Part shown: positions 1-64,000 of the stretch, piece by piece
Numbering within the stretch: the first letter of the stretch is position 1
How the letters are laid out: each line of letters starts with the position of its first letter
Assembly (NCBI RefSeq): GCF_003946265.1
Contig: NZ_RHNO01000003.1
Location: 1 to 64,000, forward strand
DNA from: Levilactobacillus yonginensis
GTDB taxonomy: Bacteria > Bacillota > Bacilli > Lactobacillales > Lactobacillaceae
Direction of reading: 5' to 3'
DNA length: 64,000 bases
Notes under the pieces: model-generated
Told to the model about the DNA's origin: nothing
What the model saw: the letters and a program-made list of their open reading frames with translations, nothing else
Databases searched by the model: none
Position numbers and translations under genes: made by a program

Positions 1-37
1 ATACCGCGGTGAAGCCGCTTAATCAAATCTACAAAAA

Positions 38-853
38 TTATAGTATTTCATCCGTCAACTTGACAGGGACTAGTACACCGGTCAAATCTTTAATCTGCTC
101 TTTTTTATCCGTACTATTAACAAGAATATCATTCAATCCGACCCGGAACCCAGTCCATGCATAGAGTGACCAGTCTTCAACCGTGTAGCCGGTCCACTGT
201 TGTTCAAAGCAAGATTCAAGCGCGTGCCGTAAAGCTGGATCAGGCATCCAGACCGACGCATCAACACCCTGAATCTTAGAAACATCGGTTGGTAAGGTAG
301 GCGCAACGACGGCGTTATCCCGTAGTAAGTTAGCCCGGCTAGCAACTGGGGTCTGGACCTCTTTAACGTCTGGAGTCACTTGAACGTTCTGCTTAACGTC
401 CGTTCCCGGTTGAATTGATTCTGCGGGAGCCTGCTGCTTAGGAGCTTCTTGTTTAGGCGCAACCTTTTGCCCATTGCTTTGGTTTTCTTGAGTTTGGTCA
501 ACTGGTTCCTGCACATCTTTTTGACCAGATTGTTCACCGAGTGATTGGTTATCTTTGTCGTTGGAAACGCCATCATTTTCCTGACCAGCGGATTGTTCCT
601 GTTGCTTAGCCGGTGCTTCAGAATCTTTTTGTTGTTCACCCTGTACACTGCCATCAGAAGTAGCGGCCGGTTCACTCACTTTGGCAACCGGTGCAGTATC
701 GCCAGTAGCAGTATCCGCCTGAGCAGATACGCTAACTCCAACCATGCCAAGGCCCAAGCCCAACACAGTCATGCAACAGTAAACCCAGTGTTTGCCTGCC
801 TTGTAACTCTTGTAGTGTTCTTTAGTTTCCCCTAAAACTGTTTGATTCCGCAT
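38..853 (-). CDS. Truncated KxYKxGKxW-signal surface adhesin
   Basis: The 271-residue product opens with a KxYKxGKxW-type signal (YKSYKAGKHW, about residues 14-23) and a hydrophobic export segment ending near QADTA. A Glu/Gln/Lys-rich linker covers residues 50-170. Around residue 200 comes the GVDASVWMP motif that precedes the leucine-rich repeats in the 708-residue paralogue at 6761-8887. The frame then ends, with no leucine-rich repeats, sorting signal or membrane anchor. Paralogues in this window are about 700 residues, so this is probably a truncated or decayed adhesin whose product would be secreted but not anchored. The ATG is preceded by GAGGAGG at good spacing, so expression signals are intact. 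It could instead be the 5' part of a gene broken by a frameshift near the window edge. Confidence 0.8.
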   Translation of the reverse strand: MRNQTVLGETKEHYKSYKAGKHWVYCCMTVLGLGLGMVGVSVSAQADTATGDTAPVAKVSEPAATSDGSVQGEQQKDSEAPAKQQEQSAGQENDGVSNDKDNQSLGEQSGQKDVQEPVDQTQENQSNGQKVAPKQEAPKQQAPAESIQPGTDVKQNVQVTPDVKEVQTPVASRANLLRDNAVVAPTLPTDVSKIQGVDASVWMPDPALRHALESCFEQQWTGYTVEDWSLYAWTGFRVGLNDILVNSTDKKEQIKDLTGVLVPVKLTDEIL

Positions 854-879
854 GATTTTTTCCTCCTCGTGAAATGTGT

Positions 880-1039
880 GATTCCCTAGTAACCGCCTAT
901 ATCATCTTGAGGGTGGTTTCTTACGCAAATATGTACTTGTCTATTCAGTCATTCTACTTCATCGTTCTTTACCACGTTTTTGAAGATGTGGACAAAGAAC
1001 CTTATGGCTTCATTATAGCCCGATAAATATTTTTTTCAA
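880..1039 (-). promoter_or_regulatory. Promoter and CCCTAGTAA leader of the truncated adhesin
   Basis: On the minus strand TTGAAA (1034-1039) and TATAAT (1012-1017) are separated by 16 bp. The predicted leader is about 150 nt. Close to the Shine-Dalgarno site it carries the motif read on the plus strand as GATTCCCTAGTAA (880-892). The same motif lies at a similar place before the adhesin genes starting at 8887 and 11543. Its role is unknown. Confidence 0.6.
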
Positions 1040-1585
1040 TACGAATTATAAATATCCATAACAAAACTAATGAAAAGCCGTTTTGGGAGGCAAAAATGGC
1101 GGGGCATCAGCTGCTAAACAGTTAAGTCAGTGTCTAAAAGTCCCAGTGTTCACCTGGCTAAAAATTGGAATTATCGGTCGCTAGCCCCCAGGCGGCCTTA
1201 TTGATGAAGCCCGTTATAAGCAGCTATGTAATACCCATTAAATTATCAAAGACTATTTGTTAATTAAAAAAACTTTCGGTCTCATATTCTGCCGCGTCTA
1301 TATTGGGTAGTCATGATTAAGCTGCTTAAGTTCTGCCTCAAATTGACTGCCCAAGAGGTCAATCCGAATCGCTATTTACACCTTTTGCTCGATAAAGCCA
1401 GCCAATCATGGGTTTCAAATCGATCCAAGCAAACTGGCAGACGGATATACGCCGAGGCTAGTTTGCTTGAACTGCCGTTATCGATCAACAACATGTAAAC
1501 GCAGAAACATATTGTTTTATGTTATGTTTTGTGTGAATATTATTTATAATAATGATGTAACACATTCTAAAATACGGGGTAAAAT
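1040..1585. other. Gene-poor gap, possibly decayed coding DNA
   Basis: No intact gene is convincing. On the plus strand at about 1083-1245, one frame reads GGASAAKQLSQCL followed, after a stop, by GGLIDEARYKQL. This loosely resembles the C-terminal part of NAD(P)H-dependent FMN reductases, so it may be a relic. A 61-codon frame at 1313-1498 has no ribosome binding site and no recognisable domain. Confidence 0.25.
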
Positions 1586-3133
1586 GTGATGACCCAAGAA
1601 ATACATAATCGAACAAAACATCAATTTAAAAATATTCTCACGAACCGAAATAGTCATTACTTACTCTTTGCTGGTTTAACCTTAATCAGTCTCAATGTGG
1701 GGCTAGCAACTGGTCCTGCCCAAAAGGCGTCGGCTGAAACACTGTCTCCCACTGCAGCAATGACATCAGACTCATCAGCCAGTGAATCCTCCACGCAAAC
1801 GCTCAAGCCAGCAACTCCCCCATCCACGAACCAGGTCAAAAAGACTGGGAGCACCAGTGATGCGGATGCTTCTTCTGTCGAGAATGGCACAAGTAGTACC
1901 GGCACCCATACAGCAGACGATGAACTTACGAATGAACCGGCGCCTATCGAATATATTTCGACTAGTCGTCCTTCTATTAAGTCTAGAGTTCGTCCAGCTA
2001 ACGCAAACTTTGATGCAGCACCAGACAACAACTCAAAAAATTCCAACGATGTCCCCACAACAGCGGACAGCCAACACCAAATTGCCGTGCATTACTACAA
2101 AAGGGACACCACCGAGCAACTAGCTCCCGATGGCACAATGACCGTTACCGACGGCCAAACCTACACAGTCCCCTCAAAATCATTTGCCGGCTACACCCTC
2201 AGTTCCCAGACCAATACTACTGGTATCTACACCGGTGCAGCTGATGCAACCTTCTACTACGCCGTTCAAAAGGGAACTGTACACGTTTATTACAAGACCA
2301 ACATTGGCGGTGAGCTCCTCAAAAAAACTATCACTGGTAACGTTGGCGAGAAATTCACGATAGATGCCCTAGATTTCAACGATGGCGACCCTAAGGACTT
2401 CATGCTTAAAGGCGCCCACCAAGTAACTGGGACCTATACTTCCGCGGCTCAAACCGTCACCTTTACTTATCAAATCCCCAGTGTTCATCCTTCTACGCAA
2501 CACGGCATGACTGTTTTCACGACAAACTACGCCGACGATAGTTTGAAAAAAATCGAGATCATTGATGGCAACTTTGACATAATCTTCGGCAAAAATTCTA
2601 AAGGCCACGCCATCGTGATGATTCATTCGCTAGTCGCGCCTTTAGCAAATAATCGCGTCCAGCTTTCAAATAAGGCTATCGCTAATGTTGGCAAACGCTT
2701 CGGCTATTTCACGACCAAAACGACCAGTTATATTTTTGAGAAGTCACCAAACAGTGATGCCGTTAAGGTTATGCAGATTAACAATCTATCTGGCACTTTG
2801 CATGTCACAGCTCTCAGTCTAACGGCCAAAGGCACAAGTGCTGACACTGTGGCCAAGGCGTTAGGAATCAGTGAGCCGACCAGCTTCACTTCGTTCTGGC
2901 ATAAATACGTTGTTGGAAATACGCAAGCTACCTCTGCAACACGAGAAAAAGACGCGCGCAATCAGGGGGGACAGTCACAGTCAACATCCCCTGACACCCA
3001 CTTACCAAACCGTGCCAAGCTTCCCCAAACTTCTGAAGATCAGGCAAGCTTCTCCATCTACGGCTATTTTATGTTATTGCTTCTTAGTATCCTGGGACTA
3101 TTAAAAAAAGAAAAATCAGCACGTGAATTTTAG
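1586..3133 (+). CDS. LPXTG-anchored MucBP-type surface protein
   Basis: A 515-residue cell-wall protein. A long signal peptide (hydrophobic core about residues 26-45) is followed by a Ser/Thr-rich stretch to about residue 160. Two MucBP-like repeats follow (about 165-230 and 230-295), each with the HYY/VYY start and a GYT or GAHQVTGTY-like end. A domain I do not recognise spans about 310-430. The protein ends with an LPQTS sorting signal near residue 479, a hydrophobic segment and a short basic tail, so sortase should link it to peptidoglycan. MucBP domains are known from mucus-binding proteins, so host or surface adhesion is a reasonable inference. Translation can start at GTG 1586 or the next codon, ATG 1589, downstream of GGGG at 1576-1579. 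An imperfect hairpin follows the stop. Confidence 0.85.
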   Translation: MMTQEIHNRTKHQFKNILTNRNSHYLLFAGLTLISLNVGLATGPAQKASAETLSPTAAMTSDSSASESSTQTLKPATPPSTNQVKKTGSTSDADASSVENGTSSTGTHTADDELTNEPAPIEYISTSRPSIKSRVRPANANFDAAPDNNSKNSNDVPTTADSQHQIAVHYYKRDTTEQLAPDGTMTVTDGQTYTVPSKSFAGYTLSSQTNTTGIYTGAADATFYYAVQKGTVHVYYKTNIGGELLKKTITGNVGEKFTIDALDFNDGDPKDFMLKGAHQVTGTYTSAAQTVTFTYQIPSVHPSTQHGMTVFTTNYADDSLKKIEIIDGNFDIIFGKNSKGHAIVMIHSLVAPLANNRVQLSNKAIANVGKRFGYFTTKTTSYIFEKSPNSDAVKVMQINNLSGTLHVTALSLTAKGTSADTVAKALGISEPTSFTSFWHKYVVGNTQATSATREKDARNQGGQSQSTSPDTHLPNRAKLPQTSEDQASFSIYGYFMLLLLSILGLLKKEKSAREF

Positions 3134-3154
3134 GCTCTACGCGCTATATGAAAA

Positions 3155-3182
3155 AATGGTCACGGAAAAAATCCGTCACCAC
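3155..3182 (+). terminator. Imperfect hairpin after the MucBP gene
   Basis: GGTCACGGA and TCCGTCACC pair around an A-rich loop with one C-C mismatch. There is no strong T-run, so termination is only possible. Confidence 0.35.
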
Positions 3183-3193
3183 TTATAGACAAT

Positions 3194-3239
3194 TTACAGT
3201 TTAACTCAGCGCACCAAGTAGCTAGTCATCCAGGGACCC
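3194..3239 (-). pseudogene. Relic of a methyltransferase 3' end
   Basis: Read on the minus strand this encodes GPWMTSYLVR then a stop, matching the last residues of the methyltransferase at 5538-6260 almost base for base (compare 5529-5574). It lies directly before a relic of a DUF5776 gene tail, so the pair looks like the scar of a tandem duplication followed by deletion. Confidence 0.75.
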
Positions 3240-3244
3240 AAACA

Positions 3245-3439
3245 CATTCAAATCAAGACCGTTACAATCCGGCTGACCTGACTAAAAGGACCCAACAGAT
3301 TACCAAGGGAATTTGCCTTAAAGTTACCGGTTGGGCCTACGCCAATGCCACCAATTTTCACAAGGGTGACGCTCTACAATACAAGATTACTGGGAGCTAT
3401 ATCACTGGTAATTCACGGTTTGTCAACGCCAACGACTAA
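3245..3439 (+). pseudogene. Relic of a DUF5776 surface-protein C-terminus
   Basis: An uninterrupted 64-codon frame plus stop matches the last part of the 607-residue DUF5776 protein at 3588-5411: VTGWAYANATNFHKGD here against VKGWAYSNVNNFRKGD there, then YITGNSRFV against YITGNKQFV. It has no start codon or ribosome binding site. The stop lies in a perfect 20-bp palindrome at 3431-3450. Confidence 0.75.
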
Positions 3440-3587
3440 TATTAGTCGTTATTAAGATTCTTCACCATAATATTTAGGGACGGGATGATAATAATTCCGG
3501 ACTTTGGATTATTAAACTATTTAACTTTTAATCCATTAAATGTGCTAAAATCGACCTATATAAAGTTGAAAATTATGAGGTGAATTC

Positions 3588-5411
3588 ATGTCAAAAATAG
3601 CACGTCGACTCGTCTTAGCCGGCCTCACATTAACATTAGTTGGTGGTGTCTTCACACCAACTTTGGCTCAAGCAGCAACGATTGCGCCCGATACTTCAAC
3701 AACAACCGTTTCAGCGGATTCTGTTCATTATCAATTCAATGCAATTCAATCACCCTATAACATCATAACTGATGAATCCGGTAAAACAACTAATGTTCCT
3801 TGGTATTCACCAAGCACGCATATGCCCAATATTAAACAAAGTTTTTTATCTGCGGACATTTTAAATACGGATAATAATTTTAAGACAACCTTTGATGCTT
3901 ATAACTCCGCCGACGGCAATATTGGTAAGGTGTCAGACCGGATGATTAACCTAGCCACTAATGGGATTGATGGCAATCCCAATCAATCCTTGGCAACTGC
4001 TTTGGTCGCAACCAGCCCGCTTAAGGTTAGTGTCGCTGATTTTATAAAGTATGAATCCGAACTCGATTTCACCTTCGCCTGGCTCTTTAAATCCGCTGCT
4101 CAAACCGAGCTCAAACTCCGGACCCAGGCAGACATACAAGCAGACTACCAAAAAAACGTTGTGCCAAAACTACAAGACATTGATACTATCAATCCAAACG
4201 CAAATTCGGAGGTTAAATTTGATTACTACGCGTATCAATTTCCCGAGCAGGCCTCGGGTGTTCTAGATAATGTAAACAACACTATCCATTTAACTGAATC
4301 GACGGAGGAAATCGCCAAACTGAACCTACAGGCCTCATCCAATCAAGAAAAAGCTCTCCTCACACAACCCCTTAAAAACTTCATCATTTCTCAGGATGGG
4401 AGTGACCTTAACAATTCAGCCCTCCTTGCCGATGGCCAATTGAGTACCACTGCCTACCCATCTTGTTTCGTCTTCGGTGACTCCAAGCCGACAACACCTA
4501 TCGTCTCAAGTGCTACCAGCAAGCCCGTCACCGTCCACTACATTGATGAACAAGGCCATACCTTGAAACCAGACAAGGTACTGACTGGGTCATTGGGCGA
4601 CACCTACAAGACAGAGTCACTCAATATCGACGGCTACACGCTTATCAAGACGACTGGCCAAGAATCAGGGACCTACATGAGTTCTGACCAATCTGTCACC
4701 TATACCTACCACAAGAATATAGTCAATGCCGTCGCTAAGGGCAGCGCCATTTACGCTACCAAGAAGATCCACCTCTACTCATCCCCAACATTCACCAAGC
4801 AGGCAGTCAAAACAACCTATGCGAAGAAGTCGCGGCTGAATCGCCCAATGTTCAAGGTCATTGGGACTGCAACTTCCAAGAATGGTGTCAAGCGTTATCA
4901 GGTTCAAGACCTCAATGGCAAAGGAACTGTCGGCTACGTTACCGCTAAGGCTGGTTATACTGCCCCCCTCTACTACGCCAAACAGCAAGGCAAGATTACT
5001 GTAATCAATCCTAATGGCCTGAATGCTTACTCGAATAAGTCTCTGACTGGCAAGGCCACCCACTACAAGCAGGGCCAAGTCCTTAAAGTTAAGCAGATTG
5101 TCAGCCATAACCTCACTACCCGCTTCGTGCTTAGTAATGGCACCTATGTTTCCGCTAACAAGAAGCTGGTTATTGCTGGTAAATACACGACGCCTAAACG
5201 TGTTCAAGCCAAGACGGCCGTCAACCGTTATGGCACAGCCAACCTGACGAACCGCAATCGACATTATCCTAAGAAGGCTCATGCGACATTCACCGTTAAA
5301 GGCTGGGCCTACTCCAACGTCAACAACTTCCGCAAAGGTGACACCCTGCGTTACAAAATCGCTGGTGGCTACATCACCGGGAACAAGCAGTTCGTACGTA
5401 TCATCCACTAA
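3588..5411 (+). CDS. Secreted MucBP / DUF5776 cell-surface protein
   Basis: A 607-residue exported protein with a clear Sec signal peptide (cleavage probably after AQA near residue 29). Residues 40-300 form a domain I do not recognise. One MucBP-like repeat lies at about 308-375 (VTVHYIDEQGHTL to VTYTYH). The last 220 residues are basic, Tyr/Lys-rich SH3-like repeats of the DUF5776 kind, seen in lactobacillus surface proteins lacking LPXTG. No sorting signal is present, so non-covalent wall attachment through this region is inferred. The start has GAGGTG 7 nt upstream, and a possible extended -10 (TGCTAAAAT) lies at 3543-3551. A C-terminal relic of a sibling gene sits upstream, and a strong bidirectional terminator follows. 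Confidence 0.85.
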   Translation: MSKIARRLVLAGLTLTLVGGVFTPTLAQAATIAPDTSTTTVSADSVHYQFNAIQSPYNIITDESGKTTNVPWYSPSTHMPNIKQSFLSADILNTDNNFKTTFDAYNSADGNIGKVSDRMINLATNGIDGNPNQSLATALVATSPLKVSVADFIKYESELDFTFAWLFKSAAQTELKLRTQADIQADYQKNVVPKLQDIDTINPNANSEVKFDYYAYQFPEQASGVLDNVNNTIHLTESTEEIAKLNLQASSNQEKALLTQPLKNFIISQDGSDLNNSALLADGQLSTTAYPSCFVFGDSKPTTPIVSSATSKPVTVHYIDEQGHTLKPDKVLTGSLGDTYKTESLNIDGYTLIKTTGQESGTYMSSDQSVTYTYHKNIVNAVAKGSAIYATKKIHLYSSPTFTKQAVKTTYAKKSRLNRPMFKVIGTATSKNGVKRYQVQDLNGKGTVGYVTAKAGYTAPLYYAKQQGKITVINPNGLNAYSNKSLTGKATHYKQGQVLKVKQIVSHNLTTRFVLSNGTYVSANKKLVIAGKYTTPKRVQAKTAVNRYGTANLTNRNRHYPKKAHATFTVKGWAYSNVNNFRKGDTLRYKIAGGYITGNKQFVRIIH

Positions 5412-5468
5412 AAATCAAAAAATAGGGAGTGAGCTAAGAAATCAGCTCACTCCCTATTTTTTGATTTT
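5411..5468. terminator. Strong bidirectional terminator, perfect 25-bp stem
   Basis: Two arms of 25 bp (5411-5435 and 5444-5468) are perfectly complementary around an 8-nt loop, with A/T tracts at both outer ends. It sits between the DUF5776 gene on the plus strand and the methyltransferase on the minus strand and can serve both. Confidence 0.85.
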
Positions 5469-5537
5469 TTTCTTGGTTGACCCCTTCTACCCAAACACCA
5501 CAGCGTCAGGGAAAATAAATGCGCAGTGATAACTGGT

Positions 5538-6260
5538 TTACGGTTTAACCCCGCGCACCAAGTAGCTAGTCATCCACGGACCCGACCACCACCCGTTCAT
5601 GCCCAGCGAACGGGCTTCCCGAATATCCAGATGAGCCGCACTGAGAATTTGACGATACTCAGCGGCGTGATGGCCGGTGTCGATGATTGCCAGCTGGCCG
5701 CCCGGTTTCAACACTCGGACCGCCTCCTGTAGTGTCCGCTGTCGTTGCTGGGCATCATGAATATTGTGTAACGCAAAACTGGTGGTGATGACGTCAAATT
5801 GGGCGTCCGGAAAGGGCAAAGCCACCATGTCGCCAGTCACCAATTTGACCCGATCAGTGAGTCCTAATACCGTCATGTTTCGCTGGGTGACCGTCGCGGC
5901 ATTGTGTGATTGGTCACGTGAATGCCACAAGTCCAGCCCCACTGCTTGTCCCGACTGTTCTAATTGCCCAGCTAACTGGGATAACAACGCACCCCGACCA
6001 CAGCCGAGGTCCAGAACCTGATCGGTCGCCTTCACGCCAAGTCGCGGAATCAACTGATCAAACAACCGATATTTCCCGCGAACTGTGGTATGTAAGAAGA
6101 GAACCCCTTCGATGAACACGATGCCCGCCGCAATAACCTCTAGGACGATAGGTGCTGATGGTCGCAACACATAGCCCTGCACAAACAAAAGGATTGCCGC
6201 CAAAATATACAGTACGGGAACGAGTGGCGCATCGATCCCAAATTTTTTCCAATTAGACAA
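5538..6260 (-). CDS. Membrane-anchored class I SAM-dependent methyltransferase
   Basis: A 240-residue protein with two predicted N-terminal membrane segments (about residues 13-33 and 37-57), then a Rossmann-type methyltransferase domain. Motif I is VLDLGCGRGALL (about 83-94), which binds S-adenosylmethionine. The acidic end of strand 2 is GLDLW, and motif IV resembles FDVITTSFALHN. The KPGGQLAIID segment is typical of the Methyltransf_11 group. The substrate cannot be told. A membrane location suggests a lipid, quinone or envelope compound. The start is TTG, chosen because GGAGG lies 8 nt upstream. The extreme 3' end is duplicated as a relic at 3194-3239. Confidence 0.8.
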   Translation of the reverse strand: MSNWKKFGIDAPLVPVLYILAAILLFVQGYVLRPSAPIVLEVIAAGIVFIEGVLFLHTTVRGKYRLFDQLIPRLGVKATDQVLDLGCGRGALLSQLAGQLEQSGQAVGLDLWHSRDQSHNAATVTQRNMTVLGLTDRVKLVTGDMVALPFPDAQFDVITTSFALHNIHDAQQRQRTLQEAVRVLKPGGQLAIIDTGHHAAEYRQILSAAHLDIREARSLGMNGWWSGPWMTSYLVRGVKP

Positions 6261-6576
6261 ATCTTTAACCTCCCCAAAATTTTCACAAACACCCCAATTT
6301 TTTCAGTATAGCGTACGGCCTAAAAAATTGTAAATACCATTTACCAAGCTTGTACATTAACGTTACAATTTCCCATGTTCTAAGTACTCGTAGCCGGTTA
6401 ATTATTTAGTCACCCGTGTTCAACCAAAAAGGTCCTGAGATTTTTCTCAGGACCTTCAAATTCTATTCTGCTTTTAACGGTCAATTAATTTTAATTAGTC
6501 GTTTCGACAATCACATTTTATAAATAACCACGCCGGACATAGATTAGGCATAGCCGTTACAACGAGATCAATCACA
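6261..6576. other. Intergenic gap with a short hairpin
   Basis: The methyltransferase ribosome binding site is at 6269-6273. A perfect hairpin (AAGGTCCTGAGA / TCTCAGGACCTT, 6429-6456) could terminate transcripts from either side. Nothing else is recognisable. Confidence 0.4.
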
Positions 6577-6757
6577 GAGGTAGTCAGCGATGGTCGCCGC
6601 TGTGTCGACGATGTTGGTCGGCGTCTTATCAGCCGGCCTACATCGTGGGACGAACTTGAAGATTCGTGGTGTTGAGCGAAGCTTCAAGTCGAGGGAAAAG
6701 ACCGCTCTGTGGCTTTTCCCGGTCCCCATAGTAGCGTCCATTGTTGACTGCCGGAGC
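6577..6757 (-). repeat. Structured repeat family A, copy A1
   Basis: This is the first of 15 copies in the window. In sense orientation a copy reads: a long closing helix P1; CTGTGGGGACCG; arm a; CGACTTGAAACC with arm b; TTTCCAAGCTCG with arm c; ACCGTCGACACAG; the second strand of P1. It folds as a four-way, cloverleaf-like junction. In A1, P1 pairs 6582-6597 with 6734-6749 (15 of 16 positions, two wobbles). The copy begins a few bases after the stop codon of the 708-residue adhesin and has the same orientation as that gene. Confidence 0.85.
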
Positions 6758-6760
6758 TAA

Positions 6761-8887
6761 TTAGTCGTTCTTCCGAGCCTTAACACCTAAGCCCAAGGTA
6801 GCCAACAACATCGCGATGCCAGCAACGATAACACTGGCCGTACTTTGTTCGTTCGTTTGTGGCAAGGTCGTCTTAGCTGCTGACTGGTTAGCCGTTTGAT
6901 CACTGGCAGTAGCACTGGTTTTAGCAACCGTGGCTACCTGACCACTGGCCTTAACGGCTGAAGAACCCGTCTTAGCAACCGTTACCTGAGCCGCCTGTCC
7001 ATTGGACTGAACGGTTGCATTTTGATGAGAACTGGCCTTTTTCACAACTGCCTTAACAACTGGTTGGTCAGCTTCATCGATAGTTGCGGCATCCCCACCG
7101 GTCGTGACAACTGGTGCGTCAGTGTCAGTGGTTGCATCAACTGCTGGCGCAACTACGGCTGGTTGATCAACGCCAGGCGTTGGGTCAGTCGTAGTCGTGG
7201 TCCCAGTACCGGGATCAACAACCGGCGTTTGGTCGTTCTTAATTTCAAAACTAACGTAGGCAATGTAGCCGCCGTATTGGCTGGTGTAACTGTTGTTCTG
7301 GATGGCCATGTAGTAGGTCCCATCTGGTGCATCTGCGTTGGCCACCAGGTTAAAGCCCAGCTTGTTGGTTGGGTCCGCTTCGACCGTGAACCAGCTCGTG
7401 GCATTCTCTTGCTTGCCTTCCCAGGCGAGTAAGTCCGTCATCGCAACCGTGTCATCGGGTGCGCCATAGGTAATCCGAACACCCTTGGAATACTGGGTGA
7501 GGATGATGGGGTCGCTACTGAGTTGACCCGTCTTGCCGTCTTGAACACCGCTGACCACGTTCGTGATAGGGTCAAAAGTCCGGTCCTTGGCCGTCAACGT
7601 GTAACTCTTGCCGTTCAAGAATTGATAGTAACTGTAGTTGTTGATTTGAGTCGAGCCGTTGTAACGGTCCAACATCCCGGATGAAAATTCATTGTAGACA
7701 CCGTAGAACATACCGGTAAAGTTGCTGAGGTCTGGCAAATCACCAGATAGCCGGTTGTTGTTGATGTACAGGTATTGGATATCTGGCCAGTTGCTGAGAC
7801 TTGGCACGCTACCAGTCAATTGGTTGTTCGCCAGGTTCAGGTTGTTCAAGCTAGCTAAGCCCGCAATTCCAGATAGGTCACCCGACAAGTTGTTGTTCGC
7901 CATGTTTAAGTAAGAGAGTGCGGTGTAGCGGGACAAGTCTGGAATCGTGCCGGTCAGGCCAAAGTGACTCACGTCCATACTGCTCAGCTTCGTGTTCGAA
8001 GCGAGATAGGTATTGAAGAAACTAGCCACGTCCTTGGTCGTTGCCGTTCCTTTTAGACCACCCAAGTCCAGTTGCTTCAGGTTAGGGGCAAAGGAGAAGT
8101 CGATCATTTGGTCTGCTGGAATGTCATAACCGTAATCGAAGTATTGTAAATTCGTAAAGTACTGGAGGCCTTCAAATTCAGATGGCATTGGAATCGTGCC
8201 ACTGTAGTTGCTGGTGGTCAGAGTCGTTGCATTTTCAATGAACTGATACAAGTTAGCGTCGGTAATCTTAGCCCACGGCGCAGACTTTTGAACAACGTTT
8301 TCCACCCAGGTCCGCATTGCTTGACTTGGCATCCACACGGAAGCGTCGACCCCGTCAATGCTAGGCTTAGCAACTTTGGCTAAGTTAGACCGGTCAACCG
8401 CTAATTTAGGTGCAGATGCACTCACTTGCTTTGGCGCTTGCTGGCCATCATTTTGGACAGGTTCCTCAGTTTGTTTTGGTTCATCCTTAGTAACTGATTC
8501 CTGATCTTCTTTTTGAGCTGCGTTTTGAATTTGTTCTGGCTGTTTTTCAGGAGCAGCCGGTGCTTCTTCTTTAGTGGTCTGTTCTTTGTCTTGCGTGGCT
8601 GGTTCTTGTGGGTCTTGTTGCTGGTCCTTAACGCCACTTACATCATCAGACGTCTGTTCCTTGGTTTGACCATCAACCACACCAGCCGGCTTAGCAACGG
8701 AACCCGCATCCTGCTTCACAACGCTGCTCTGCGCAACATCGGGGTCAGTCGTGTCCGCCTGGGCCACACTAACACTGGCCAGACCCACCCCTAAAGCTAA
8801 AACGGTGATGCAAGCGAAAACCCAGCGTTTGCCTGCCTTGTAACTCTTGTAATGTTCTTTGGATACTCCCTCAACTTTTTGTAACAT
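6761..8887 (-). CDS. LRR adhesin with KxYKxGKxW signal and LPXTG anchor
   Basis: A 708-residue wall-anchored protein. Order of parts: KxYKxGKxW-type signal (YKSYKAGKRW, about 15-24); export segment ending at AQADT; Gln/Glu/Lys-rich linker to about residue 165; GVDASVWMP motif; leucine-rich repeats at about 240-385; a beta-rich region of unknown type (about 400-545); Thr/Asp/Pro-rich stalk; LPQTN signal near residue 675, hydrophobic segment and KARKND tail. The repeats have the form LxxLNMANNxLSGxL, reminiscent of plant-type LRRs rather than internalin repeats. Such domains usually bind proteins or glycans, so adhesion is inferred. The ATG has GAGGAGG upstream. Family A copy A1 lies at the 3' end. 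No terminator hairpin other than A1 is evident just downstream. Confidence 0.9.
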   Translation of the reverse strand: MLQKVEGVSKEHYKSYKAGKRWVFACITVLALGVGLASVSVAQADTTDPDVAQSSVVKQDAGSVAKPAGVVDGQTKEQTSDDVSGVKDQQQDPQEPATQDKEQTTKEEAPAAPEKQPEQIQNAAQKEDQESVTKDEPKQTEEPVQNDGQQAPKQVSASAPKLAVDRSNLAKVAKPSIDGVDASVWMPSQAMRTWVENVVQKSAPWAKITDANLYQFIENATTLTTSNYSGTIPMPSEFEGLQYFTNLQYFDYGYDIPADQMIDFSFAPNLKQLDLGGLKGTATTKDVASFFNTYLASNTKLSSMDVSHFGLTGTIPDLSRYTALSYLNMANNNLSGDLSGIAGLASLNNLNLANNQLTGSVPSLSNWPDIQYLYINNNRLSGDLPDLSNFTGMFYGVYNEFSSGMLDRYNGSTQINNYSYYQFLNGKSYTLTAKDRTFDPITNVVSGVQDGKTGQLSSDPIILTQYSKGVRITYGAPDDTVAMTDLLAWEGKQENATSWFTVEADPTNKLGFNLVANADAPDGTYYMAIQNNSYTSQYGGYIAYVSFEIKNDQTPVVDPGTGTTTTTDPTPGVDQPAVVAPAVDATTDTDAPVVTTGGDAATIDEADQPVVKAVVKKASSHQNATVQSNGQAAQVTVAKTGSSAVKASGQVATVAKTSATASDQTANQSAAKTTLPQTNEQSTASVIVAGIAMLLATLGLGVKARKND

Positions 8888-8917
8888 AATCGTTCCTCCT
8901 CAGTGTGAAGTCCTGCA

Positions 8918-9070
8918 TCACGCCCTAGTAAGTGCATACATTAAACCGGTCATAGCCACCTCATGCTTTCAAAGATTAACGATTGTGGGCGTCCCTAGTT
9001 TGCCACACATTTGATGAAGTGGATAAATTTCTTTATGACCCCATTGTAACGCGTTTTAGATAAATATCAA
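8918..9070 (-). promoter_or_regulatory. Promoter and CCCTAGTAA leader of the LRR adhesin
   Basis: On the minus strand TTGATA (9065-9070) and TACAAT (9043-9048) are separated by 16 bp. The surrounding A/T-rich bases resemble the promoter region of the gene at 38-853. TCACGCCCTAGTAA lies at 8918-8931, about 30 nt before the start codon, within a predicted leader of about 150 nt. Confidence 0.6.
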
Positions 9071-9335
9071 TAGAAATTATAAATGCTTTCAACTATTTCT
9101 TTAGTTGGTTTCATAGCCTTACCAATCGGTCGTCACCTCTCTGAGTAAACCGACCAAATGTCTTGGTAATCAAGGAGAGCCGGATGCTTCATGTCAATCG
9201 TTTTACTAGATACCAGAAGGATATCCGCATCGACTTCTGGCTATAATTTACGTTGATTGTCGCCCATTTAACCGCAAGGTCCGATTGCTTTCAATCCGCA
9301 GTAAAGTGCGCAAAATAATGGTTTACACTATAATT
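9071..9335. other. Gap without recognisable content
   Basis: No ORF with a ribosome binding site, no repeat copy and no clear hairpin were seen between the adhesin promoter and the next terminator. Confidence 0.4.
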
Positions 9336-9370
9336 AAAAAGTAGGCCTGTCTCAACGACAAGCCTACTTC
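9336..9370 (-). terminator. Terminator of the LRR/MucBP adhesin gene
   Basis: Minus-strand hairpin AAGTAGGCTTGTC / GACAGGCCTACTT followed by a T-run, about 60 bp after the stop at 9429. Confidence 0.8.
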
Positions 9371-9428
9371 AATCACACAATTCGTATTCTGGGTCATTTG
9401 CTAATTCATGGCACCCGTTGCTCGCAGC

Positions 9429-11543
9429 TTATTTCGTCCGCCGCCGGAAGCCTAGCCAGCCACTCAAGCTGAGCAGCAGGGCCACGCCCCACCAAGGTGA
9501 CGTTGTCCGTTCATCAGTCTGCGGTAAAGTGGTTGTTGCGGCTGACATTCCCGTCTGTCCAACCGTTGCTAGCGGTTCAGTCGTCACAGTTGCCCCCTGA
9601 CCACCAGTCGTGGTGCCGCTCCCACCGGGCGTCGATGGCTTACCTGGCTCTTCTGGTCCCGGTAAGTCCACGTCTGGATTTTCGACATCTGGATCAGTCG
9701 TTCCTAGGTCTCCACCGCCGCCGGTTTCAACAGCTGCATAGACGTAGGTCACACTGATATTTTCTTCGCCAAACGTGCCACTGGCGTTGGTCGGTGTTGC
9801 GACCAACTTGTACCCGTCCACCTCTAAGGCTTCGGTGGTATAAGCCGTGCCTGGCTGGCCGGTCAGCACCCTATCCGCCGCGATTGATTTCCCGTTGGCC
9901 AGTTGGTAATGAACGGTCACTGTGGTATCCGCTACCGGCGTCACCACGGGTGGCGTCACAGTTCCACCGCCGTCCTTCTTATAAACGTAGTAAACATCAA
10001 TGGCGGTATCGCCATATTTGCCGACCGCATTTTCTGGTGTCTTCAACAGGGTGTAGCCCTTAATCGTCTGGGCCTCCGTCACGTAGTCGTCGCCCACCAT
10101 CCCAGCAGGTAACGTCACCGCCTCTGCTAAGTCCTTCCCCGCCTCGTCCTGATAGTGGACCGTCACGGCCGCCGCCTTGTCCGCAATCACATACGGTTGC
10201 ACCACGGCGAACTGGTAGCTCCCGTAGGAATCGTTTCCTGAGGCGTTCCCGGTCATAAAGTAATACTCTTCCATCGGAATCACGGTAACGCCGGGGTAAG
10301 TGGTCCCACCAGGCTTTTGATCAGGAATATTTGTAAAGTATAAGCCACCTTGACCGTCGCTCGTTGCAGTTCCCCCGGTATTATAGATACGGTAATACAG
10401 GCCGCCATTGGCAAAGGACACGGGCTCACCCACGATAGCCGTCGCCGCAATTTGAATGACGTTGCCATCAATCGTGGTAAACGAAATTTTTAAATGGCCC
10501 TCCCGCAAATCGGTATCAACGTTGACCGGATTCAATTTCACAAATTGGCTACCTGCGTGAAATTTCGTGTAGCTGTTCCCTTTCAAGGGCGAAAAATCCT
10601 GAACGTGGTTGAACGCCATCAATAGGGTCTTCAAGTTCGTCAGCCCAGCTAACGGGGTCACGTCTTCAATTCGGTTGTGTTGCAGGTCCAAGTAAGTTAG
10701 CTTGTTCAGCTTAGCCAGTGGCGTCAGGTCGACCACATCCCCGTAGTAATAGCCCGGGTTCTGGTCCAAACTACTGCCGAGACTCAGCCGATTGAGGTTG
10801 GTGGCGTACTGTAGGCCTTCCAGGGAAAATTCCGTTTTCCCGTCGATATACGTGTTGACCTTCCCTTGAATACTCAGCGTCGTCAACAACAACAGATCAT
10901 CCTGGGTGATATCGTCAACGCTCCCCCAGGTCTGGCTTGGATTCTGACTACGTAACGCGGTTAAAATAGCTTGCTGGAGAATCTGATTTGGCATCCACTC
11001 ATCAATCGCCGACACCTTTGCCTGGTGATTCAGCTTAACGGGGGCTGCTTTGGCCACCTGAGCCTTGACCAGCTTCACTGCCTTGATCGAGGGATCAGCC
11101 CCCTGCTTAACCGTGGCTGGCGGTGTAACGTCGGCCGAAATCGGCACCGCCGTTTCCTGTTCAGTTGCGGGTTTCTCAGAGGTTACTGCCGGTTGGTCGT
11201 CCTTCTGGTCAGCCGGAGTCTCTGCTGGTTCCTCAACGAACGTTTCATTTGTGTCAGCGCTTTCATTTTCTGCTGAATCAGGCGCAACCGGTGCTTCTTC
11301 AGTCGTCTCTGCTGTCTGCTCCGTAGCTGATGAATTCAGCGTCACGGAATCTGCTTGCAAGTGCTGTGGAGATGTCGCAGCCGCTGTGGTATCAGTATTC
11401 GTGGTCGCCGTTGTATCTGCCTGAGCGGTCTGACCGCCAGTAACGGCAACGGCCAAACCCGCAGTAACCATAGTGGCCCAGACCCAGCTGCGCCCCTGTT
11501 TCGTCAACGTCCAAGTTGTCGGTGTGTCGTTCATTTTACGCAC
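9429..11543 (-). CDS. LRR plus MucBP adhesin with LPXTG anchor
   Basis: About 704 residues. The N-terminus carries a variant of the KxYKxGKxW signal (LTKQGRSWVW) and an export segment ending at QADTT. An acidic Glu/Thr/Ala-rich linker follows. Leucine-rich repeats of the internalin-like kind (LTYLDLQHNRIEDVTPL, LKTLLMAFNHVQDFSPL) lie at about 240-330. After an unassigned beta-rich part come two MucBP repeats (about 460-530 and 545-615), a Gly/Pro/Asp stalk and LPQTD with a hydrophobic segment and RRRTK tail. It should be sortase-linked and adhesive. An ATG at 11558 overlaps GAGGAGG, so the GTG at 11543, six bases after that site, is preferred; ATG 11534 is the alternative. Confidence 0.88.
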   Translation of the reverse strand: MRKMNDTPTTWTLTKQGRSWVWATMVTAGLAVAVTGGQTAQADTTATTNTDTTAAATSPQHLQADSVTLNSSATEQTAETTEEAPVAPDSAENESADTNETFVEEPAETPADQKDDQPAVTSEKPATEQETAVPISADVTPPATVKQGADPSIKAVKLVKAQVAKAAPVKLNHQAKVSAIDEWMPNQILQQAILTALRSQNPSQTWGSVDDITQDDLLLLTTLSIQGKVNTYIDGKTEFSLEGLQYATNLNRLSLGSSLDQNPGYYYGDVVDLTPLAKLNKLTYLDLQHNRIEDVTPLAGLTNLKTLLMAFNHVQDFSPLKGNSYTKFHAGSQFVKLNPVNVDTDLREGHLKISFTTIDGNVIQIAATAIVGEPVSFANGGLYYRIYNTGGTATSDGQGGLYFTNIPDQKPGGTTYPGVTVIPMEEYYFMTGNASGNDSYGSYQFAVVQPYVIADKAAAVTVHYQDEAGKDLAEAVTLPAGMVGDDYVTEAQTIKGYTLLKTPENAVGKYGDTAIDVYYVYKKDGGGTVTPPVVTPVADTTVTVHYQLANGKSIAADRVLTGQPGTAYTTEALEVDGYKLVATPTNASGTFGEENISVTYVYAAVETGGGGDLGTTDPDVENPDVDLPGPEEPGKPSTPGGSGTTTGGQGATVTTEPLATVGQTGMSAATTTLPQTDERTTSPWWGVALLLSLSGWLGFRRRTK

Positions 11544-11598
11544 GATAATCCTCCTCATTCGGTTGGCATATTGCTCTACATCCAGTTGTGAAATTTAG

Positions 11599-11645
11599 TG
11601 ATGCCCTAGTAAAGATACCGGTTGTTTTGATTCATCCCCATTATA
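11599..11645 (-). promoter_or_regulatory. Promoter and CCCTAGTAA leader of the LRR/MucBP adhesin
   Basis: A minus-strand TATAAT lies at 11640-11645, with only a weak -35 upstream. GTGATGCCCTAGTAA lies at about 11598-11612, matching the motifs before the two related adhesin genes. Confidence 0.5.
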
Positions 11646-11902
11646 ACTGCTCCCTCGTCATAAAGCCAGCATATAGTGAACAATCAACACCATTGTAATG
11701 GCTATAAATAAGTTGTAGTCGAACCCGTTCAAATGATTAAGTTCCTATTTTGATAGCGTTTATAAGTGATTTTATATTCCACACAGTTAATTGATTCTTC
11801 AATCATTTCCCATGTTACATATTTTAAATGTGGTAAAGACCGGTCCGATAAGGTTTGTTTGGTCATTTCTCGAACGATTCCCTTAGATATAAGTAAATTA
11901 GG
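11646..11902. other. Gap without a supported gene
   Basis: Short overlapping frames exist on both strands (11729-11923 and 11766-11990), but neither has a ribosome binding site or recognisable domain, and the second runs into the riboswitch. Nothing else is seen. Confidence 0.4.
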
Positions 11903-11931
11903 TTGTCCCACCCCCATTCCCATGCTACACT
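11903..11931 (+). promoter_or_regulatory. Promoter of the thiamine-precursor transport operon
   Basis: TTGTCC (11903-11908) and TACACT (11926-11931) with a 17-bp spacer, ending just before the TPP riboswitch. Confidence 0.55.
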
Positions 11932-11948
11932 ATGTCCAACTTAAAAAA

Positions 11949-12037
11949 GTTTCTGGGGATACCGTCATACGGCACGAGAGTAAGTTGTGAACTTTGACCC
12001 ATCGAACCTGTCAGTTAACACTGGCGTAGGGAGAAAC
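11949..12037 (+). promoter_or_regulatory. TPP (THI-box) riboswitch
   Basis: Helix P1 is GTTTCT (11949-11954) with AGAAAC (12032-12037). Conserved segments are present in order: TGGGGATACC, CACGAGAGT, GACCCATCGAACCTGTC and ACTGGCGTAGGGAG. These correspond to the pyrimidine- and pyrophosphate-sensing arms of the TPP aptamer. A terminator follows at once, so thiamine pyrophosphate should switch off the downstream transporter genes by premature termination. Confidence 0.9.
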
Positions 12038-12046
12038 GCACGGATA

Positions 12047-12093
12047 CTTCATCTTGCGGCGGCGACTTCCCCTGAGATGAAGCTTTTTATTTT
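12047..12093 (+). terminator. Riboswitch-controlled terminator
   Basis: CTTCATCT (12047-12054) pairs with AGATGAAG (12075-12082), followed by CTTTTTATTTT. It is the expression platform of the TPP riboswitch and lies just before the ribosome binding site of the permease gene. Confidence 0.85.
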
Positions 12094-12109
12094 GTAAAGG
12101 AGGTTATTT

Positions 12110-12862
12110 ATGAAACGTAAGCTATACCCGTTAGGTAGCTTGGTCTTACTCCTAGCGGTCTGGCAAGTGGCGGTCACGTTACTCAAGACCCCGGCCTTCA
12201 TTCTGCCCAGTCCCGTGGCGGTCGTCCAAGCACTGGTAGCCGATGCCGCTGGCCTACTGACAAATTCCTGGGTCACACTCTACGAATCACTGATTGGCCT
12301 GGTTATTGCCTGTCTATTAGCCTTTGGGACTGCGCTCGTTATGGACCGCTGGCAATTACTGTATCAATCCTTCTATCCCTTACTGGTTATCTCACAAACA
12401 CTACCAGTCATGGTTCTGGGACCGCTGCTGAGCCTCTGGTTTGGCTTTGGCATGGCGCCTAAGGTTATCTTGGTCGTATTGATGAGCTACTTTCCCATCA
12501 TCGTGTCCTTCTCGGAGGCACTGGGTAAAGTCTCCAAGGAACAGATTCGGTTTCTCCAGACCATGGGCGCTAAGGATTGGCAAGTCTATCGCATCCTGAA
12601 GATTCCGCAAGGCATGCAGGGCTTCTTCGCCGGTCTACGGATCGCCGCCACCTACTGCGTGAGCGGTGCCATCATCGGCGAATGGCTCAGTGCCGAGGCC
12701 GGACTAGGTTACTACATGATTCGGGTGAAGAACGGTTATCAAATCGACAAGGTCTTCGCCGCAATTTTCTGCGTTATCGTTTTAAGTTTGGGACTCAACA
12801 TAGCAACGCGTAGTTTGCAAAAATTATATTATAAAACATTAATCCAAGGGAGATCATCATGA
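12110..12862 (+). CDS. thiX: ABC transporter permease, thiamine-precursor type
   Basis: A 250-residue inner-membrane permease of the nitrate/taurine/HMP importer family (BPD_transp_1). It has about six membrane segments and the EAA-like loop AKDWQVYRILKIPQ near residues 160-173, which contacts the ATPase. It lies behind a TPP riboswitch with an AAAGGAGG site and overlaps the next gene by 4 bp (ATGA). With its two neighbours it forms a ThiXYZ-type importer, known to take up hydroxymethylpyrimidine or its precursors for thiamine synthesis. The exact substrate is inferred from the riboswitch and the family. Confidence 0.85.
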   Translation: MKRKLYPLGSLVLLLAVWQVAVTLLKTPAFILPSPVAVVQALVADAAGLLTNSWVTLYESLIGLVIACLLAFGTALVMDRWQLLYQSFYPLLVISQTLPVMVLGPLLSLWFGFGMAPKVILVVLMSYFPIIVSFSEALGKVSKEQIRFLQTMGAKDWQVYRILKIPQGMQGFFAGLRIAATYCVSGAIIGEWLSAEAGLGYYMIRVKNGYQIDKVFAAIFCVIVLSLGLNIATRSLQKLYYKTLIQGRSS

Positions 12863-13863
12863 AATTATCTAAACTTTGGCTACTGGTTCCGGTTCTGCTC
12901 TCACTGACCGCCTGTGGCAACTCCAAGAGCTCATCGTCCGACACCAAACCCGCTAAAAAGTTGACCGACGTTTCAATCGTCCTCGACTACGTTCCCAACA
13001 CCAACCATACAGGGCTCTACGTGGCCAAAGATAAAGGCTACTTCAAGGATGCCGGCTTAAACGTTAAAATCATCGAACCCGGCGACAACGCCACCAGTGT
13101 TGGCATGGTCGGCGCCAACAAGGCCCAGTTTGGGGTCAGCTATCAAGAAGATGTAACTTACGCCCACGCTGACGGCAAGAACATCCCCGTCAAGGCTATT
13201 GGAACGGTCATCAAGCACAATACCTCCGGCTTCGTTTCCAAGAAGTCCAGCGGCATCACCTCACCTAAAGACTTTGTTGGTAAGACTTACGCCGGTTGGC
13301 AGACACCAAGTGAAGAGGCCGTGTTGAAGGCCGTTATGAGCGAAGCCAAGGTCAATCCGAAATCCTTGAAGATCGTCGGTGCCACCGGTGATGGTCCTAA
13401 GAGTCTCGGGAAGAAAAACGACATCCAATGGTGGTTCCAAGGCTGGGACGTTATTCGGGCCAAGGACGACGGCATCAAGATCAACTACATGCCCCTCCGT
13501 CAACTGGACAAGCGCTTAGACTACTACACGCCCGTCATCATTACGAACAACACCCAGTTGAACAAGGATCCTAAGCTGGTCAAAGCCTTCATGAAGGCCA
13601 CGAAGAAGGGGTACCAGGACGCTATCGCCCACCCTAAGGCCGACGCCAAGATCCTACACAAGTATGCCAAGGATTACGACCTGAAGTTCCTTGAGGAATC
13701 CCAAGCCTTCCTGTCCAAGAACTACACGGACGACGCTAGCAAATGGGGCCAAATGGATAGTAAGGTCTGGAACAACTATACCGGCTTTATGAAGGAATAC
13801 GGTCTGATCAAGAAGACCATCCCAGCCAGCACGCTGTACACCAACCAATACGTCGGAGGTTAG
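12859..13863 (+). CDS. thiY: Substrate-binding lipoprotein, NMT1/THI5-like
   Basis: A 334-residue lipoprotein. The lipobox is LTAC (Cys19), followed by a Ser-rich linker. The body is a periplasmic-binding fold of the NMT1/THI5-like group: VSIVLDYVPNTNHTGLYVAKDKGYF at the start is the family's signature region (given here only for position, residues 36-60). It would capture a pyrimidine precursor of thiamine outside the membrane and pass it to the permease. The gene overlaps the permease gene by 4 bp and is followed 3 bp later by the ATPase gene, so the three are transcribed and translated together. Confidence 0.85.
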   Translation: MKLSKLWLLVPVLLSLTACGNSKSSSSDTKPAKKLTDVSIVLDYVPNTNHTGLYVAKDKGYFKDAGLNVKIIEPGDNATSVGMVGANKAQFGVSYQEDVTYAHADGKNIPVKAIGTVIKHNTSGFVSKKSSGITSPKDFVGKTYAGWQTPSEEAVLKAVMSEAKVNPKSLKIVGATGDGPKSLGKKNDIQWWFQGWDVIRAKDDGIKINYMPLRQLDKRLDYYTPVIITNNTQLNKDPKLVKAFMKATKKGYQDAIAHPKADAKILHKYAKDYDLKFLEESQAFLSKNYTDDASKWGQMDSKVWNNYTGFMKEYGLIKKTIPASTLYTNQYVGG

Positions 13864-13866
13864 CCT

Positions 13867-14604
13867 ATGGCGATCACACTGGAACACGTTGGCCTGACGC
13901 TGGATGACCTGGAGATTTTAAACGACGTCACGGCCACTATCAACGCGGGCAGTTTCGTGTCCTTGATTGCCCCCAGTGGCGCCGGCAAATCGACCCTACT
14001 GAAGATTCTGACCGGACTGTTGCCCATTTCGACTGGTTCAGTGGTGGTCGACGGTCAACCCATCACCGGGCTGAACACCACATTTAGTTACCTCCCGCAG
14101 GAAGATATGTTGCTACCATGGCTAAACGTGGACCAGAACATTACGCTCTACCAACGGATCAATCATCAGACCGTGGATCAGGACCACGTGACGGAACTGC
14201 TGACCCTCTTTGGGTTGGTCGACTACCGCCACTTCTTGCCCCGCCAACTCTCCGGTGGGATGCGGCAACGAGTCGCCCTGCTGCGAACCATGATGAACCC
14301 GGCCAACTACCTGCTCCTAGATGAGCCGTTTGGGGCTTTAGACGCCATGACCCGCGGACTGATGCAGGACTGGTTACTCAGCCTACCAACGGCCTTAAAA
14401 CGGACGACGGTGTTAGTGACCCACGATATTGAGGAGGCCATCTACCTGTCCGACCGCATTTTAGTTCTATCGGCCCGACCGGCTCACGTGGTCCAGGATA
14501 TTTCACTGACTCCCACGACCCGTGATCGGGAGTGGCTGGCCACCCAGGCACCGCTGAAGACTGAAATCTACCAACTCTTACGGGAGGATTCCGATGTTAA
14601 GTGA
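13867..14604 (+). CDS. thiZ: ABC transporter ATPase, thiamine-precursor type
   Basis: A 245-residue cytoplasmic ATPase. Walker A reads APSGAGKST (about residues 37-45), the Q-loop is SYLPQED, the ABC signature is LSGGMRQR, Walker B is YLLLDEP followed by FGALD, and the switch histidine is in VTHDIEEA. It energises the importer formed with the two preceding proteins. The start has GGAGG at the very end of the lipoprotein gene. Its last 11 bases overlap the following TatD-family gene. Confidence 0.87.
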   Translation: MAITLEHVGLTLDDLEILNDVTATINAGSFVSLIAPSGAGKSTLLKILTGLLPISTGSVVVDGQPITGLNTTFSYLPQEDMLLPWLNVDQNITLYQRINHQTVDQDHVTELLTLFGLVDYRHFLPRQLSGGMRQRVALLRTMMNPANYLLLDEPFGALDAMTRGLMQDWLLSLPTALKRTTVLVTHDIEEAIYLSDRILVLSARPAHVVQDISLTPTTRDREWLATQAPLKTEIYQLLREDSDVK

Positions 14605-15304
14605 TGCCCACTGCCACCTGGCGGGAAGCCGTGAACTGGCCAACCTGCAACAACAGGACCAGATTTTAACGATCATCAACTGTCAGTCACCCGCCGAGTG
14701 GGAGCGCAACACGATGCTCACCGGCGCTCACCAACACTTGAGCTTTGGCATTCACCCTTGGCAGGCCACGGACTTTCGCTGGCCGGAAGTCACGCCCTAC
14801 CTGGAAAAAACTAGGGTGGTGGGCGAAATTGGCTTAGATAACGTTTGGACGGACGTAAACCTACTGGACCAGTCACGCGTCTTTGAAGCCCAACTTCAGT
14901 TTGCTCACGACCACCGTAAGCCCGTCATCCTACACACAAAAGGGTGCGAGCGCGCAGTCCTCAAGACCATTCAAAAGTATCCCAACCGCTACATGGTCCA
15001 CTGGTACGCCACTAAGGACTATCAACGCGACTATATCCGCTTGGATTGTTTCTTCACGATTGGCGTGGACGTCTTGACTGACCCGGCAGTGGCTCAGTTA
15101 GCTCAGGACGTCCCGTTGAACCGAATTTTGATTGAGACGGATGGTCTGGAAGCTATCCGCTGGGCGGGCGACACGGAGGCCACGGTGGCCGACTATCCCC
15201 ACATATTGCACCGGAGTATCCGGGCTGTGGCGGCACTACGGGGAATGGCTTCGGACGAACTAGAGGCCCAGGTCTATCGGAATTTAGAAGCGTTTCTGGC
15301 TTAG
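14594..15304 (+). CDS. TatD-family metal-dependent hydrolase
   Basis: A 236-residue TIM-barrel hydrolase. Metal-ligand motifs are visible: DAHCHL near the N-terminus, GIHPW, VGEIGLD, VILHTKG, MVHWY and ILIETDG. The TatD family includes 3'-5' DNases, but many members have other substrates. It overlaps the transporter ATPase gene by 11 bp and belongs to the TPP-controlled transcript, so a role in processing an imported pyrimidine or thiamine breakdown product is possible, though unproven. The ATG has GGGAGG 7 nt upstream. Family A copy A2 starts 16 bp after the stop. Confidence 0.8.
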   Translation: MLSDAHCHLAGSRELANLQQQDQILTIINCQSPAEWERNTMLTGAHQHLSFGIHPWQATDFRWPEVTPYLEKTRVVGEIGLDNVWTDVNLLDQSRVFEAQLQFAHDHRKPVILHTKGCERAVLKTIQKYPNRYMVHWYATKDYQRDYIRLDCFFTIGVDVLTDPAVAQLAQDVPLNRILIETDGLEAIRWAGDTEATVADYPHILHRSIRAVAALRGMASDELEAQVYRNLEAFLA

Positions 15305-15319
15305 TGATCAGTGAAAAAT

Positions 15320-15508
15320 TGCCGCCTCCAGTGGTCAGGGCGGGCGTCTGCTGTGGGGACCGCCTACAGCCAAAGTACGGGCTTTCGGCTTAACTTGAAA
15401 CCGCAGAAATTCACTGCGTTTCCAAGCTTATCCCGTGGCGTAGACTCGGAAGAACACCGAGTTAACGCCACCGACACAGCCGACCCCCGCCCTGACCGCT
15501 TCCGGCTA
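15320..15508 (+). repeat. Structured repeat family A, copy A2
   Basis: P1 pairs GGTCAGGGCGG (15333-15343) with CCGCCCTGACC (15487-15497), extended by GCCG and CGGC at the ends. Sense orientation, directly after the TatD-family gene and before a terminator. Confidence 0.85.
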
Positions 15509-15553
15509 CACGGATATTTATATCACACAGCGTTTCTCAAATCAGCAACTCAA

Positions 15554-15600
15554 AAAATGTGGTCCCAATAATCAATAACTGATTACTGGGACCACATTTT
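15554..15600. terminator. Bidirectional terminator after the thiamine operon
   Basis: AAAATGTGGTCCCAATAATCA pairs with its perfect complement around a 5-nt loop; both outer ends are A/T tracts. Confidence 0.85.
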
Positions 15601-15756
15601 GTTGTGACTCTTTTTAAATGATGCACAATTTATATTAATCTGCCCAACAGTTTCACCAGCATCGGTTGGCGCTAAGTTCAAACCAATGCTAAGCAACCTG
15701 CTAAGTAACCTTAAACTGACATTTCTTTTGAAACCGATAGCCATCTTAGCCGATAG

Positions 15757-15886
15757 GTCACAGCAGATGGGCTCAGGCGCCTCGTTCTGCTTAGCCGTTT
15801 ACGGCTTAGAAGAAGACCAAGCTTTAAGACTCGGGTTCTTCGAGGCTTAAAGTTGTGTCGGCACCGTTCCAGCCCATCTGCTGCGA
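15757..15886 (-). repeat. Structured repeat family B, copy B1
   Basis: In sense (minus) orientation a family B copy reads: closing helix; GGAACGG(T/G)GC; arm CTTTAAG / CTTAAAG; GCTTGGTCTTC; a second arm; CGCCTGAG; second strand of the helix. Here the closing helix is CAGCAGATGGGCT (15761-15773) with AGCCCATCTGCTG (15871-15883), plus GTC/GAC outside. It lies 3' of the aquaglyceroporin gene in sense orientation. Confidence 0.8.
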
Positions 15887-15910
15887 CCGGCAAGGCGGCT
15901 AACGTGATAA

Positions 15911-16618
15911 CTATTTCAAAAGAAATTCCAACCCAGCGGCGAGTAACCCACCGATGAGCGGGCCAAACATTGGGACCCAAGCGTAGTTCCACTCAGTTGC
16001 CCCCCGGTTAGGCACGGGTAAGATAGTGTACGCCAACCGTGGCCCCCAGTCCCGGGCGGGGTTGATAGCGAACCCAGTGGTCGTCCCTAGGCCCATCCCG
16101 ATAACCATGATCAGGGCCCCAACGATGAACGGTTTCAGCCCTTGGGTGAAGTCCCCCAGGTTCAGGAGAATAAAGATAAACGCCCAAGTAGCCACAATTT
16201 CAGAAATGAAGTTGAACAACGGATTCTTGATGGCTGGCCGGGTCGCAAAGATACCGACCTGGTTACCAGACGCCTCATCCGGCGTTGCTTTAAAGTGGGG
16301 ATAGAATTGAAGGATTACCAATGCAGCACCCAGAAAGGCCCCTAAGAACTGGCCTAATAAATAAGGTAATACATCGGCCCATGGGAAGAACCCAAATACC
16401 GCAAAACCAATCGTAACGGCCGGGTTCAAATGACCTTGCGAACCCAACATGCCGGCCACGTAAACCCCCATGGTCACGGCCATTCCCCAGGCAATCGTTA
16501 CAAAGGTCCAGTCGCTCCCCTTCGCGTACGTCTTGTTGAGGTTGATACTAGCACCAGTCCCGGCACCTAACAAAATCAGAATCAGGGTACCGAAGAACTC
16601 GCCAATAAAACCACTCAT
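15911..16618 (-). CDS. glpF: Aquaglyceroporin (MIP family, glycerol facilitator type)
   Basis: A 235-residue membrane channel with six predicted helices and both NPA boxes: LNPAVTIG (about residues 64-71) and INPARDWGPR (about 186-195). The Asp after the second NPAR is the usual mark of glycerol-conducting members. It should let glycerol, or small solutes such as dihydroxyacetone or lactic acid, cross the membrane. The ATG at 16618 is preferred over the GTG at 16627 because AGGTAGGTG lies at proper distance. A plausible promoter is TTTCAA-17-TAATAT upstream. A family B element follows the stop. Confidence 0.85.
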   Translation of the reverse strand: MSGFIGEFFGTLILILLGAGTGASINLNKTYAKGSDWTFVTIAWGMAVTMGVYVAGMLGSQGHLNPAVTIGFAVFGFFPWADVLPYLLGQFLGAFLGAALVILQFYPHFKATPDEASGNQVGIFATRPAIKNPLFNFISEIVATWAFIFILLNLGDFTQGLKPFIVGALIMVIGMGLGTTTGFAINPARDWGPRLAYTILPVPNRGATEWNYAWVPMFGPLIGGLLAAGLEFLLK

Positions 16619-16678
16619 AAAATACACCTACCTCATAATATTATGTAACCAAATTAACGATTGAAAGTTGGTTTGATG

Positions 16679-16720
16679 GTTGCCGCCTCCGGTTGTCAGG
16701 GGCGGTGGCCTGCTTTGAAT
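16679..16720 (+). repeat. Truncated family A copy (5' fragment)
   Basis: GCCGCCTCCGGTTGTCAGG matches the 5' end of family A copies, but the rest of the element is absent. Like the full copies A6 and A8, its GCCGCC end faces the start of a minus-strand gene. Confidence 0.55.
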
Positions 16721-16920
16721 CAATCGAATACCAAAATTAAGCCATTCAAATTATATACGTATACATACATAGCCTTGAATTGAATCGAGACCGTGCTTAG
16801 TTGGCCTTCGCTATCAGCCAACCACGCAAATAACTCAAGCTTAACTTTCAACCCTTAATCTTAAATCAGCGCCATTAACAGTCTACCATAGCTGACTCTC
16901 GCTGGCGCGATTATTTGTTT

Positions 16921-17029
16921 GCGCTTTCAAGGAACCCGCTAACCACGGGGTATTCCAACCCTTGTAATATTACGGAGCCGCCACAAAAGGTAATGCCAAT
17001 GATGTTCACCCGTAACTATCCTGTAAAGG
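16921..17029 (+). promoter_or_regulatory. Probable c-di-AMP (ydaO/yuaA) riboswitch
   Basis: The leader of the NlpC/P60 gene contains GGAACCCGCTAACCACGGGG, matching the GGGAACC...GGGGT hairpin of ydaO aptamers. Near its end is ACCCGTAACTATCCTGTAAAG, close to the family signature ACCCGTCAGCTAACCTCGTAAG (differing by short gaps). CTTT (16924-16927) can pair with AAAG at the end as P1. ydaO riboswitches commonly precede wall hydrolase genes and turn them off when c-di-AMP is high. Assignment is by eye only. Confidence 0.55.
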
Positions 17030-17092
17030 AAAACGGCTATCTTAGTAAGTGTACCAGCGACATGAACTTACATATGAGGGATGGATATAAAA

Positions 17093-17869
17093 ATGAAGAT
17101 ACTTAAAAAGATCAGTTTAGCCGTGGCCTTTGCCGCAGCTTTAGTACCCGCATTTAGCCTGGGCACCACCGCTCATGCCAATGCCACGAATACCATTGTC
17201 AGCACCAGCAATATGACCGATACTGCCTACACCCGTAAGAGCGCCACTGGGTGGACCTACAACCTGGGCGGTACGACAACAAATATGACCTTTGGTAAGA
17301 AAACGCACTACTTAAAAAATTACCCCAACACGACTTGGCACGCCACCAAGAAACGCTACATCGTGAAGAAAAACGGTGTGAAGTACCTTTACTACTATGT
17401 GACTAATGGTAGAAAGACGGCCTCTGGTTGGATCTGGCACGGCTACCTGCAAAAGAAGAACTACGCCCACACTTCGACTAGTACTGCCACGACCGGTACC
17501 GGTACTTACAGCGACATCTACAAGGCGGCTAAAGCCCAACTAGGCAAGCCTTACGTATATGGTGCCAACGGTCCCAGTTCCTTTGACTGCTCCGGCTTTA
17601 CCAAGTACGTCTTCAACAAAGCCATTGGCCAAACTCTGCCGCGGACCGCACAACAACAGTACAATAGTTACGACCACGTGAGCGCCAAGAATGCTAAAGC
17701 TGGGGACCTGATTTTCTTCGGTACTAGCAAGAACAACATTTCCCACGTTGGTATCTACAAGGGGAGCAATACCATGATTGACGCCCAATTACGAGGTGTC
17801 GTCAACGAAGCCACGAACGTATCCTGGTGGCACACGGTCGGCTACTCACGACCAGCAACGTTGGATTAA
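17093..17869 (+). CDS. Secreted NlpC/P60 cell-wall endopeptidase
   Basis: A 258-residue exported protein. A Sec signal peptide ends near AHA (about residue 28). Residues 30-120 form a basic, Tyr-rich wall-targeting region. The NlpC/P60 domain fills the C-terminus: catalytic Cys in SSFDCSGFT, catalytic His in SHVGIY, and PRTAQQQY between. Such enzymes cut peptide stems of peptidoglycan, usually D-Glu to diamino acid links. The ATG at 17081 directly abuts GAGGG, so ATG 17093 is the likelier start. The probable c-di-AMP riboswitch upstream would tie hydrolase production to turgor and wall homeostasis. Family C copy C1 and a terminator follow. Confidence 0.87.
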   Translation: MKILKKISLAVAFAAALVPAFSLGTTAHANATNTIVSTSNMTDTAYTRKSATGWTYNLGGTTTNMTFGKKTHYLKNYPNTTWHATKKRYIVKKNGVKYLYYYVTNGRKTASGWIWHGYLQKKNYAHTSTSTATTGTGTYSDIYKAAKAQLGKPYVYGANGPSSFDCSGFTKYVFNKAIGQTLPRTAQQQYNSYDHVSAKNAKAGDLIFFGTSKNNISHVGIYKGSNTMIDAQLRGVVNEATNVSWWHTVGYSRPATLD

Positions 17870-17873
17870 TTTA

Positions 17874-17997
17874 AGAGAGTGGGACAGAAGGCGGTTAGCT
17901 AGTGAGCATTAACGTCGAACGGCAAAAAATCCCGAACTTGGATTATTTGCCATTCGGGGTTAAGCGGAGCTAGCTGCCTTCTGTCGCACGTTTCGGC
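17874..17997 (+). repeat. Repeat family C, copy C1
   Basis: Family C copies begin GAGAGTG and carry GTGAGCATTAACGTCG, GGGTTAAGCGGAG and CACGTTTCGGC. The ends pair: GACAGAAGGC with GCCTTCTGTC. C1 starts 5 bp after the stop of the NlpC/P60 gene in sense orientation and is followed by a terminator. Confidence 0.8.
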
Positions 17998-18010
17998 TAA
18001 AGTGCATCAC

Positions 18011-18042
18011 AAAGAGTCTGGACTTCCAGGCTCTTTTATTTT
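18011..18042 (+). terminator. Terminator of the NlpC/P60 gene
   Basis: AAAGAGTCTGGA / TCCAGGCTCTTT with one mismatch, followed by TATTTT. Confidence 0.65.
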
Positions 18043-18258
18043 GCCCAAACAATTAAAATACAAATCGTCTACGCCACCCCATTATTAAGCAGCATCGGTA
18101 CGACAAAAATTAGTCTAAATTGCGCGTACACCATCAGCCAGAGATTCTACCTGCTGGGACCATGCTTAGTACGATCAGAACTGAGATTTTAACCTGCTCT
18201 CATCTTTACGGTCTAATTGATAACGGATGGGTTAAATTAAACACTGTGTAAGCCGAGA
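18043..18258. other. Gap without recognisable content
   Basis: No supported ORF, repeat or hairpin was seen between the terminator and family B copy B2. Confidence 0.4.
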
Positions 18259-18404
18259 GGCCGCCAGATATGGGCTCAGGCGCGACGTTCTGCTAAGTTA
18301 GTAGGCGTTTTCCCTACTGACTTAGCGGAAGACCAAGCTTGTAGACTCGGTCCCTTCGAGGCTTCAAGCTGCGTCCGCCCCGTTCCAGCCCATATCTGGC
18401 GGCC
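18259..18404 (-). repeat. Structured repeat family B, copy B2
   Basis: Closing helix of 18 perfect pairs (GGCCGCCAGATATGGGCT, 18259-18276, with 18387-18404). Relative to B1 and B3 the helix sequence differs but pairing is kept. It lies 3' of the Spx-like gene, beyond its terminator, in sense orientation. Confidence 0.82.
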
Positions 18405-18502
18405 GGTAAGGCGCAGGACCTCACTAGGTTGCCTAATTTTCCCAACCAATACGGTTACTATAACCAGCGAACCTAGACTTTCTAGTTTCGCCCCAAAAAC
18501 AC

Positions 18503-18534
18503 AAAAAAAGCTACAACCAAATTGGTCATAGCTT
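18503..18534 (-). terminator. Terminator of the Spx-like gene
   Basis: Minus-strand AAGCTATGACCAA / GGTTGTAGCTT hairpin followed by a T-run. Confidence 0.75.
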
Positions 18535-18547
18535 GTTAAGTCTTCTA

Positions 18548-18970
18548 TTAAGCTGGTGATACACCCAAGCCTTTGCCGTTTAAAATCTTGAAGAAACTAG
18601 CCAGTTCCTTCTTCCGGTAGGCAGCGGGAACGAATTCCCGAATGGTTTCCAAATCGAAACCAGTGGCTAACTTGTTACGATCGACGACGATTGGGTTCTT
18701 TAAGATACCCGGGTTCTTTTGTAAGAGATCAACCAGTTCGTTCATCCCCATATCCTGAACGGATGCAGGTAAAGCCTTGTAAGCCTTAGAACGGGTTGAA
18801 ATCAAGTCGTCAGTACCTTCTTCAGTCAAAGATAACATGTAGAGAATCTCTTCCCGAGTTAAAGGTTGTTTTTTAATGTCACGTGCCGTAAAGATGGCGT
18901 CGTGGTTAGCTAACCATTTCATAGCCTTGGTTACCGCAGTCGTTTTCGCATGAAAGTACATTTTAATCAT
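18548..18970 (-). CDS. Spx/ArsC-family regulator lacking the redox CXXC
   Basis: A 140-residue thioredoxin-fold protein of the Spx/ArsC family, recognisable from MKWLANHDAIFTARDIKKQPLT, the LxxLLQKNPGILKNPIVVD segment and GFDLETIREFVP. In Spx these correspond to the surface that binds the RNA polymerase alpha-subunit C-terminal domain. The usual N-terminal CxxC disulfide switch is replaced by AKTTAVTKA, with no cysteine in the protein. The conserved RPI motif reads NPI. It may therefore be a constitutive or non-redox Spx paralogue controlled by its amount. ATG 18970 is chosen because GGAGGG lies upstream and overlaps the alternative ATG at 18985. A CIRCE-like operator lies in its leader. Confidence 0.8.
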   Translation of the reverse strand: MIKMYFHAKTTAVTKAMKWLANHDAIFTARDIKKQPLTREEILYMLSLTEEGTDDLISTRSKAYKALPASVQDMGMNELVDLLQKNPGILKNPIVVDRNKLATGFDLETIREFVPAAYRKKELASFFKILNGKGLGVSPA

Positions 18971-19015
18971 AGAATCGCCCTCCAATAATCTGTCTTCGAT
19001 GAGGTGCAGAATTTT

Positions 19016-19041
19016 TTAGCACTCGGATGTTTGAGTGCTAA
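19016..19041 (-). promoter_or_regulatory. CIRCE-like HrcA operator upstream of the Spx-like gene
   Basis: TTAGCACTC and GAGTGCTAA flank an 8-nt spacer. Both arms match the CIRCE consensus fully; the classical spacer is 9 nt. The site lies about 45 bp before the Spx-like start, in the promoter or leader region (a minus-strand TACAAT lies just upstream), where HrcA would repress transcription until heat or protein damage. Confidence 0.75.
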
Positions 19042-19332
19042 TTTATGATTCTCATTGTACACCACAATGAGAAAGGATGAAACCCAAATCTCTCGGTCTA
19101 GCCCACCTTTTAACAATTTCTTCAATTTCTCGTTAATTTCGGGGTTAAATCGACCCTTTTCATCGGCTTACAATACACTCTACCAGGGAAATGCAACCGT
19201 TTTAAGGTGGAAAAATGAAGATTTTTTGAAGATGTTCATTGGAGCTTGGAAACAGCTTACCACTTTTCATGACAAACCGTCTTTGATTTGAATCAACTTT
19301 GAAGAGAAACTTAAGAAAACGTTCTCACTCTC
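19042..19332. other. Gap without a supported gene
   Basis: A 78-codon plus-strand frame (19055-19291) has no family match that I recognise and overlaps the Spx promoter region. Apart from that promoter nothing is seen. Confidence 0.35.
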
Positions 19333-19371
19333 AAAAAAAGTAGCGTCATCGAAATTCCGATTACGCTACTT
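19333..19371 (-). terminator. Terminator of the DUF5776 protein gene
   Basis: Minus-strand AGTAGCGTAATCGG / TCGATGACGCTACT hairpin followed by a seven-base T-run. Confidence 0.8.
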
Positions 19372-19385
19372 GTCTTACATCCTAA

Positions 19386-20891
19386 TTACTTAATCACTTG
19401 GACCAGCTTTTTATTCGCTGTCACCACTTGGCCATCGCTAAGAACAAACCGAGTCGTCAGATGATACTTCTTCAAGCCCACCACTTTCAACGTTTGCTCT
19501 CGCTTAAAGTGCTTCTGCTGACCCGTCAGATTAAGTTGCTGATAGCTATTAATCCCGTGCGTGTTAATGATTTTAATCTTCTGCGCTACCTTTTGATAAT
19601 AGGCTAGCCCGACATACTTAGAGTTAGCAGTGATATATCCCGTTTTTCCAAACGTTTTGCTACGTTGATTAGCATCCCGAACCTGGTATCGTAAGCGTCC
19701 GGCCTTCGAACGACCATATCCCGTCACAATAAACATCGGCCGGTCAACCCGACTCTTCCGGGAATATTTAACTAGACGCTGGGCCTTCGTAAACGTTGGT
19801 TGCCGGTAGAGGTACAGGGTCTTCAGCCCATAAATTGCCTCTTGCTTCACGGCAACCTTATCGGCCGGCGTACTGGCCGCTTTCACAATTAAACTGACCA
19901 CTTTAGTCTGGCCATTCGCCGCGCTGAGCGAGACCGAATAGGTTCCTGGTTTCTTTAGGTTAACTTTGCTCAAATCTACGGAGACTGGAAGTTCCCGCCC
20001 TTGACTATCCGTTGCCTTGGCATGAAAGGTCGCTGCGTTCACTATATCCGCTGTCGTAACGGTAGCACTAGCATCCGCCGTTAAGCTGATTGCGTTCACG
20101 CGCGTAGTGGTCCCAGTCGGCGTCCCAATCTTTTGATAATGCACATTCACTGTAAAGTTTCCCGCCTCGGTAAAGGCAGTCTGAACCGTGGGTTTATCAA
20201 TCGTATACCCCTCTTTGACCGGGCTGGTTATTGAGACTGCATCCTGCCCAGCGTAGCCACTAATGGCCTTTGGCTCAAAGGCTTTAGAACCATCTGACAT
20301 TAAATAATTAATGTGCATAGTTACATTGTTGCGGACCATATAAACGTAAAAGTCCGGCAAACTATAAGTATCACCATCTTCAATATGTGAAGGAACTACC
20401 GTTTTAGTATCTGCCTCCTTGGTCTTCGACATATTCACTGAAAAACCAGTAAACTGATCTTTAAACGGCTGGCTTAACTCCTCCACTCCTTGCGCCGTTA
20501 TATCGTCATAGAGCGGACTTTTTTTCATGACATCAGCAACTTGCTGCGCGTTAAGTGCCCCATTCATGTAGAGGAAAATTGCATTGGTTACTTCATAAAA
20601 ATCGATCGACGACTCTTGCTTGATTGCTGTCTCAAAAAACTCCTTATAAGTAAGCCCCGTTGCACGCTCCTTTAAAAGAATTGCTTTAGCTGAACCTAGA
20701 CTAAGTGTTTTCATCGGATCTTCCTCAGAGACCAAAATAACTTCCGCGTTAAATATCCGGTGACCATTCATCGCCGAACCCCCATCGGTGTCAGAAGCCG
20801 ACGCAACTTGTCCCATTCCAAGTCCCAAAACTAATGCACCAATGATAATACTAATTATCCTAACAAACTTGTTCCTAATGCGGCTTTTCAT
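19386..20891 (-). CDS. Secreted MucBP-like / DUF5776 surface protein
   Basis: About 501 residues. A basic N-terminus and long hydrophobic segment ending at ASAS form the signal peptide. Residues 30-185 are an unassigned alpha-rich domain. One MucBP-like repeat lies at about 190-260 (VTMHINYLMSDGSK to VNVHYQKIG), then an Ig-like domain (about 265-345). The C-terminal 150 residues match the basic repeats of the protein at 3588-5411 (SRVDRPMFIVTGYGRSKAG against SRLNRPMFKVIGTATSKNG; LTTRFVLSDG against LTTRFVLSNG). No LPXTG is present, so non-covalent wall binding is inferred. ATG 20891 follows GAGGTG by 8 nt and is preferred over upstream in-frame ATGs. Confidence 0.83.
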   Translation of the reverse strand: MKSRIRNKFVRIISIIIGALVLGLGMGQVASASDTDGGSAMNGHRIFNAEVILVSEEDPMKTLSLGSAKAILLKERATGLTYKEFFETAIKQESSIDFYEVTNAIFLYMNGALNAQQVADVMKKSPLYDDITAQGVEELSQPFKDQFTGFSVNMSKTKEADTKTVVPSHIEDGDTYSLPDFYVYMVRNNVTMHINYLMSDGSKAFEPKAISGYAGQDAVSITSPVKEGYTIDKPTVQTAFTEAGNFTVNVHYQKIGTPTGTTTRVNAISLTADASATVTTADIVNAATFHAKATDSQGRELPVSVDLSKVNLKKPGTYSVSLSAANGQTKVVSLIVKAASTPADKVAVKQEAIYGLKTLYLYRQPTFTKAQRLVKYSRKSRVDRPMFIVTGYGRSKAGRLRYQVRDANQRSKTFGKTGYITANSKYVGLAYYQKVAQKIKIINTHGINSYQQLNLTGQQKHFKREQTLKVVGLKKYHLTTRFVLSDGQVVTANKKLVQVIK

Positions 20892-21014
20892 GTTCATCAC
20901 CTCACAAGCACATTGTAGCGTATTCACGGTTATTTTGGCTACTGAAACTTTGGTGAATTAATTATTTAATTCAATTATTTAGAGGTTCCTCCACGCCGAT
21001 TACCAATTTACGAT

Positions 21015-21052
21015 AAAAACGGCGCCCGAGAGATAAGCCTCCGACGCCGTTA
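21015..21052 (-). terminator. Terminator of the lipoprotein pair
   Basis: Minus-strand AACGGCG / CGCCGTT outer stem with inner GC pairs, followed by a T-run, about 60 bp after the stop. Confidence 0.7.
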
Positions 21053-21111
21053 CATTCATGAGCTTTGTTCAATTTTTCTCAAAATTACTATCCCAGATAC
21101 GAATTGCCCGT

Positions 21112-22290
21112 CTAATTCGTTGGGTCGTCAGACACCGGTGACCAAATGTCAGCGCCATCACTCGTGTCCTCCCATTCGAGGACCCCGGTGCTAGACACCC
21201 GGAACCTCCCAATGGTCGGGGCAATATCATCGCGTCCCATATCCCGGACCGTAACAACCACCCGGCCCTTACTATCCTTCTCCGGTGTCGAAATACCAGA
21301 TTGTTTGTAGGTGTGGGTGGTCCCGCCAAAGTCCGAAAGGTGACGGGTGATCCAATCATCTAACTGCTTTTCCGTCAGCTGTTTGGCTAGATTATTGCCA
21401 AAGCCAAAGGCCATCCCCGGCTTATTAGCCACCTTCGTCATATCCTTCATCTCCGTACCATCCCCCGGCACGGTCAGCTTGTTACCACTCAGGGTCACTT
21501 TATAAACGCTGCCTAAGTACTTATCTGAATACGTCTTCAATAGATAAGTCCCTTGCCCGAGGCTTTGATAGTAAACGGCGTTGTTGGCACCCCAGCCGTT
21601 CCCCGTTTGATAAACGGTATAGTTTTTCGTAAAGCTATCAATCTGGCCATCGATGCTCTGATCACTAATAAAGAACCGGGTTCGGTCATAAGCAATCTTT
21701 TTGTCATCGGTTCTGGTCGATGGGGCAAATCCAGTGGACCAGGTCCCCACTAACTCGCTCGGTGCCCCAGTCTTCCAAACACCAGTGGTGTCACCGATAA
21801 TATAGACACCTTTGATGTGTTGGTAACTCGTCTTCACGGTGTAATCAGCGCTTTTGTTCGTGTACGTTAGTTCCAGCGTATACGCTTCACCCTTAGGACT
21901 CTTCATGGCCAATTTATAGTCACCATCTTGGCTACTTTGAATCGAGTCAACCGTGCCACTCGCAATGGTCCCCCGGTTCTGGGAGGTCACCTGCCAGTGC
22001 CAATTGCCCTTCTGGTAGTAAAACTGTGAGTAGGTCAATTCCCCGTTACTTTGGGTGCTCCGGTCCTCAGCATTCTTCTGCGTGAGGCCATTCAGCAAGG
22101 TCGTTAATGCGGATGGCTTGGGGGTTTCCTTCTTAGTTGAAGAAGCTCCCGCCTTGGTGGCCGCCTGCTTCTTCACTACCGACTGACGGCTACTGGCCTT
22201 ATCCGCCGACTTCGTTTGATGGTGCCCACAGCCCGTTAAACCAACTGCCAGCAAGGCCAATACACTGATGCCAATTACTTTGATTTTCAT
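21112..22290 (-). CDS. Lipoprotein with one copy of a novel repeat module
   Basis: A 392-residue lipoprotein (lipobox LTGC, Cys about residue 20), then a Ser/Lys/Ala-rich linker. Residues about 65-170 form a module with STQSNGELTYSQF, WHWQVTSQNRGTIASG and an ending like YQHIKGVYIIGD. The neighbouring upstream gene has two copies of this module. The rest (about 175-392) is an unassigned domain that begins GTWSTG and includes a DDWITRHL segment. I do not recognise the family or function. It is probably co-transcribed with the upstream gene, and the ATG at 22290 has GAGGAG upstream. Confidence 0.75.
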   Translation of the reverse strand: MKIKVIGISVLALLAVGLTGCGHHQTKSADKASSRQSVVKKQAATKAGASSTKKETPKPSALTTLLNGLTQKNAEDRSTQSNGELTYSQFYYQKGNWHWQVTSQNRGTIASGTVDSIQSSQDGDYKLAMKSPKGEAYTLELTYTNKSADYTVKTSYQHIKGVYIIGDTTGVWKTGAPSELVGTWSTGFAPSTRTDDKKIAYDRTRFFISDQSIDGQIDSFTKNYTVYQTGNGWGANNAVYYQSLGQGTYLLKTYSDKYLGSVYKVTLSGNKLTVPGDGTEMKDMTKVANKPGMAFGFGNNLAKQLTEKQLDDWITRHLSDFGGTTHTYKQSGISTPEKDSKGRVVVTVRDMGRDDIAPTIGRFRVSSTGVLEWEDTSDGADIWSPVSDDPTN

Positions 22291-22331
22291 CTTGTTCTCC
22301 TCAATTTTAAAATAACCGTCATTCAACCCGG

Positions 22332-23276
22332 TTAGTGAGCCTCATCATTGGTATATCTACCGTCAATATTTTGATAGTTGGTCCATAAGTGATAGGTATT
22401 GGATGACCAGTCATAGGAAACGTTTACGGTAAAGTCCTTTTGTTTTTCCATATCCGACATCTCAAATGAAGTCGGGTTCCCGGCGTAATCCACCTTCACA
22501 CTGCCGATCATGGCATGAATGATTGGCCCCCGTTTCTTTGAAGAAAAGTCCCAGTACCAATGAGCATAGCGACCATTTCCACTGGGATTCATACCATTAA
22601 AACTGCTGGTCGTTTGGTCGCCGCCATTGGTCTGCGTGCTGGCATCTTCGTAGCCCATTCCACGACCGACTGTCGACTGGATAACATCTTGGAGGTTCAC
22701 ATCTTTAGCTGGTGTCACGTCGTCTTCGGTATCTCCCAACGTATAATCGCCGTTGATCTGTTTAAAGTCCGTGTTCAAATTATACTGGGTGTTTGATCCC
22801 GCCAACCAGTGAAAAGTCAGCGTGTAATTGGTTCCCTGATCATAGTACTCACTCTTCATCTTCAGCTGTGCGGTCTGACCATCCTTAGCCACACTGCGCA
22901 CCTCGCCAACTTCAATGGTTCCCCGTTTGCTGGAGGTCAACCACCAGTACCAGGTCCCGTTCTGTTGTTTAAATTGTGAATACGTCTTTTCGTTGTCATT
23001 CGTCCGGGTACTAGCATTTTCGCCCGCCTTCTCCGTCAGATCTGACAGAACGTCAACATCACCAGTCGAATCGGGGCGCCGACTGCTAGCCACCTTATGG
23101 CTGGATTGAACCTTGACCTTACTACTGGTAGCGGTGCTGGATTCAGGCGTCGCCGACTGGTGGCCCGCTATCGACAAGCCTAGGAAGAAGGCGACCCCAA
23201 TGATGACAATGATACCAGCGCCCGCCCAAAATTTGCGAGCACGCGTCCATTTTGGCGACGATTGTTTATGACGCAT
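22332..23276 (-). CDS. Membrane-anchored protein with two copies of the same module
   Basis: A 314-residue protein with a basic N-terminus and one membrane segment (about residues 13-34), so most of it faces outside. After a Ser-rich linker come two modules, about 80-190 and 200-310. Both have the pattern ST(R/Q)TN, then SxF, a W-x-W motif and S(S/K)KRG, and end in Y..L or Y..W with Q.I(N/D)G.Y. The same module occurs once in the downstream lipoprotein. Function is unknown; a shared extracytoplasmic binding role is plausible. The stop is 41 bp before the downstream start, indicating an operon. Confidence 0.75.
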   Translation of the reverse strand: MRHKQSSPKWTRARKFWAGAGIIVIIGVAFFLGLSIAGHQSATPESSTATSSKVKVQSSHKVASSRRPDSTGDVDVLSDLTEKAGENASTRTNDNEKTYSQFKQQNGTWYWWLTSSKRGTIEVGEVRSVAKDGQTAQLKMKSEYYDQGTNYTLTFHWLAGSNTQYNLNTDFKQINGDYTLGDTEDDVTPAKDVNLQDVIQSTVGRGMGYEDASTQTNGGDQTTSSFNGMNPSGNGRYAHWYWDFSSKKRGPIIHAMIGSVKVDYAGNPTSFEMSDMEKQKDFTVNVSYDWSSNTYHLWTNYQNIDGRYTNDEAH

Positions 23277-23454
23277 AAATTTTCCTCTTTTCCTTATGTA
23301 TAATTAAAATATTTTAGCTAATTGATTCTTTTATGTATATCGTTATTCTACCAGTTTACTGGAAGCTTGACAGCTGTGGATTTGGGCAAATTGGTTTGAT
23401 TGAGTATATTTGATAGGCTGGACTAGTTGGTGACCGGGAGATAGATTGTTTTAA
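23277..23454. other. Upstream gap of the lipoprotein pair
   Basis: The ribosome binding site GAGGAAAA of the gene at 22332-23276 lies here. The rest is A/T-rich, with no feature I can support. Confidence 0.35.
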
Positions 23455-23492
23455 AAACAAAAAGAGCCGAGGGAAATTAATCCTTCGGCTCT
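23455..23492 (-). terminator. Terminator after family C copy C2
   Basis: Minus-strand GAGCCGAAGG / CCCTCGGCTC hairpin followed by TTTTTGTTTTT. It ends the transcript of the beta-helix gene after C2. Confidence 0.75.
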
Positions 23493-23507
23493 ACGTATTT
23501 ACTTTGG

Positions 23508-23632
23508 CTGAAACGTGTGCCTGACGGGCAGACAGCTCCGCTTAACCCCGCTAAGCCAAGAATCCAAGTGCGGGATTCTCGGCCTAGCGACGTTAATGCT
23601 CACTGTCTAATCGCCCTTCGGTACACTCTCCT
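23508..23632 (-). repeat. Repeat family C, copy C2
   Basis: In minus orientation it begins GAGAGTG at the stop codon of the beta-helix gene, carries GTGAGCATTAACGTCG and GGGGTTAAGCGGAG, and ends CACGTTTCAGCC. Sense orientation, followed by a terminator, exactly as for C1. Confidence 0.8.
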
Positions 23633-25481
23633 ATGAATCTAAATCAAACGCCAACGCCCGTGTCCACAAGCCATCGCTCATTTGGTAGTAAGTCGTGACC
23701 TTACCGCTTGAGTCCGTTCGCTTGGCCCGATGCGTAATCGTAACGCGCCGTTCTGCTAAATCAGCCGTGGTGCCTTTTTGCTTAGCTAACAGCGGATCAT
23801 TGAATGGCCGTGTGTAGACTGGGTAAATCTTCATCAGCGTTAAATCACGGTCGTATTCTTCAACGTTAAAGGTATCGAATTGCAAGGCGCCTGAACGAAT
23901 CCAGTAGGTCGTCTTGTCGTTCTTGCCAAACCGAATCCGGTACCACTTACCAGTGTCCGCCGTGGCACGCATGTCAACGTAGACGCGCTTGCTCTTGAGC
24001 TTCTTCCAGTCAAACTTCATGATATTCCAATTCTTGTGACCACGAATGTGATTGTACACGGCGTAAGTTTTGTAGTTTTTCTTCAACTGCGCGTGCTGCG
24101 TAGCCAATCCACCCACGTACTTTTCGCTCTTGTTGGTCTGCTTGCGCTTCTTCAGCTTTTGTGAGGAAGTACTGCTAGAACTGTTGGAGCTAGAAGTTGG
24201 TTTGTGCACCGTCGTGTTCGTAATCGTCTGTTGCGCCGTCACATTGGTGATAACCGCTTTTTGCTTCTTCACCGTGTTGTTGGCGATATCGATATCCGAC
24301 CCGGTCAGATCAAAGTTACCCTTCACGAAGGCCGCCTTGGTTCCGGATTGCGTGGTGGCCTGGTTATCCGTAATCGTAACCCCCGTCATTGGGTTGCTAG
24401 CTGATTTGCTATCCAAGTAGACGTACTGCTTGGTTGGGTTAACGTTGGTGAACGTGTTATCGGAAATGTTCAGGTTGGTCATATTGTATTCGGGTTCGGA
24501 GTTGTACAAGTAAATGTAGTTCCCAGACCCCAGTACGTGTTGGTTGATAAACTTGTTCCCGGTGATCCAGAGGTTAGAGACACCCTTAAAGTGAATCGTA
24601 GCAACCCCATCTGACATCAATGGTTTAGGATCGACCACTGTGTTGTTGGTGAAGAAGACATCGTGAATGATGCCGGCCTTACCATGACCATAGATAGCAT
24701 GTTCACCTATTGGGTTCGGTGCGTACGAAGACACCTGGCCGGAAGACTTGGAAACGGGTAAGAACTGGTTCTTATCGACCTTCACGTCGTAGCTTGGCAA
24801 GTTATCGTACTGATCACCTTTGTTCTTGTAGGACATAGCCTTCGCGTTGGAATAATCCACTTGGATGGCTTCCTTGTAGTCCATGGAACCGTTGAACCCG
24901 GTGAACACAGAATTCTTAACCGTCACATCGTGGCTCCCATCGATATCGATGTAGTGGCCAGTTGGTGATTCGGCGTTATCAAAGACACACTTGTTAAACG
25001 TGACGTTGCTAGCGTGGTGAATACTTTGGGTGAAGACACTTTGTCCGGCAGCGGTGTTATCCCCTTGGAAGGTTGCTCCCGTCCAAGTTACATTACTGAT
25101 ACCACCGTCGTAACCGGCCTCCGGACTCGGATAAACAAAGTTGACCCGTTTGGCATCGGTTACCCGGAATACGGCACCCTTATCAAATTTAAAGTTGATG
25201 TTCGAGTGAAGCTTGATCGCCCCCGCACTGAAAACGTACGTCCCCTTAGGCACGTGGATCGTCACAGAACCGCTCCACTTATCGATCATGCCCTGCAAGG
25301 CGGCATTGTTGCTCGTCTTAGCATCGCCAACCATCCCCTGGTGCTTGGCGTTGATCGTTGTGGCCGCATACGCCACTGATTCATTGGCTGACCGTGGTGT
25401 TACTGATACTGGATTTAGTCCCAATAACGTTGCTCCCGCAGCAACCACGGCGAATAAGCCTAATTTTGCTCGCAAATTCAA
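23631..25481 (-). CDS. Secreted right-handed beta-helix protein (pectate-lyase-like)
   Basis: A 616-residue exported protein. After the signal (hydrophobic core ending at AYAAT) comes a region like the entry into Pectate_lyase_3 folds (IHVPKGTYVFSAGAIKL), then repeated VxxxxxxxNxF coils typical of parallel beta-helices (DVTVKNSVFTGF, LWITGNKFINQ, LNISDNTFTNV). A Ser/Lys linker separates these from a basic C-terminal region of about 170 residues that looks like a wall-binding module. Such proteins cut or bind polysaccharides. No catalytic set could be assigned. The TTG start at 25481 follows GGAGGGGA; the upstream ATG (25514) has no ribosome binding site. A TATAAT lies at 25520-25525. Confidence 0.8.
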   Translation of the reverse strand: MNLRAKLGLFAVVAAGATLLGLNPVSVTPRSANESVAYAATTINAKHQGMVGDAKTSNNAALQGMIDKWSGSVTIHVPKGTYVFSAGAIKLHSNINFKFDKGAVFRVTDAKRVNFVYPSPEAGYDGGISNVTWTGATFQGDNTAAGQSVFTQSIHHASNVTFNKCVFDNAESPTGHYIDIDGSHDVTVKNSVFTGFNGSMDYKEAIQVDYSNAKAMSYKNKGDQYDNLPSYDVKVDKNQFLPVSKSSGQVSSYAPNPIGEHAIYGHGKAGIIHDVFFTNNTVVDPKPLMSDGVATIHFKGVSNLWITGNKFINQHVLGSGNYIYLYNSEPEYNMTNLNISDNTFTNVNPTKQYVYLDSKSASNPMTGVTITDNQATTQSGTKAAFVKGNFDLTGSDIDIANNTVKKQKAVITNVTAQQTITNTTVHKPTSSSNSSSSTSSQKLKKRKQTNKSEKYVGGLATQHAQLKKNYKTYAVYNHIRGHKNWNIMKFDWKKLKSKRVYVDMRATADTGKWYRIRFGKNDKTTYWIRSGALQFDTFNVEEYDRDLTLMKIYPVYTRPFNDPLLAKQKGTTADLAERRVTITHRAKRTDSSGKVTTYYQMSDGLWTRALAFDLDS

Positions 25482-25631
25482 AAAATCCCCTCCACTTCCA
25501 AATTCTTCCTTCATAATTCATTATAAACTAAGACATGCAAGCGTTGCGTTGTCTTAACCAAAATGTCATACGAATGAAAGATTCCAGACTTAAAGGGGAC
25601 CAATTTTTCAATTATAAAATTAATTTAGTGG

Positions 25632-26015
25632 TTACATTAATTTGGCGATATCGTTGTGTAAGTTGTTGAGACGTTCAACGACTTGGCCGCGAACTTGCGT
25701 GTAAACCTTCACACCATCTGGCGTCAACTTCAGGTTATGTTGGCGACGGTCGACTTGTGAGGCGATACTTTCGATTAAACCAGCCCGCAATAACCGTGAG
25801 ATCTGACCAGAGATCATCGACTTGGAAACGCCGATTTGACCAGCAAATTTCGTTGGTGTAAATTCTTCGCGTTGGTCAGTGATGGCGTGCAACAAGTTGA
25901 ATTGTTCCAAGGAGATCGTGATGTCCTCCGTTTTGATGGTCGTTACTGGCCGCATGATCTTTTGGAGTTGAGAAAACCATTCCAAGGATTGGTTTAAATC
26001 GTTCGTTTGCGTCAT
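25632..26015 (-). CDS. MarR-family transcriptional regulator
   Basis: A 127-residue winged-helix DNA-binding protein. The recognition region reads FAGQIGVSKSMISGQISRLLRAGLI (residues about 58-82, of which VSKSMISGQISRLL is the recognition helix) and the wing is DRRQHNLKLTPDGVKV. MarR proteins bind as dimers to inverted repeats and are released by small phenolics or oxidants. It is followed by the beta-helix gene on the same strand, about 150 bp away with its own TATAAT, so it may or may not control it. It is divergent from the HAD phosphatase gene. The ATG has GAAAGGAAG upstream. Confidence 0.83.
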   Translation of the reverse strand: MTQTNDLNQSLEWFSQLQKIMRPVTTIKTEDITISLEQFNLLHAITDQREEFTPTKFAGQIGVSKSMISGQISRLLRAGLIESIASQVDRRQHNLKLTPDGVKVYTQVRGQVVERLNNLHNDIAKLM

Positions 26016-26197
26016 TAATCTTTCTTCCTTTCTGCATAGCTCTAGCAGGGGTGACTCTTACTATCTTACCCGCTAATCATTTATTATAACCCTTATTTCT
26101 ACTCTATATGTTACCGATTCATTAATATTTTATAGCATAGTGCTCAATAAAACTAGTAATTGCAATCATTTTGTTATATTTCTTCCCCAGCGTCCCA

Positions 26198-26226
26198 TTG
26201 AATTCCCAACATCAAGCCATTATGAT
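26198..26226 (+). promoter_or_regulatory. Promoter of the HAD phosphatase gene
   Basis: TTGAAT and TATGAT with a 17-bp spacer, 38 bp before the start codon. Confidence 0.6.
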
Positions 26227-26263
26227 TAAGGTTAAGAAATTCTAAACACAGAGGGAGAACTGT

Positions 26264-27082
26264 ATGACTCAAATTAAACTGATTGCAACCGACGTCGATG
26301 GGACCTTTTTAAATTCACAACGACAGTACAATCACGACCGTTTCGATGACCAACTCACCCGCTTAGCAGCGGCCGGTATTCGCTTCGTCGTGGCTAGTGG
26401 TAACCACTTAGGTCACCTGCACCGCGTCTTTGCGCCCACCCCTGCCGTTCAAACGTTCGTTGCCGAAAACGGTAGTCTGATTGTGAACCAAGGCGAAACT
26501 TTATTTGAAACCGTGATTCCTAACCCCATCGTCAATCAAGTCGTCACCGCTATTCTAGCCGACGACCATTTACGACCACAAGTACTCCGGTTATCCGGTG
26601 CTCATGGGACCTATATCAACCGACGGGACCATCCCACGGACGAAGTATCTCAAGATTACTTCTTCAATAACATCGTCCGTGTTGACGACCTCACGCAGGT
26701 TCACGACACCATCTACAAAATCAATGGTGAGTGGCCCAACGAGACAATTCAAAATCTAGCCGCCAAGCTTAACGCCCGGTTCCCTGGTCAGATTCACGCC
26801 ACCGCCAGTGGTTTTGGCAGTATCGACATCGTTGCGCCCCACATGAACAAAGCCATTGGCTTGATGCAACTGGCTGAATCCTGGGGCTTACACAAGGAAC
26901 AGGTCGCAGCCTTTGGGGATAATGATAACGACCGCGAAATGTTGGAACACGTTGGGCTCGGCGTTGCCATGCAAAACGGCACAAAATCCGTCCGTGACGT
27001 GGCCGACTTGATCACCCCGACTGACAACGATCACGATGGCGTATTGAACGTCATTGACGCCATTTTAGCCGGTGAAGTTTAA
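26264..27082 (+). CDS. Cof-type HAD-superfamily phosphatase
   Basis: A 272-residue cytoplasmic phosphatase. Motif I is ATDVDGTFL (nucleophile Asp), motif II is VVASGN, the motif III lysine is in HMNKAIGL, and motif IV is AFGDNDNDREML. A large C2-type cap lies between motifs II and III, as in Cof/YbjI/YidA proteins, which dephosphorylate sugar phosphates, FMN or related metabolites. The physiological substrate cannot be read from sequence. The start has GAGGGAG upstream. The gene converges on the alpha/beta hydrolase with only 15 bp between stops. Confidence 0.87.
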   Translation: MTQIKLIATDVDGTFLNSQRQYNHDRFDDQLTRLAAAGIRFVVASGNHLGHLHRVFAPTPAVQTFVAENGSLIVNQGETLFETVIPNPIVNQVVTAILADDHLRPQVLRLSGAHGTYINRRDHPTDEVSQDYFFNNIVRVDDLTQVHDTIYKINGEWPNETIQNLAAKLNARFPGQIHATASGFGSIDIVAPHMNKAIGLMQLAESWGLHKEQVAAFGDNDNDREMLEHVGLGVAMQNGTKSVRDVADLITPTDNDHDGVLNVIDAILAGEV

Positions 27083-27097
27083 AACTAACTAAACGGT

Positions 27098-27928
27098 TCA
27101 GTGAGTTGTCAACTCACCCGGTGACCAGAGCAGTCGCGCAATCAACCGCCACATAACGGGGCTGGCGTGCAGTTGACTATGACTAACGCCGGGAACGTGG
27201 TGTTCTCGATAGGTGACCGGACTGCCGACAACAACTTGCCGGAGGGCCTGCACTTGCGTCACAGGAACTGAACCGTCCGTCTGCCGCCCTAAGAGCGTTC
27301 CGTAGACGTTGTAAATGGTCAATGGACCCATGGCCTGCAAATTAGCACGCTGGGCTCTTAGCCGCTCAAATGCCTCATCAACGGGTCGGGTCGGCTGACT
27401 TTCATCGACCGGCGTGCCCAATAGAATCAACCGGTTAGCCTGGGGAAGGTCGGCTGCCGGCCCATGTAGGACCAGACTGCTGACCGCCGCGCTACCGCCC
27501 CACGAATGGGCAACCACGTTATAGCTGGTAATGCCATAACGTTGCTTGAGCTGACGCAGAATCGCCGTTATCCAGCGAATCTGCTGTTGGTAGTCCGTCG
27601 TAAAACTATGCGTAAACAGGACTTGAATCAGGGGATTGGTGGCCTGACCCGTCCACGTACCAGTAAAATGAAGCACACCGGTTCGTGAGACAGTCACAGT
27701 CAACACCTTGTGACCATAGCCACGACGGGCCAGCCATCGCAATAGGCCGTTATACGTCCACGCGTTGCCACCCCATCCTGGTATAAATAGGGTAGGGACG
27801 GCGGCGTATTCGGTATCCGACCGACGTTTAGTCAGAGGAACTGCTGGCGTGACGACCTGGGTCGCCCACCGGTAGCCCAACCAACTGCCACCAAGGAGAA
27901 CCGCTAACCATCGCCATTTACTTGCCAT
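27098..27928 (-). CDS. Extracytoplasmic DUF915-type alpha/beta hydrolase
   Basis: A 276-residue protein with an N-terminal membrane segment or signal and an alpha/beta-hydrolase domain. FIPGWGGNAWTYN forms the oxyanion region, the nucleophile is Ser in VAHSWGGSA, the acid is Asp in TDGSVP, and the base is His in VSHSQLH. These fit the DUF915 group of lactic acid bacteria, whose members are exported esterase- or lipase-like hydrolases. A second relative is at 59401-60291. Substrate unknown. The ATG follows AAGGGGG at proper spacing. Confidence 0.83.
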   Translation of the reverse strand: MASKWRWLAVLLGGSWLGYRWATQVVTPAVPLTKRRSDTEYAAVPTLFIPGWGGNAWTYNGLLRWLARRGYGHKVLTVTVSRTGVLHFTGTWTGQATNPLIQVLFTHSFTTDYQQQIRWITAILRQLKQRYGITSYNVVAHSWGGSAAVSSLVLHGPAADLPQANRLILLGTPVDESQPTRPVDEAFERLRAQRANLQAMGPLTIYNVYGTLLGRQTDGSVPVTQVQALRQVVVGSPVTYREHHVPGVSHSQLHASPVMWRLIARLLWSPGELTTH

Positions 27929-28134
27929 GTCACGACCCCCTTAAACTAACCTATTATGCCAGTTTCATCGATTGCGTACAAGTGAAATTTTGTTCACTAA
28001 ACATTTATACCAGTTACGGGCGCACTTTACAAATTTATCCGTACAATCGTAAATGGTGCAAAATTAAATTGTTCTGGGATAAGCTGTTGGCCGTTAAAGA
28101 CTTCACCAATTAAACGTTTATGCCCAAACTTCAT

Positions 28135-28186
28135 TTGACAATTGTCCGGATAAAAAATATTATAGGGATAAATGAAAACGCTTTAC
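28135..28186 (+). promoter_or_regulatory. galM promoter with cre-like site
   Basis: TTGACA (28135-28140), 17-bp spacer, TATTAT (28158-28163). TGAAAACGCTTTAC (28173-28186) lies at the predicted transcript start and matches the CcpA cre consensus except at its last two bases. This predicts carbon catabolite repression. Confidence 0.72.
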
Positions 28187-28212
28187 CACTCTTAGAAACG
28201 AGGAATTTACCT

Positions 28213-29247
28213 ATGAAAACTGCTGCGAACCATTGGGATACATACCAGGCGCAAGCCGTTACGGAATACGCTATTGAAAATAAAAACGGGGTTAAACTCT
28301 CCATCTTAAGCTGGGGAGCCACACTCCACAAGCTGACCGTTCCAAGTGCCAACGGGGACAAGAATTTGGTGCTATCTTACCATAAGATGGCCGACTATCT
28401 CGACAATCCGTTCTACGTTTGCATGGGAATTGGCCGAACCGGTGGCCGAATTGGCGGCAGTTCATTTGAACTCGGCGGCAAGACCGTCAATGTCGATACC
28501 AATGAAGGCGATGACACCAACCTCCACGGTGGTCCCAACGGCTTTAATACGGTCAACTGGGATGGTGAGATCGACGACAGTGACCCAGCTGAGGCTAAGA
28601 TTATTTTGTCCCACACGTTTAAATCCAGCGAAGATTCCTTCCCTGGTGATATGCAGGCCAAGATGATCTACTCCCTGGATGACCACGACCACGTTAATTT
28701 GAAATTCGAAGCTAGTTCAACTGAACTGACCCTTTTCAACCCAACGTTGCACGTCTACTTTAACCTGAGTGATGACCAACTGATCTCTGGTCAAACGTTA
28801 CAGATCAACGCGCAGGAGCACTTGGAAGTCACTGACAAGAAGATTCCAACTGGCAACATGATTGCCAACGCCGGCACGCCTTACGACTTCGCCAATGGAC
28901 AAAACCTGGGACAAGCTATTCGGGGCCTGCAAGGCATTCCGGAAAAAGGCTTCGATGACCTCTTCCACGTGAAACCCGCTGCTGACGGGACGATTGCCAA
29001 GTTGAGCGACCCACAATCTAACCGGGCCGTCACCATCAAGTCCAAGCGTAACGGGCTGGTCGTCTTCACTGCCAACTCCTTCACGTCCGATATGAAATTA
29101 ACGACTGGCCCCGGCCAACCATACATGGGCGTCGCGTTGGAAGCCCAAACACTGTCCGACACGCCACATCATCCTAACTTTGGGGACGTCAGCTTACCAG
29201 CTGGTGAAACGCAGAGTTACGAAATTTCTTACGACGTTACCTATTAA
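28213..29247 (+). CDS. galM: Aldose 1-epimerase (mutarotase)
   Basis: A 344-residue cytoplasmic enzyme interconverting alpha and beta anomers of sugars. Family marks: GRTGGRI, NLHGGPNGF, the catalytic His in LHVYFNLS, and the catalytic Glu in GVALEAQTLSD near the end. It lies near the maltose phosphorylase locus. Maltose phosphorylase releases beta-glucose 1-phosphate plus glucose, so a mutarotase supports the same pathway. ATG 28213 with GAGG upstream is chosen; an upstream in-frame ATG at 28120 precedes the promoter and is rejected. A terminator and family A copy A3 follow. Confidence 0.9.
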   Translation: MKTAANHWDTYQAQAVTEYAIENKNGVKLSILSWGATLHKLTVPSANGDKNLVLSYHKMADYLDNPFYVCMGIGRTGGRIGGSSFELGGKTVNVDTNEGDDTNLHGGPNGFNTVNWDGEIDDSDPAEAKIILSHTFKSSEDSFPGDMQAKMIYSLDDHDHVNLKFEASSTELTLFNPTLHVYFNLSDDQLISGQTLQINAQEHLEVTDKKIPTGNMIANAGTPYDFANGQNLGQAIRGLQGIPEKGFDDLFHVKPAADGTIAKLSDPQSNRAVTIKSKRNGLVVFTANSFTSDMKLTTGPGQPYMGVALEAQTLSDTPHHPNFGDVSLPAGETQSYEISYDVTY

Positions 29248-29256
29248 TGTTACTAG

Positions 29257-29293
29257 AAACGATCCGTCACTACTAGTGATGGGTCGTTTTTTT
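29257..29293 (+). terminator. galM terminator
   Basis: AAACGATCCGTCAC / GTGATGGGTCGTTT hairpin (wobbles allowed) followed by a T-run. Confidence 0.85.
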
Positions 29294-29354
29294 GACGAAA
29301 ATGTAATGTTTAACCAGGTACAAAGTTCACAGAATTCTAAAGTCAGTGTGCTAT

Positions 29355-29545
29355 TGGCCGCCTGCGGCCGCCAGGGACCACGCTGTGGGGCAACCCCTGA
29401 AGCCTCGAAAAACACGAGTCTTCAGGGCGCCTAGAAACCTCGCGGCAGACCACCCCGAGTTTCCTAGGTCGGCCCATGTTCTAGGTGGCATAGCCCCTGC
29501 CACCAAGAACATCGACACAGCGCGGTCCCTGGCCTCCTCCGGCTT
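29355..29545 (+). repeat. Structured repeat family A, copy A3
   Basis: P1 core CCAGGGACC (29371-29379) with GGTCCCTGG (29524-29532). Sense orientation 3' of galM, about 60 bp beyond its terminator. Arm c carries the pair CATGTTCTAGGTGG / CCACCAAGAACATC. Confidence 0.85.
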
Positions 29546-29748
29546 ACGATTGATATGAATTGAAAATTGATCAAGTTGAATATTCACTATTCGGTAATGT
29601 TTCTACCGAGTTATCTCTTCAACCGCTGTTTAGACACGTAGTCCTTCACTTCTGATACATCGTAAACTCTCGTCCAGCAGCCGTCCTTTTGGCCTGTGTA
29701 GCCTTATACTTTCCCGCTAAAGCTTGGCATTGTTAGCATCAAAATGCG
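29546..29748. other. Gap without recognisable content
   Basis: Nothing supported between A3 and the rpsN control region. Confidence 0.4.
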
Positions 29749-29828
29749 CTGTCAACGACTATGAGTCACATTCGTTGACAGGCTATTTGCCCTATGATAG
29801 ATTGGTAAAGCGTAATTATTATCATTTA
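29749..29828 (+). promoter_or_regulatory. rpsN control region: inverted repeat, promoter, Zur-like box
   Basis: CTGTCAACGA (29749-29758) and TCGTTGACAG (29772-29781) form an inverted repeat whose right arm contains the -35 TTGACA (29775-29780). The -10 TAGATT is at 29798-29803 after 17 bp. At 29806-29828 lies a site with core CGTAATTATTA. It matches 19 of the 22 defined positions of the Bacillus-type Zur box (TAAATCGTAAT-N-ATTACGATTTA) as I recall it. Zinc-dependent repression of the S14 gene is inferred. Confidence 0.62.
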
Positions 29829-29852
29829 ATAGTAAAGGAGCCTCATCTATTC

Positions 29853-30122
29853 ATGGCAAAGAAATCCAAAATTGCAAAAGCAAAACGCATTGAAGCTACT
29901 GTCGAACGCTATGCTGAACGGCGGGCCGAACTCAAGGCCGCTGGCGACTACGCAGCATTAGCTCTGCTTCCTCGGGACGCTTCCCCTACTCGGATGCACC
30001 ACCGTGACCATTTAGATGGTCGGCCTCACGCTTACATGCGTAAGTTTGGGCTCTCACGGCTGAACTTCCGGCAACTTGCCCACGAAGGTAAGATTCCTGG
30101 CGTTCAAAAGGCTAGCTGGTAA
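29853..30122 (+). CDS. rpsN: 30S ribosomal protein S14, zinc-independent form
   Basis: An 89-residue small-subunit ribosomal protein. It is the long form lacking the CxxC pairs of the zinc-ribbon form; sequence marks are [26 protein letters not shown] and IPGVQKASW. In many Firmicutes this C-minus paralogue replaces zinc-binding S14 when zinc is scarce. It stands alone rather than in the large ribosomal operon, which fits that role, and has a Zur-like box in its promoter. ATG 29853 follows AAAGGAG; longer in-frame upstream starts would include the promoter and operator. A terminator follows 30 bp later. Confidence 0.92.
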
Positions 30123-30153
30123 GCACCCGCTTTTCTAAATTTAACTCAAAACA

Positions 30154-30199
30154 ACCCACGTCAAACGCTGTCCGCGGCTCCGTTTGACGTGGGTTTTTC
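30154..30199 (+). terminator. rpsN terminator
   Basis: AACCCACGTCAAACG / CGTTTGACGTGGGTT perfect hairpin followed by TTT and C. Confidence 0.88.
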
Positions 30200-30248
30200 T
30201 ATGCCGTACACTGAGTTCATTACGTTTAACAAAAGGAGTACACCTCAC

Positions 30249-30686
30249 ATGGCAGAAGTTTTAACGGTTATCCGAGCTTTCGACGTCTTCGGCAACGGCG
30301 CCCAGACACCTTATGGTATTGATACACCTAAAATCAACGCCCAATTCGTTGGTATCAGTCCAGCAATGGCTTTCGACGTCAACAATCAACCAAAATTAGC
30401 ACGCCAAATCGAGCGCCAACTACGGCAAATCGAAGAGGAAATCCGTGACCAATTCCGTGATGACCTCACTAACCTGGGCGGCACTGATTTGGCCCAGAAC
30501 TTACAGGTGACCCAACAACTGATCACCACTTTTAAGGACCGGCTGGAACAGGACCTCCTGGTTAAAAATCAACTGGAGTTGGAAAGCCTGACGACCAGTG
30601 GCGAGTGGCTGACTTACTGGCAAGACGATGCGCCCCTAGTTAAGACCAAGTCACAGCAACAACAGAACTTGCCGCAAGATTTCTAA
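30249..30686 (+). CDS. Hypothetical 145-residue protein
   Basis: I do not recognise this protein. It has no signal peptide or membrane segment. The N-terminal 60 residues look globular (VIRAFDVFGNGAQTPYGID, FVGISPAMAFD). The middle (about residues 55-110) is charged and heptad-like (ARQIERQLRQIEEEIRDQF), likely a coiled coil. The tail is Gln-rich. It starts at an ATG 12 nt after AAAGGAG, just after the rpsN terminator, and is followed 14 bp after its stop by family A copy A4. It could be a structural or regulatory cytoplasmic protein; no function is claimed. Confidence 0.7.
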   Translation: MAEVLTVIRAFDVFGNGAQTPYGIDTPKINAQFVGISPAMAFDVNNQPKLARQIERQLRQIEEEIRDQFRDDLTNLGGTDLAQNLQVTQQLITTFKDRLEQDLLVKNQLELESLTTSGEWLTYWQDDAPLVKTKSQQQQNLPQDF

Positions 30687-30699
30687 TGCTTAGTTAAAT

Positions 30700-30884
30700 T
30701 GCCGCCTCCGGATGCCGGGAATGGGGGCCGCTGTGGGGGCCGGAGAAAGCCAAAGAGCGGTCTTTCTCCTCGACTTGAAACCGGGCCTAACCCGCCCGTT
30801 TCCAAGCTCGCCCCACAACGTAAGCTGGCTCGCCAGCTTACGTTTTCGACACTGCGGCCACCATTCCCGTCAACCTACGGCTAC
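30700..30884 (+). repeat. Structured repeat family A, copy A4
   Basis: P1 pairs 30715-30731 with 30854-30870 (inner GGCCGC / GCGGCC, outer GGGAAT / ATTCCC). Arm a is GGAGAAAG / CTTTCTCC. Arm c holds CGTAAGCTGGC / GCCAGCTTACG. Sense orientation after the 145-residue gene. Confidence 0.85.
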
Positions 30885-30963
30885 ATTTGTGTTTAACTTA
30901 AATACAACAAGAATTCCATCAGTGCTAGTTGTTGAACCATCTCAGCTAACTTCGATTTTCAAA

Positions 30964-31009
30964 CAAAAAGCGACCATCCAACATTTCAGCTGGATGGTCG
31001 CTTTCGTTT
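30964..31009. terminator. Bidirectional terminator between convergent genes
   Basis: AAAGCGACCATCCA / TGGATGGTCGCTTT with A- and T-tracts outside. It separates A4 from A5 and serves the 145-residue gene and mapA. Confidence 0.82.
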
Positions 31010-31084
31010 ATCTACATTTTACATACAGTTTAGTTACAGTGTCAGTACTGAACGCACCCACCAGCGATTCGGTGAACAATGCTT

Positions 31085-31268
31085 AGCCGGAGGACGCCAG
31101 GGACTGCGCTGTGTCGATGTTCTTAGCGGAGTGATTCTTTCCGCTTAGAACATGGGCCGACCTGGGAAACTCGCGGATTGGGCGAGGTTTCCAGGCGCCT
31201 TGGGAGACCGCACTTTGGCTCCCGAGGGCCGCCCCACAGCGCAGTCCCTGGCGGCCGCAGGCGGCCAA
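31085..31268 (-). repeat. Structured repeat family A, copy A5
   Basis: P1 is 19 perfect pairs, CGCCAGGGACTGCGCTGTG (31095-31113) with 31235-31253. Arm a is TTGGGAG / CTCCCGA. Sense orientation, beginning about 20 bp after the mapA stop. Confidence 0.88.
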
Positions 31269-31289
31269 GCATCGCCACAACACAAGAGC

Positions 31290-33545
31290 TTATTTCAGTT
31301 CAACACTTTCACCAGCGACGTCGATGGTCAGAGGATCACCGCTAATCAGCTTGAAGTGTGGCCCGTCAGCGTGAACGCTGACTTCGACCAACCGGCCATG
31401 GAAGACCTGACGGAACGTGTAACTCGTCCAAGTCTTTGGCAGGAATGGTGCGTAGTGCAGTTGACCATTGCGAACCCGCATCCCAGCGAACCCTTGAACC
31501 ACAGCAATCCAACCACCGGTCATCGCCGTAATGTGCAGCCCGTCCGTGGTATCGTTGTTATAGTTATCCAAGTCCAACCGTGCCGTCCGTGAGTAAAGCT
31601 CTACGGCCTTGTCCTTGTAACCTAAATCGGAAGCCAAGACGGAGTGAATGGCTGGCGACAGACTGGATTCGTGAACCGTCAGTGGTTCGTAGAAATCAAA
31701 GTTGGCCTTCTTTTGTTCTGGCGTGTAATCGTCGATGAAGTCCCAGATTCCTTGCAGCACATCCCCTTGCTTGATGTAAGGTGAACGCAGAATCTTATCC
31801 CATGACCAGTGTTGGTTGATTGGCCGTTGGTCGGCTGGAATTGAGCTGACGGGTTCGATATCCTTGTCCAGGAAGCCGTCGTGTTGGACGAAGATGTTCA
31901 AATCCTTGTCATAAGGCAAGTACATCCGCTTAACAATATCTTGCCACTTAGCCTTTTCTTCATCAGAAATGGCCAACTTCTTAGCCGTTTCCTGGTCGAC
32001 CTTGCCCAAGATTTCCAACGTATACTTCAACGTCCACTGAGCCAACATGTTCGTGTCCCAGTTGTTATCGACGTTGTTTTCATATTCGTCGGCACCGGTA
32101 ACCCCGTGGATCATGTACTTCTGATTCCGCTTGCTAAAGTGAACCCGGTCAGCCCAGAAGCGAGAAATTTCGCTGAGGACCTTAGCACCTTCATGCAGCA
32201 CGTAGCTGGTATCGCCGGTGTAACGCGTGTAATTGTAAATGGCAAAAGCAATGTCACCATTCCGATGAATTTCTTCAAAGGTAATTTCCCATTCGTTATG
32301 GCATTCGATCCCATCGAACGTCACCATTGGGAAGAGTGCCCCGTTCAAGCCCTGTTCCTTGGCGTTGACGTAAGCCCCGTCAAGTTGCTTATAGCGGTAC
32401 ATCAACAAGTTGCGCGTTACTTCGGGGTTCGTGATTCCCAAGTAAACGGGAACAGCGAAAGCTTCGGTATCCCAGTAAGTGGCACCACCGTATTTCTCGC
32501 CGGTGAACCCTTTTGGCCCAATGTTCAAGCGAGAATCCTTGCCATAGTAAGTGGAGAAGAGTTGGAACAGGTTGAAACGAATTCCTTGTTGCGACTCGTC
32601 GTCACCCTTGATGACCACGTCAGACTTTTCCCAACGGTCAGCCCAGATAGCGGTGTGGGCGCTGAGCAATTCTGCGTAGCTTTCCTTAGCAACTTTGTCA
32701 CTGAGTTCATGCATGGCAGCGGTCAGCTTTTCTTGCGTGTCATAATCACGTGAGGTGACCACGATGACCCGCTTTTCCAGCGTCGTTTCAGCTTGAGGAG
32801 CCAGCTTACCGTTGAAGGCCGTGACAACTTCCTTGTCGTTAGGTTGTGCAACGTTTACGGCGTTCAAATCAGTGACCATCCGCATTTCCATACCGGAAGT
32901 GAACTGTGGTGTCCCAAATGGATTAGGCGTCGTCTTAGCAACGATGCTGCCGCTCTCAGCCTGTTGGTCGGCGTCCAGCACATCCCAGAAGCGTTCGTCA
33001 TAGTTGGCTTCTTCGTTCTTGACATCGGCGTCAATACTTGGCTTGATGGTCACGTCCACGCTGTCCGCGCTCAAGTTTTTAACACTGACCCGTTGAACGG
33101 AAAGTTCTTGTTGGCTGACACTCAGGAAGCGTTCAAATTTGAAGGCTACCCGCACGTCGCCCCGTTCAACGACGAAGGACCGGTTTAAGACGGCCTGCTT
33201 CATGTCCAAGTCCAAAACGAAGTCACTGATCTTGTCCTTGGCCAAGTCGATAGCTTCACCATTAATTTCGATTGGTAACTTGATGAAATTGACAGCGTTC
33301 ACAACTTTCCCAAAGTACTTAGGATAGCCGTTCTTCCACCAACCAACTCGGGTCTTGTCAGGATACCAGACACCGCCCAGATAGATTCCTTGCAGGGAGT
33401 CACCACTGTAGCCTTCTTCAAAGTCACCACGCATCCCCATGTATTCATTCCCTAAACTGGTCATGGATTCCTGGAGGCGCTTGTCTTTGGGGTCAAATGT
33501 ATGGGTAATGACGTTCCATGGCTGTACCTCAAAAATTCGTTTCAT
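31290..33545 (-). CDS. mapA: Maltose phosphorylase (glycoside hydrolase family 65)
   Basis: A 751-residue cytoplasmic enzyme, the length usual for lactobacillus maltose phosphorylases. It splits maltose with phosphate into glucose and beta-glucose 1-phosphate. GH65 marks: N-terminal beta-domain with GNEYMGMRGDFEEGY, GGVWYPDKTRVGWWKNGYP, the (alpha/alpha)6 barrel with GATYWDTEAF and the general-acid region GADEYENNVDNNWDTN, and phosphate-binding HESSLSPAIHS. Upstream on the same strand are the transporter and malR, giving an import and phosphorolysis pathway. ATG 33545 is chosen; AAAGGAG is 12 nt upstream, and a TTG 9 nt earlier is an alternative. Confidence 0.93.
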   Translation of the reverse strand: MKRIFEVQPWNVITHTFDPKDKRLQESMTSLGNEYMGMRGDFEEGYSGDSLQGIYLGGVWYPDKTRVGWWKNGYPKYFGKVVNAVNFIKLPIEINGEAIDLAKDKISDFVLDLDMKQAVLNRSFVVERGDVRVAFKFERFLSVSQQELSVQRVSVKNLSADSVDVTIKPSIDADVKNEEANYDERFWDVLDADQQAESGSIVAKTTPNPFGTPQFTSGMEMRMVTDLNAVNVAQPNDKEVVTAFNGKLAPQAETTLEKRVIVVTSRDYDTQEKLTAAMHELSDKVAKESYAELLSAHTAIWADRWEKSDVVIKGDDESQQGIRFNLFQLFSTYYGKDSRLNIGPKGFTGEKYGGATYWDTEAFAVPVYLGITNPEVTRNLLMYRYKQLDGAYVNAKEQGLNGALFPMVTFDGIECHNEWEITFEEIHRNGDIAFAIYNYTRYTGDTSYVLHEGAKVLSEISRFWADRVHFSKRNQKYMIHGVTGADEYENNVDNNWDTNMLAQWTLKYTLEILGKVDQETAKKLAISDEEKAKWQDIVKRMYLPYDKDLNIFVQHDGFLDKDIEPVSSIPADQRPINQHWSWDKILRSPYIKQGDVLQGIWDFIDDYTPEQKKANFDFYEPLTVHESSLSPAIHSVLASDLGYKDKAVELYSRTARLDLDNYNNDTTDGLHITAMTGGWIAVVQGFAGMRVRNGQLHYAPFLPKTWTSYTFRQVFHGRLVEVSVHADGPHFKLISGDPLTIDVAGESVELK

Positions 33546-33586
33546 GGTCAACATTTCTCCTTTATCTACATCTCGCGTCACATACA

Positions 33587-33767
33587 CCGCCTGCGGCTGC
33601 CAGACGCCACACAGTGGGGTAACCCCGAAGCCTCAAAGGACGAGTCTTCAGGGCGACTTGAAACCTCACTAAGTTCGTGAGTTTCCAAGCTCGACCCGTG
33701 CTCTAAGCCAGCTAGGAACGCTGGCTAACAGCACCTTCACTGTGTTCTGTCTGTCATCCTCCGGCTA
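33587..33767 (+). repeat. Structured repeat family A, copy A6
   Basis: P1 pairs 33601-33616 with 33738-33753 (inner CACAGTG / CACTGTG, outer CAGAC / GTCTG). Unlike the copies at gene ends, this one points away from the start of mapA, 42 bp upstream, so it is antisense to the maltose genes. Confidence 0.83.
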
Positions 33768-33853
33768 AGATATGCTTAACGTCGTTTGGTCTAAACAGCG
33801 TATTGACGCATCAACTTAATTTTTTTCATGATTAGTAATTAACTTTGATATAG

Positions 33854-33918
33854 CCAAACGTTAACACCAACTAATTAACCTTGAGCTAGTTGACGTTAAC
33901 GTTGGTTTTTCTTTTAAT
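33854..33918 (+). terminator. Orphan plus-strand terminator
   Basis: CCAAACGTTAACACCAACTA pairs with TAGTTGACGTTAACGTTGG (one bulge), followed by TTTTTCTTTT on the plus strand only. All neighbouring protein genes are on the minus strand. It lies 90 bp downstream of A6 in the sense direction of A6. Confidence 0.65.
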
Positions 33919-34037
33919 CAAGCATAACAATGATGGTTGCCCATCACCAATGACTGGACTTGGAATTTGGAAATCGTTGATCAATCTGCCTCTCAGATCC
34001 TAATTTCCAATCATTTCTAGCCGTCATTTTCTAGCAG

Positions 34038-35414
34038 TTATGCGCGGTAGGTTTCCTTGATACTCATGACTGAGAAGGCACCGATTGCCATGATGACCCC
34101 ACCCAACAAGAACATGTTGGCTTGGGCACCACCAAGCAGTGGGAACAGTGCGAAGCTGGCCAGAGAAGCCACGATTTGTGGCAAGCAGATGGAACCGTTG
34201 AACAGGCCCAGGTAAGTCCCCATGTGGGCACCAGACAAAGCGTTGGTAACCATGGTCAGTGGGTAAGTGTTCATCGCAGCCCAAGCAATCCCAACTAAGA
34301 CGAATGAAGCAATCAAAGCGTATTGGTTGTGGATGAAGAAGACGGATAAGAATCCGATAGCGCCTAATCCCAAACTACCAGCGTAACCCAACTTGTGAAT
34401 ACTGTTAGGCAACTTAGCCAAAACGTATGACCAAACAACAGCGGCAATGGATTGCACAGCGGCTAACACCCCGTACCAGTTACCAGCGGCCTGATAGCCA
34501 GCAGATGCAGCGTTCGTGGTGTGCCAAACGTTGGAAGCAATGGCCCCAGCGGAGTAAGTCCATAAGTATTGGAAGGCCACCCAGCAGAAGAATTGAACTA
34601 AGGTAACGGTCCAGAAAACCTTGGGTGCGGATTTCAATAATGCAAACCAGTTCCCACCTTTTTCGTTATCTTCCTTTTGGATACCATGGTACTTGGCATA
34701 GGTATCTGGATCGTATTCGTGGACCCGGAAGATGGTGAACAAACTGGTGATGACTAACAGAATCGCCCCAACGTAGAAGGCAACCTTAACCGTTGCAGGC
34801 ACAACCCCTTTGGAAGCCGTGTTGGCGATCCCAATAGCGGCAAACAAGAATGGCAGGATAGCAGCTAAAACGGCACCCGTGTTGGACAAGAAACTTTGAA
34901 TCCCGTAAGCGTAACTCTTCTGGTCATCGTTGACCATGTCCCCGACCATCATCTTGAATGGTTGCATCGCAACGTTAGATGACAAGTCCAGGAAGGCCAC
35001 GGTGATGGCCCCAAACAGCAAGGCTGCCAGTGATGCGTAACCAAAGCCCATACTTCCTGAGTTTGGCAGCAGACACATCACAATGACCGCGACAATCGTT
35101 CCTAACAACAGGTAAGGCAACCGCCGACCACCAAATTTAGGTGCCCAGGTTCTATCGGAATAGTAACCGACAATCGGTTGCACAATTAAGCCGGCCAATG
35201 GTGGCAAAATGAAGAACCACCCTAAACTGTTGGGGTCCGCCCCAATGGTTTGGAAAATCCGACTCATTTGAGAACTTTGTAACGTAAAGGCTGTTTGCAC
35301 CCCTAAGAAACCAAAGTTGATCATCCAAATGGTACTAGCAGGCAACGTCGGCAAGCCGTTTTTCTTTTGCGCGGCGGCTGCTGACGTGTCTTCTGAAGCT
35401 GCAACGTCTGACAT
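34038..35414 (-). CDS. Maltose/sugar MFS transporter (SLC45-like)
   Basis: A 458-residue membrane protein with about 12 predicted helices, of the GPH/SLC45-like branch of the major facilitator superfamily found next to maltose phosphorylase genes. Marks include WMINFGFLGVQTAFTLQSSQMSRIFQ (residues about 30-55), GWFFILPPLAGLIVQP, GYYSDRTW and GRRLPYL (MFS motif A region), and FLDLSSNVAMQPFK. Proton-coupled maltose uptake is inferred from context. It has its own promoter with a cre site and a MalR-type operator. The start has GAGGAGG upstream. The stop is about 490 bp before mapA. Confidence 0.86.
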   Translation of the reverse strand: MSDVAASEDTSAAAAQKKNGLPTLPASTIWMINFGFLGVQTAFTLQSSQMSRIFQTIGADPNSLGWFFILPPLAGLIVQPIVGYYSDRTWAPKFGGRRLPYLLLGTIVAVIVMCLLPNSGSMGFGYASLAALLFGAITVAFLDLSSNVAMQPFKMMVGDMVNDDQKSYAYGIQSFLSNTGAVLAAILPFLFAAIGIANTASKGVVPATVKVAFYVGAILLVITSLFTIFRVHEYDPDTYAKYHGIQKEDNEKGGNWFALLKSAPKVFWTVTLVQFFCWVAFQYLWTYSAGAIASNVWHTTNAASAGYQAAGNWYGVLAAVQSIAAVVWSYVLAKLPNSIHKLGYAGSLGLGAIGFLSVFFIHNQYALIASFVLVGIAWAAMNTYPLTMVTNALSGAHMGTYLGLFNGSICLPQIVASLASFALFPLLGGAQANMFLLGGVIMAIGAFSVMSIKETYRA

Positions 35415-35470
35415 AACGAAAACCTCCTCAAACTAACTTTAAATAATAGCTAAATGACTTTACGAGATAC

Positions 35471-35507
35471 ATTATGTCACCGCTTTCATTTTAATGCAAC
35501 CGTTTGC
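35471..35507 (-). promoter_or_regulatory. Maltose transporter promoter with cre and MalR operator
   Basis: On the minus strand TTGCAT (35494-35499), 17-bp spacer, CATAAT (35471-35476). Between them TGAAAGCGGTGACA (35475-35488) matches the CcpA cre consensus at every defined position. GCAACCGTTTGC (35496-35507), a LacI/MalR-type palindrome around CG, overlaps the -35. This predicts repression by MalR without maltose and by CcpA with glucose. Confidence 0.8.
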
Positions 35508-35556
35508 GCAAAACTTTTTTGGCCTTTAGTCCACCTACTTTGAAAACGCTGACAGT

Positions 35557-35600
35557 TAAAAAAGGCTCGCCAACTGGATTTAGCACCAGTTGTGCGAGCC
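35557..35600 (-). terminator. malR terminator
   Basis: Minus-strand GGCTCGCACAACTGG / CCAGTTGGCGAGCC followed by a T-run. Confidence 0.85.
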
Positions 35601-35608
35601 CTCACAAT

Positions 35609-36574
35609 TTATTTAATTTCATACGGAATTTTTATTTGACCAGGGGTTGGTGACTCCAATGGTTCACGGTCACTAAACAACAAGGCCACCGTGGCGGACC
35701 CCATTTTTTCTGGAAATAGATCCACCGAATGAAGATCGGCATCCGTCAGGCCATCCGGTAACGAGTGGTTAAAGCTGACAACGGGGAACCGACTGATATC
35801 GTACTGTTCACGCAGTAAGCGGTAGAACTCGATGGCGTTGTAGTCGTCGGTGGCCATGATGCCGTCGATTTCAGGGTGCTGCTTGATAAAAAGCCGCACG
35901 CGGTTCAACTCACCCAGCTTACAAGTCAATGGTTCCACGTTAAAACCAGCGGCCACGCGTTCGTAGCCTTCCCGACGTTGCTGCTCATAACCCCAATCAT
36001 GTTCGGATTCCACAAAGACTGGGTGCTTGACGGCTAACTGGTCGAGCAGGTAGGTCGCCCCACCGATACCAGCCTGTAGGTTATCGTTGTCCACGAAAAA
36101 GTCCTCGGCATGATCGGCGGGATGGCCAATCGTCACGAACCGCAGCTTGTGTTGCCGTAGAAAGTTCGTGATGGGGTCATCAGCTTGCGCGTAGAACAAA
36201 ATAAACCGTTTGATTTTCCCCTGCGCGACCATCGACTTCACGTTCTTCAGCAGGTCCTCTGGGGTCTTACTGATGGCAACGGATAACACGTATTGGCGCT
36301 GAACCAACTGGGCGTTAATCCCCCGCAACAGGTCAATGTAAAACGGGTTCTCGGGCAACGTGTGGTTAGCCGTCGGAAAAACAACGCCCACCGCGTTGGC
36401 TTCCCCCGCCGTTAGATTTTTAGCGTTGTAATTTGGCAAATACCCTTCGGCATCGGCCAAAGCTTGAATACGCTCCCGGGTCGCTTGACTGATCCGGGGA
36501 TTATTATTTAATGCACGTGAGGCTGTCGATACCGACACACCAGCCTTGGCGGCAATATCACGGATAGTTAACAT
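35609..36574 (-). CDS. malR: LacI-family maltose-type repressor
   Basis: A 321-residue regulator. The N-terminal helix-turn-helix reads TIRDIAAKAGVSVSTASRAL with hinge YLPNYNAKNL. The rest is a periplasmic-binding-type sensor domain with VGVVFP, FYIDLLRGI, GGATYLLDQL and IDGIMATDD. Its position directly upstream of the transporter and mapA, and the LacI-type palindrome between them, support control of that operon. The inducer is probably maltose. ATG 36574 has AAGGAG upstream; an in-frame GTG at 36601 is less likely. A terminator separates it from the transporter promoter, so it is a separate transcript. Confidence 0.85.
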   Translation of the reverse strand: MLTIRDIAAKAGVSVSTASRALNNNPRISQATRERIQALADAEGYLPNYNAKNLTAGEANAVGVVFPTANHTLPENPFYIDLLRGINAQLVQRQYVLSVAISKTPEDLLKNVKSMVAQGKIKRFILFYAQADDPITNFLRQHKLRFVTIGHPADHAEDFFVDNDNLQAGIGGATYLLDQLAVKHPVFVESEHDWGYEQQRREGYERVAAGFNVEPLTCKLGELNRVRLFIKQHPEIDGIMATDDYNAIEFYRLLREQYDISRFPVVSFNHSLPDGLTDADLHSVDLFPEKMGSATVALLFSDREPLESPTPGQIKIPYEIK

Positions 36575-36707
36575 CTCTAAAGGCTCCTTATACGCAGACA
36601 CTTCTCATAAATCAAATCTTACCATACATGTTCGGGTATTGAAACTTTTTCCAGTGCCTTAACGACAGGCTTTTGTCACCCGTTTCAAGTACCTACGTTC
36701 GGAACGC

Positions 36708-36741
36708 AAAAAGGGCCTGAGACTTTTATCCCAAACCCCTT
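36708..36741 (-). terminator. Terminator of the small secreted protein gene
   Basis: Minus-strand GGGTTTGGGA / TCTCAGGCCC (with wobbles) followed by TTTTTG. Confidence 0.6.
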
Positions 36742-36803
36742 CGTGCAACTTCTCATACTTGGTTGTGACCGATGGCTAACCAGTTGCCACCGCCAGTTAG
36801 ATC

Positions 36804-37253
36804 CTACTTGTACCGGTAATAATAGGCACCTGATGTTTTAACCAAAGCACCCGGATAAGTGGCATGGAGCGCCGTTTTACCGTGATGCTTGACTCGGGTC
36901 CAAACTCCCCAGTCTTTGGGATACAGGTCATCCTTTGGCGAAACGCGGTAACCCTTACCGACTTTTTGAAGCTGTAAAGGCCTTTGCGTCGACGTCGTCT
37001 TATTTGACTTACCCGACATGGTAAACCAATGAATTTTAAAACCAGCAGTTGTGTTCTTGGATTCCCATTTTGTGAAAATTTGCATTTCATAATGATGGAA
37101 CCCCTTGTCATAAAGTCGCCAGTGACCGCGCAGTGACTTGGGAATCTCCGTACGTTGCGTAGCGGCCTGAGCGGTGACGGGTGCCGCAGTAATCAGCGAG
37201 AAAACGCCGATCACCGTGAGACCCAACGCTAAAGTTAACCAAAGCTTTTTCAT
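36804..37253 (-). CDS. Small secreted protein, LRGxW family
   Basis: A 149-residue exported protein: signal peptide ending near AQAA (residue 31), then a basic, Tyr/Trp-rich domain. The segment IPKSLRGHWRLYDKGFHHYEM resembles (by position, residues 37-57) those in the proteins at 61806-62270 and 63232-63720, which read LRGTWYQY and LRGTWYHY. The end is GAYYYRYK. Function unknown; a compact extracellular beta-fold is likely. The stop of this gene is about 60 bp before its terminator. It follows the large SEC10-like gene on the same strand, 44 bp after that gene's stop. Confidence 0.72.
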   Translation of the reverse strand: MKKLWLTLALGLTVIGVFSLITAAPVTAQAATQRTEIPKSLRGHWRLYDKGFHHYEMQIFTKWESKNTTAGFKIHWFTMSGKSNKTTSTQRPLQLQKVGKGYRVSPKDDLYPKDWGVWTRVKHHGKTALHATYPGALVKTSGAYYYRYK

Positions 37254-37297
37254 CTAAACTGTTTCCTACTTTCCGTTAATGATGGGATTATCCGTGA

Positions 37298-40200
37298 CTA
37301 GTCCTGATTCCGGCGACGACGCATGAGCGCGAAGAATCCGGCAAAGGCCGCAGCAATCAGCACAACCACACCGGCAATCGTGGTGACTTGCTTACTGTTA
37401 TCCTGCTTGCTAGATGATTGGTCAGCCTTTGGTGAAGCCGTCTGCTTGCTGGTACTCGTTGTCGTGTTCGATGAGGTCTTCGCCTTCTTTTCAGGCTTAG
37501 CCTTAGTCGTGTCCGCCTTCTTAGCAGTCTGCTTATCAGTTGCCGACTTCTTGTCGGTTGCTGACTTCTTAGTAGCGGTCGTGTCCGGCTTAGTTGCCGC
37601 GTGGGCCACCGTTTCACCAGTCAATTGGTCTGCTGCGCGGGTAACGGCTGGAATAATCACGTTCAGAGCGTGACCACCAGCGTTCCCAGCAAATGCTAAG
37701 ACGGAGGTTCCGCCGTTAGCAGCAGAATGAGACGTCGTCAACGTAGCTTTCTTGCCAGTCTGGCCACTAAGACCGTATTGCGCTAACTGCCGTGAACTAG
37801 TCGTACCGGCCTTCTTAGCACTGGTCTTGGCTGTCGTCTTAGTTGCCGTCTTCTTAGTAGACTTCTTCGTGGCCTTGACCGTCTTCTTAGGCGTTGTCTT
37901 AGGTGTCGTCGTTGTCGTTGCTGGAGTCGTTGCTGGGGTCGTCGTTGGCGTAGTTGTGCCGGTCGTTTGGCCAGGGTTAGCTGGTTGAACTGGCGTGGTT
38001 GGTGTCGTCGTCCCGGTTTGACCACCGTTATTCTGACCAGCGGCAATCAGTTTGTCTAAGACAGACTGACGGACGGCTACGAGGTTATCCTCAGCGGTCT
38101 TTTGATCTGTTTGAGCTTTTGCAAGTGCAGCTTCAGCATCTGGCAACTTAGCCTGAGTGTCAGTCAAAGTCTTTTGAGCTGCGGCCAGAGTTGTCCCAGC
38201 ATCGGTAACAGCTTGGTTAGCATCTTTAAGCGCAGCAGCGGCAGTTTCTGCCTTAACTTGCGCATCCTCAACTGCCTGGTTAGCAGCGTCCAAACTAGGT
38301 TGATCCTTAGCTAATTGTGCGTTCGCATCAGCTAACGCCTGTGCCAGTGGTTTTTGCGCCGTATTAGCTGCATCCAGTTTAGCCTGGGCAGGAGCAACGG
38401 CAGCATCAGCGTCGTCTGCGGCTTTCTGGGCATCAGCAACGATTGATGCTGCTGAATTGTAATCACTTAAGGTTGAGTTGAGGCCATCCAGAACAGCTTG
38501 ATCATTTGTGACTGTCTTGTTTTGATCAACTAAATCACTTTGCAGTTTGGTTAAGGCTGTCTTCTCAGCTGCTTCAGTGTTTTGGGCAGTAGTCAATGCC
38601 TCCGCTGACAACTTGGCATTATCTTGTGCCGTTGACAAATTGGTGTTAGCAGTCGTTAAATTGTCTTGCATTGACTGTGCGTTATCCTTGGCATTTTGGA
38701 TACTCTTAGTTACTTGGTCTACCATGCCTTGTGCATCGGATACTGCTGTAGTGGCATCCGTCACGGATTTATTAGCAGCTGTTACTGCGTCCTGCTTAGT
38801 GGCAATATCAGCCTTAGCTTGCGTAGCAGCCTTTTCGGCGTCTGCGGCATCTGCGGTGGCAGCGGTTAAGGCGTCTTGAGCGTCGGTAACAGCAGTGTTA
38901 TAGTCCTCCAAACTAGCTTTTTGATTGGCTAAAACGGTCTGTAAATCTTGTGTATCAACCGGTGTCAGTGGATTAGCAATTATGGTGCTGGCTGACGTAT
39001 CAAATTTGGTGTGATCAGGAATGTAAACATTACTTTCGGTTTCAGGAACCATCTCCATGTGAATTTGGCCAAGGCTATCGATTGCAAAACCAAAGTATTC
39101 AGTCGTGAAATTATTATAAGAATCAAATCCAACCAATGCCTTTGTATGACCAAAATTAGCATCTTTATCCTTGAACATCATGTCCTTGATGGTCTGGAAA
39201 ATTCCGGCCTTCACACCATCTAACGTTGTAGCTGTTGTTAAGTACCCTGTGCTGGCGCTTTCGTAGTAATTATCATCTGCATTCATACCATATGTCGCAG
39301 CGGCAGCCTGAATCGCTGGTACATCGTGTCCACCTTTAGTCCCGAGGTCCCAGTTATCCTTATCATAACCAGCCGCAACGTCTTTAGCAAAACTCATCAT
39401 GGTTGTAGAAATGGTGACTAATGGCTGACCTAACTGAGTCCGAATTTCGTTGATGATTGTTCCTGCGTACTTAGTTAACTCTTCAAGTTGTGCAGCTGTT
39501 AAATTAGCCGCGCCCGTGTAAGTAATTTTCTTATCAGCATCGTTACCCGTATAGACATTACTTCCAATTTCAGTACCTGGTTTTGCTGCCTCATCTAAAG
39601 CAGCTGCCGCTGAATTAATTGCCTCACTAGTTGCTCCCGAGGCATTCGCAATTGCTGAATACTGTTTGATAGAATCCATCGTCAATGTTCCTGGCAATGT
39701 GATATCACCACCAAAGGCAGCATACAAAGCTCCTTGGGTTTTATCAACAGTGCTCTGTGCCAAAGCCTGATTTGTCACTGCAGTATCTGCAGCAGTCTTA
39801 GCAGTTTCAATAGCATCTTCTTTAGTCTGGGCCGCACTCAATACATCAGCTGCTGCACTAGACGCATCCGAAAGAGCAGTACTTGCTGCAGCAGATGTAA
39901 CATTAGCAGCAGCAAGCGATGCATTTGCAGTAGCTAAACTTTTGTTGTAGCCAGACAATGCTGATTGCTTATCTGTCACTGCCTGGGCAGCAGCATCTGC
40001 CATACTTGCTGCATCAGTTTGTGCTTTTTGAGCTGTCAATACTGCAGCAGCTGAGTTAGCAGCGGCGGTACTAGCAGCCGCGGTACTAGCAGTTGCCGTG
40101 TTAACCTTAGCCTGCTGGGCTGGGATGTCAACGTCAGACGTATTCTTAGCGGTTGCAGTATCAGTTGCCAATTTAGTTTCTTGATCAGAAATCTGTGTCT

Positions 40201-40786
40201 TTAGGTCTGCGATACTCCCGGCAGTTGCATTCCCAGCCGTCGCCTTAGCATCGGCTAAAGATTGTTGTGCATCGGCTGCAGCATTCGTTGCATCAGTAAC
40301 CCCTTGTTGCGCAGCGTCAACAACTTTTTGGCCTGCCTGGCTGTTTTGGGTTGCAGTTTCAACGGCAGCTTGGTCGTCATTAACTTTATTCTGTGGGTCA
40401 GTAACGCCCGCCTTCGCTGTATCAACGGCCCCATTCGCTGTTTCCTGATCCTTAGTTGCTTGATCAACCTTAGAATTTGCAGCAATAACGGCTTGGTTGG
40501 CCTTATCGACAGCATCCTTATCAGTCGTAATTTGACTGTTGGTATCGTCAACCGTCTTTTGCGCGCCGGCAGTTGTGTTCTGGGCTGCCGTAACGTCAGT
40601 CTTAGCATCCTTGACCTCTTGAGAAGCCTCTACTTGTTGATTCAGTTCATCTGAAACTGCCTGTGATTGCGTAGCACCACTACTAGCGGGTGCTGTTGAA
40701 TCCGCATGAGCAACTAATCCACTGCTTAAAGCGGTTCCTGCTAAAATGGCAGCTGTCCCAGCAGCGATTTGAATGGTTTTTTTCAT
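37298..40786 (-). CDS. Large SEC10/PgrA-like coiled-coil surface protein
   Basis: A 1162-residue exported protein. Signal peptide to about residue 28; Ala/Asp/Thr/Gln-rich coiled-coil repeats to about 370 and again from about 610 to 900. Between them lies a domain like the SEC10/PgrA surface-exclusion domain: YAGTIINEIRTQLGQPLV, FAKDVAAGYDKDNW, GGHDVPAIQAAAATYGM and GYLTTATTLDGVKAGI, with CAP-like features. A Thr/Pro/Lys-rich stalk follows. There is no LPXTG; the end is a hydrophobic segment followed by MRRRRNQD, so membrane anchoring is inferred. In enterococci such proteins limit conjugation or aid aggregation. Here there are no conjugation genes around it. Confidence 0.83.
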   Translation of the reverse strand: MKKTIQIAAGTAAILAGTALSSGLVAHADSTAPASSGATQSQAVSDELNQQVEASQEVKDAKTDVTAAQNTTAGAQKTVDDTNSQITTDKDAVDKANQAVIAANSKVDQATKDQETANGAVDTAKAGVTDPQNKVNDDQAAVETATQNSQAGQKVVDAAQQGVTDATNAAADAQQSLADAKATAGNATAGSIADLKTQISDQETKLATDTATAKNTSDVDIPAQQAKVNTATASTAAASTAAANSAAAVLTAQKAQTDAASMADAAAQAVTDKQSALSGYNKSLATANASLAAANVTSAAASTALSDASSAAADVLSAAQTKEDAIETAKTAADTAVTNQALAQSTVDKTQGALYAAFGGDITLPGTLTMDSIKQYSAIANASGATSEAINSAAAALDEAAKPGTEIGSNVYTGNDADKKITYTGAANLTAAQLEELTKYAGTIINEIRTQLGQPLVTISTTMMSFAKDVAAGYDKDNWDLGTKGGHDVPAIQAAAATYGMNADDNYYESASTGYLTTATTLDGVKAGIFQTIKDMMFKDKDANFGHTKALVGFDSYNNFTTEYFGFAIDSLGQIHMEMVPETESNVYIPDHTKFDTSASTIIANPLTPVDTQDLQTVLANQKASLEDYNTAVTDAQDALTAATADAADAEKAATQAKADIATKQDAVTAANKSVTDATTAVSDAQGMVDQVTKSIQNAKDNAQSMQDNLTTANTNLSTAQDNAKLSAEALTTAQNTEAAEKTALTKLQSDLVDQNKTVTNDQAVLDGLNSTLSDYNSAASIVADAQKAADDADAAVAPAQAKLDAANTAQKPLAQALADANAQLAKDQPSLDAANQAVEDAQVKAETAAAALKDANQAVTDAGTTLAAAQKTLTDTQAKLPDAEAALAKAQTDQKTAEDNLVAVRQSVLDKLIAAGQNNGGQTGTTTPTTPVQPANPGQTTGTTTPTTTPATTPATTTTTPKTTPKKTVKATKKSTKKTATKTTAKTSAKKAGTTSSRQLAQYGLSGQTGKKATLTTSHSAANGGTSVLAFAGNAGGHALNVIIPAVTRAADQLTGETVAHAATKPDTTATKKSATDKKSATDKQTAKKADTTKAKPEKKAKTSSNTTTSTSKQTASPKADQSSSKQDNSKQVTTIAGVVVLIAAAFAGFFALMRRRRNQD

Positions 40787-41279
40787 CTAAATTATCCCCT
40801 TAGGTTATAGAAATATTTATTCCTCAATGATTGATGATTTGTCTGTCGAACAGACCGAAAAGTCCCAGCCGGTTCATAGCCGTATTGGCGGTTGCACAAA
40901 TTGCCCAGAGTGCTGGGCAGCGTCTATCTGATTCTTCTCTTTATGTACATACACCCGAAAAAACTTAGCAACGTGTCAAAATAAGAAAGCGTTTCATTTA
41001 TTGGCAAATTTGTGACCGGATATTCATCAAAAATCCGGCGCCACCAGCCTTCCAGGCCGATAAACTGCCTAGAAAGCATACCGCTCTAAACCACCACCTA
41101 AATTTTTAAAATGAAAATATTTTTGTTATGCACCTGTTTGTGGCATAACTAGTTATTGCCACCCTAGTTTACACCTTTAGCCCGTTAATATAAATAACAT
41201 TTTTGGGGTTTCATAAAGGCCCTAAAAAGGCCCAGTGACGGTCATCACCTCCCAATTAATATCTAGAACGAAGGATAAC
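40787..41279. other. Upstream gap of the SEC10-like gene
   Basis: It holds the leader and promoter region of the SEC10-like gene. A GAAACGCTTTC palindrome lies at about 40986-41000 and resembles a shortened cre site. No ORF with a ribosome binding site is present. Confidence 0.35.
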
Positions 41280-41515
41280 CATCACTGAGCCTAATAACAT
41301 CAACGAATTCGTAATAATTCGTAGAAAACTCTATTCAATTTTCAAAGGATTCTACCCGGATGAATCCGCTAAAATCATCGTCGACTTTGTTCACTAATCT
41401 GACGAGTCACTGAATCGACTACCGATGAAAAACACCATTCAGCGTCTATGACTTCCAAAGCACCATCACAACCATCAATGCAGTTAAAGCCACCTTCAAG
41501 AACAATCGCAACGGT
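41280..41515 (+). pseudogene. Decayed ISL3-type transposase fragment
   Basis: One frame reads GFYPDESAKIIVDFVH, stop, SDESLNRLPMKNTIQRL. This resembles the GFFPNAKIIIDRFH...LNRxLNKTRIQ region of ISL3-family transposases. A second frame downstream reads STITTINAVKATFKNNRNG, compatible with the C-terminal part. Stops and a frameshift make it a relic. The match is from memory of the family. Confidence 0.45.
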
Positions 41516-41707
41516 AGCCTTCGGTTGTCAGGGAGGGGCTCGCCGTGTCGGTGGTGTTAGTCACGGGTGACTTGGCCCGGGGCTTACAGCACGGGACGAG
41601 TTTGAAAACTTGCGGGTTGGGCAAGGTTTCAAATCGAGCCGGAGGACCGCTTCTCAGGCCGCAGGCGGTCCCCACAGCGAGCCCCTCCCTGGCGGCCGAA
41701 GGCGGCC
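41515..41707 (-). repeat. Structured repeat family A, copy A7
   Basis: P1 of 16 pairs: GTCAGGGAGGGGCTCG (41527-41542) with CGAGCCCCTCCCTGGC (41678-41693), one wobble. Sense orientation, ending at the stop codon of the histidine kinase gene. Confidence 0.86.
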
Positions 41708-41710
41708 CCT

Positions 41711-43054
41711 CTAGTCTTTAGATTTATCATGACGGTTGAGCCCGGTTGAGGCATTCAGCGGCAGGGTCGTCACAAACTGGCTCCCCTGCGGACTATTAGG
41801 CTTAACCGCAATATTCCCGTGATGCAGACTGACAATCCAGTTCGCAATCGACAATCCCAACCCGTTACCACCAGTTTGGCGGCTCCGAGAAGAATCGACC
41901 CGGTAGAACCGGTCAAAGATACGCTGCCGTTCGCTCGATTTAATCCCGATACCCTGATCAGCCACCACGAGTTGCCATTTCCGGCCGACCAATTTCGCTG
42001 ATACCGTAATCGTGCTGCCCTTCGGTGAGTACTTCATCGCGTTATCGATCAGAATATTCATGAGCTGGTGAATCAGGCTTTGATCCACCGTCGCCGTAAA
42101 GTCCTCGACCGGTGCCAGCTCTAGCTGTTTACCTTGGCTGGCCGCAATTTCCGTATACGGTTCAACCGTGTACGCCAAAAAACTTGCAACTTGTGTGCTC
42201 TCAAAATTTGTCTGGACCGTATTGGAGTCAGACCGGGCTAGTGCCAGTAAATCCTGCATCAACTTCTGAAGTCGCTGACTTTCACTATTGGCCACCGCGA
42301 TGCTCTCCGCCTGATCAATAATTTTATCATTGGGCTTCGTCAACAGTAGTTCCAATTTATTTTGAATAATCGTGAGTGGCGTCCGTAACTCATGCGCGGC
42401 ATTCCCCACGAACTCGGTCTGCCGGCCCCACGATTTGAGAATTGGCCGCATGGTCAGCCGTGACATCCAAATGCTCATGGCAATCGATAGGAGCCAAAAG
42501 ACGCCCATTGTAATCAACATGACCTTAGTGAAACTATGCATAGCGGCCTTCTGCGGGTCGATATTTTCCATGATCAATAGGTAACGTCCAGCCACGGATT
42601 TGTCCGCATTACTCTTTGGCACCTTGACCAAAAGCGTCCGGAAATTATACTTGCCCTTGATCAAAATTGACCGGATTTTTCCCACTGCGGTCGTGTCTAA
42701 CGTGATATTTTTGAGCGTTTCGTACCGCGACCCTAGTTGTGACTTATTCATCACTGCCCCCTCATCGTTAAAAATCAGGGTGGTCGTCATGAATGGGTGA
42801 ATCGACCGGTGCGGCCGCGCTAACTGTTTATCCTGCGCCCCGTCCTGTCCAAAAGGCTGTGCAACACTTTGCCGCGGTGGTCCAGCCAGCCGGGCGCTTC
42901 GTTCAACGCGCAGTGCTTGGTCGGTACTGGTCAGGATAGTTTGCCGAAACAGCACAAACACAATGATGCCCAACAGCAGGAAAATAATGGAAAAGCCAAT
43001 AAAATTGCTCCAAAATAGCCGCCACTGTTGGGCGCGATTAACTTTATTGCTCAT
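41711..43054 (-). CDS. Sensor histidine kinase
   Basis: A 447-residue two-component kinase. Two membrane segments (about residues 12-34 and 175-198) flank an extracytoplasmic sensor of about 140 residues. HisKA contains NAAHELRTPL (phospho-acceptor His). The ATPase domain has the N box QLMNILIDNAMKYSP, G1 DQGIGI and G2 GGNGLGLSI. The ATG at 43054 overlaps the last 11 bases of the response-regulator gene, so the pair is translationally coupled. The signal sensed is unknown; no transporter or peptide gene adjoins it. Confidence 0.9.
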   Translation of the reverse strand: MSNKVNRAQQWRLFWSNFIGFSIIFLLLGIIVFVLFRQTILTSTDQALRVERSARLAGPPRQSVAQPFGQDGAQDKQLARPHRSIHPFMTTTLIFNDEGAVMNKSQLGSRYETLKNITLDTTAVGKIRSILIKGKYNFRTLLVKVPKSNADKSVAGRYLLIMENIDPQKAAMHSFTKVMLITMGVFWLLSIAMSIWMSRLTMRPILKSWGRQTEFVGNAAHELRTPLTIIQNKLELLLTKPNDKIIDQAESIAVANSESQRLQKLMQDLLALARSDSNTVQTNFESTQVASFLAYTVEPYTEIAASQGKQLELAPVEDFTATVDQSLIHQLMNILIDNAMKYSPKGSTITVSAKLVGRKWQLVVADQGIGIKSSERQRIFDRFYRVDSSRSRQTGGNGLGLSIANWIVSLHHGNIAVKPNSPQGSQFVTTLPLNASTGLNRHDKSKD

Positions 43055-43736
43055 CAGGGGCCTCCACGATATACCCCGCGTTCCGGATAGTCCGCAACGA
43101 CAGGTCACTGCCGGCGTGCTTGAGTTCCTTACGTAAATTGCTCATATAAACTTCAACCACGGATAAACTAGTCTCGGAGTCAAAGCCCCACAACCGGTTA
43201 AAAATCTGTTCCTTCGTGATAATGGTCCCGGGATTGGCCACCAAATAGGCCAACAGATCAAATTCCCGACCCTTTAAGGTCAATGGGTCGCCATCAAAGG
43301 TTGCTAGATGCTTGCTGGTATTGATTTCCAGCTGACCCAGACTAATGACGTCGCTACTATTTAGGTGTCCCGTGCGCTTCAACAGCGCCTTCATTCGGGC
43401 CAATAGTTCTTCCCGGTGAAATGGCTTGGTCACGTAATCATCCGCGCCATCGTTAAAGCCCCGCAACTTATCGGCAATCGTATCCTTGGCCGTTAAAATC
43501 AGAACCGGCGTGCCCACCCCTTTGTTGCGAATGTGCAGCAGTAGGTCCAAGCCACTCTCACCGGGTAACATCAGGTCCAGAATAATGGCGTCAAATACAC
43601 CCTGACTCGCTAAAAATTCTCCCTGTTCACCGTCAAATGCAGTGGTCGTTTCACAAATCGGTTTAATTAATTCAACAATGTCCGCGGACAGTTCTTTCTC
43701 ATCTTCTACAACTAATACCTTGGCTGAGCTACTCAA
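43044..43736 (-). CDS. OmpR-family response regulator
   Basis: A 230-residue DNA-binding response regulator. The receiver domain has VVEDEKE (acidic pocket), IILDLMLPGESG (phospho-accepting Asp), LTAKDT and VTKPF (Lys). The C-terminal winged helix has LTLKGREFDLLAYLVANPG and VEVYMSNLRKEL. The start is TTG at 43736, with GGAGG at proper spacing; an upstream ATG at 43814 lies inside the neighbouring repeat. Phosphorylated by the kinase encoded downstream. Targets unknown. Confidence 0.9.
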   Translation of the reverse strand: MSSSAKVLVVEDEKELSADIVELIKPICETTTAFDGEQGEFLASQGVFDAIILDLMLPGESGLDLLLHIRNKGVGTPVLILTAKDTIADKLRGFNDGADDYVTKPFHREELLARMKALLKRTGHLNSSDVISLGQLEINTSKHLATFDGDPLTLKGREFDLLAYLVANPGTIITKEQIFNRLWGFDSETSLSVVEVYMSNLRKELKHAGSDLSLRTIRNAGYIVEAPDEQ

Positions 43737-43775
43737 CGGGCATTCCTCCTTTAAAATTCTGTTATTGTCGTTGAT

Positions 43776-43962
43776 TGGCCGCCTGCGGTTAGCAGGAACC
43801 GTGCTGTGGGGCAACCCCTGAAGCCTCGAAAATCACGAGTCTTCAGCGGCGACTTGAAACCTCACCCAAACCGTGAGTTTCCAAGCTCGGCCCAGACTCT
43901 AAGCGGAGAAGCCCCCTCCGCTAAGACTCTCGACACTGCTCGGTTCCTGCTAACCTCCGGCT
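43776..43962 (+). repeat. Structured repeat family A, copy A8
   Basis: P1 of 14 perfect pairs, GGTTAGCAGGAACC (43787-43800) with 43942-43955. It points away from the start of the response-regulator gene, 40 bp upstream, in the same geometry as A6. Confidence 0.85.
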
Positions 43963-44150
43963 CAAAATGGCCAATCCTTTTAATTTTCTTGTACCACTTA
44001 ACTTGCTGAACCAAATCTATTACTCAGTGAATGACAAAATCCATCACCTGGTATCCTTTACAAACAGCCTACAGCCACTCAATTACTTAGCTGAAGGTTG
44101 TGCCACCTGAGTATGTTCGCCGACTGTTGACGTGGAAAAATACAATCAGA

Positions 44151-44336
44151 GCCGGAGGCGGCCAGGGATGGAGCCAGCCGTGAAAGTGGTGTTAGCTGGC
44201 GATTTTTTCAGCCAACTTACAGCACGGGCGACTTTGAAGACACGTGTTCTTCGTGGCTTCAAAGCGAGCGAGAAGACTGGTGGTCTTCCAGTCTGAAGCG
44301 TCCCCACAGCAGGCGGAATCCCTGGCCGCCGGAGCG
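44151..44336 (-). repeat. Structured repeat family A, copy A9
   Basis: P1 pairs GGCGGCCAGGGAT (44157-44169) with ATCCCTGGCCGCC (44318-44330). It faces A8 across 188 bp. Arm a is less regular than in other copies. Confidence 0.8.
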
Positions 44337-44780
44337 CGGTGAATTTAAACAATACTTGAGAAAAGGTACGTATTTCATCTTTCAACCTTCAGTTGCGTAG
44401 CAAAAAAACTTTCTGCTAGCAATCATCCCTAACGATACGTCAATTAGGGGACCCACGCAATCATTGCATCGCGCGGAACAATTAGACTTTAATTAGACAC
44501 TTTGGCAACCTTTCAGCCCAGCTGTTCACCGCATGAAATCCCCTGACATCCCAGTGAATCAGTGCCTACAATCCACTACCTAGCAGTCTGAAGTTATAGT
44601 GTACCTGCTTAACAATAACGCAACCTTAAGTTGTTTGCTTTACCAAACGCTAAATTTTTTCGAAGATTCGGCCATTGACTACGGAACTTACCTTAAAGTG
44701 AGGTAGACTTTTAACAAAGTAGTCTGCATGGTATCCTATTAAGGTCAGACATTTTGTTCGTCATCAACGGAGGGGTTTTC
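44337..44780. other. Upstream gap of the YfhO-like gene
   Basis: No ORF or repeat. The ribosome binding site GGAGGGG is at 44769-44775. Promoter elements are weak (TTAACA at about 44712, TATCCT at about 44733). Confidence 0.35.
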
Positions 44781-47507
44781 ATGAAGCAACAACGTCACAC
44801 TCTAGCTGCACTACGCGTTAGCCGCTGGGTGTATGGGGGAGCATTTTTACTGCCGCTGATCATCATGTGCGTGGTTTTCTTTGAACTAAAGATCACACCG
44901 TTTGGTCACCGGAACCTATTATTTAGCGATATGGGCGCACAATACATTCCCATTCTCGAGAATTTACGACACACGATTTTAAATGGACAATTCCACCTAT
45001 TTTCATTTTCACTAGGAACCGGTAGCGGCATCTTACCGTTGCTGACCTATTACGTCATCAGTCCGTTCAATTTACTGATCTTCCTATTCTCGGCGGCGCA
45101 CCTACCGACCGCCATCACCTGGATCATCATTTTAAAAATAAGTACGATTGGCCTCAGTATGGCCGTCTTCCTCCGCCACGCCTTCCTGCGCAGCGGCTGG
45201 TCCATGCTACTGTTCTCCACGGCCTTCAGTCTCTGTGGCTTCGTGGCGATGTATTTCTACGACATGATGTGGCTCGACGCCTTAATCTGGTTACCACTGG
45301 TTGCGTTGGGGCTTCACCGAATCGTTAGCCGGCACCGCTACGGGCTCTACACCGTCAGCTTAACCGCCACCATCATCTGTAACTACTACTTGGGCTACAT
45401 GACCTGCCTCTTCTCCGTCATGTACTTTATCTATTTGATTATTGAACATCAGCCCAACCCAACCCCGTTTAAAGACGTTTGGCACATGCACCTGGCTGCC
45501 GTCCGTCAATTCATGATTGGCTCGCTGTTAGCCGGCGGGATGTCCATGATCGTCCTGATTCCAACGGCGATGGGCATGTTACTGACTGGGAAAAATGCCA
45601 TGTTCGTGGCCAATTACCTGCCAACACCACTCTTTGGGCCGGAAGTCATGGCCCAGTTTGGTCCCCTGACCGGTAACTACCAGTCTCACCTATATCACGC
45701 GCCGTCTGTCTTCATGGGAACGTTGATGTTCCTGTTGCTCATCGTCTACTTCGTTTCTCCTCGCATTCGTGCGGTGGAAAAACGCCGGACCATGTGGCTG
45801 CTGATTGCTATGGGACTGAGTCTATTTGTGACCCTCTTCAATACCATCTGGCACATGTTCCAGCAACCAGCCGGTTTTCCGTTTAGAAACGTCTTCTTCT
45901 TCACATTCCTGGCGTTAACAACGGCCTACCGTGCTTGGCAAACTCGACCAGCCCAGACCATGAATGACCCGCAAAAGGTACTTGCTTTGGTCTGGGGCAT
46001 GGGTCTGTTGACGATTGGCTTTCTCTCAGCACAAGTCATCCCCCGCATCTGGGCGCGCTTCTTACCCAGCTACAACAACGACCTCTACTTACACAGCCAA
46101 CCGCAATTTCATTTACTCTGGCTGGCGCTGGGGCTCCTACTCCTAAACACCATGTTGCTGTTCATCAGTGAGTGGCGCCCAATTCGAATCGGTCTGCTAG
46201 GACTGCTCCTATCGGTCGAACTCGGGAGTAATTTCTACATGGGCACGCAGGGAATCAACTTTGGCTCACAAACCAAATTTGAAAAAGCATTTAAACAGGA
46301 CGCGGCCATTTTAAATAAGGTCCACGCCAACCGGCCTAAAGCCAACCTGCACCGAATCGACTATCAGCATTCCGAAATTGGCCAGGCATACAGTGGGGCT
46401 TACAACCACTACAACGATGCCATCATGTTCGACTATCCTGGCGTGAGCCTGTACAGTTCAACGTTGTTGGAACAATCACGCGTGTTCCAGCATGACTTAG
46501 GCTATTTTAGTGCCAACGTCCGCCGAATCAGTACTCAGGGTTACACGCATCTAACGGATACGTTACTGGGGGTGAAGTACCGGTTAAATGCCGGTAACGC
46601 CCACCCCGTCACCAAGTTGAGTGCCTACGCCGGTATCGGTTTCGCAGTACCTAAGGCAATGACCGACATCCAGCTGAATGACCAATCTGCCTTCTACAAC
46701 CAGCAGCGCGTATTGAACGCCCTGGGCGCGAAACACGACACGCTCGACCCTGTGACGGTTAAAAGTGTCGCTACCCGGCGGGCCAAGGTGGCCGAGGTCA
46801 ACAGCATTCCCGATAAAACCTACATTCCGGGTCCACGCTACCTGCAGACATTTACAGTCCGGGTCAATGCGACCGGTTTATTGCACGGTTATTCGCCGTC
46901 CAACACGCTGGTTTACTCCAGCCTGAAGGTCAACGGCAAGAGTGCTAAGCCGATGATCAATGCTGATGGTTACCGTTACATCTTCCGGCTTGGTCAGTTC
47001 ACCAAAGGTCAAACTTTAAAGATCAGCTACATTACGCAGGAACCCGCTGCGGGCTACAGTAACCAATTCGTTTCATTGAGTCAGTCGCGGTATGCCTCAC
47101 TAGTCACCCAGCTGAAACAAAACCGTTTCAAGCTCCGTAAAAATAGCGGGGTCTCCTGGTTGTCTGGTGACGTGACCGGTACCAAGCAAAAATCAATGCT
47201 GTACCTCGCCATCCCCAAGACGCCGGGCTGGTCGGCCACGGTGAATGGTCACCCGGTCAAGGTACAATCGGCCATGCACGCGCGGTCGGTCGTCCCTATC
47301 ATTCGCAATTACGACGGCATGATTGCCCTGCCGTTGCAACAAGGTAAGAACCACGTCACGTTGACGTACCGAACACCTGGCTTAAAGGTTGGTGCGCTCA
47401 TCAGTGCTGCCAGCTTCATCATCTTTGCCTTCCTGTGGGTCACCGTCGAGTGGCGACGCCCATTGGCTAAGCGGACGGATGATCAGAAGAAGGAACGTCA
47501 TTTCTAA
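44781..47507 (+). CDS. YfhO-family polytopic membrane protein
   Basis: A 908-residue membrane protein. The N-terminal half has about a dozen helices with the family motif LLFSDMGAQYIPILENLR just after the first helix, SFSLGTGSG, and WLDALIWLPLVALGL. A large extracytoplasmic domain (about 500-860) precedes a last helix near the C-terminus. YfhO proteins are GT-C-like enzymes; in Bacillus, Listeria and staphylococci members glycosylate lipoteichoic acid or wall polymers. A similar envelope role is inferred. ATG 44781 follows GGAGGGG. A terminator and family A copy A10 follow. Confidence 0.87.
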   Translation: MKQQRHTLAALRVSRWVYGGAFLLPLIIMCVVFFELKITPFGHRNLLFSDMGAQYIPILENLRHTILNGQFHLFSFSLGTGSGILPLLTYYVISPFNLLIFLFSAAHLPTAITWIIILKISTIGLSMAVFLRHAFLRSGWSMLLFSTAFSLCGFVAMYFYDMMWLDALIWLPLVALGLHRIVSRHRYGLYTVSLTATIICNYYLGYMTCLFSVMYFIYLIIEHQPNPTPFKDVWHMHLAAVRQFMIGSLLAGGMSMIVLIPTAMGMLLTGKNAMFVANYLPTPLFGPEVMAQFGPLTGNYQSHLYHAPSVFMGTLMFLLLIVYFVSPRIRAVEKRRTMWLLIAMGLSLFVTLFNTIWHMFQQPAGFPFRNVFFFTFLALTTAYRAWQTRPAQTMNDPQKVLALVWGMGLLTIGFLSAQVIPRIWARFLPSYNNDLYLHSQPQFHLLWLALGLLLLNTMLLFISEWRPIRIGLLGLLLSVELGSNFYMGTQGINFGSQTKFEKAFKQDAAILNKVHANRPKANLHRIDYQHSEIGQAYSGAYNHYNDAIMFDYPGVSLYSSTLLEQSRVFQHDLGYFSANVRRISTQGYTHLTDTLLGVKYRLNAGNAHPVTKLSAYAGIGFAVPKAMTDIQLNDQSAFYNQQRVLNALGAKHDTLDPVTVKSVATRRAKVAEVNSIPDKTYIPGPRYLQTFTVRVNATGLLHGYSPSNTLVYSSLKVNGKSAKPMINADGYRYIFRLGQFTKGQTLKISYITQEPAAGYSNQFVSLSQSRYASLVTQLKQNRFKLRKNSGVSWLSGDVTGTKQKSMLYLAIPKTPGWSATVNGHPVKVQSAMHARSVVPIIRNYDGMIALPLQQGKNHVTLTYRTPGLKVGALISAASFIIFAFLWVTVEWRRPLAKRTDDQKKERHF

Positions 47508-47518
47508 GTGAATTTTCT

Positions 47519-47551
47519 AGTGTCCAGGCCTGATTGCCTGGGCATTTTTTT
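47519..47551 (+). terminator. Terminator of the YfhO-like gene
   Basis: TGTCCAGGC / GCCTGGGCA hairpin followed by a seven-base T-run. Confidence 0.85.
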
Positions 47552-47579
47552 AATGAGCCTAAGGACAGACAGGATAGAT

Positions 47580-47769
47580 TGCCGCCTCCAGAGGTTGGGG
47601 GCAACCCTCGCTGTGGGGACCGGGGGAAGCCACAGAACGGTCTTCCCCCTCGACTTGAAACCTTGCCCAACCCGCAAGTTTCCAAGCTCGTCCCGTGGCC
47701 TAAGAACGAGCAACCCACTCGCCCTAACGCCACCGTCACAGCGAGCATTGTCCCCAACCTCTTCCGGCT
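47580..47769 (+). repeat. Structured repeat family A, copy A10
   Basis: P1 is 24 positions long (47592-47615 with 47737-47760) with only two mismatches. Arm a is GGGGGAAG / CTTCCCCC, arm b GAAACCTTGC / GCAAGTTTCC. Sense orientation 3' of the YfhO-like gene, after its terminator. Confidence 0.87.
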
Positions 47770-47993
47770 ACTTGACCTGTCTATCCGATACATTATGTGT
47801 ATTCTATTCAGCAATTTGTCCGCTATAGTGGATAGAAATATCCTGAAATTGAGATGTCACATACATTCATCTTTCCAGTTAAAAAGCCGACTCAAGTAAA
47901 TCACCCTCACCACTCTCACAAAACCAATGTCAGTCATGTATCACCCAACTAGCATTCATGCCGTAATCGCCATGTAAAGTTGCTGAACTACTG

Positions 47994-48350
47994 TAGCCAG
48001 CCAGTGCCAGGGAGGGTTCCCCGCAGTGTCGATGGTGTTGGTCTGGGCGAACTTCCCGGACTTACAGCATGGGATGTGTTTGAAGACTTGTTCGGGCTTT
48101 GAAGAAGGCTTCAAATCAAGTCGGAGGACCGCTCTTCAGGCCGCAGACGTGCCCCACAGCGGGGGCCCTCACTGGCACTGGCTGGCGGAGCCCCCGAATC
48201 TACAGCATGGGATGTGTTTGAAGACTTATTTGGGCTTTGAAGAAGGCTTCAAACCAAGTCGGAGGACCGCTCTTCAGGCCGCAGACGGTCCCCACAGCGG
48301 GGGCCCTCACTGGCACTGGCTGGCGGCACCCCCGCTTCCATAAAGCTAGC
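47994..48350 (-). repeat. Structured repeat family A, copy A11, with internal tandem duplication
   Basis: P1 starts at 47998 (CAGCCAGTGCCA) and can pair with TGGCACTGGCTG-type sequence at about 48171-48186 or again about 138 bp later. A 138-bp block (48063-48200) is repeated directly as 48201-48338 with a few substitutions, so the 3' half of the plus-strand reading occurs twice. It lies upstream of the secreted protein gene at 48402, pointing away from it. Confidence 0.83.
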
Positions 48351-48401
48351 GGTGTTCATTTCAAGAAAAGGGGTGTATCCTGAACGCAGGAGGGGATTTT
48401 T

Positions 48402-49223
48402 ATGACTGGATTACATAAATGGGGATTGGCTTTAGCCGTCACATTGCTCGCTGTTGGCGGTAGCGTCACCGGAGCTTCTGCGGCAACCAAGACCAAGGAT
48501 TTACCGTTCACGACGTACGTTCGGACCAAGAAGGCCATGACCATCGGGGCTAAGTTAAAGACCAAGGCCGGTTACCGAACCGTCTACGTTAAAAAGAATC
48601 AATTGTTGGCCGTTAGTACGGTCGATACCAAGCAAGTTGGCAAGAACTTTAAGGAATACGCGACCTTCACTCTGGGCGCAGTTCATTATGCTAAGATCAA
48701 GAACTTAAAATACAGTCCAAAAAAGATTCGGCTCAGTACTGCCAATTTCAAACCCGTCAAGACATTGAAGGCCCCCGTTCGCACACAGCTGTTACTCAAG
48801 GGAACGGGCTATAAGATAGGCCGCACCCGTGTTTACCAACCAGGCCTCGTGCTGACGCTGGATAACTATTTACAAACTTATAGCAAGTTCCAGCTTAAAA
48901 AATACGATGCCAACTGGCTCAATCCATCGACCGATGTCAGCGACCTCACGTTCATGAATAAGAAGCCACTCGACAGCGTTAAAGTAACGAAGCTGACCAA
49001 AAAGGGCAAGACCTACACCCTCGATTACAAGACGCCACTCAAGGGCTTCGCCGACAAAAAAATCAGTAAGCACCACTACCGTTTAACGATTAAGCAATTA
49101 GGCACTAGCAAGCAAAACTACCTGCCAATCGACGACACCTACGATGCTGCGGCTTCTTGGACCAATTACCAACTCAACAACAAGCCCTACTTCTCTGGGC
49201 AAATGGAATGGGGCCTCGACTAA
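48402..49223 (+). CDS. Secreted basic protein of unknown function
   Basis: A 273-residue exported protein. The signal peptide ends near ASAA (residue 27). The mature part is very basic and Tyr/Thr-rich with repeating short beta-strand patterns (YVKKNQLLAVS, HYRLTIKQLG) and ends GQMEWGLD. No known domain is recognised. The style resembles wall-associated SH3-like proteins of lactobacilli, such as those ending in DUF5776 elsewhere in the window, but no direct match is claimed. The ATG follows GGAGGGG. Its own terminator follows 75 bp after the stop, so it is probably monocistronic. Confidence 0.75.
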   Translation: MTGLHKWGLALAVTLLAVGGSVTGASAATKTKDLPFTTYVRTKKAMTIGAKLKTKAGYRTVYVKKNQLLAVSTVDTKQVGKNFKEYATFTLGAVHYAKIKNLKYSPKKIRLSTANFKPVKTLKAPVRTQLLLKGTGYKIGRTRVYQPGLVLTLDNYLQTYSKFQLKKYDANWLNPSTDVSDLTFMNKKPLDSVKVTKLTKKGKTYTLDYKTPLKGFADKKISKHHYRLTIKQLGTSKQNYLPIDDTYDAAASWTNYQLNNKPYFSGQMEWGLD

Positions 49224-49297
49224 GTCCCTACCCTTACTAACGAAATTGGGACCGAATTTGTCACCCATTTTCACGAAAAAAATCAGTTTTACAAAGA

Positions 49298-49343
49298 AAC
49301 GGTCCTCACCAACGGCTATGTGCCGGGGTGAGGACCGTTTTTA
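49298..49343 (+). terminator. Terminator of the secreted basic protein gene
   Basis: AACGGTCCTCACC / GGTGAGGACCGTT perfect stem followed by TTTAG. Confidence 0.85.
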
Positions 49344-49416
49344 GATTTAAGACTATAAGACAAGCAATTACTACTCACTGACCACACAAGTCAAAGAATA
49401 AGTTTCGTCAAGCCAT

Positions 49417-49601
49417 AGCCGGAGGTTGCCAGGATGGTAGCTGGCTGTGTCGACGGTGTTAGCTAGCGTCTCACAGCTAGCTTACAGCGTGGGACGAGCT
49501 GGGAGCCTCAGCGGTTTACCGAGGCTTCCAGTCGAGGCGTGAGACCGCACTATGGATCACGCCGGTCCCCACAGCCAGCCACCACTCTGGCAACCGTAGG
49601 T
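49417..49601 (-). repeat. Structured repeat family A, copy A12
   Basis: P1 covers 26 positions (49424-49449 with 49570-49595) with two mismatches. Arm a is GGCGTGAG / ATCACGCC-type, arm c TTAGCTAGC / GCTAGCTTA. Sense orientation, ending 9 bp from the stop of the antiporter gene. Confidence 0.88.
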
Positions 49602-49609
49602 GACTAAAA

Positions 49610-50806
49610 CTATTCTGCAGGTCGAACCTTGGAACGGTCGACTTGACCACGCCGCACATGATCCATCGCCCACCGTAACAGGAACGGTGCCAACAAGGTT
49701 GCGACGATGATGGCCGCAACGATGGCGGAATACCGGACTGGCGACATCAGTTTGGCTTGGTACCCAATTTGCGCGATGATCAGTGCCATTTCGCCTCGAG
49801 AAACCATTCCGGCACCAACCGCTGTGGAGCTTCCTAATGAGAAGCCGGCCATTTTGGCCCCAGCACCAGCACCAACCAACTTGGTCAAAACCGCCACGAT
49901 GGTCAGGACGGCGATGAACCCAATTTGCTTGCCCAGACCATTGAAATCCATATTCAGACCGATGCTGACGAAGAAGACCGGGATAAAGAGGGCGTACCCC
50001 ACCGGTTCGATGTGTCGATCAACCGTCGAACGCGCTGTGGTCTGTGAAATGGCGATACCGGCAAAGAATGCCCCCACCACGTCACTCAACCCAACCAGTT
50101 CGGCAACGTAGGCCATCCCAAAACATAAGATGATGGCCATCAACGTGGCGCCCATCGGAATCATCAGCCGGTCGCCAATTTTAGCCATGTAAGGCGCCAG
50201 CCAACGAACGACAAAGTAGATGGCCGCGAAGTAAATGACTTGTTCAATCGTCGTCAATAAGAGGCTGCTGGACTGAGCGGCACTCTCGCCAACGGCGGTT
50301 CCGGTCGTACTGACCAACACACTCAAAATCACAACGGCCAACACATCATCCACCACCGCAGCGCCCAGAATAGTGGTTCCTTCACGGCTGTTGAGGGCGT
50401 TCATTTCCTTCAACACTTCGACGGAAATTGAGACGGAGGTTGCGGCAAAAATCACGCTGATAAACAAACTTTCCGTGGTCCCCAGATTATAGAACATCCC
50501 GACCAAATAAGTGCCAATGACGGGAATCAACACGCCCATCAACGCGACTAGCACACTGGGTTTCAAATACCGTTTAAGCAGTTGGAGGTCACTTTCCAAC
50601 CCAGCGATGAACATCAGGATAATAACCCCGATTTCCGCAAAGCTTTCCAATGAATGGGACAGGGTAATCCAGCCTAAAACTGCCGGCCCCACCAGAACCC
50701 CCACTAGTAATTGCCCAATAACGGCGGGAATGCCAATTCGCGTACAGTAGTGCCCCACCACGGTTGTTGCCAATAGAATCAAGGTTAAGTCTTTTAATAG
50801 TTCCAC
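49610..50806 (-). CDS. CPA2-type Na+/H+ (or K+/H+) antiporter
   Basis: A 398-residue membrane antiporter with about 12-13 helices. Family marks: GIPAVIGQLLVGVLVGPAVLG near the N-terminus (residues about 25-45), FIAGLESD, and the paired acidic residues in GAAVVDDVLAVV that carry protons and ions in NapA-like proteins. It lacks a C-terminal TrkA nucleotide-binding domain, favouring NapA-like rather than KefB-like function. The ion is inferred. The start is GTG with AAGGAGG upstream. Between its promoter and start lies a terminator-like hairpin, suggesting attenuation. Confidence 0.87.
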   Translation of the reverse strand: MELLKDLTLILLATTVVGHYCTRIGIPAVIGQLLVGVLVGPAVLGWITLSHSLESFAEIGVIILMFIAGLESDLQLLKRYLKPSVLVALMGVLIPVIGTYLVGMFYNLGTTESLFISVIFAATSVSISVEVLKEMNALNSREGTTILGAAVVDDVLAVVILSVLVSTTGTAVGESAAQSSSLLLTTIEQVIYFAAIYFVVRWLAPYMAKIGDRLMIPMGATLMAIILCFGMAYVAELVGLSDVVGAFFAGIAISQTTARSTVDRHIEPVGYALFIPVFFVSIGLNMDFNGLGKQIGFIAVLTIVAVLTKLVGAGAGAKMAGFSLGSSTAVGAGMVSRGEMALIIAQIGYQAKLMSPVRYSAIVAAIIVATLLAPFLLRWAMDHVRRGQVDRSKVRPAE

Positions 50807-50823
50807 GAGTAGCCTCCTTCGAT

Positions 50824-51021
50824 TTAATGAGTCATTTTTTCAATAATTGCTGAATCCTTCACCCAGCATAGTCTTCCGGCGCTTAAATTGCGACCCGGTA
50901 GCCAGTCAATCAGGTGAGTAAATTTAGTCCATTTGCCTGCAAGCAAACAAAAAGCGACCGCCAAAAACGGTCCCCCCAACCCAAGGAGGACGCCGTTCTT
51001 GAAAGCAGTCGCTTCAACCAT
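50824..51021 (-). CDS. Possible 65-residue leader membrane peptide
   Basis: An ATG frame starts about 15 nt after the predicted transcript start and ends 18 bp before the antiporter gene. It encodes one hydrophobic segment (VLLGLGGPFLAVAFCLLAG) and then a basic part. It has no good Shine-Dalgarno site, and its first half overlaps the attenuator hairpin. It could be a translated leader that controls the hairpin, or simply noncoding. Confidence 0.25.
   Translation of the reverse strand: MVEATAFKNGVLLGLGGPFLAVAFCLLAGKWTKFTHLIDWLPGRNLSAGRLCWVKDSAIIEKMTH
50948..51014 (-). promoter_or_regulatory. Terminator-like attenuator in the antiporter leader
   Basis: On the minus strand AAGCGACTGC and GCGGTCGCTT form the base, and AACGGCGTCCTCC and GGGGGGACCGTT the upper stem, followed by TTTTTGTTTG. 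It lies downstream of the promoter and upstream of the antiporter gene, so expression requires read-through. Confidence 0.6.
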
Positions 51022-51041
51022 CTCTAATTCAATTAAGATTT

Positions 51042-51070
51042 ATTATACGGGAACCCCTGACAATCCGCAA
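51042..51070 (-). promoter_or_regulatory. Promoter of the antiporter transcript
   Basis: Minus-strand TTGCGG (51065-51070), 17-bp spacer, TATAAT (51042-51047). Confidence 0.6.
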
Positions 51071-51171
51071 CTCAGACGCCTCTGGCTAAAAAGTTCCAGT
51101 CAAAACATAAAGTTATTTACCCGCTGAACCCTGAATCGTGGTAGAATTGTATCGATTGTGAGGTGACGCGT

Positions 51172-51372
51172 GTGAAGTGGCTTGAATCTAATTTAGTCGT
51201 GATTTTCTGGGCGGTTATCTTCGGTGAAGTTGTTGGTTACATTGGCGGAACTCTGGAACAAATGACCTGGAAACCTCTACAAATGGGGATTTCAATGGCA
51301 GTTGTTGCTTTGATTGCGGTCAACGGAATCACGCTACTCAGCCGTGATGACCAAGCTTCGAGCGAAAAATAA
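51172..51372 (+). CDS. DUF2929 (YjzD-like) small membrane protein
   Basis: A 66-residue protein with two membrane helices: LVVIFWAVIFGEVVGYIGG and GISMAVVALIAVNGITLL, separated by a short loop, and an acidic/Lys tail. This matches the DUF2929 layout; the B. subtilis member YjzD lies near fatty-acid synthesis genes, but function is not established. The GTG at 51172 follows GAGGTG by 6 nt and is preferred to the GTG at 51163, which overlaps that site. It is divergent from the antiporter and ends with a good terminator. Confidence 0.75.
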   Translation: MKWLESNLVVIFWAVIFGEVVGYIGGTLEQMTWKPLQMGISMAVVALIAVNGITLLSRDDQASSEK

Positions 51373-51401
51373 CGCTCTGAATAAGCATGATCGTAAACTT
51401 T

Positions 51402-51432
51402 AGCCTTAGCATTTATGCTAAGGCTTTTTTTG
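51402..51432 (+). terminator. Terminator of the DUF2929 gene
   Basis: AGCCTTAGCAT / ATGCTAAGGCT followed by a T-run. Confidence 0.88.
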
Positions 51433-51455
51433 ACCGGTCAGGTGCAATATCGTTA

Positions 51456-51626
51456 CGGTGGTCAAGTGTGGAGCCTGTGGGACCGTCTAAAGCCTATGGT
51501 GCGGTCTTTAGACTCGACTTTAAGCCTCCAAATACGAGTCTTAAAGGTCGTCCTAGTCTTGTAAGATCAAGTAGCCCACTTGGTCTAACAAGACCGCCAC
51601 GGGCTCCGCACCTGACCACCTCCACT
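51456..51626 (+). repeat. Structured repeat family A, copy A13
   Basis: P1 covers 24 positions (51459-51482 with 51598-51621), one mismatch and two wobbles, but with a sequence unlike most other copies (GGTGGTCA at its base). Arm b is CTTTAAGCCTC / GAGTCTTAAAG, identical in style to family B. Sense orientation 3' of the DUF2929 gene. Confidence 0.8.
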
Positions 51627-51723
51627 AGCAACTAACCTGTAAATACAGACCTGCCTTCCCGACTAAAATCAGTTTATCTAGTGACTAGTGCTGTGGATCT
51701 AGCTATCATCAAAACCATACATA

Positions 51724-51775
51724 AAGAGCCTAGTTTGCTCGACGTAGTATCTACCGTCAACCAGACTAGGCTCAT
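51724..51775. terminator. Hairpin between A13 and A14
   Basis: GAGCCTAGT / ACTAGGCTC with a long loop. Weak T-tracts lie on both sides. Confidence 0.5.
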
Positions 51776-51848
51776 TTTAATTTAACGATTCATGAACACC
51801 ATCCGTACGCCAACCGATTCGAAGATGAAGCCAATTCCACCATCGGAG

Positions 51849-52029
51849 CCAGTGGCTGCCAGGGAGGGCCGGCCGTGTCGACGGTGTTGGCTAGCGTTTT
51901 TAAGCTAGCCTACAGCGTGGGACGAGCTTGGAGCTTCGGCGATTTACCGAAGCTTCAAGTCGAGGAGCGAGACCGCTCTTTGGCTCGCTCCGGTCCCCAC
52001 AGCGGGCCCTCCCTGGCAGCCGCAGGCGG
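51849..52029 (-). repeat. Structured repeat family A, copy A14
   Basis: P1 of 17 perfect pairs, GGCTGCCAGGGAGGGCC (51854-51870) with 52005-52021. Arm a GGAGCGAG / CTCGCTCC; arm b GAGCTTCGG / CCGAAGCTTC; arm c GGCTAGC / GCTAGCC. One of the cleanest copies. Sense orientation, 10 bp from the stop of the alarmone synthetase gene. Confidence 0.9.
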
Positions 52030-52038
52030 ACACCCTAA

Positions 52039-52710
52039 TCAACTACGCTTTTCCTCCGCCCGAATCTGGTTCTTGATGGCGTTCATGTCCTGATCGAGCT
52101 GATGTACCAACTCGGCCTTCGCCACCAGTTCATGCCGCAGCTCATCCTGATGCTGGACGTTTTTCTTATAACTCAATTCATGTTCCAACGAGGCCCAAAA
52201 GTTCATGGCAATCGTACGGATCTGTACCTCCACCGTTACTTCTTCGACGCCCGCCGCCAGAAAGACCGGGACTGCCAGAATTAAATGCAAGCTCCGATAG
52301 CCGTTTGGCTTGGGTTTCGATACGTAGTCCTTACGGTTCAAAATTTTAATATCCGGTTGCTTTTCTAACCGCCGCTCCATGGATAAAATATCGTCTTCAA
52401 ATCGCACAATAATACGGATACCCGCGATGTCATGCATTTGTTGCGGTAACGTCTCAAAATCAAAGGCCAAGTGTTTGCGCTGCACCTTTTCCAGAATGCT
52501 TTCCGGTGACTTGATACGAGACTGAAGACTATCCACCAACGTGTGCCCATTTTGAATCTGATACTCCTGGTCCAAGTAGTGAATCTTAGTCTCCACGACC
52601 TGCACAGCACTTCGATAATTCAACATCAGTGAACGAAACCGATCGATGGCCTCCAAGGATGTTGGATCATTGGCAAACTGGGCGGGTAAATTATTTGTCG
52701 TATCTGTCAT
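52039..52710 (-). CDS. relP: Small alarmone synthetase (RelP-like GTP pyrophosphokinase)
   Basis: A 223-residue cytoplasmic (p)ppGpp synthetase with a single RelA_SpoT synthetase domain and no hydrolase or TGS domain. Marks: HDIAGIRIIVRFEDDI, ILNRKDYVSKPKPNGYRSLHLI (residues about 127-148; nucleotide and GTP contacts) and VEVQIRTIAMNFWASLEHELSYK. The SLHLI and NFWASLEHELSYK forms fit RelP (YwaC) better than RelQ. Its ATG overlaps the stop of the upstream MFS gene by 4 bases (ATGA), so the two are co-translated. Family A copy A14 follows the stop. Confidence 0.87.
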   Translation of the reverse strand: MTDTTNNLPAQFANDPTSLEAIDRFRSLMLNYRSAVQVVETKIHYLDQEYQIQNGHTLVDSLQSRIKSPESILEKVQRKHLAFDFETLPQQMHDIAGIRIIVRFEDDILSMERRLEKQPDIKILNRKDYVSKPKPNGYRSLHLILAVPVFLAAGVEEVTVEVQIRTIAMNFWASLEHELSYKKNVQHQDELRHELVAKAELVHQLDQDMNAIKNQIRAEEKRS

Positions 52711-53951
52711 TCGTTTACACTCCTCTTAGTGGGTTTACTGCGCCATTGCCGAATTTCTGGAACCAACCACCATAGTAGCAGAAAGTTTAGCAGCAAGGTA
52801 AATGCCGTAAACGTGAATACACCACTGTAGTTAAACCAATTGGCCACTAAGCCCCCAACTAGCGCTCCCAGCATACTACCGAGTGCCTGGAAAGATTGAT
52901 TCCAGCTGAAGACCGTCCCAACTAACGAATGGGGTGCGTTCTTGGTCAGCATCGTTTGAACGGCTGGGAACAAAGCCCCATCGGAGACCCCAATCATGAA
53001 TCGAAACACCCCGAGTAGCCAGACACTGGACACGAATCCCTGCGGAAAGTACATCAAGACGGCAAAAACGTACCCGAAGACCAACACCCGTTGCGTCCCA
53101 TGGCGATCACCATACTCACCTAACTTTGGCGCCGCTAACAGTGTTGAAATTCCGGGCAACGCCGCAATAATCCCCGCAACTAACGTAATCGGTCCCGTGC
53201 CGTTCATGAGTTGTTTAACGTACAGACTAATAATTGGCGTGATGGAGTTATTCCCCATTTGAATAAACATGGTTGAAACTAACAATACTAAAATGAGTTT
53301 TGGATTTTTGACCTGTTTGAGCCAACTCCCCGCCTGCGCCTGTTTCTCGCGACTGATGGGGGTGAAATGTTCGTGGACCAACGTGGCGCTTAGAATAAAG
53401 ACCACAATCAAGAAAAAGCCCGTCAACAGAAAGGTCCAGCGAATGGTGAATACCTGAGCCAGGATACCACCCAAAACTGGGCCAATCAAGTTTCCACTCA
53501 CGTACCCCGTTGTCAGCACACCCAACGCGTTGCCACTCTTTTCCTTGGGCGTTTCAGCAGCAATCAACGCACTGGCATTAGGAATATAGCCAGCAAAAAA
53601 TCCCTGTAGAAAACGCAATCCAATCAACTGCCAGACGTTCGTGACAAAGCCCATGAGGCCAATCACGATGGCCATCCCAATTGACGACCGGAGTAACATC
53701 AGCTTCCGACCCTTACGATCGGCCAGCTTGCCCCACAATGGTGAGACCGCCGCGATGACAAAGAACGTGGCCGCGTAGGTCAACCCACTGTAGATAGTGA
53801 CCTGGCCCTTCGTAAAGTGACCCAAGCCCTCAACGTACAACGATAAGAATGGCATGATTTCACTGAAACCCATGCCAGCAATAAACGTTCCTAACCACAA
53901 GACGGCTAAATTTCGCCGCCATTGTTCAGGTTTACCTTTGCGTGCTCCCAC
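52707..53951 (-). CDS. MFS multidrug-type exporter
   Basis: A 414-residue membrane protein with about 12 helices of the drug:H+ antiporter branch. Motif A is PLWGKLADRKGRKLMLL between helices 2 and 3; motif B-like LRFLQGFFAGYIPNASAL follows in helix 4. The second half repeats motif A as KLGEYGDRHGTQR. Substrates cannot be told. Its stop overlaps the start of the alarmone synthetase gene, linking efflux with (p)ppGpp synthesis. The start is GTG with AAAGAGG about 10 nt upstream. Confidence 0.85.
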   Translation of the reverse strand: MGARKGKPEQWRRNLAVLWLGTFIAGMGFSEIMPFLSLYVEGLGHFTKGQVTIYSGLTYAATFFVIAAVSPLWGKLADRKGRKLMLLRSSIGMAIVIGLMGFVTNVWQLIGLRFLQGFFAGYIPNASALIAAETPKEKSGNALGVLTTGYVSGNLIGPVLGGILAQVFTIRWTFLLTGFFLIVVFILSATLVHEHFTPISREKQAQAGSWLKQVKNPKLILVLLVSTMFIQMGNNSITPIISLYVKQLMNGTGPITLVAGIIAALPGISTLLAAPKLGEYGDRHGTQRVLVFGYVFAVLMYFPQGFVSSVWLLGVFRFMIGVSDGALFPAVQTMLTKNAPHSLVGTVFSWNQSFQALGSMLGALVGGLVANWFNYSGVFTFTAFTLLLNFLLLWWLVPEIRQWRSKPTKRSVNE

Positions 53952-54032
53952 GACTTCTTCGCCTCTTTAGATGTTTATTTACAAAATGACGTCCTACAAG
54001 ATTAGCTATTTCACTTATGCTTAGATAGACGT

Positions 54033-54296
54033 TTAATTTAGAAATCCAAAATAAACGACCACGCCGATTATCATCACCAGCAAGCTCACAGCCGCCAATC
54101 GTTTGCGCTTTAAGAAAGAGCCAAATGTGAAGGCCAATGCAAAAACTGTGGTAATCCCCCACACCCAATTATTGAGTGGCTAAGCAGCCTGAGCTGAGAT
54201 TGCCTCTTCATTTATCAGATAACCCCAAATACAAAATGCACTGACGACTATCCCTACCAATCCTAAAAGCCACATTGGTACGTGACGCTTCGACAT
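54033..54296 (-). pseudogene. Small two-helix membrane protein split by a TAG codon
   Basis: From ATG 54296 (GGAG upstream) the frame encodes MSKRHVPMWLLGLVGIVVSAF and on to codon 38, where TAG occurs (complement of 54180-54182). The same frame continues with a second hydrophobic half (WVWGITTVFALAFTFGSFLKRKR, positions about 54110-54170, then LLVMIIGVVVYFGFLN) and a TAA at 54033. Together it looks like one 87-residue membrane protein broken by a nonsense mutation. It could be two peptides, but no ribosome binding site is seen for the second. Confidence 0.6.
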
Positions 54297-54451
54297 CTAA
54301 CCGCTCCCCAATCCTAAACAAGCTCATAGCAGAACTTAACTGGATACAATTATTTAAATTTTTAAGTTCACTGAATCCGTTACTAACTAGTGTAGCATAA
54401 CTTGGACAGCCCACTACAAATAAGCACAGTGTCCCAATCGAAAGAAATTAC

Positions 54452-54480
54452 TTCACAAATGAACGGTTTTCAGGCATAAT
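54452..54480 (+). promoter_or_regulatory. Promoter of the first alcohol dehydrogenase gene
   Basis: TTCACA, 17-bp spacer, CATAAT, about 50 bp before the start codon. Confidence 0.6.
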
Positions 54481-54532
54481 GAATTCCGGCATGTGATTAG
54501 AGTAACAGAAAATTGATAATGGAGGAGATTTT

Positions 54533-55291
54533 ATGTCAAATCGTTTAGATGGTAAAGTTGCAATCGTTACGGGTGGCTCATTAGGTATCGGTTTAGCCGT
54601 TGCCCAAAAGTTTGTTGAAGAAGGCGCAAAGGTGATGATCACTGGTCGTCACGCCGACGTCGGTGAAAAGGCTGCTAAGTCCGTTGGCACTCCTGATGTC
54701 ATCCAATTCTTCAAGCACGACGCAACTGACGAAGAAGGCTGGAACGACTTGTTCGACGCCACTGAAAAGGCCTTTGGCCCCGTTACCACGGTCGTTAACA
54801 ACGCCGGGATGGCCATTGCTAAGAGCATCGAAAACACCACGACTGCCGAATGGCGTCAACAATTAGGTGTTAACTTAGATGGTGTCTTCTTCGGTACGCG
54901 TTTGGGTATCCAACGCATGAAGAACAAGAACCTCGGCGCCTCCATCATCAACATGTCTTCCATTGAAGGCTTGGTTGGTGACCCTAACTTAGGTGCCTAC
55001 AACGCCTCCAAGGGTGCTGTGCGGTTGATGTCCAAGTCCGCTGCTTTGGATTGCTCCTTGAAGGACTACGATGTGCGGGTCAACACCGTTCACCCTGGTT
55101 ACATCAAGACGCCATTAGTTGACGCACAACCTGGGTTTGAAACGAACATGTCTCAACGGACCAAGACGCCAATGGGTCACATCGGTGAACCTAACGACAT
55201 CGCCTACATCTGTGTTTACTTGGCTTCCAACGAATCCAAGTTCGCTACTGGTGCAGAATTCACTGTCGATGGTGGTTACACTGCCCAATAA
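54533..55291 (+). CDS. R-specific short-chain alcohol dehydrogenase, copy 1
   Basis: A 252-residue cytoplasmic SDR. Coenzyme motif TGGSLGIG, NNAG motif NNAGMA, catalytic Ser in NMSSIEG, Tyr/Lys in YNASKGA, and the C-terminal GGYTAQ that in the L. brevis enzyme helps bind Mg2+. The coenzyme specificity region TGRHADVGEKAAK fits NADP(H) use. It should reduce prochiral ketones or aldehydes to R-alcohols. It closely resembles L. brevis R-ADH as I recall it. GGAGGAG precedes the ATG. A second copy lies 340 bp downstream. Confidence 0.92.
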   Translation: MSNRLDGKVAIVTGGSLGIGLAVAQKFVEEGAKVMITGRHADVGEKAAKSVGTPDVIQFFKHDATDEEGWNDLFDATEKAFGPVTTVVNNAGMAIAKSIENTTTAEWRQQLGVNLDGVFFGTRLGIQRMKNKNLGASIINMSSIEGLVGDPNLGAYNASKGAVRLMSKSAALDCSLKDYDVRVNTVHPGYIKTPLVDAQPGFETNMSQRTKTPMGHIGEPNDIAYICVYLASNESKFATGAEFTVDGGYTAQ

Positions 55292-55308
55292 TCTCTGATT
55301 TTTCTGAC

Positions 55309-55343
55309 GAAGCAACCGGCCCACTTTGGGTTGGTTGCTTTTT
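55309..55343 (+). terminator. Terminator of alcohol dehydrogenase copy 1
   Basis: GAAGCAACC / GGTTGGTTGCTT hairpin followed by TTTAAT. Confidence 0.75.
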
Positions 55344-55396
55344 AATTGGATTTGAGGTAAAAGTCTCAGACTCTTTTTACGTTCTGAACGTATATA

Positions 55397-55522
55397 GTCG
55401 AAACGTGCGCCAAAAGGCAGTCAACTCCGCTTAACCCCGCTAGACCAACAATCCAAGACCGGGATTGTTCGCCTAGCGACGTTAATGCTCATTGACTAAC
55501 CGCCTTTCATCGCACTCTCTTT
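55397..55522 (-). repeat. Repeat family C, copy C3
   Basis: In minus orientation it begins AGAGAGTG, with ATGAGCATTAACGTCG and GGGGTTAAGCGGAG, and ends GCACGTTTCGAC. Unlike C1 and C2 it is antisense to both flanking genes and lies between the tandem dehydrogenases. Confidence 0.78.
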
Positions 55523-55546
55523 AATTGCTTAAAATTGATAAAATAC

Positions 55547-55575
55547 TTAACAAACTTAGCAAGTTGTAGCATAAT
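55547..55575 (+). promoter_or_regulatory. Promoter of the second alcohol dehydrogenase gene
   Basis: TTAACA, 17-bp spacer, CATAAT, about 57 bp before the start codon; similar -10 to the first copy. Confidence 0.6.
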
Positions 55576-55631
55576 AGTAATTAACTTGTATGTGAAACTA
55601 ATCACGTAAATACTTTATGGAGGTCATAATT

Positions 55632-56390
55632 ATGGCAAATCGTTTGGATGGAAAAGTTGCAATCGTAACTGGCGGAACGCTTGGCATTGGTTTAGCCGTT
55701 GCTCATAAGTTTGTTGAAGAAGGCGCAAAGGTCATGATTACTGGCCGTCACGCTGACGTTGGTGAAAAGGCCGCCAAGTCCATTGGAGCCCCTGACGTGA
55801 TTCAGTTCTTCCAACAAGATGTTTCGGAAGAAGCCAGCTGGAACGCCGTTTTCGATGCAACTGAAAAATCCTTTGGACAAGTTACCACGGTGGTTAACAA
55901 CGCCGGTATCGGTTTAACTGGTCCCATCGAAAGCACGACGACGGAAGACTGGCATAAGTTACTTTCCGTTAACTTGGACGGCGTCTTCTTCGGTACCCGG
56001 TTAGGGATTCAACGGATGAAGAACAAGCACTTAGGTGCCTCCATCATCAACGTTTCCTCCATCGAAGGTTTAGTTGGGGACGCTAACGCCGGCTCCTATA
56101 ACGCCTCTAAGGGTGCTGTGCGGATCATGTCCAAGTCAGCCGCTCTGGATTGTGCCATGAACGACTACGACGTGCGGGTCAACACGGTTCACCCTGGCTA
56201 TATTAAGACGCCAATGGTTGAAGCCGTTCCTGAAATCGAGGCCGCCATGTCTGACCGTTCCAAGACGCCAATGGGCCACTTAGGTGAACCCGACGACATC
56301 GCCTACATCTGCATCTACTTGGCTTCCAACGAATCCAAGTTTGCTACGGGTGCTGAATTCGTTGTCGACGGTGGTTACACCGCCCAATAA
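55632..56390 (+). CDS. R-specific short-chain alcohol dehydrogenase, copy 2
   Basis: A 252-residue paralogue of the preceding gene, colinear over its whole length, with the same TGGTLGIG, NNAG, SSIEG, YNASKGA and GGYTAQ motifs. Differences cluster around substrate-pocket regions (AGIGLTGPIEST against AGMAIAKSIENT; EAVPEIEAAMSDRS against DAQPGFETNMSQRT), suggesting a shifted substrate range. ATG 55632 follows GGAGGTC. Independent promoter and terminator mean the copies can be regulated separately. Confidence 0.92.
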   Translation: MANRLDGKVAIVTGGTLGIGLAVAHKFVEEGAKVMITGRHADVGEKAAKSIGAPDVIQFFQQDVSEEASWNAVFDATEKSFGQVTTVVNNAGIGLTGPIESTTTEDWHKLLSVNLDGVFFGTRLGIQRMKNKHLGASIINVSSIEGLVGDANAGSYNASKGAVRIMSKSAALDCAMNDYDVRVNTVHPGYIKTPMVEAVPEIEAAMSDRSKTPMGHLGEPDDIAYICIYLASNESKFATGAEFVVDGGYTAQ

Positions 56391-56456
56391 GCATCACTCC
56401 TTGTGGCATTACCTGCCGCCACTCAACTCGTTCACGTTCATTAATACCGCAACAAC

Positions 56457-56492
56457 AAAGAAGCTCCAGCCAAATTGGTCGGAGCTTCTTTG
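56457..56492. terminator. Terminator of alcohol dehydrogenase copy 2
   Basis: AAAGAAGCTCC / GGAGCTTCTTT outer stem, with CAGCC / GGTC-type inner pairs. Confidence 0.8.
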
Positions 56493-56529
56493 TCTCTTCT
56501 ATTCTCTTTGCTGGTTGTTTTCGCCTTAC

Positions 56530-56674
56530 CGGTCCCAGCAGATGGGCTGGAACGGTGCCGACACAATTTTAAGCCTCACCAAACCCGTGAGTCTTAAAAC
56601 TTGGTCTTATTCTAACTGCCGGAAAACCACTGGCACTAAGAATAACGAGACGCCTGAGCCCATCTGCTGGGACC
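56530..56674 (+). repeat. Structured repeat family B, copy B3
   Basis: Closing helix of 18 perfect pairs, GGTCCCAGCAGATGGGCT (56530-56547) with 56657-56674. First arm TTTTAAGCCTCAC / GTGAGTCTTAAAA. Sense orientation 3' of dehydrogenase copy 2, after its terminator. Confidence 0.83.
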
Positions 56675-56762
56675 TCACGGCTTTGACGGTGGTCACCTGC
56701 TGCATTCTCTACCCTAACTGGCTTAACTACCTGGATATCCTTAGTCTAACCAACTAGTGTCA

Positions 56763-56950
56763 GTCGCAGGTTCTCGGGCAGGTTGGTGGCTGTGTCGCTG
56801 ATGTTAGTTCGGACGTCTTTGGCCAAACTTACATCAGGGGACGAGCTTGGAAACTTGCGGTTTGGGCAAGGTTTCAAGTCGAGGGGAAAGACCGAACTGT
56901 GGCTTTCCCCGGTCCCCACCGCCACCGGCCTGCCCGAGAACCGGAGACGG
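56763..56950 (-). repeat. Structured repeat family A, copy A15
   Basis: P1 covers 26 positions (56769-56794 with 56917-56942) with one mismatch. Arm a GGGGAAAG / CTTTCCCC; arm b GGAAACTTGC / GCAAGGTTTC. Sense orientation, ending at the stop of the DUF1634 gene. Confidence 0.88.
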
Positions 56951-56953
56951 CGT

Positions 56954-57328
56954 TTAGCCGTGCACTCCAATTAAAAGGGCGGCAATTAAAATGAATAAAA
57001 CTAACGTGGTAATGGCTACATACAGATGGTCATGCTCCTTGTAGAACGCGTAGATGGACACGACGACTCGTAAAACGGGCGTTAAGATCAGGCAGTACAC
57101 GCCTAACATCATGATGGCGTATGGCCGTAATTGCCAGGTTCCCGTTAAAATCGTGGCCATGCGCCGGGGAACGAATTCCCCTTCATAACCAGAGTAACCA
57201 GTTGTCAAAAACATGCCTAAACCAATCAACATAATAATGGCTGAAACAATCACGCCGACTTGTAGAATTCGACCAATAACGGTTTCAACTTGGGCCATTT
57301 CATTAGCCGTTGCTTTCTTTGATTCCAT
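56954..57328 (-). CDS. DUF1634 membrane protein
   Basis: A 124-residue protein with three predicted membrane helices (about residues 25-45, 67-90 and 100-121). Residues such as RILQVGVIVSAIIMLIG (about 19-35) and LTPVLRVVVSI match the DUF1634 family as I know it. Such genes commonly lie next to TauE/SafE exporters, as here, and probably act with them. Its ATG overlaps the TauE stop by one base (TAATG), so it is translationally coupled. Confidence 0.8.
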   Translation of the reverse strand: MESKKATANEMAQVETVIGRILQVGVIVSAIIMLIGLGMFLTTGYSGYEGEFVPRRMATILTGTWQLRPYAIMMLGVYCLILTPVLRVVVSIYAFYKEHDHLYVAITTLVLFILIAALLIGVHG

Positions 57329-58173
57329 TAGAAGTGAACCCCCAATCCTTTAAACAACATTTGAAACCCAATGTACAAAATAATGGGAATAAATACGATA
57401 CGAATCCAGCGAGCTGGTAAAACCTGCATGATTCGTGACCCGACCACGGCACCAACCAAAATCCCCAAAGCCATTGGCACGGCGATTCCTGGTAAAATGG
57501 CACCATTGAAAAAGTACACGGTCGCACTAGCCGCCGCTGTAACCCCCATCATCAAGTTGGATGTTGAGCTGGAGGGCTTCAATGGCATTTTCATAAAGGT
57601 ATCCATGGCCATGACCTTGAACGCCCCGGAACCAATTCCGAGGAGCCCACTAGCCACGCCGGCGCCAAACATAACTGAGAATCCAGCTGGCACATTCTCC
57701 ACCTGGTAATCAATACTCTTCTGTTCAGCCTTGTCGTAGTAACTGCCGTTTAGCTTAAGCTTAGCGGCAATTTTATCCGGTTCTACGCGTTGTAGAACCT
57801 CTTGCCCCCGCCGTAGCTTCCGGTACATGTTCCACCCAGAGAAGACCAGTAAACACCCGAATAACAGGTACAGGTACTTGGGGTCCAAGACCCCGGTCAA
57901 CAAAGCACCCACGATGGCACCCGTGGTGGTCGCAATTTCCAAAAACATGGCCACCCGTAAGTTCAACACGTTGTCCCGTAGGTAAGCGATGGTTGAGCCG
58001 GAACTCGTCGCAATCACCGCGATAATGCTAGCCCCAATTGCATATTTAATATTTAACCCCATCCCAAGGGTTAAGATCGGCGTGATGATCATCCCCCCAC
58101 CAATTCCCAGGATTGACCCTGCGATACCGGCAAAGATACCCACGCCTAACATGATTAACGCTGTATTAATCAT
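57328..58173 (-). CDS. TauE/SafE-family anion exporter
   Basis: A 281-residue membrane protein with about eight helices. TauE marks: GIFAGIAGSILGIGGGMIITP near the start (residues about 11-31), the mirrored GAGVASGLLGIGSGAFKVMAM in the second half, and HKPSS-like PLKPSSSTSNLM. Family members export sulfite, sulfoacetate or other small organic anions. ATG 58173 with AGGAGG upstream is chosen. It forms an operon with DUF1634, with a LysR gene upstream on the same strand. Confidence 0.85.
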   Translation of the reverse strand: MINTALIMLGVGIFAGIAGSILGIGGGMIITPILTLGMGLNIKYAIGASIIAVIATSSGSTIAYLRDNVLNLRVAMFLEIATTTGAIVGALLTGVLDPKYLYLLFGCLLVFSGWNMYRKLRRGQEVLQRVEPDKIAAKLKLNGSYYDKAEQKSIDYQVENVPAGFSVMFGAGVASGLLGIGSGAFKVMAMDTFMKMPLKPSSSTSNLMMGVTAAASATVYFFNGAILPGIAVPMALGILVGAVVGSRIMQVLPARWIRIVFIPIILYIGFQMLFKGLGVHF

Positions 58174-58435
58174 AATTTTTTGACCTCCTAACCAATTCCC
58201 AATGTCGTCTTTGATTATCAACTTTTACGGGACCCGTGGCAAGTTGGTCAGTGCCCGCAACGAACAAAAAATGAACTTGATTCACAAATGGAATTCCTAT
58301 AATTCCGGCACTTAGCCCCAAAACGCCAATCACTTGTTTAAGTTTACACAAAACGACTTGTTCCTGCTATGTGCCACCCTTTCAAATCGATTAGGGGCTT
58401 ATTCCCACTATAACGGCATTTATGACTAAAAATAA
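58174..58435. other. Upstream gap of the TauE gene
   Basis: Contains the TauE ribosome binding site at its left edge. No other supported feature. Confidence 0.35.
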
Positions 58436-58476
58436 ACGGCGACCCTCCCATATAAAAAATATATGGAAGAGTCGCC
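58436..58476 (-). terminator. Terminator of the LysR gene
   Basis: Minus-strand GCGACTCTTCCATATA / TATATGGGAGGGTCGC with two imperfect positions; A/T tracts outside. Confidence 0.7.
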
Positions 58477-58497
58477 CAATTTGTATTTACAATATGT

Positions 58498-59355
58498 CTA
58501 ATAGCTATCAATAAAGCGTTGTAAAAGTGGACTCGGCGTAATTTCTGCCGGCCACACTAGCTTTAACGTAGTCCGCCACGGTTGATACCGAATCGGCCGG
58601 ACACTAGTCTGTGGCCCACTGACCTGCTCGGCTACTGAGTGCGGCACGATGGCCACCCCCATTCGCGCTTCAGCCCACTGAACGGCCGTCCGAGCATCAT
58701 CACAGGTACAGGCGATAAACGGTGCCATCCCCTTCTGGCTAAATGTCGTCTCAAATAGTTGTTCAAACCGGCGATAGATAATCAGTGGCACACTCTCGAG
58801 ATCTTCCACCTTCAGGGTCGCTGCCGCAAAGTGATCGTACTTCTGTGGGACGACCGCTACCATCGATTCCGTGGCCAACTCCTTACTGGTGAGACCTGGT
58901 GCCGTAAATGGTGTCCGCACAATGGCCACATCAATCAGATGCTTCGCTAGCCGATCAATCAGACCATAAGTGTTGTCCTCAAACAAACGAATCTGCACCT
59001 TGGGGTAATGCCGCGTCAGGGTCCGCAATTTAGCATTGGGCGTTGCACCGATCGACGATGAAATAACACCAACGGATAGCGTGCCAGCTAAGCCCTGGCC
59101 TAGTGAACGGACCTGGGTGTCAGCGCGATCCCGCAGATCAACTAACTGCTGCGCATAATCTCGTAGCAGCTGACCAGCAGGCGTCAACGTGGTTCCCGTT
59201 GCCGAACGATTCAACAATGTGACCCCTAGTTCACTCTCCAGTTGTTTCAGCTGGTAGCTTAACGGCGGCTGTGCCATGTGCAACTGTTGAGCTGCTGCCG
59301 TGATTTGGCCCGCATTAGCAACTGCTAAAAAGTATTCAAGTTGGCGAAAATTCAC
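58498..59355 (-). CDS. LysR-family transcriptional regulator
   Basis: A 285-residue regulator. The N-terminal winged helix reads FLAVANAGQITAAAQQLHMAQPPLSYQLKQLE (residues about 9-40). A linker helix and the effector-binding domain follow, with GTLSVGVISSS, DVAIVRTPF and GVAIVPHSV. LysR proteins often control neighbouring transport genes, so the TauE/DUF1634 operon just downstream is a candidate target. GTG 59355 is chosen because GGAGG lies 8 nt upstream; the TTG at 59361 is too close to it. Confidence 0.87.
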   Translation of the reverse strand: MNFRQLEYFLAVANAGQITAAAQQLHMAQPPLSYQLKQLESELGVTLLNRSATGTTLTPAGQLLRDYAQQLVDLRDRADTQVRSLGQGLAGTLSVGVISSSIGATPNAKLRTLTRHYPKVQIRLFEDNTYGLIDRLAKHLIDVAIVRTPFTAPGLTSKELATESMVAVVPQKYDHFAAATLKVEDLESVPLIIYRRFEQLFETTFSQKGMAPFIACTCDDARTAVQWAEARMGVAIVPHSVAEQVSGPQTSVRPIRYQPWRTTLKLVWPAEITPSPLLQRFIDSY

Positions 59356-59400
59356 AAACAAGACCTCCCACCGTTTTCATCAATTATAGCAGAAATGGTC

Positions 59401-60291
59401 TTACGGTTGGGTCGCTTCTCCGTTCAAAGCCCGTCGCTTGGCCTGCTGATTTTGCTGGCGTTGATCCGCCGGTAAATTCTCTTGCAGGAGGTACTGACGA
59501 ATCAATAAAACAATTTGCTTATTCTGCGGCAAGTCAGAGTGACTGGTTTCATCCCCAGTTACTGTGATTTGGGTGTAATGGGCCACTTGATTTTGGAACA
59601 CATACTTTCCCTGGTTCACGCTATTAGCTGGAACCGTGCCATCACTCGAATAATTTTCAGTACCCGCAACGGAATAAACCGTCAGTTTCTTCGGTAACTT
59701 TTGCCGGCCCGCAATCAACTCTTTCAACATGGTCGTCTGTTGCGTCGTGCTATCGGATTCCATATTGTACGGTGTTGCAATCGTCATCAACCGGTCGATA
59801 CTGACGTGCTGAGTCTCCCCGAAGTACTTCTCTAAAAATAGGCTCAAAATCAAGCCGCCGTTAGAGTGACCCATCGCTGAGAAATGATTAAAATGATAGG
59901 TCTTCACTAGATCCTTAAAGGCAATATTCAGCCACTTTGCCTGCTTATTAATGTTCGTGACCCCATCCTGATTATTGTCAAAGGCAATCACGATAAAGGG
60001 ATGATTATCTCCCTGGCGAATCGATCCCGTGTAAGTAACGTGACCATTCGTTTCCACCTGAACCTTCAAAACACTATGACGTACCTTGGTTTCTTTACGT
60101 AATTCCTTAATCAATGCATCAAACCGATTCTGACTGGCACTAGACCCTGGTACCATAATGGTCGGATTCAGTGCCGTTTTATATTGGGTACGATAGTGCG
60201 TCGTTCGTTGCCGCATCCAGGCTGTGCTAGGGACAAAGACGGCCAAAATTACCACGACGCCCAATACCCAATGCCACCATTTATGCCCCAT
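59401..60291 (-). CDS. Extracytoplasmic DUF915-type alpha/beta hydrolase
   Basis: A 296-residue exported hydrolase related to the one at 27098-27928. A signal or anchor segment covers residues 5-25. The domain has TIMVPGSSASQNRFD (oxyanion loop), nucleophile Ser in AMGHSNGGLI, Asp in SSDGTVPANS and His in ETSHSDLPQN. The ATG overlaps the last 11 bases of the EIIC-like gene, so the two proteins are made together. Substrate unknown; an ester or glycolipid at the surface is plausible. Confidence 0.82.
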   Translation of the reverse strand: MGHKWWHWVLGVVVILAVFVPSTAWMRQRTTHYRTQYKTALNPTIMVPGSSASQNRFDALIKELRKETKVRHSVLKVQVETNGHVTYTGSIRQGDNHPFIVIAFDNNQDGVTNINKQAKWLNIAFKDLVKTYHFNHFSAMGHSNGGLILSLFLEKYFGETQHVSIDRLMTIATPYNMESDSTTQQTTMLKELIAGRQKLPKKLTVYSVAGTENYSSDGTVPANSVNQGKYVFQNQVAHYTQITVTGDETSHSDLPQNKQIVLLIRQYLLQENLPADQRQQNQQAKRRALNGEATQP

Positions 60292-61594
60292 GGTTCGCAC
60301 CCCCTTGGTCATTTAACAAGCGAACAAACGGCAAATAAACTAGCACAGATATGCCTAAGCAAACCAAGCTTAAGGCCAATGCCCGCCAATCACCACCGGT
60401 CCCCACGTAAGCAATTAGCGGACCTGGTGTGGTGCTTGGCACCGGATAGACGATCGGTGGCACCAGCTTGAGCGTAATTGCTGACCAGGCCACTACAACG
60501 TTCACCGCGGGCGCCTCAATAAATGGAATCAACAAAATGGGATTATAGAGTAACGGTAATCCTAGCAGGGTTGGCTCATTCAAATTTACTAAATTGGGCA
60601 GAAAGGTCTGGTTGGCGATTCGCCGGTAACTGACTTGTCTGGAGCCAATCCAAATGGCAATCAGTAGCGCCAGCGTCATCCCCGCGCCCCCAAAGTTGGC
60701 GTAAGCGTCGCCCAAAGTATGTAGCGTTACTGGATTAGGCGCCCCCCACCCGGAACCGTGCTGGACCGCATAGGCTAAATTTTGAAGCGACGTCACCGCA
60801 CTGTTGCCCGCTAACGAGACGGGGCCAATCAAGCCAAGCCACCACAACAGGTTGTTTAAAACCGTCACGCCCAGAATAACGAAGCCCCGATGACCTGGAT
60901 TGGCTACCAGTTCACTCAGGCCCTGGTAAACCAAGCCATTCAACCCACCGGCAGTTAGCCAGCTCAACCCATAACCAATACCGATGGTGACGATCAACAC
61001 TACGGTCAACGGCCAGGCAACCCGACCAGTCCATGACAGCTGGTAGCGCGGATGTTTTAATTGCCAACGCGTCAACCACTGCATGAGGTGCGTGGCAAAC
61101 CAGCCAACGCACAGTCCAACTACGATACCTAAGAAAATCCCTTGTGGTCCCAAGTTGGGCTCCATAAATTTAGACATGCCCTCACCGGTAGTGCGATTGA
61201 CCTGTTCTAACGCATCATAATTCACGTTCAACGTTAAAAACGCCAGCGCACTCATGACACCGATGGCCTGACCATCACCACGATAAGTCTTCGCCAAATA
61301 CCGACCGGTAGTGAAGGCTATAATCACGGCCACTACGCCGTTGATCACGGTGCTGGCAACCTGAATTAATTGTTGCCACAACTCTAATCCAGGCAACCAG
61401 TCACCCACGTGATAGATTTGAAAAAAGAACCCATTACTGGCTAAAAAGCTCTGACCGATAACGTCGATTGCTGTCATGACTAAGACAAACGGATATGCGA
61501 TGCGTAGGGCTTCTTTGATTGCCCGTGCCGCCCGCCATCGGCTCACCCGTTGATTGAATCGCCATAATCTTCCTAAAGGTCGCCACTGTTCCAT
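60281..61594 (-). CDS. PTS EIIC-like sugar permease (cellobiose/lactose type)
   Basis: A 437-residue membrane protein with about ten helices. Family marks: NGVVAVIIAFTTGRYLAK, and LVNLNEPTLLGLPLLYNPILLIPFIEAP (residues about 315-342), which matches the GxxNxxEPxxFGxP region of EIIC domains where sugar binds. The signature histidine and EIIB/EIIA genes are not seen nearby. It is coupled to a surface hydrolase gene, so it may import what that enzyme releases, or act as a facilitator without the phosphotransferase chain. ATG 61594 follows AGGTGG. Confidence 0.8.
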   Translation of the reverse strand: MEQWRPLGRLWRFNQRVSRWRAARAIKEALRIAYPFVLVMTAIDVIGQSFLASNGFFFQIYHVGDWLPGLELWQQLIQVASTVINGVVAVIIAFTTGRYLAKTYRGDGQAIGVMSALAFLTLNVNYDALEQVNRTTGEGMSKFMEPNLGPQGIFLGIVVGLCVGWFATHLMQWLTRWQLKHPRYQLSWTGRVAWPLTVVLIVTIGIGYGLSWLTAGGLNGLVYQGLSELVANPGHRGFVILGVTVLNNLLWWLGLIGPVSLAGNSAVTSLQNLAYAVQHGSGWGAPNPVTLHTLGDAYANFGGAGMTLALLIAIWIGSRQVSYRRIANQTFLPNLVNLNEPTLLGLPLLYNPILLIPFIEAPAVNVVVAWSAITLKLVPPIVYPVPSTTPGPLIAYVGTGGDWRALALSLVCLGISVLVYLPFVRLLNDQGGANHGA

Positions 61595-61805
61595 GGTGCC
61601 ACCTCTCCCCGACTTCACATATTTATCCCCATTATACGAGTTTCCGAGGCAAGATTAGCCCTGACGTCTTATAAATTATTCTTTAGATTGGTCAAGTAGT
61701 CCATTAAGCTATTTCCCCACTTGTCACGAAAAGTGCGTACAAATACCCGTTCTCCCGGCGTATACTAAAGGCGTGTCACAATACATAGTAATTGGAGATG
61801 GAGTC

Positions 61806-62270
61806 ATGCAACTCAGACAGCGCCTACTAATCGCCACCCTGTTGGCCCTTGGCTTACTCATAGGCCCAGGATCATCGGTGACCGCCCACGCCAAATACAA
61901 GGGGCATTCACAAACCCCAACGGAATTACGGGGAACGTGGTACCAATATCAAGGTCATCACAAATGGACAAAGATTAAAATTACGAAGCATAAAGTGATA
62001 AATAGCGGCAAAGTGTTGTACTCTACTAAGAAAAAGGGGTCGCAACGACTCTATGTTAAAAAATACAAAAAAGGGTACGGCGGCGTCAACTATTGCTTAA
62101 ATGGTAAATTTAAGTATGGCTACCAGACCATGGGAAACTTTTGGCTGTCTAAGAAAAAGGTTCACGGTAAACGAATTATGCAGTCCTATTACAACATGGG
62201 CTATTTCCAAGCTTATACCCGTACTAAGCTTGCCCACAACTACTCCTATCAATATGATGGGGCCGACTGA
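61806..62270 (+). CDS. Small secreted protein, LRGTWYxY family
   Basis: A 154-residue exported protein: signal peptide ending near AHA (about residue 28), then a very basic Lys/Tyr/Gly-rich domain starting PTELRGTWYQYQGHHKW. It shares this opening with the proteins at 36804-37253 and 63232-63720. One Cys (VNYCLNG) is present. Function unknown. ATG 61806 is chosen because GGAGATGGAG lies upstream; the upstream GTG at 61773 has none. A terminator follows. Confidence 0.73.
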   Translation: MQLRQRLLIATLLALGLLIGPGSSVTAHAKYKGHSQTPTELRGTWYQYQGHHKWTKIKITKHKVINSGKVLYSTKKKGSQRLYVKKYKKGYGGVNYCLNGKFKYGYQTMGNFWLSKKKVHGKRIMQSYYNMGYFQAYTRTKLAHNYSYQYDGAD

Positions 62271-62298
62271 CTATATGAATAAGATTGGCCGCTAGCCT

Positions 62299-62341
62299 AA
62301 AAATACCTCACCAACGCAAAGAAGTTGGTGAGGTATTTCTT
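62299..62341. terminator. Bidirectional terminator
   Basis: AAATACCTCACCAAC / GTTGGTGAGGTATTT with flanking A and T tracts, between the convergent secreted-protein and YoeB genes. Confidence 0.87.
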
Positions 62342-62361
62342 AATTCTAGACATTGAATTTC

Positions 62362-62619
62362 CTACGCCGCGTGGTCTCGGCAGGAAAGCACGATGACCGT
62401 TTGCCCCTCGACACGGTAGATCAAGCGATGACGCGCATCGATCCGTCGTGTCCAGCATCCCCCAAAGACGCCGTGCAAGGCTTCTGGTTGTCCCGGTCCC
62501 TTAGTTGGGTTCTCCATAATAGCGGTCAATAAGTCGTTGACCCGTAGCAACAAGCCCAAGTCGGCCCGTTGTAAGGCTAAATAATCGGACCACGCATTCG
62601 TGGTGAACAAACTATTCAT
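62362..62619 (-). CDS. Txe/YoeB-family toxin with altered C-terminus
   Basis: An 85-residue RelE/YoeB-type mRNA interferase. Marks: WSDYLALQRADLGLLLRVNDLL, GQPEALHG (catalytic Glu region), CWTRRIDARHRLIYRV (catalytic Arg). The family normally ends CRxHY, where His and Tyr take part in ribosome-dependent mRNA cleavage; here the end is CRDHAA, so the Tyr is missing and two Ala follow the His. The toxin may be weak or inactive. It overlaps the antitoxin gene by 8 bp, as usual for this pair. Confidence 0.83.
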   Translation of the reverse strand: MNSLFTTNAWSDYLALQRADLGLLLRVNDLLTAIMENPTKGPGQPEALHGVFGGCWTRRIDARHRLIYRVEGQTVIVLSCRDHAA

Positions 62620-62890
62620 CCTGTTCAGCCACCTCCTGCTCAGTCAGCAAGGTATGCGTTGCCACCTTACCGGCGTTGACCTGAATCAAAGATTCTTGTA
62701 GCCAGGCCAGATTTTCTGGCTTATTCAGGACGTAACGACTTTCCAACAGATTGTTGTACTCCTCGACCGAAATCAAGACCGCGTTACTCTTATTTTTACG
62801 CGTGATAATAATGGCTTCGTAGTCATTTGTCGCTTGGTCCATGAACCGTTTCATTTCCTTACGAAAACGTGCAAAAGTTGTTGCGTTCAC
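62612..62890 (-). CDS. Phd/YefM-family antitoxin
   Basis: A 92-residue antitoxin. The N-terminal DNA-binding part starts NATTFARFRKEMKRFMDQA and includes ITRKNKSNAVLISVEEYNNLLES, typical of Phd/YefM. The acidic C-terminus (TEQEVAEQDE) should wrap the toxin. It autoregulates the pair in known systems. The start is GTG with GAGGAGGAG upstream. Confidence 0.85.
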   Translation of the reverse strand: MNATTFARFRKEMKRFMDQATNDYEAIIITRKNKSNAVLISVEEYNNLLESRYVLNKPENLAWLQESLIQVNAGKVATHTLLTEQEVAEQDE

Positions 62891-63160
62891 TTAAGCTCCT
62901 CCTCTAGTCAAACCCTTACCAGATACCCGTTCTTCGGTGCCAGGCCATGCTTTCGACCACAGCGAGTTGCGTGAGTATCAGCCAAATTGAACGTGACTCT
63001 TGGCGATACATTTTTGGTTTCTTCAAGTCCGATTCTTCCCCCCACAAAAGAGATTAGACCCAGCATAGCGTAGTTTTAGTAAATAGGCAACAATAAATAT
63101 AGTGTTATCTACATTGCTAGATTTATGGCAGCAGTTTCATCGCCAACTTGACGGTATCAG
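62891..63160. other. Gap without recognisable content
   Basis: It includes the antitoxin ribosome binding site. No ORF, repeat copy or hairpin of note otherwise. Confidence 0.35.
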
Positions 63161-63206
63161 AAAGGCCGTGAATACCAGTGAATTCACGGCCAATTTAATT
63201 TTTTAT
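63161..63206. terminator. Terminator of the secreted paralogue pair
   Basis: GGCCGTGAA / TTCACGGCC perfect stem. T-rich sequence follows on the plus strand and CTTTCTG on the minus strand. Confidence 0.55.
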
Positions 63207-63231
63207 ATTTTTCTAATTGCTACCTCCGACC

Positions 63232-63720
63232 TTAACGAAGATGCTGATTAACCGCAACGGGCGCAAAGTAACCGTGTTTAACCTTACTATGTGTATAAAC
63301 TGTGGCCGCGATTCCCATATCCTGAGTAACTGTCGCCAACACGTTACGTTGCTTGCCCGCAATCTTCATCCGGTACGTAAAGTACTCTGCTGGTTCTGGC
63401 CCAAATACATTTTTCTGTTCAAACGCGTAAGTGGCCCACTTCTTGTGCCGATACCCCATCTGAATCACGAGCTTTTTACCTTTGATGGTCTGTGTCTTGT
63501 GCTTATTCAACTTTTCACTGTAAGAATGCCGCTTGATCACCAATTTTTGATAGAAGTGGTGCTTTTTATTGTAATGATACCAGGTTCCACGCAACTTCTT
63601 CGGAACCGTTTTAAATGTACGATTCGTGTACGAGGCAGCGTGGCCGGTAACCGTCGCCAGTCCACCGAAACTGATTAACGCCATCGCTACCACTGCTACT
63701 CGTAAAATCAACTTTTTCAC
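63232..63720 (-). CDS. Small secreted protein, LRGTWYxY family
   Basis: A 162-residue exported protein: signal peptide ending near GHAA, then KKLRGTWYHYNKKHHFYQ and a basic beta-rich domain ending VYTHSKVKHGYFAPVAVNQHLR. Its second half matches the upstream partial gene (MKIAGKQRNVLATV against MRINGKQQHVMVES; VYTHSKVKH against VYTHAKLKH), so the two are tandem duplicates. GTG 63720 with GAGGAGG upstream is chosen. Function unknown. Confidence 0.75.
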   Translation of the reverse strand: MKKLILRVAVVAMALISFGGLATVTGHAASYTNRTFKTVPKKLRGTWYHYNKKHHFYQKLVIKRHSYSEKLNKHKTQTIKGKKLVIQMGYRHKKWATYAFEQKNVFGPEPAEYFTYRMKIAGKQRNVLATVTQDMGIAATVYTHSKVKHGYFAPVAVNQHLR

Positions 63721-63736
63721 CTTGCTAAATCCTCCT

Positions 63737-64000
63737 CTAAACGCGTAGATGTTTTTTAACAGACTGTGGCGCCCGATAATCATGCTTCAGCTTAGCATGC
63801 GTATAGACTCGTGGCTTCATCGACGCCCCCTGTGGTGATTCTACCATCACGTGTTGCTGCTTGCCGTTAATCCTCATGTGATAGGAGAAGAACAACCCCG
63901 TCTCGCCACCAGTCGTGTGACTCATGAAACCATACTGCGTGTAGTTTCCCTTAGCAGCCACCTTGATCACTTCCAGGTTCTTGACCCACTTGCCGTGACG
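63737..64000 (-). CDS. Partial gene, tandem paralogue of the small secreted protein
   Basis: The last 87 codons of a gene that runs off the right edge. The frame is open to position 64000 (RHGKWVKNLEVIKVAAKG at the edge). The end VYTHAKLKHDYRAPQSVKKHLRV parallels the downstream gene. Its stop is 16 bp before that gene's start, indicating an operon of paralogues. The signal peptide would lie outside the window. Confidence 0.75.
   Translation of the reverse strand, partial: RHGKWVKNLEVIKVAAKGNYTQYGFMSHTTGGETGLFFSYHMRINGKQQHVMVESPQGASMKPRVYTHAKLKHDYRAPQSVKKHLRV

Follow-up and report, generated by a model that had tools for sequence, protein, structure and literature searches.

The repeated element described here, module A, has a cloverleaf-like fold that is maintained by double changes across copies and genera. 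With a probability of about one half, we interpret it as a non-coding cassette that is selected for its structure, is carried at least partly by MITEs and has a REPIN-like arrangement. A covarying module of ~190 bases that occurs in at least ten lactobacillus genera, is common to MITEs with different ends and has joints much better conserved than its carrier is hard to explain as a passive repeat, and it makes testable, in harmless laboratory species, the question why bacterial interspersed repeats retain elaborate folds.

Module A copies in the window

The window, i.e. the whole stretch of 64,000 nucleotides that was analysed, contains 15 copies of module A, one fragment and one tandem partial duplicate. 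The 15 copies were found at all positions where the original prediction had placed them. They are full-length and score 112-170 bits with R1, a covariance model built from the same 15 window copies that it scores. Copies were located at 6580..6751 (minus strand, 146.0 bits), 33596..33758 (plus, 119.3 bits), 41524..41696 (minus, 146.4 bits) and 49425..49594 (minus), the last with the top score (169.6 bits) and a fold z of -8.1. At the site of the copy 15331..15499 (plus, 159.3 bits) genome G032 has only the scar TTGCCACCTCCGGCTA. The copy at 29367..29536 (plus, 112.4 bits) belongs to the GGGGCAACCCC subtype.

Other copies are arranged in pairs, listed here as left and right partner: 30711..30874 (plus, 157.4 bits) and 31093..31255 (minus, 142.5 bits), which form an inverted pair; 43785..43957 (plus, 135.6 bits) and 44158..44329 (minus, 118.5 bits); 47591..47761 (plus, 161.3 bits) and 48003..48179 (minus, 133.3 bits); 51458..51619 (plus, 122.1 bits) and 51855..52020 (minus, 167.2 bits). 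The spacer between the 30711 and 31093 copies contains a terminator-like hairpin, as judged by eye. The copy at 56770..56941 (minus, 166.4 bits) is paired with a copy of family B, a related shorter module, which is its inverted partner at 56531..56674 (plus, 66.2 bits); further family B copies lie at 15756..15888 (minus, 49.3 bits) and 18260..18403 (minus, 59.0 bits). The tandem partial duplicate (family D8; 48184..48321, minus, 138 bp) is 91% identical to the 48003 copy. The fragment predicted at 16.7 kb is real (family D13; 16680..16713, plus) and consists of the first 31-34 bases of module A, that is of its 5′ end only; the G028 copy at this site is longer but incomplete, and G032 has a scar.

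Four joints had been named as conserved. Three of them occurred above chance at up to two mismatches (0 of 100 shuffles reached the observed number), whereas the fourth, CGTCGACACAG, when taken alone did not (20 observed against 14.3 expected; 11 of 100 shuffles were as high).

The fold is nested and covaries

The three inner arms that had been predicted are real, and they form a nested topology over ~190 bases: the long closing helix P1 surrounds P2 and P5, with P3 and P4 held inside P2. Standard pairs made up 90.2% of the 918 pair cells of the 15 window copies. Double changes were found in 49 of the 64 pairs, a number reached by 0 of 500 shuffles, and versions of the alignment in which the structure was slid gave 17-21 pairs. 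With 53 copies (32 from other genera) 58 of 64 pairs were doubly changed, comprising 869 such cells (0 of 500 shuffles as high; at most 207 cells in slid versions); having been fitted to the model, the alignment of 53 copies leans towards it. Relatedness is controlled in these statistics by the slid versions only. Module A has covarying pairs beyond chance, as is required of a structured RNA. Orthologous copies differed at 6.3% of paired sites vs 13.7% of unpaired sites. In the G342 and G297 copies, which were chosen for likeness to the query and are thus biased to young copies, 151 of 160 cells in P5 and 187 of 195 in P3 were Watson-Crick pairs.

Copy number, distribution and age

The family was detected throughout the genome and in related lactobacilli. 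At least 150 of the 749 candidates in the own genome matched the model; at ~168 bases each, these 150 alone represent ~25 kb of intergenic DNA without an Rfam family. The sequence CTGTGGGGACCG has 67 exact occurrences in the own genome, its reversed control 0. Module A was found in 33 of 35 Levilactobacillus genomes, with no match in the other two, and in 95 of 378 genomes of the family, representing 10 of the 40 genera sampled. One strict pattern, searched in genome contigs, matched 52 stretches, all from Levilactobacillus spp. except one from an uncultured Lactobacillus MAG and one from Companilactobacillus nodensis. Plasmids and phages searched with one A copy gave no match. The copy number and the covariation support the claim of a conserved structure in a genome-wide element.

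At the gathering threshold no Rfam family covered any A copy in the whole window. Below the threshold six weak matches were obtained in 47.4-52.2 kb of the window and in loci L133, L157, L183 and L188, all of them off the A copies. The statement that no named family fits was borne out for Rfam. We found no published account of module A in the open-licence literature, which is no proof of absence from print.

In L. tongjiangensis 13 of 13 window sites were covered; in one more distant species the coverage was 9 of 15, with deletion remnants at further sites. The window copies are mostly old (nearly all of the comparable ones), and deletion has eroded some of them in a relative.

For the flank and strand statistics, own-genome stretches were taken from 60 of 105 regions around model matches, a sample biased to good matches. 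The 216 model matches also counted palindromes a second time on the opposite strand; an alignment was made of 150, of which the first 124 entered the counts. Fifteen of these 124 copies were recognized as MITE-borne and, being near-identical, were left out, so that 109 remained.

The idea that the short form TTGCCGCCTnCGGCTA is a pre-existing target hairpin, seen as an empty site in G032, was rejected: at up to one mismatch G032 contained no more than 6 matches and the own genome 2, and because of this low number it is read as a deletion scar between CCTnCGG repeats. These repeats are not a target duplication either, since the two were the same in 19 of 53 cases vs 24 expected, no more than chance. 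The flanks of the 109 copies gave no clear diagonal that would indicate a target-site duplication of A (the highest direct z, 4.0, lay well away from the ends); the inverted z of 8.2 indicates that P1 continues outwards. B may have been inserted with the duplication CCACTA, but several copies that lack B are deletions still containing traces of it.

MITEs carry many young copies

In another genus young copies similar to module A lie close to one terminus of MITEs, whose terminal repeats are of three kinds; such copies also occur solo. In the aligned MITE loci module A always has the same end outward. Type 1 MITEs have the ends GGTTCTTTCTCAATTTTGGTTA (21 G342 copies aligned) and were 364-375 bp long in 10 of the 11 loci in which both ends were found by script (20 tried). 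Type 2 MITEs, with the ends CTAAAGGTTGAAAG, are present in G297, G028 and the own genome; matching 7-9-bp flanking repeats were seen by eye in 9 of the 17 loci listed. Type 3 ends, CGCGTTGTGCTAGTTA, were found in G297 at L188 and L189, with flanking repeats recognized by eye. In G297 CATATTTAACT adjoins the right end of type 2 and type 3 MITEs alike, so that the three carriers may represent only two independent ones. Examples of the target-site duplications of the carriers are TAAAGAAT and TTATATTCT, as well as TTAACTGT at L183. Terminal inverted repeats were seen on the carriers of young copies and not on module A itself.

A MITE with terminal repeats and target duplications had been named as a finding that could explain the copies away. 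It accounts for the young copies only: the 109 other own-genome copies, taken together, had no general target duplication. When 34 inverted pairs were tested jointly, no common terminal inverted repeat was found; two of the 34 had p=0.012, both T-rich, and the mean score was not above that of mispaired flanks. At least one copy, L022:3146-3309, has a type-2-like end nearby.

Module A is not needed for type 2 movement, since the A-less type 2 MITEs L253 and L254 each have their own flanking repeat and have moved without it. L254 may be a genuine empty form, or it may have arisen by deletion between TATTTA repeats. The 184-bp A-less type 2 copies L251 and L252 are deletions. No carrier could be linked to an autonomous transposase. 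The one candidate inspected was a 3.3-kb pair of type 2 ends enclosing one ORF, presumably helicase-like, and no second ORF of transposase size. In plasmids, types 1 and 3 had no match and type 2 had a single match of 104 bp. The solo copy L187 occupies the gap separating two genes, and 28 of the 30 orthologous loci listed lack it; its insertion may have produced a 5-bp repeat, GTTAA, plus two additional bases.

Joints and P4 vary least

In the type 1 MITE mean heterozygosity was 0.225 in the left half, 0.106 in A, 0.55 in P3, 0.018 in the 5′ side of P4 and 0.008 in the GGTCCCCACAGC joint. The A joints are 10-30x less variable than the left half of one young MITE. Arms P3 and P5 of the same MITE are variable in sequence and still complementary. 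Gene conversion among copies could be an alternative source of the uniformity of the joints.

Mismatch intermediates were few, and arms change as wholes yet remain complementary. Template-switch correction of palindromes is an established process, and this pattern is what would be expected if A were an old palindromic repeat, a passive passenger whose complementarity comes from hairpin-templated copying (quasi-palindrome correction) and not from selection. Such copying does not explain why variability within the MITE is lowest in the unpaired joints and P4, nor why A lies close to one and the same end in MITEs whose terminal repeats differ, and we consider this origin quite unlikely.

Inverted pairs and the tagged end

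Among neighbouring copies less than 900 bp apart 49 of 55 pairs were convergent (strand as given), 6 were tandem and none was divergent. The spacers of inverted pairs were mostly 100-400 bp long, and homology between spacers was restricted to the MITE-borne group and to a match linking two loci of relatives. The favoured strand begins with a conserved TAGCC (G 54%, T 63%, A 84% and G 83% over the tag in 109 copies; mostly CTAG in the G297 copies), which is a REP-type tag.

The inverted pairs, which have their tags on the inner side and differ in spacer, resemble the tail-to-tail dimers of GTAG REPs described in PMC3733652. Together with the tag and the overall preference for one strand, they would suit a giant GTAG-tagged single-stranded DNA hairpin moved by a Y1 transposase. 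The distribution of the transposase does not follow that of A: Y1_Tnp (PF01797) was found in 21 of the 33 A-bearing genomes of the genus and in both A-less ones, leaving 12 A-bearing genomes without it, and the stretches fetched at three of the four Y1 sites of the own genome contained no A copy (E 1e-6). For this reason a REP/RAYT-type mechanism was ruled out as the sole explanation. Module A is also ~190 bp long vs 20-40 bp, and many young copies reside inside MITEs with terminal inverted repeats and flanking repeats; on balance this mechanism is unlikely. The suggestion of a REP-like unit moved by a transposase is supported in part: copies form inverted pairs and have a TAG-tagged end, but no Y1/RAYT-type transposase tracks A, and most of the visible movement took place within MITEs that bear terminal inverted repeats and flanking repeats of 7-9 bp.

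Strand preference

The mismatch counts point to the outward-reading strand as the favoured one, A-U columns being the exception. In the 109 copies there were 242 A.C mismatches vs 98 G.U, a ratio of 2.5 (1.9-3.2), and in the orthologue comparison 42 vs 19. The A-U-dominated columns were reversed (48 G.U vs 15 A.C, about half from one column). Across genera the counts of A.C and G.U were 74 vs 63, becoming 74 vs 34 only if two columns were set aside. The favoured strand was more stable in 98 of 109 copies, by a mean of 12.2 kcal/mol; shuffles gave 103 of 109 and a mean of 8.4, so the stability bias is largely due to base composition. Strand-biased mutation may be the source of the strand signal. 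The A-U columns clearly oppose the strand inference and lower our confidence in the preferred reading.

Gene context

In 72 of the 109 cases the copy is preceded by a same-strand ORF, at a median distance of 43 bp past the stop, and only 8 copies lie between divergent ORFs. This placement, and the pairing partly kept in orthologous copies, would agree with a regulatory RNA beneficial to the host, for instance one that stabilises 3′-UTRs or acts antisense at the ends of genes. The idea of a 3′-UTR module is weakened because 35 of the 109 copies are 5′ of the neighbouring ORF. By eye, no promoter-like block is conserved within the 60 bases that precede the favoured strand at its 5′ end, two of the 35 genomes of the genus gave no match, as noted above, and in G032 module A is absent from 6 of the 15 window sites. 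A host function of this kind appears doubtful. The ORFs of at least 90 aa that overlap 24 of the 109 copies by more than 100 bp were taken as spurious.

T runs of at least five were present within 60 bases before 37 of the 109 copies (strand as given) vs 4-10 in three control counts. As judged by eye, type 1 MITEs have a terminator-like hairpin with A- and T-runs, and L154, L156, L161, L162 and L171 lie in or beside terminator-like hairpins. Module A and this hairpin might thus form an insulator that stops transcriptional read-through at intergenic edges, but by eye most A copies lack a T run after P1 on either strand, which makes such a role very improbable.

Possible mode of action

If module A is a structure-selected cassette, the target of selection would be the fold of one strand, reading out of the spacer towards the neighbouring gene. 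The folded strand could be active as RNA or as single-stranded DNA. A trans-acting factor would recognize the conserved joints and loops, with P3 and P5 serving as sequence-free helices, and this recognition would favour the spread or persistence of the carrier, in the manner of REPIN/BIME systems.

A more specific proposal, and the most improbable of those considered here, is that A is an end-derived guide RNA scaffold: an outward transcript would fold as A and run a few bases into the flank, and a nuclease supplied in trans would mark the occupied or empty site. Were it true, different MITEs sharing the scaffold would all profit, and the right-end placement across different terminal repeats, the outward pairs, the constrained joints and the free helices would all be accounted for.

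Comparison with known systems

The omega RNA of TnpB/IscB is a guide RNA derived from the transposon end; it is structured, located at the right end of the mobile element and reads outward. Module A is likewise structured, at the right end of the MITE and outward-reading, the comparison having been made through Rfam only; unlike for omega RNA, there was no Rfam match on the A copies in the stretches scanned, even below threshold.

We know of no MITE carrier for bcr1. This repeat of the Bacillus cereus group is 147-167 bp long and has a predicted conserved structure and, according to a cited title, mobile-element character (PMC2267715). Table rows of PMC2267715 give 12 or 31 copies; the likeness to module A is by description, not by sequence.

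The GTAG REPs are 20-40 bp hairpins linked to RAYT transposases, and the text of PMC3733652 does not mention lactobacilli. As far as that text describes them, module A resembles the GTAG REP/BIME/REPIN systems in being intergenic, many-copy and palindromic, in its tagged end, inverted dimers and variable spacers, and in that some copies of both are inserted in other palindromes (PMC3733652). Unlike the GTAG REPs described there, it is ~190 bp long, three-armed, covarying and independent of Y1 transposases (PMC3733652).

With bacterial MITEs such as ERIC, BOX/RUP/SPRITE and QMITE2, as presented in PMC10969869, module A shares its non-coding, intergenic nature, the terminal inverted repeats and direct repeats found on its carriers, a stable secondary structure and nested insertion. 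It differs from the MITEs described there in that one structured module is common to MITEs with different terminal inverted repeats, and in that its joints are more constrained than the carrier (PMC10969869).

Fold and distribution of module A

Module A, a cloverleaf-like intergenic repeat of ~190 bp, is a real, structure-conserved module found through much of a single bacterial family. In the window, a full copy of one element was found at each of the 15 positions of the original prediction, and the fragment claimed at 16.7 kb was present as well. The copy at 48.2 kb has a tandem partial duplicate of 138 bp, the two together spanning 48003-48321. A tandem series of A was seen at the 31-kb site in G028, probably L. 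tongjiangensis; tandem duplication of A was noted at L062:15143-16119.

Four copies were folded singly and came out 8 to 10 standard deviations below shuffled sequences. The 64-pair structure named from these folds was used for the pair count on the alignment of A copies: standard pairing was found in 90.2% of 918 cells, and 49 of the 64 pairs showed a double change. The covariation score was 0.499, as compared with 0.171 for shuffles and at most 0.124 when the partners were slid, which bears out the claim of a conserved fold. The outermost helix, P1 (25 bp, extending further outwards in many copies), encloses P2 and P5; P3 and P4 are nested in P2.

The suggestion of a genome-wide element proved correct. 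The joint CTGTGGGGACCG has 67 exact occurrences in the own genome (GCF_003946265.1), its reversed form none, and the covariance model gave at least 150 matches there among 749 first-look candidates. It matched 33 of 35 Levilactobacillus genomes and, with stricter filters that make the figures a lower bound, 95 of 378 genomes and 10 of 40 genera of the family. As anticipated, no named family fitted: Rfam matched no A copy in the stretches scanned. At threshold, only a TPP riboswitch was matched in the whole window; below threshold (47.4-52.2 kb, together with four stretches from relatives) there were six weak matches, all off A copies. The TPP riboswitch (11944-12049) lies 5′ of a series of plus-strand ORFs. 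The Na+ riboswitch family RF03071 had a sub-threshold match at 50971-51019 on the minus strand (29.1 bits, cut-off 40.5).

Genomic arrangement and strand signal

Arrangement was studied on the best 124 copies of the matches in 60 own-genome stretches and the window. Fifteen near-identical copies, hitch-hikers in one MITE, were left out of the ORF and strand statistics, leaving 109. ORFs came from a simple caller; 24 of the 109 copies overlap one of the ORFs retained. The nearest 5′-side ORF, taken on the strand as given, has the same direction in 72 copies (median 43 bp past the stop) and the opposite direction in 35 (median 133 bp from the start); two copies have none. On the other side an ORF follows at a median distance of 348-410 bp. 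Of 55 cases of neighbouring copies less than 900 bp apart, pooled from the own genome and relatives with MITE-borne copies counted in, 49 were convergent, six tandem and none divergent. The spacers between paired copies have 27-55% G+C, with no homology outside the MITE group and two loci of relatives.

Family B (15756-15888, 18260-18403 and 56531-56674) is another structured repeat, shorter than A; it has the arm order of A and a similar P3 loop, and at several loci it forms an inverted pair with an A copy. Two adjacent ORFs (54531-55125 and 55630-56224) share ~80% DNA identity.

In the 109 copies, A.C mismatches outnumber G.U on the strand as given (242 vs 98; the A.C excess occurs in 80 copies, the opposite in 17), as do pyrimidine-pyrimidine mismatches the purine-purine ones (357 vs 40). 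Read on the complementary strand, A.C becomes G.U and pyrimidine pairs become purine pairs such as G.A, both of which are better tolerated by helices. The signal arises from G-C columns; A-U columns are reversed (48 to 15, about half due to one column). The cross-genus count is 74 vs 63, and 74 vs 34 with two columns removed. The stability difference between the strands is mostly base composition. These mismatch counts provide moderate evidence that the functional fold would be that of the strand leading from the spacer to the gene.

Persistence at orthologous sites

L. tongjiangensis covers 13 of the 15 window sites and has A at all 13. In the more distant species G032 (~88% identical), A is present at 9 of 15, one partial; at 15.3, 49.4, 51.9 and 56.8 kb there is either a remnant or a junction that falls within the ends of the module, and the picture at 6.6 and 43.8 kb is not clean. 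In 22 orthologue comparisons, paired sites differed at 167 of 2635 positions and unpaired sites at 140 of 1024. Fourteen pairs had changed on both sides and were still Watson-Crick, 42 had become A.C, 19 G.T and 42 other mismatches; 21 were non-Watson-Crick in both. Hence the fold is guarded in part at fixed sites, yet the copies are dispensable.

MITE carriers and movement

G342 is a complete chromosome from another genus, and a composite made from it served as query against nine of that genus's genomes. The matches listed in G342 and its congener G297 mostly had 80-93% identity. The 21 aligned G342 copies represent one common MITE (type 1, ~370 bp) with inverted ends GGTTCTTTCTCAATTTTGGTTA, recognisable in most of them, and a terminator-like hairpin in its interior; A adjoins the right end. 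By eye, type 1 MITEs lie within the loop of a terminator-like hairpin at four loci (L156, L161, L162 and L171), and these and L154 were noted as inside or directly behind such hairpins. At terminator sites the MITE's own hairpin may restore termination.

A type 2 MITE with ends CTAAAGGTTGAAAG bears A in G297 and occurs also in the own genome and L. tongjiangensis; a third, with ends CGCGTTGTGCTAGTTA, also bears A in G297. In both, A lies near the right end, oriented as in type 1. The two may be related, judging by CATATTTAACT beside the end common to them. Because A-less type 2 copies exist and have moved (L253, L254), A is cargo in this MITE.

A solo copy (L187), between genes that we take to be response-regulator-like and kinase-like, is missing from 28 of the 30 orthologous loci among those listed; G342 has a different A-bearing insertion there. 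Two further sites are harder to read. At L181, A copies occur in four related species and in none of the others; L186 has a type 1 MITE in G342 and A without such a MITE in G297. At another intergenic site A stands alone in G297 (L193) and beside a type-2-like end in G342 (L194), by either independent insertions or a single trimmed one. The carriers and the one solo insertion demonstrate the mobility of A.

Within the 21 G342 copies, the left TIR had a mean heterozygosity of 0.230, the left half 0.225 and A as a whole 0.106; the values were 0.018 on the P4 5′ side, 0.008 in the GGTCCCCACAGC joint, 0.55 in P3 and 0.25-0.31 in P5. Across G342 and G297 copies, Watson-Crick pairing was seen in 151 of the 160 P5 cells (40 copies, with seven distinct perfect stems) and in 187 of the 195 P3 cells (39 copies); variants of the two arms formed 41 combinations among 43 cores. 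Conserved joints with sequence-free helices would have the look of a recognised fold. The joints may also owe some of their uniformity to gene conversion between copies.

Relation to known elements

There is a small chance that A is an RNA with a targeting role. The original prediction had also offered a REP-like unit moved by a transposase: the arrangement agrees with this, but the REPIN/REP-type test failed, as no Y1 transposase tracks A. In our judgement A belongs with the MITE/REP-like interspersed repeats, and in its arrangement it resembles the REPINs.
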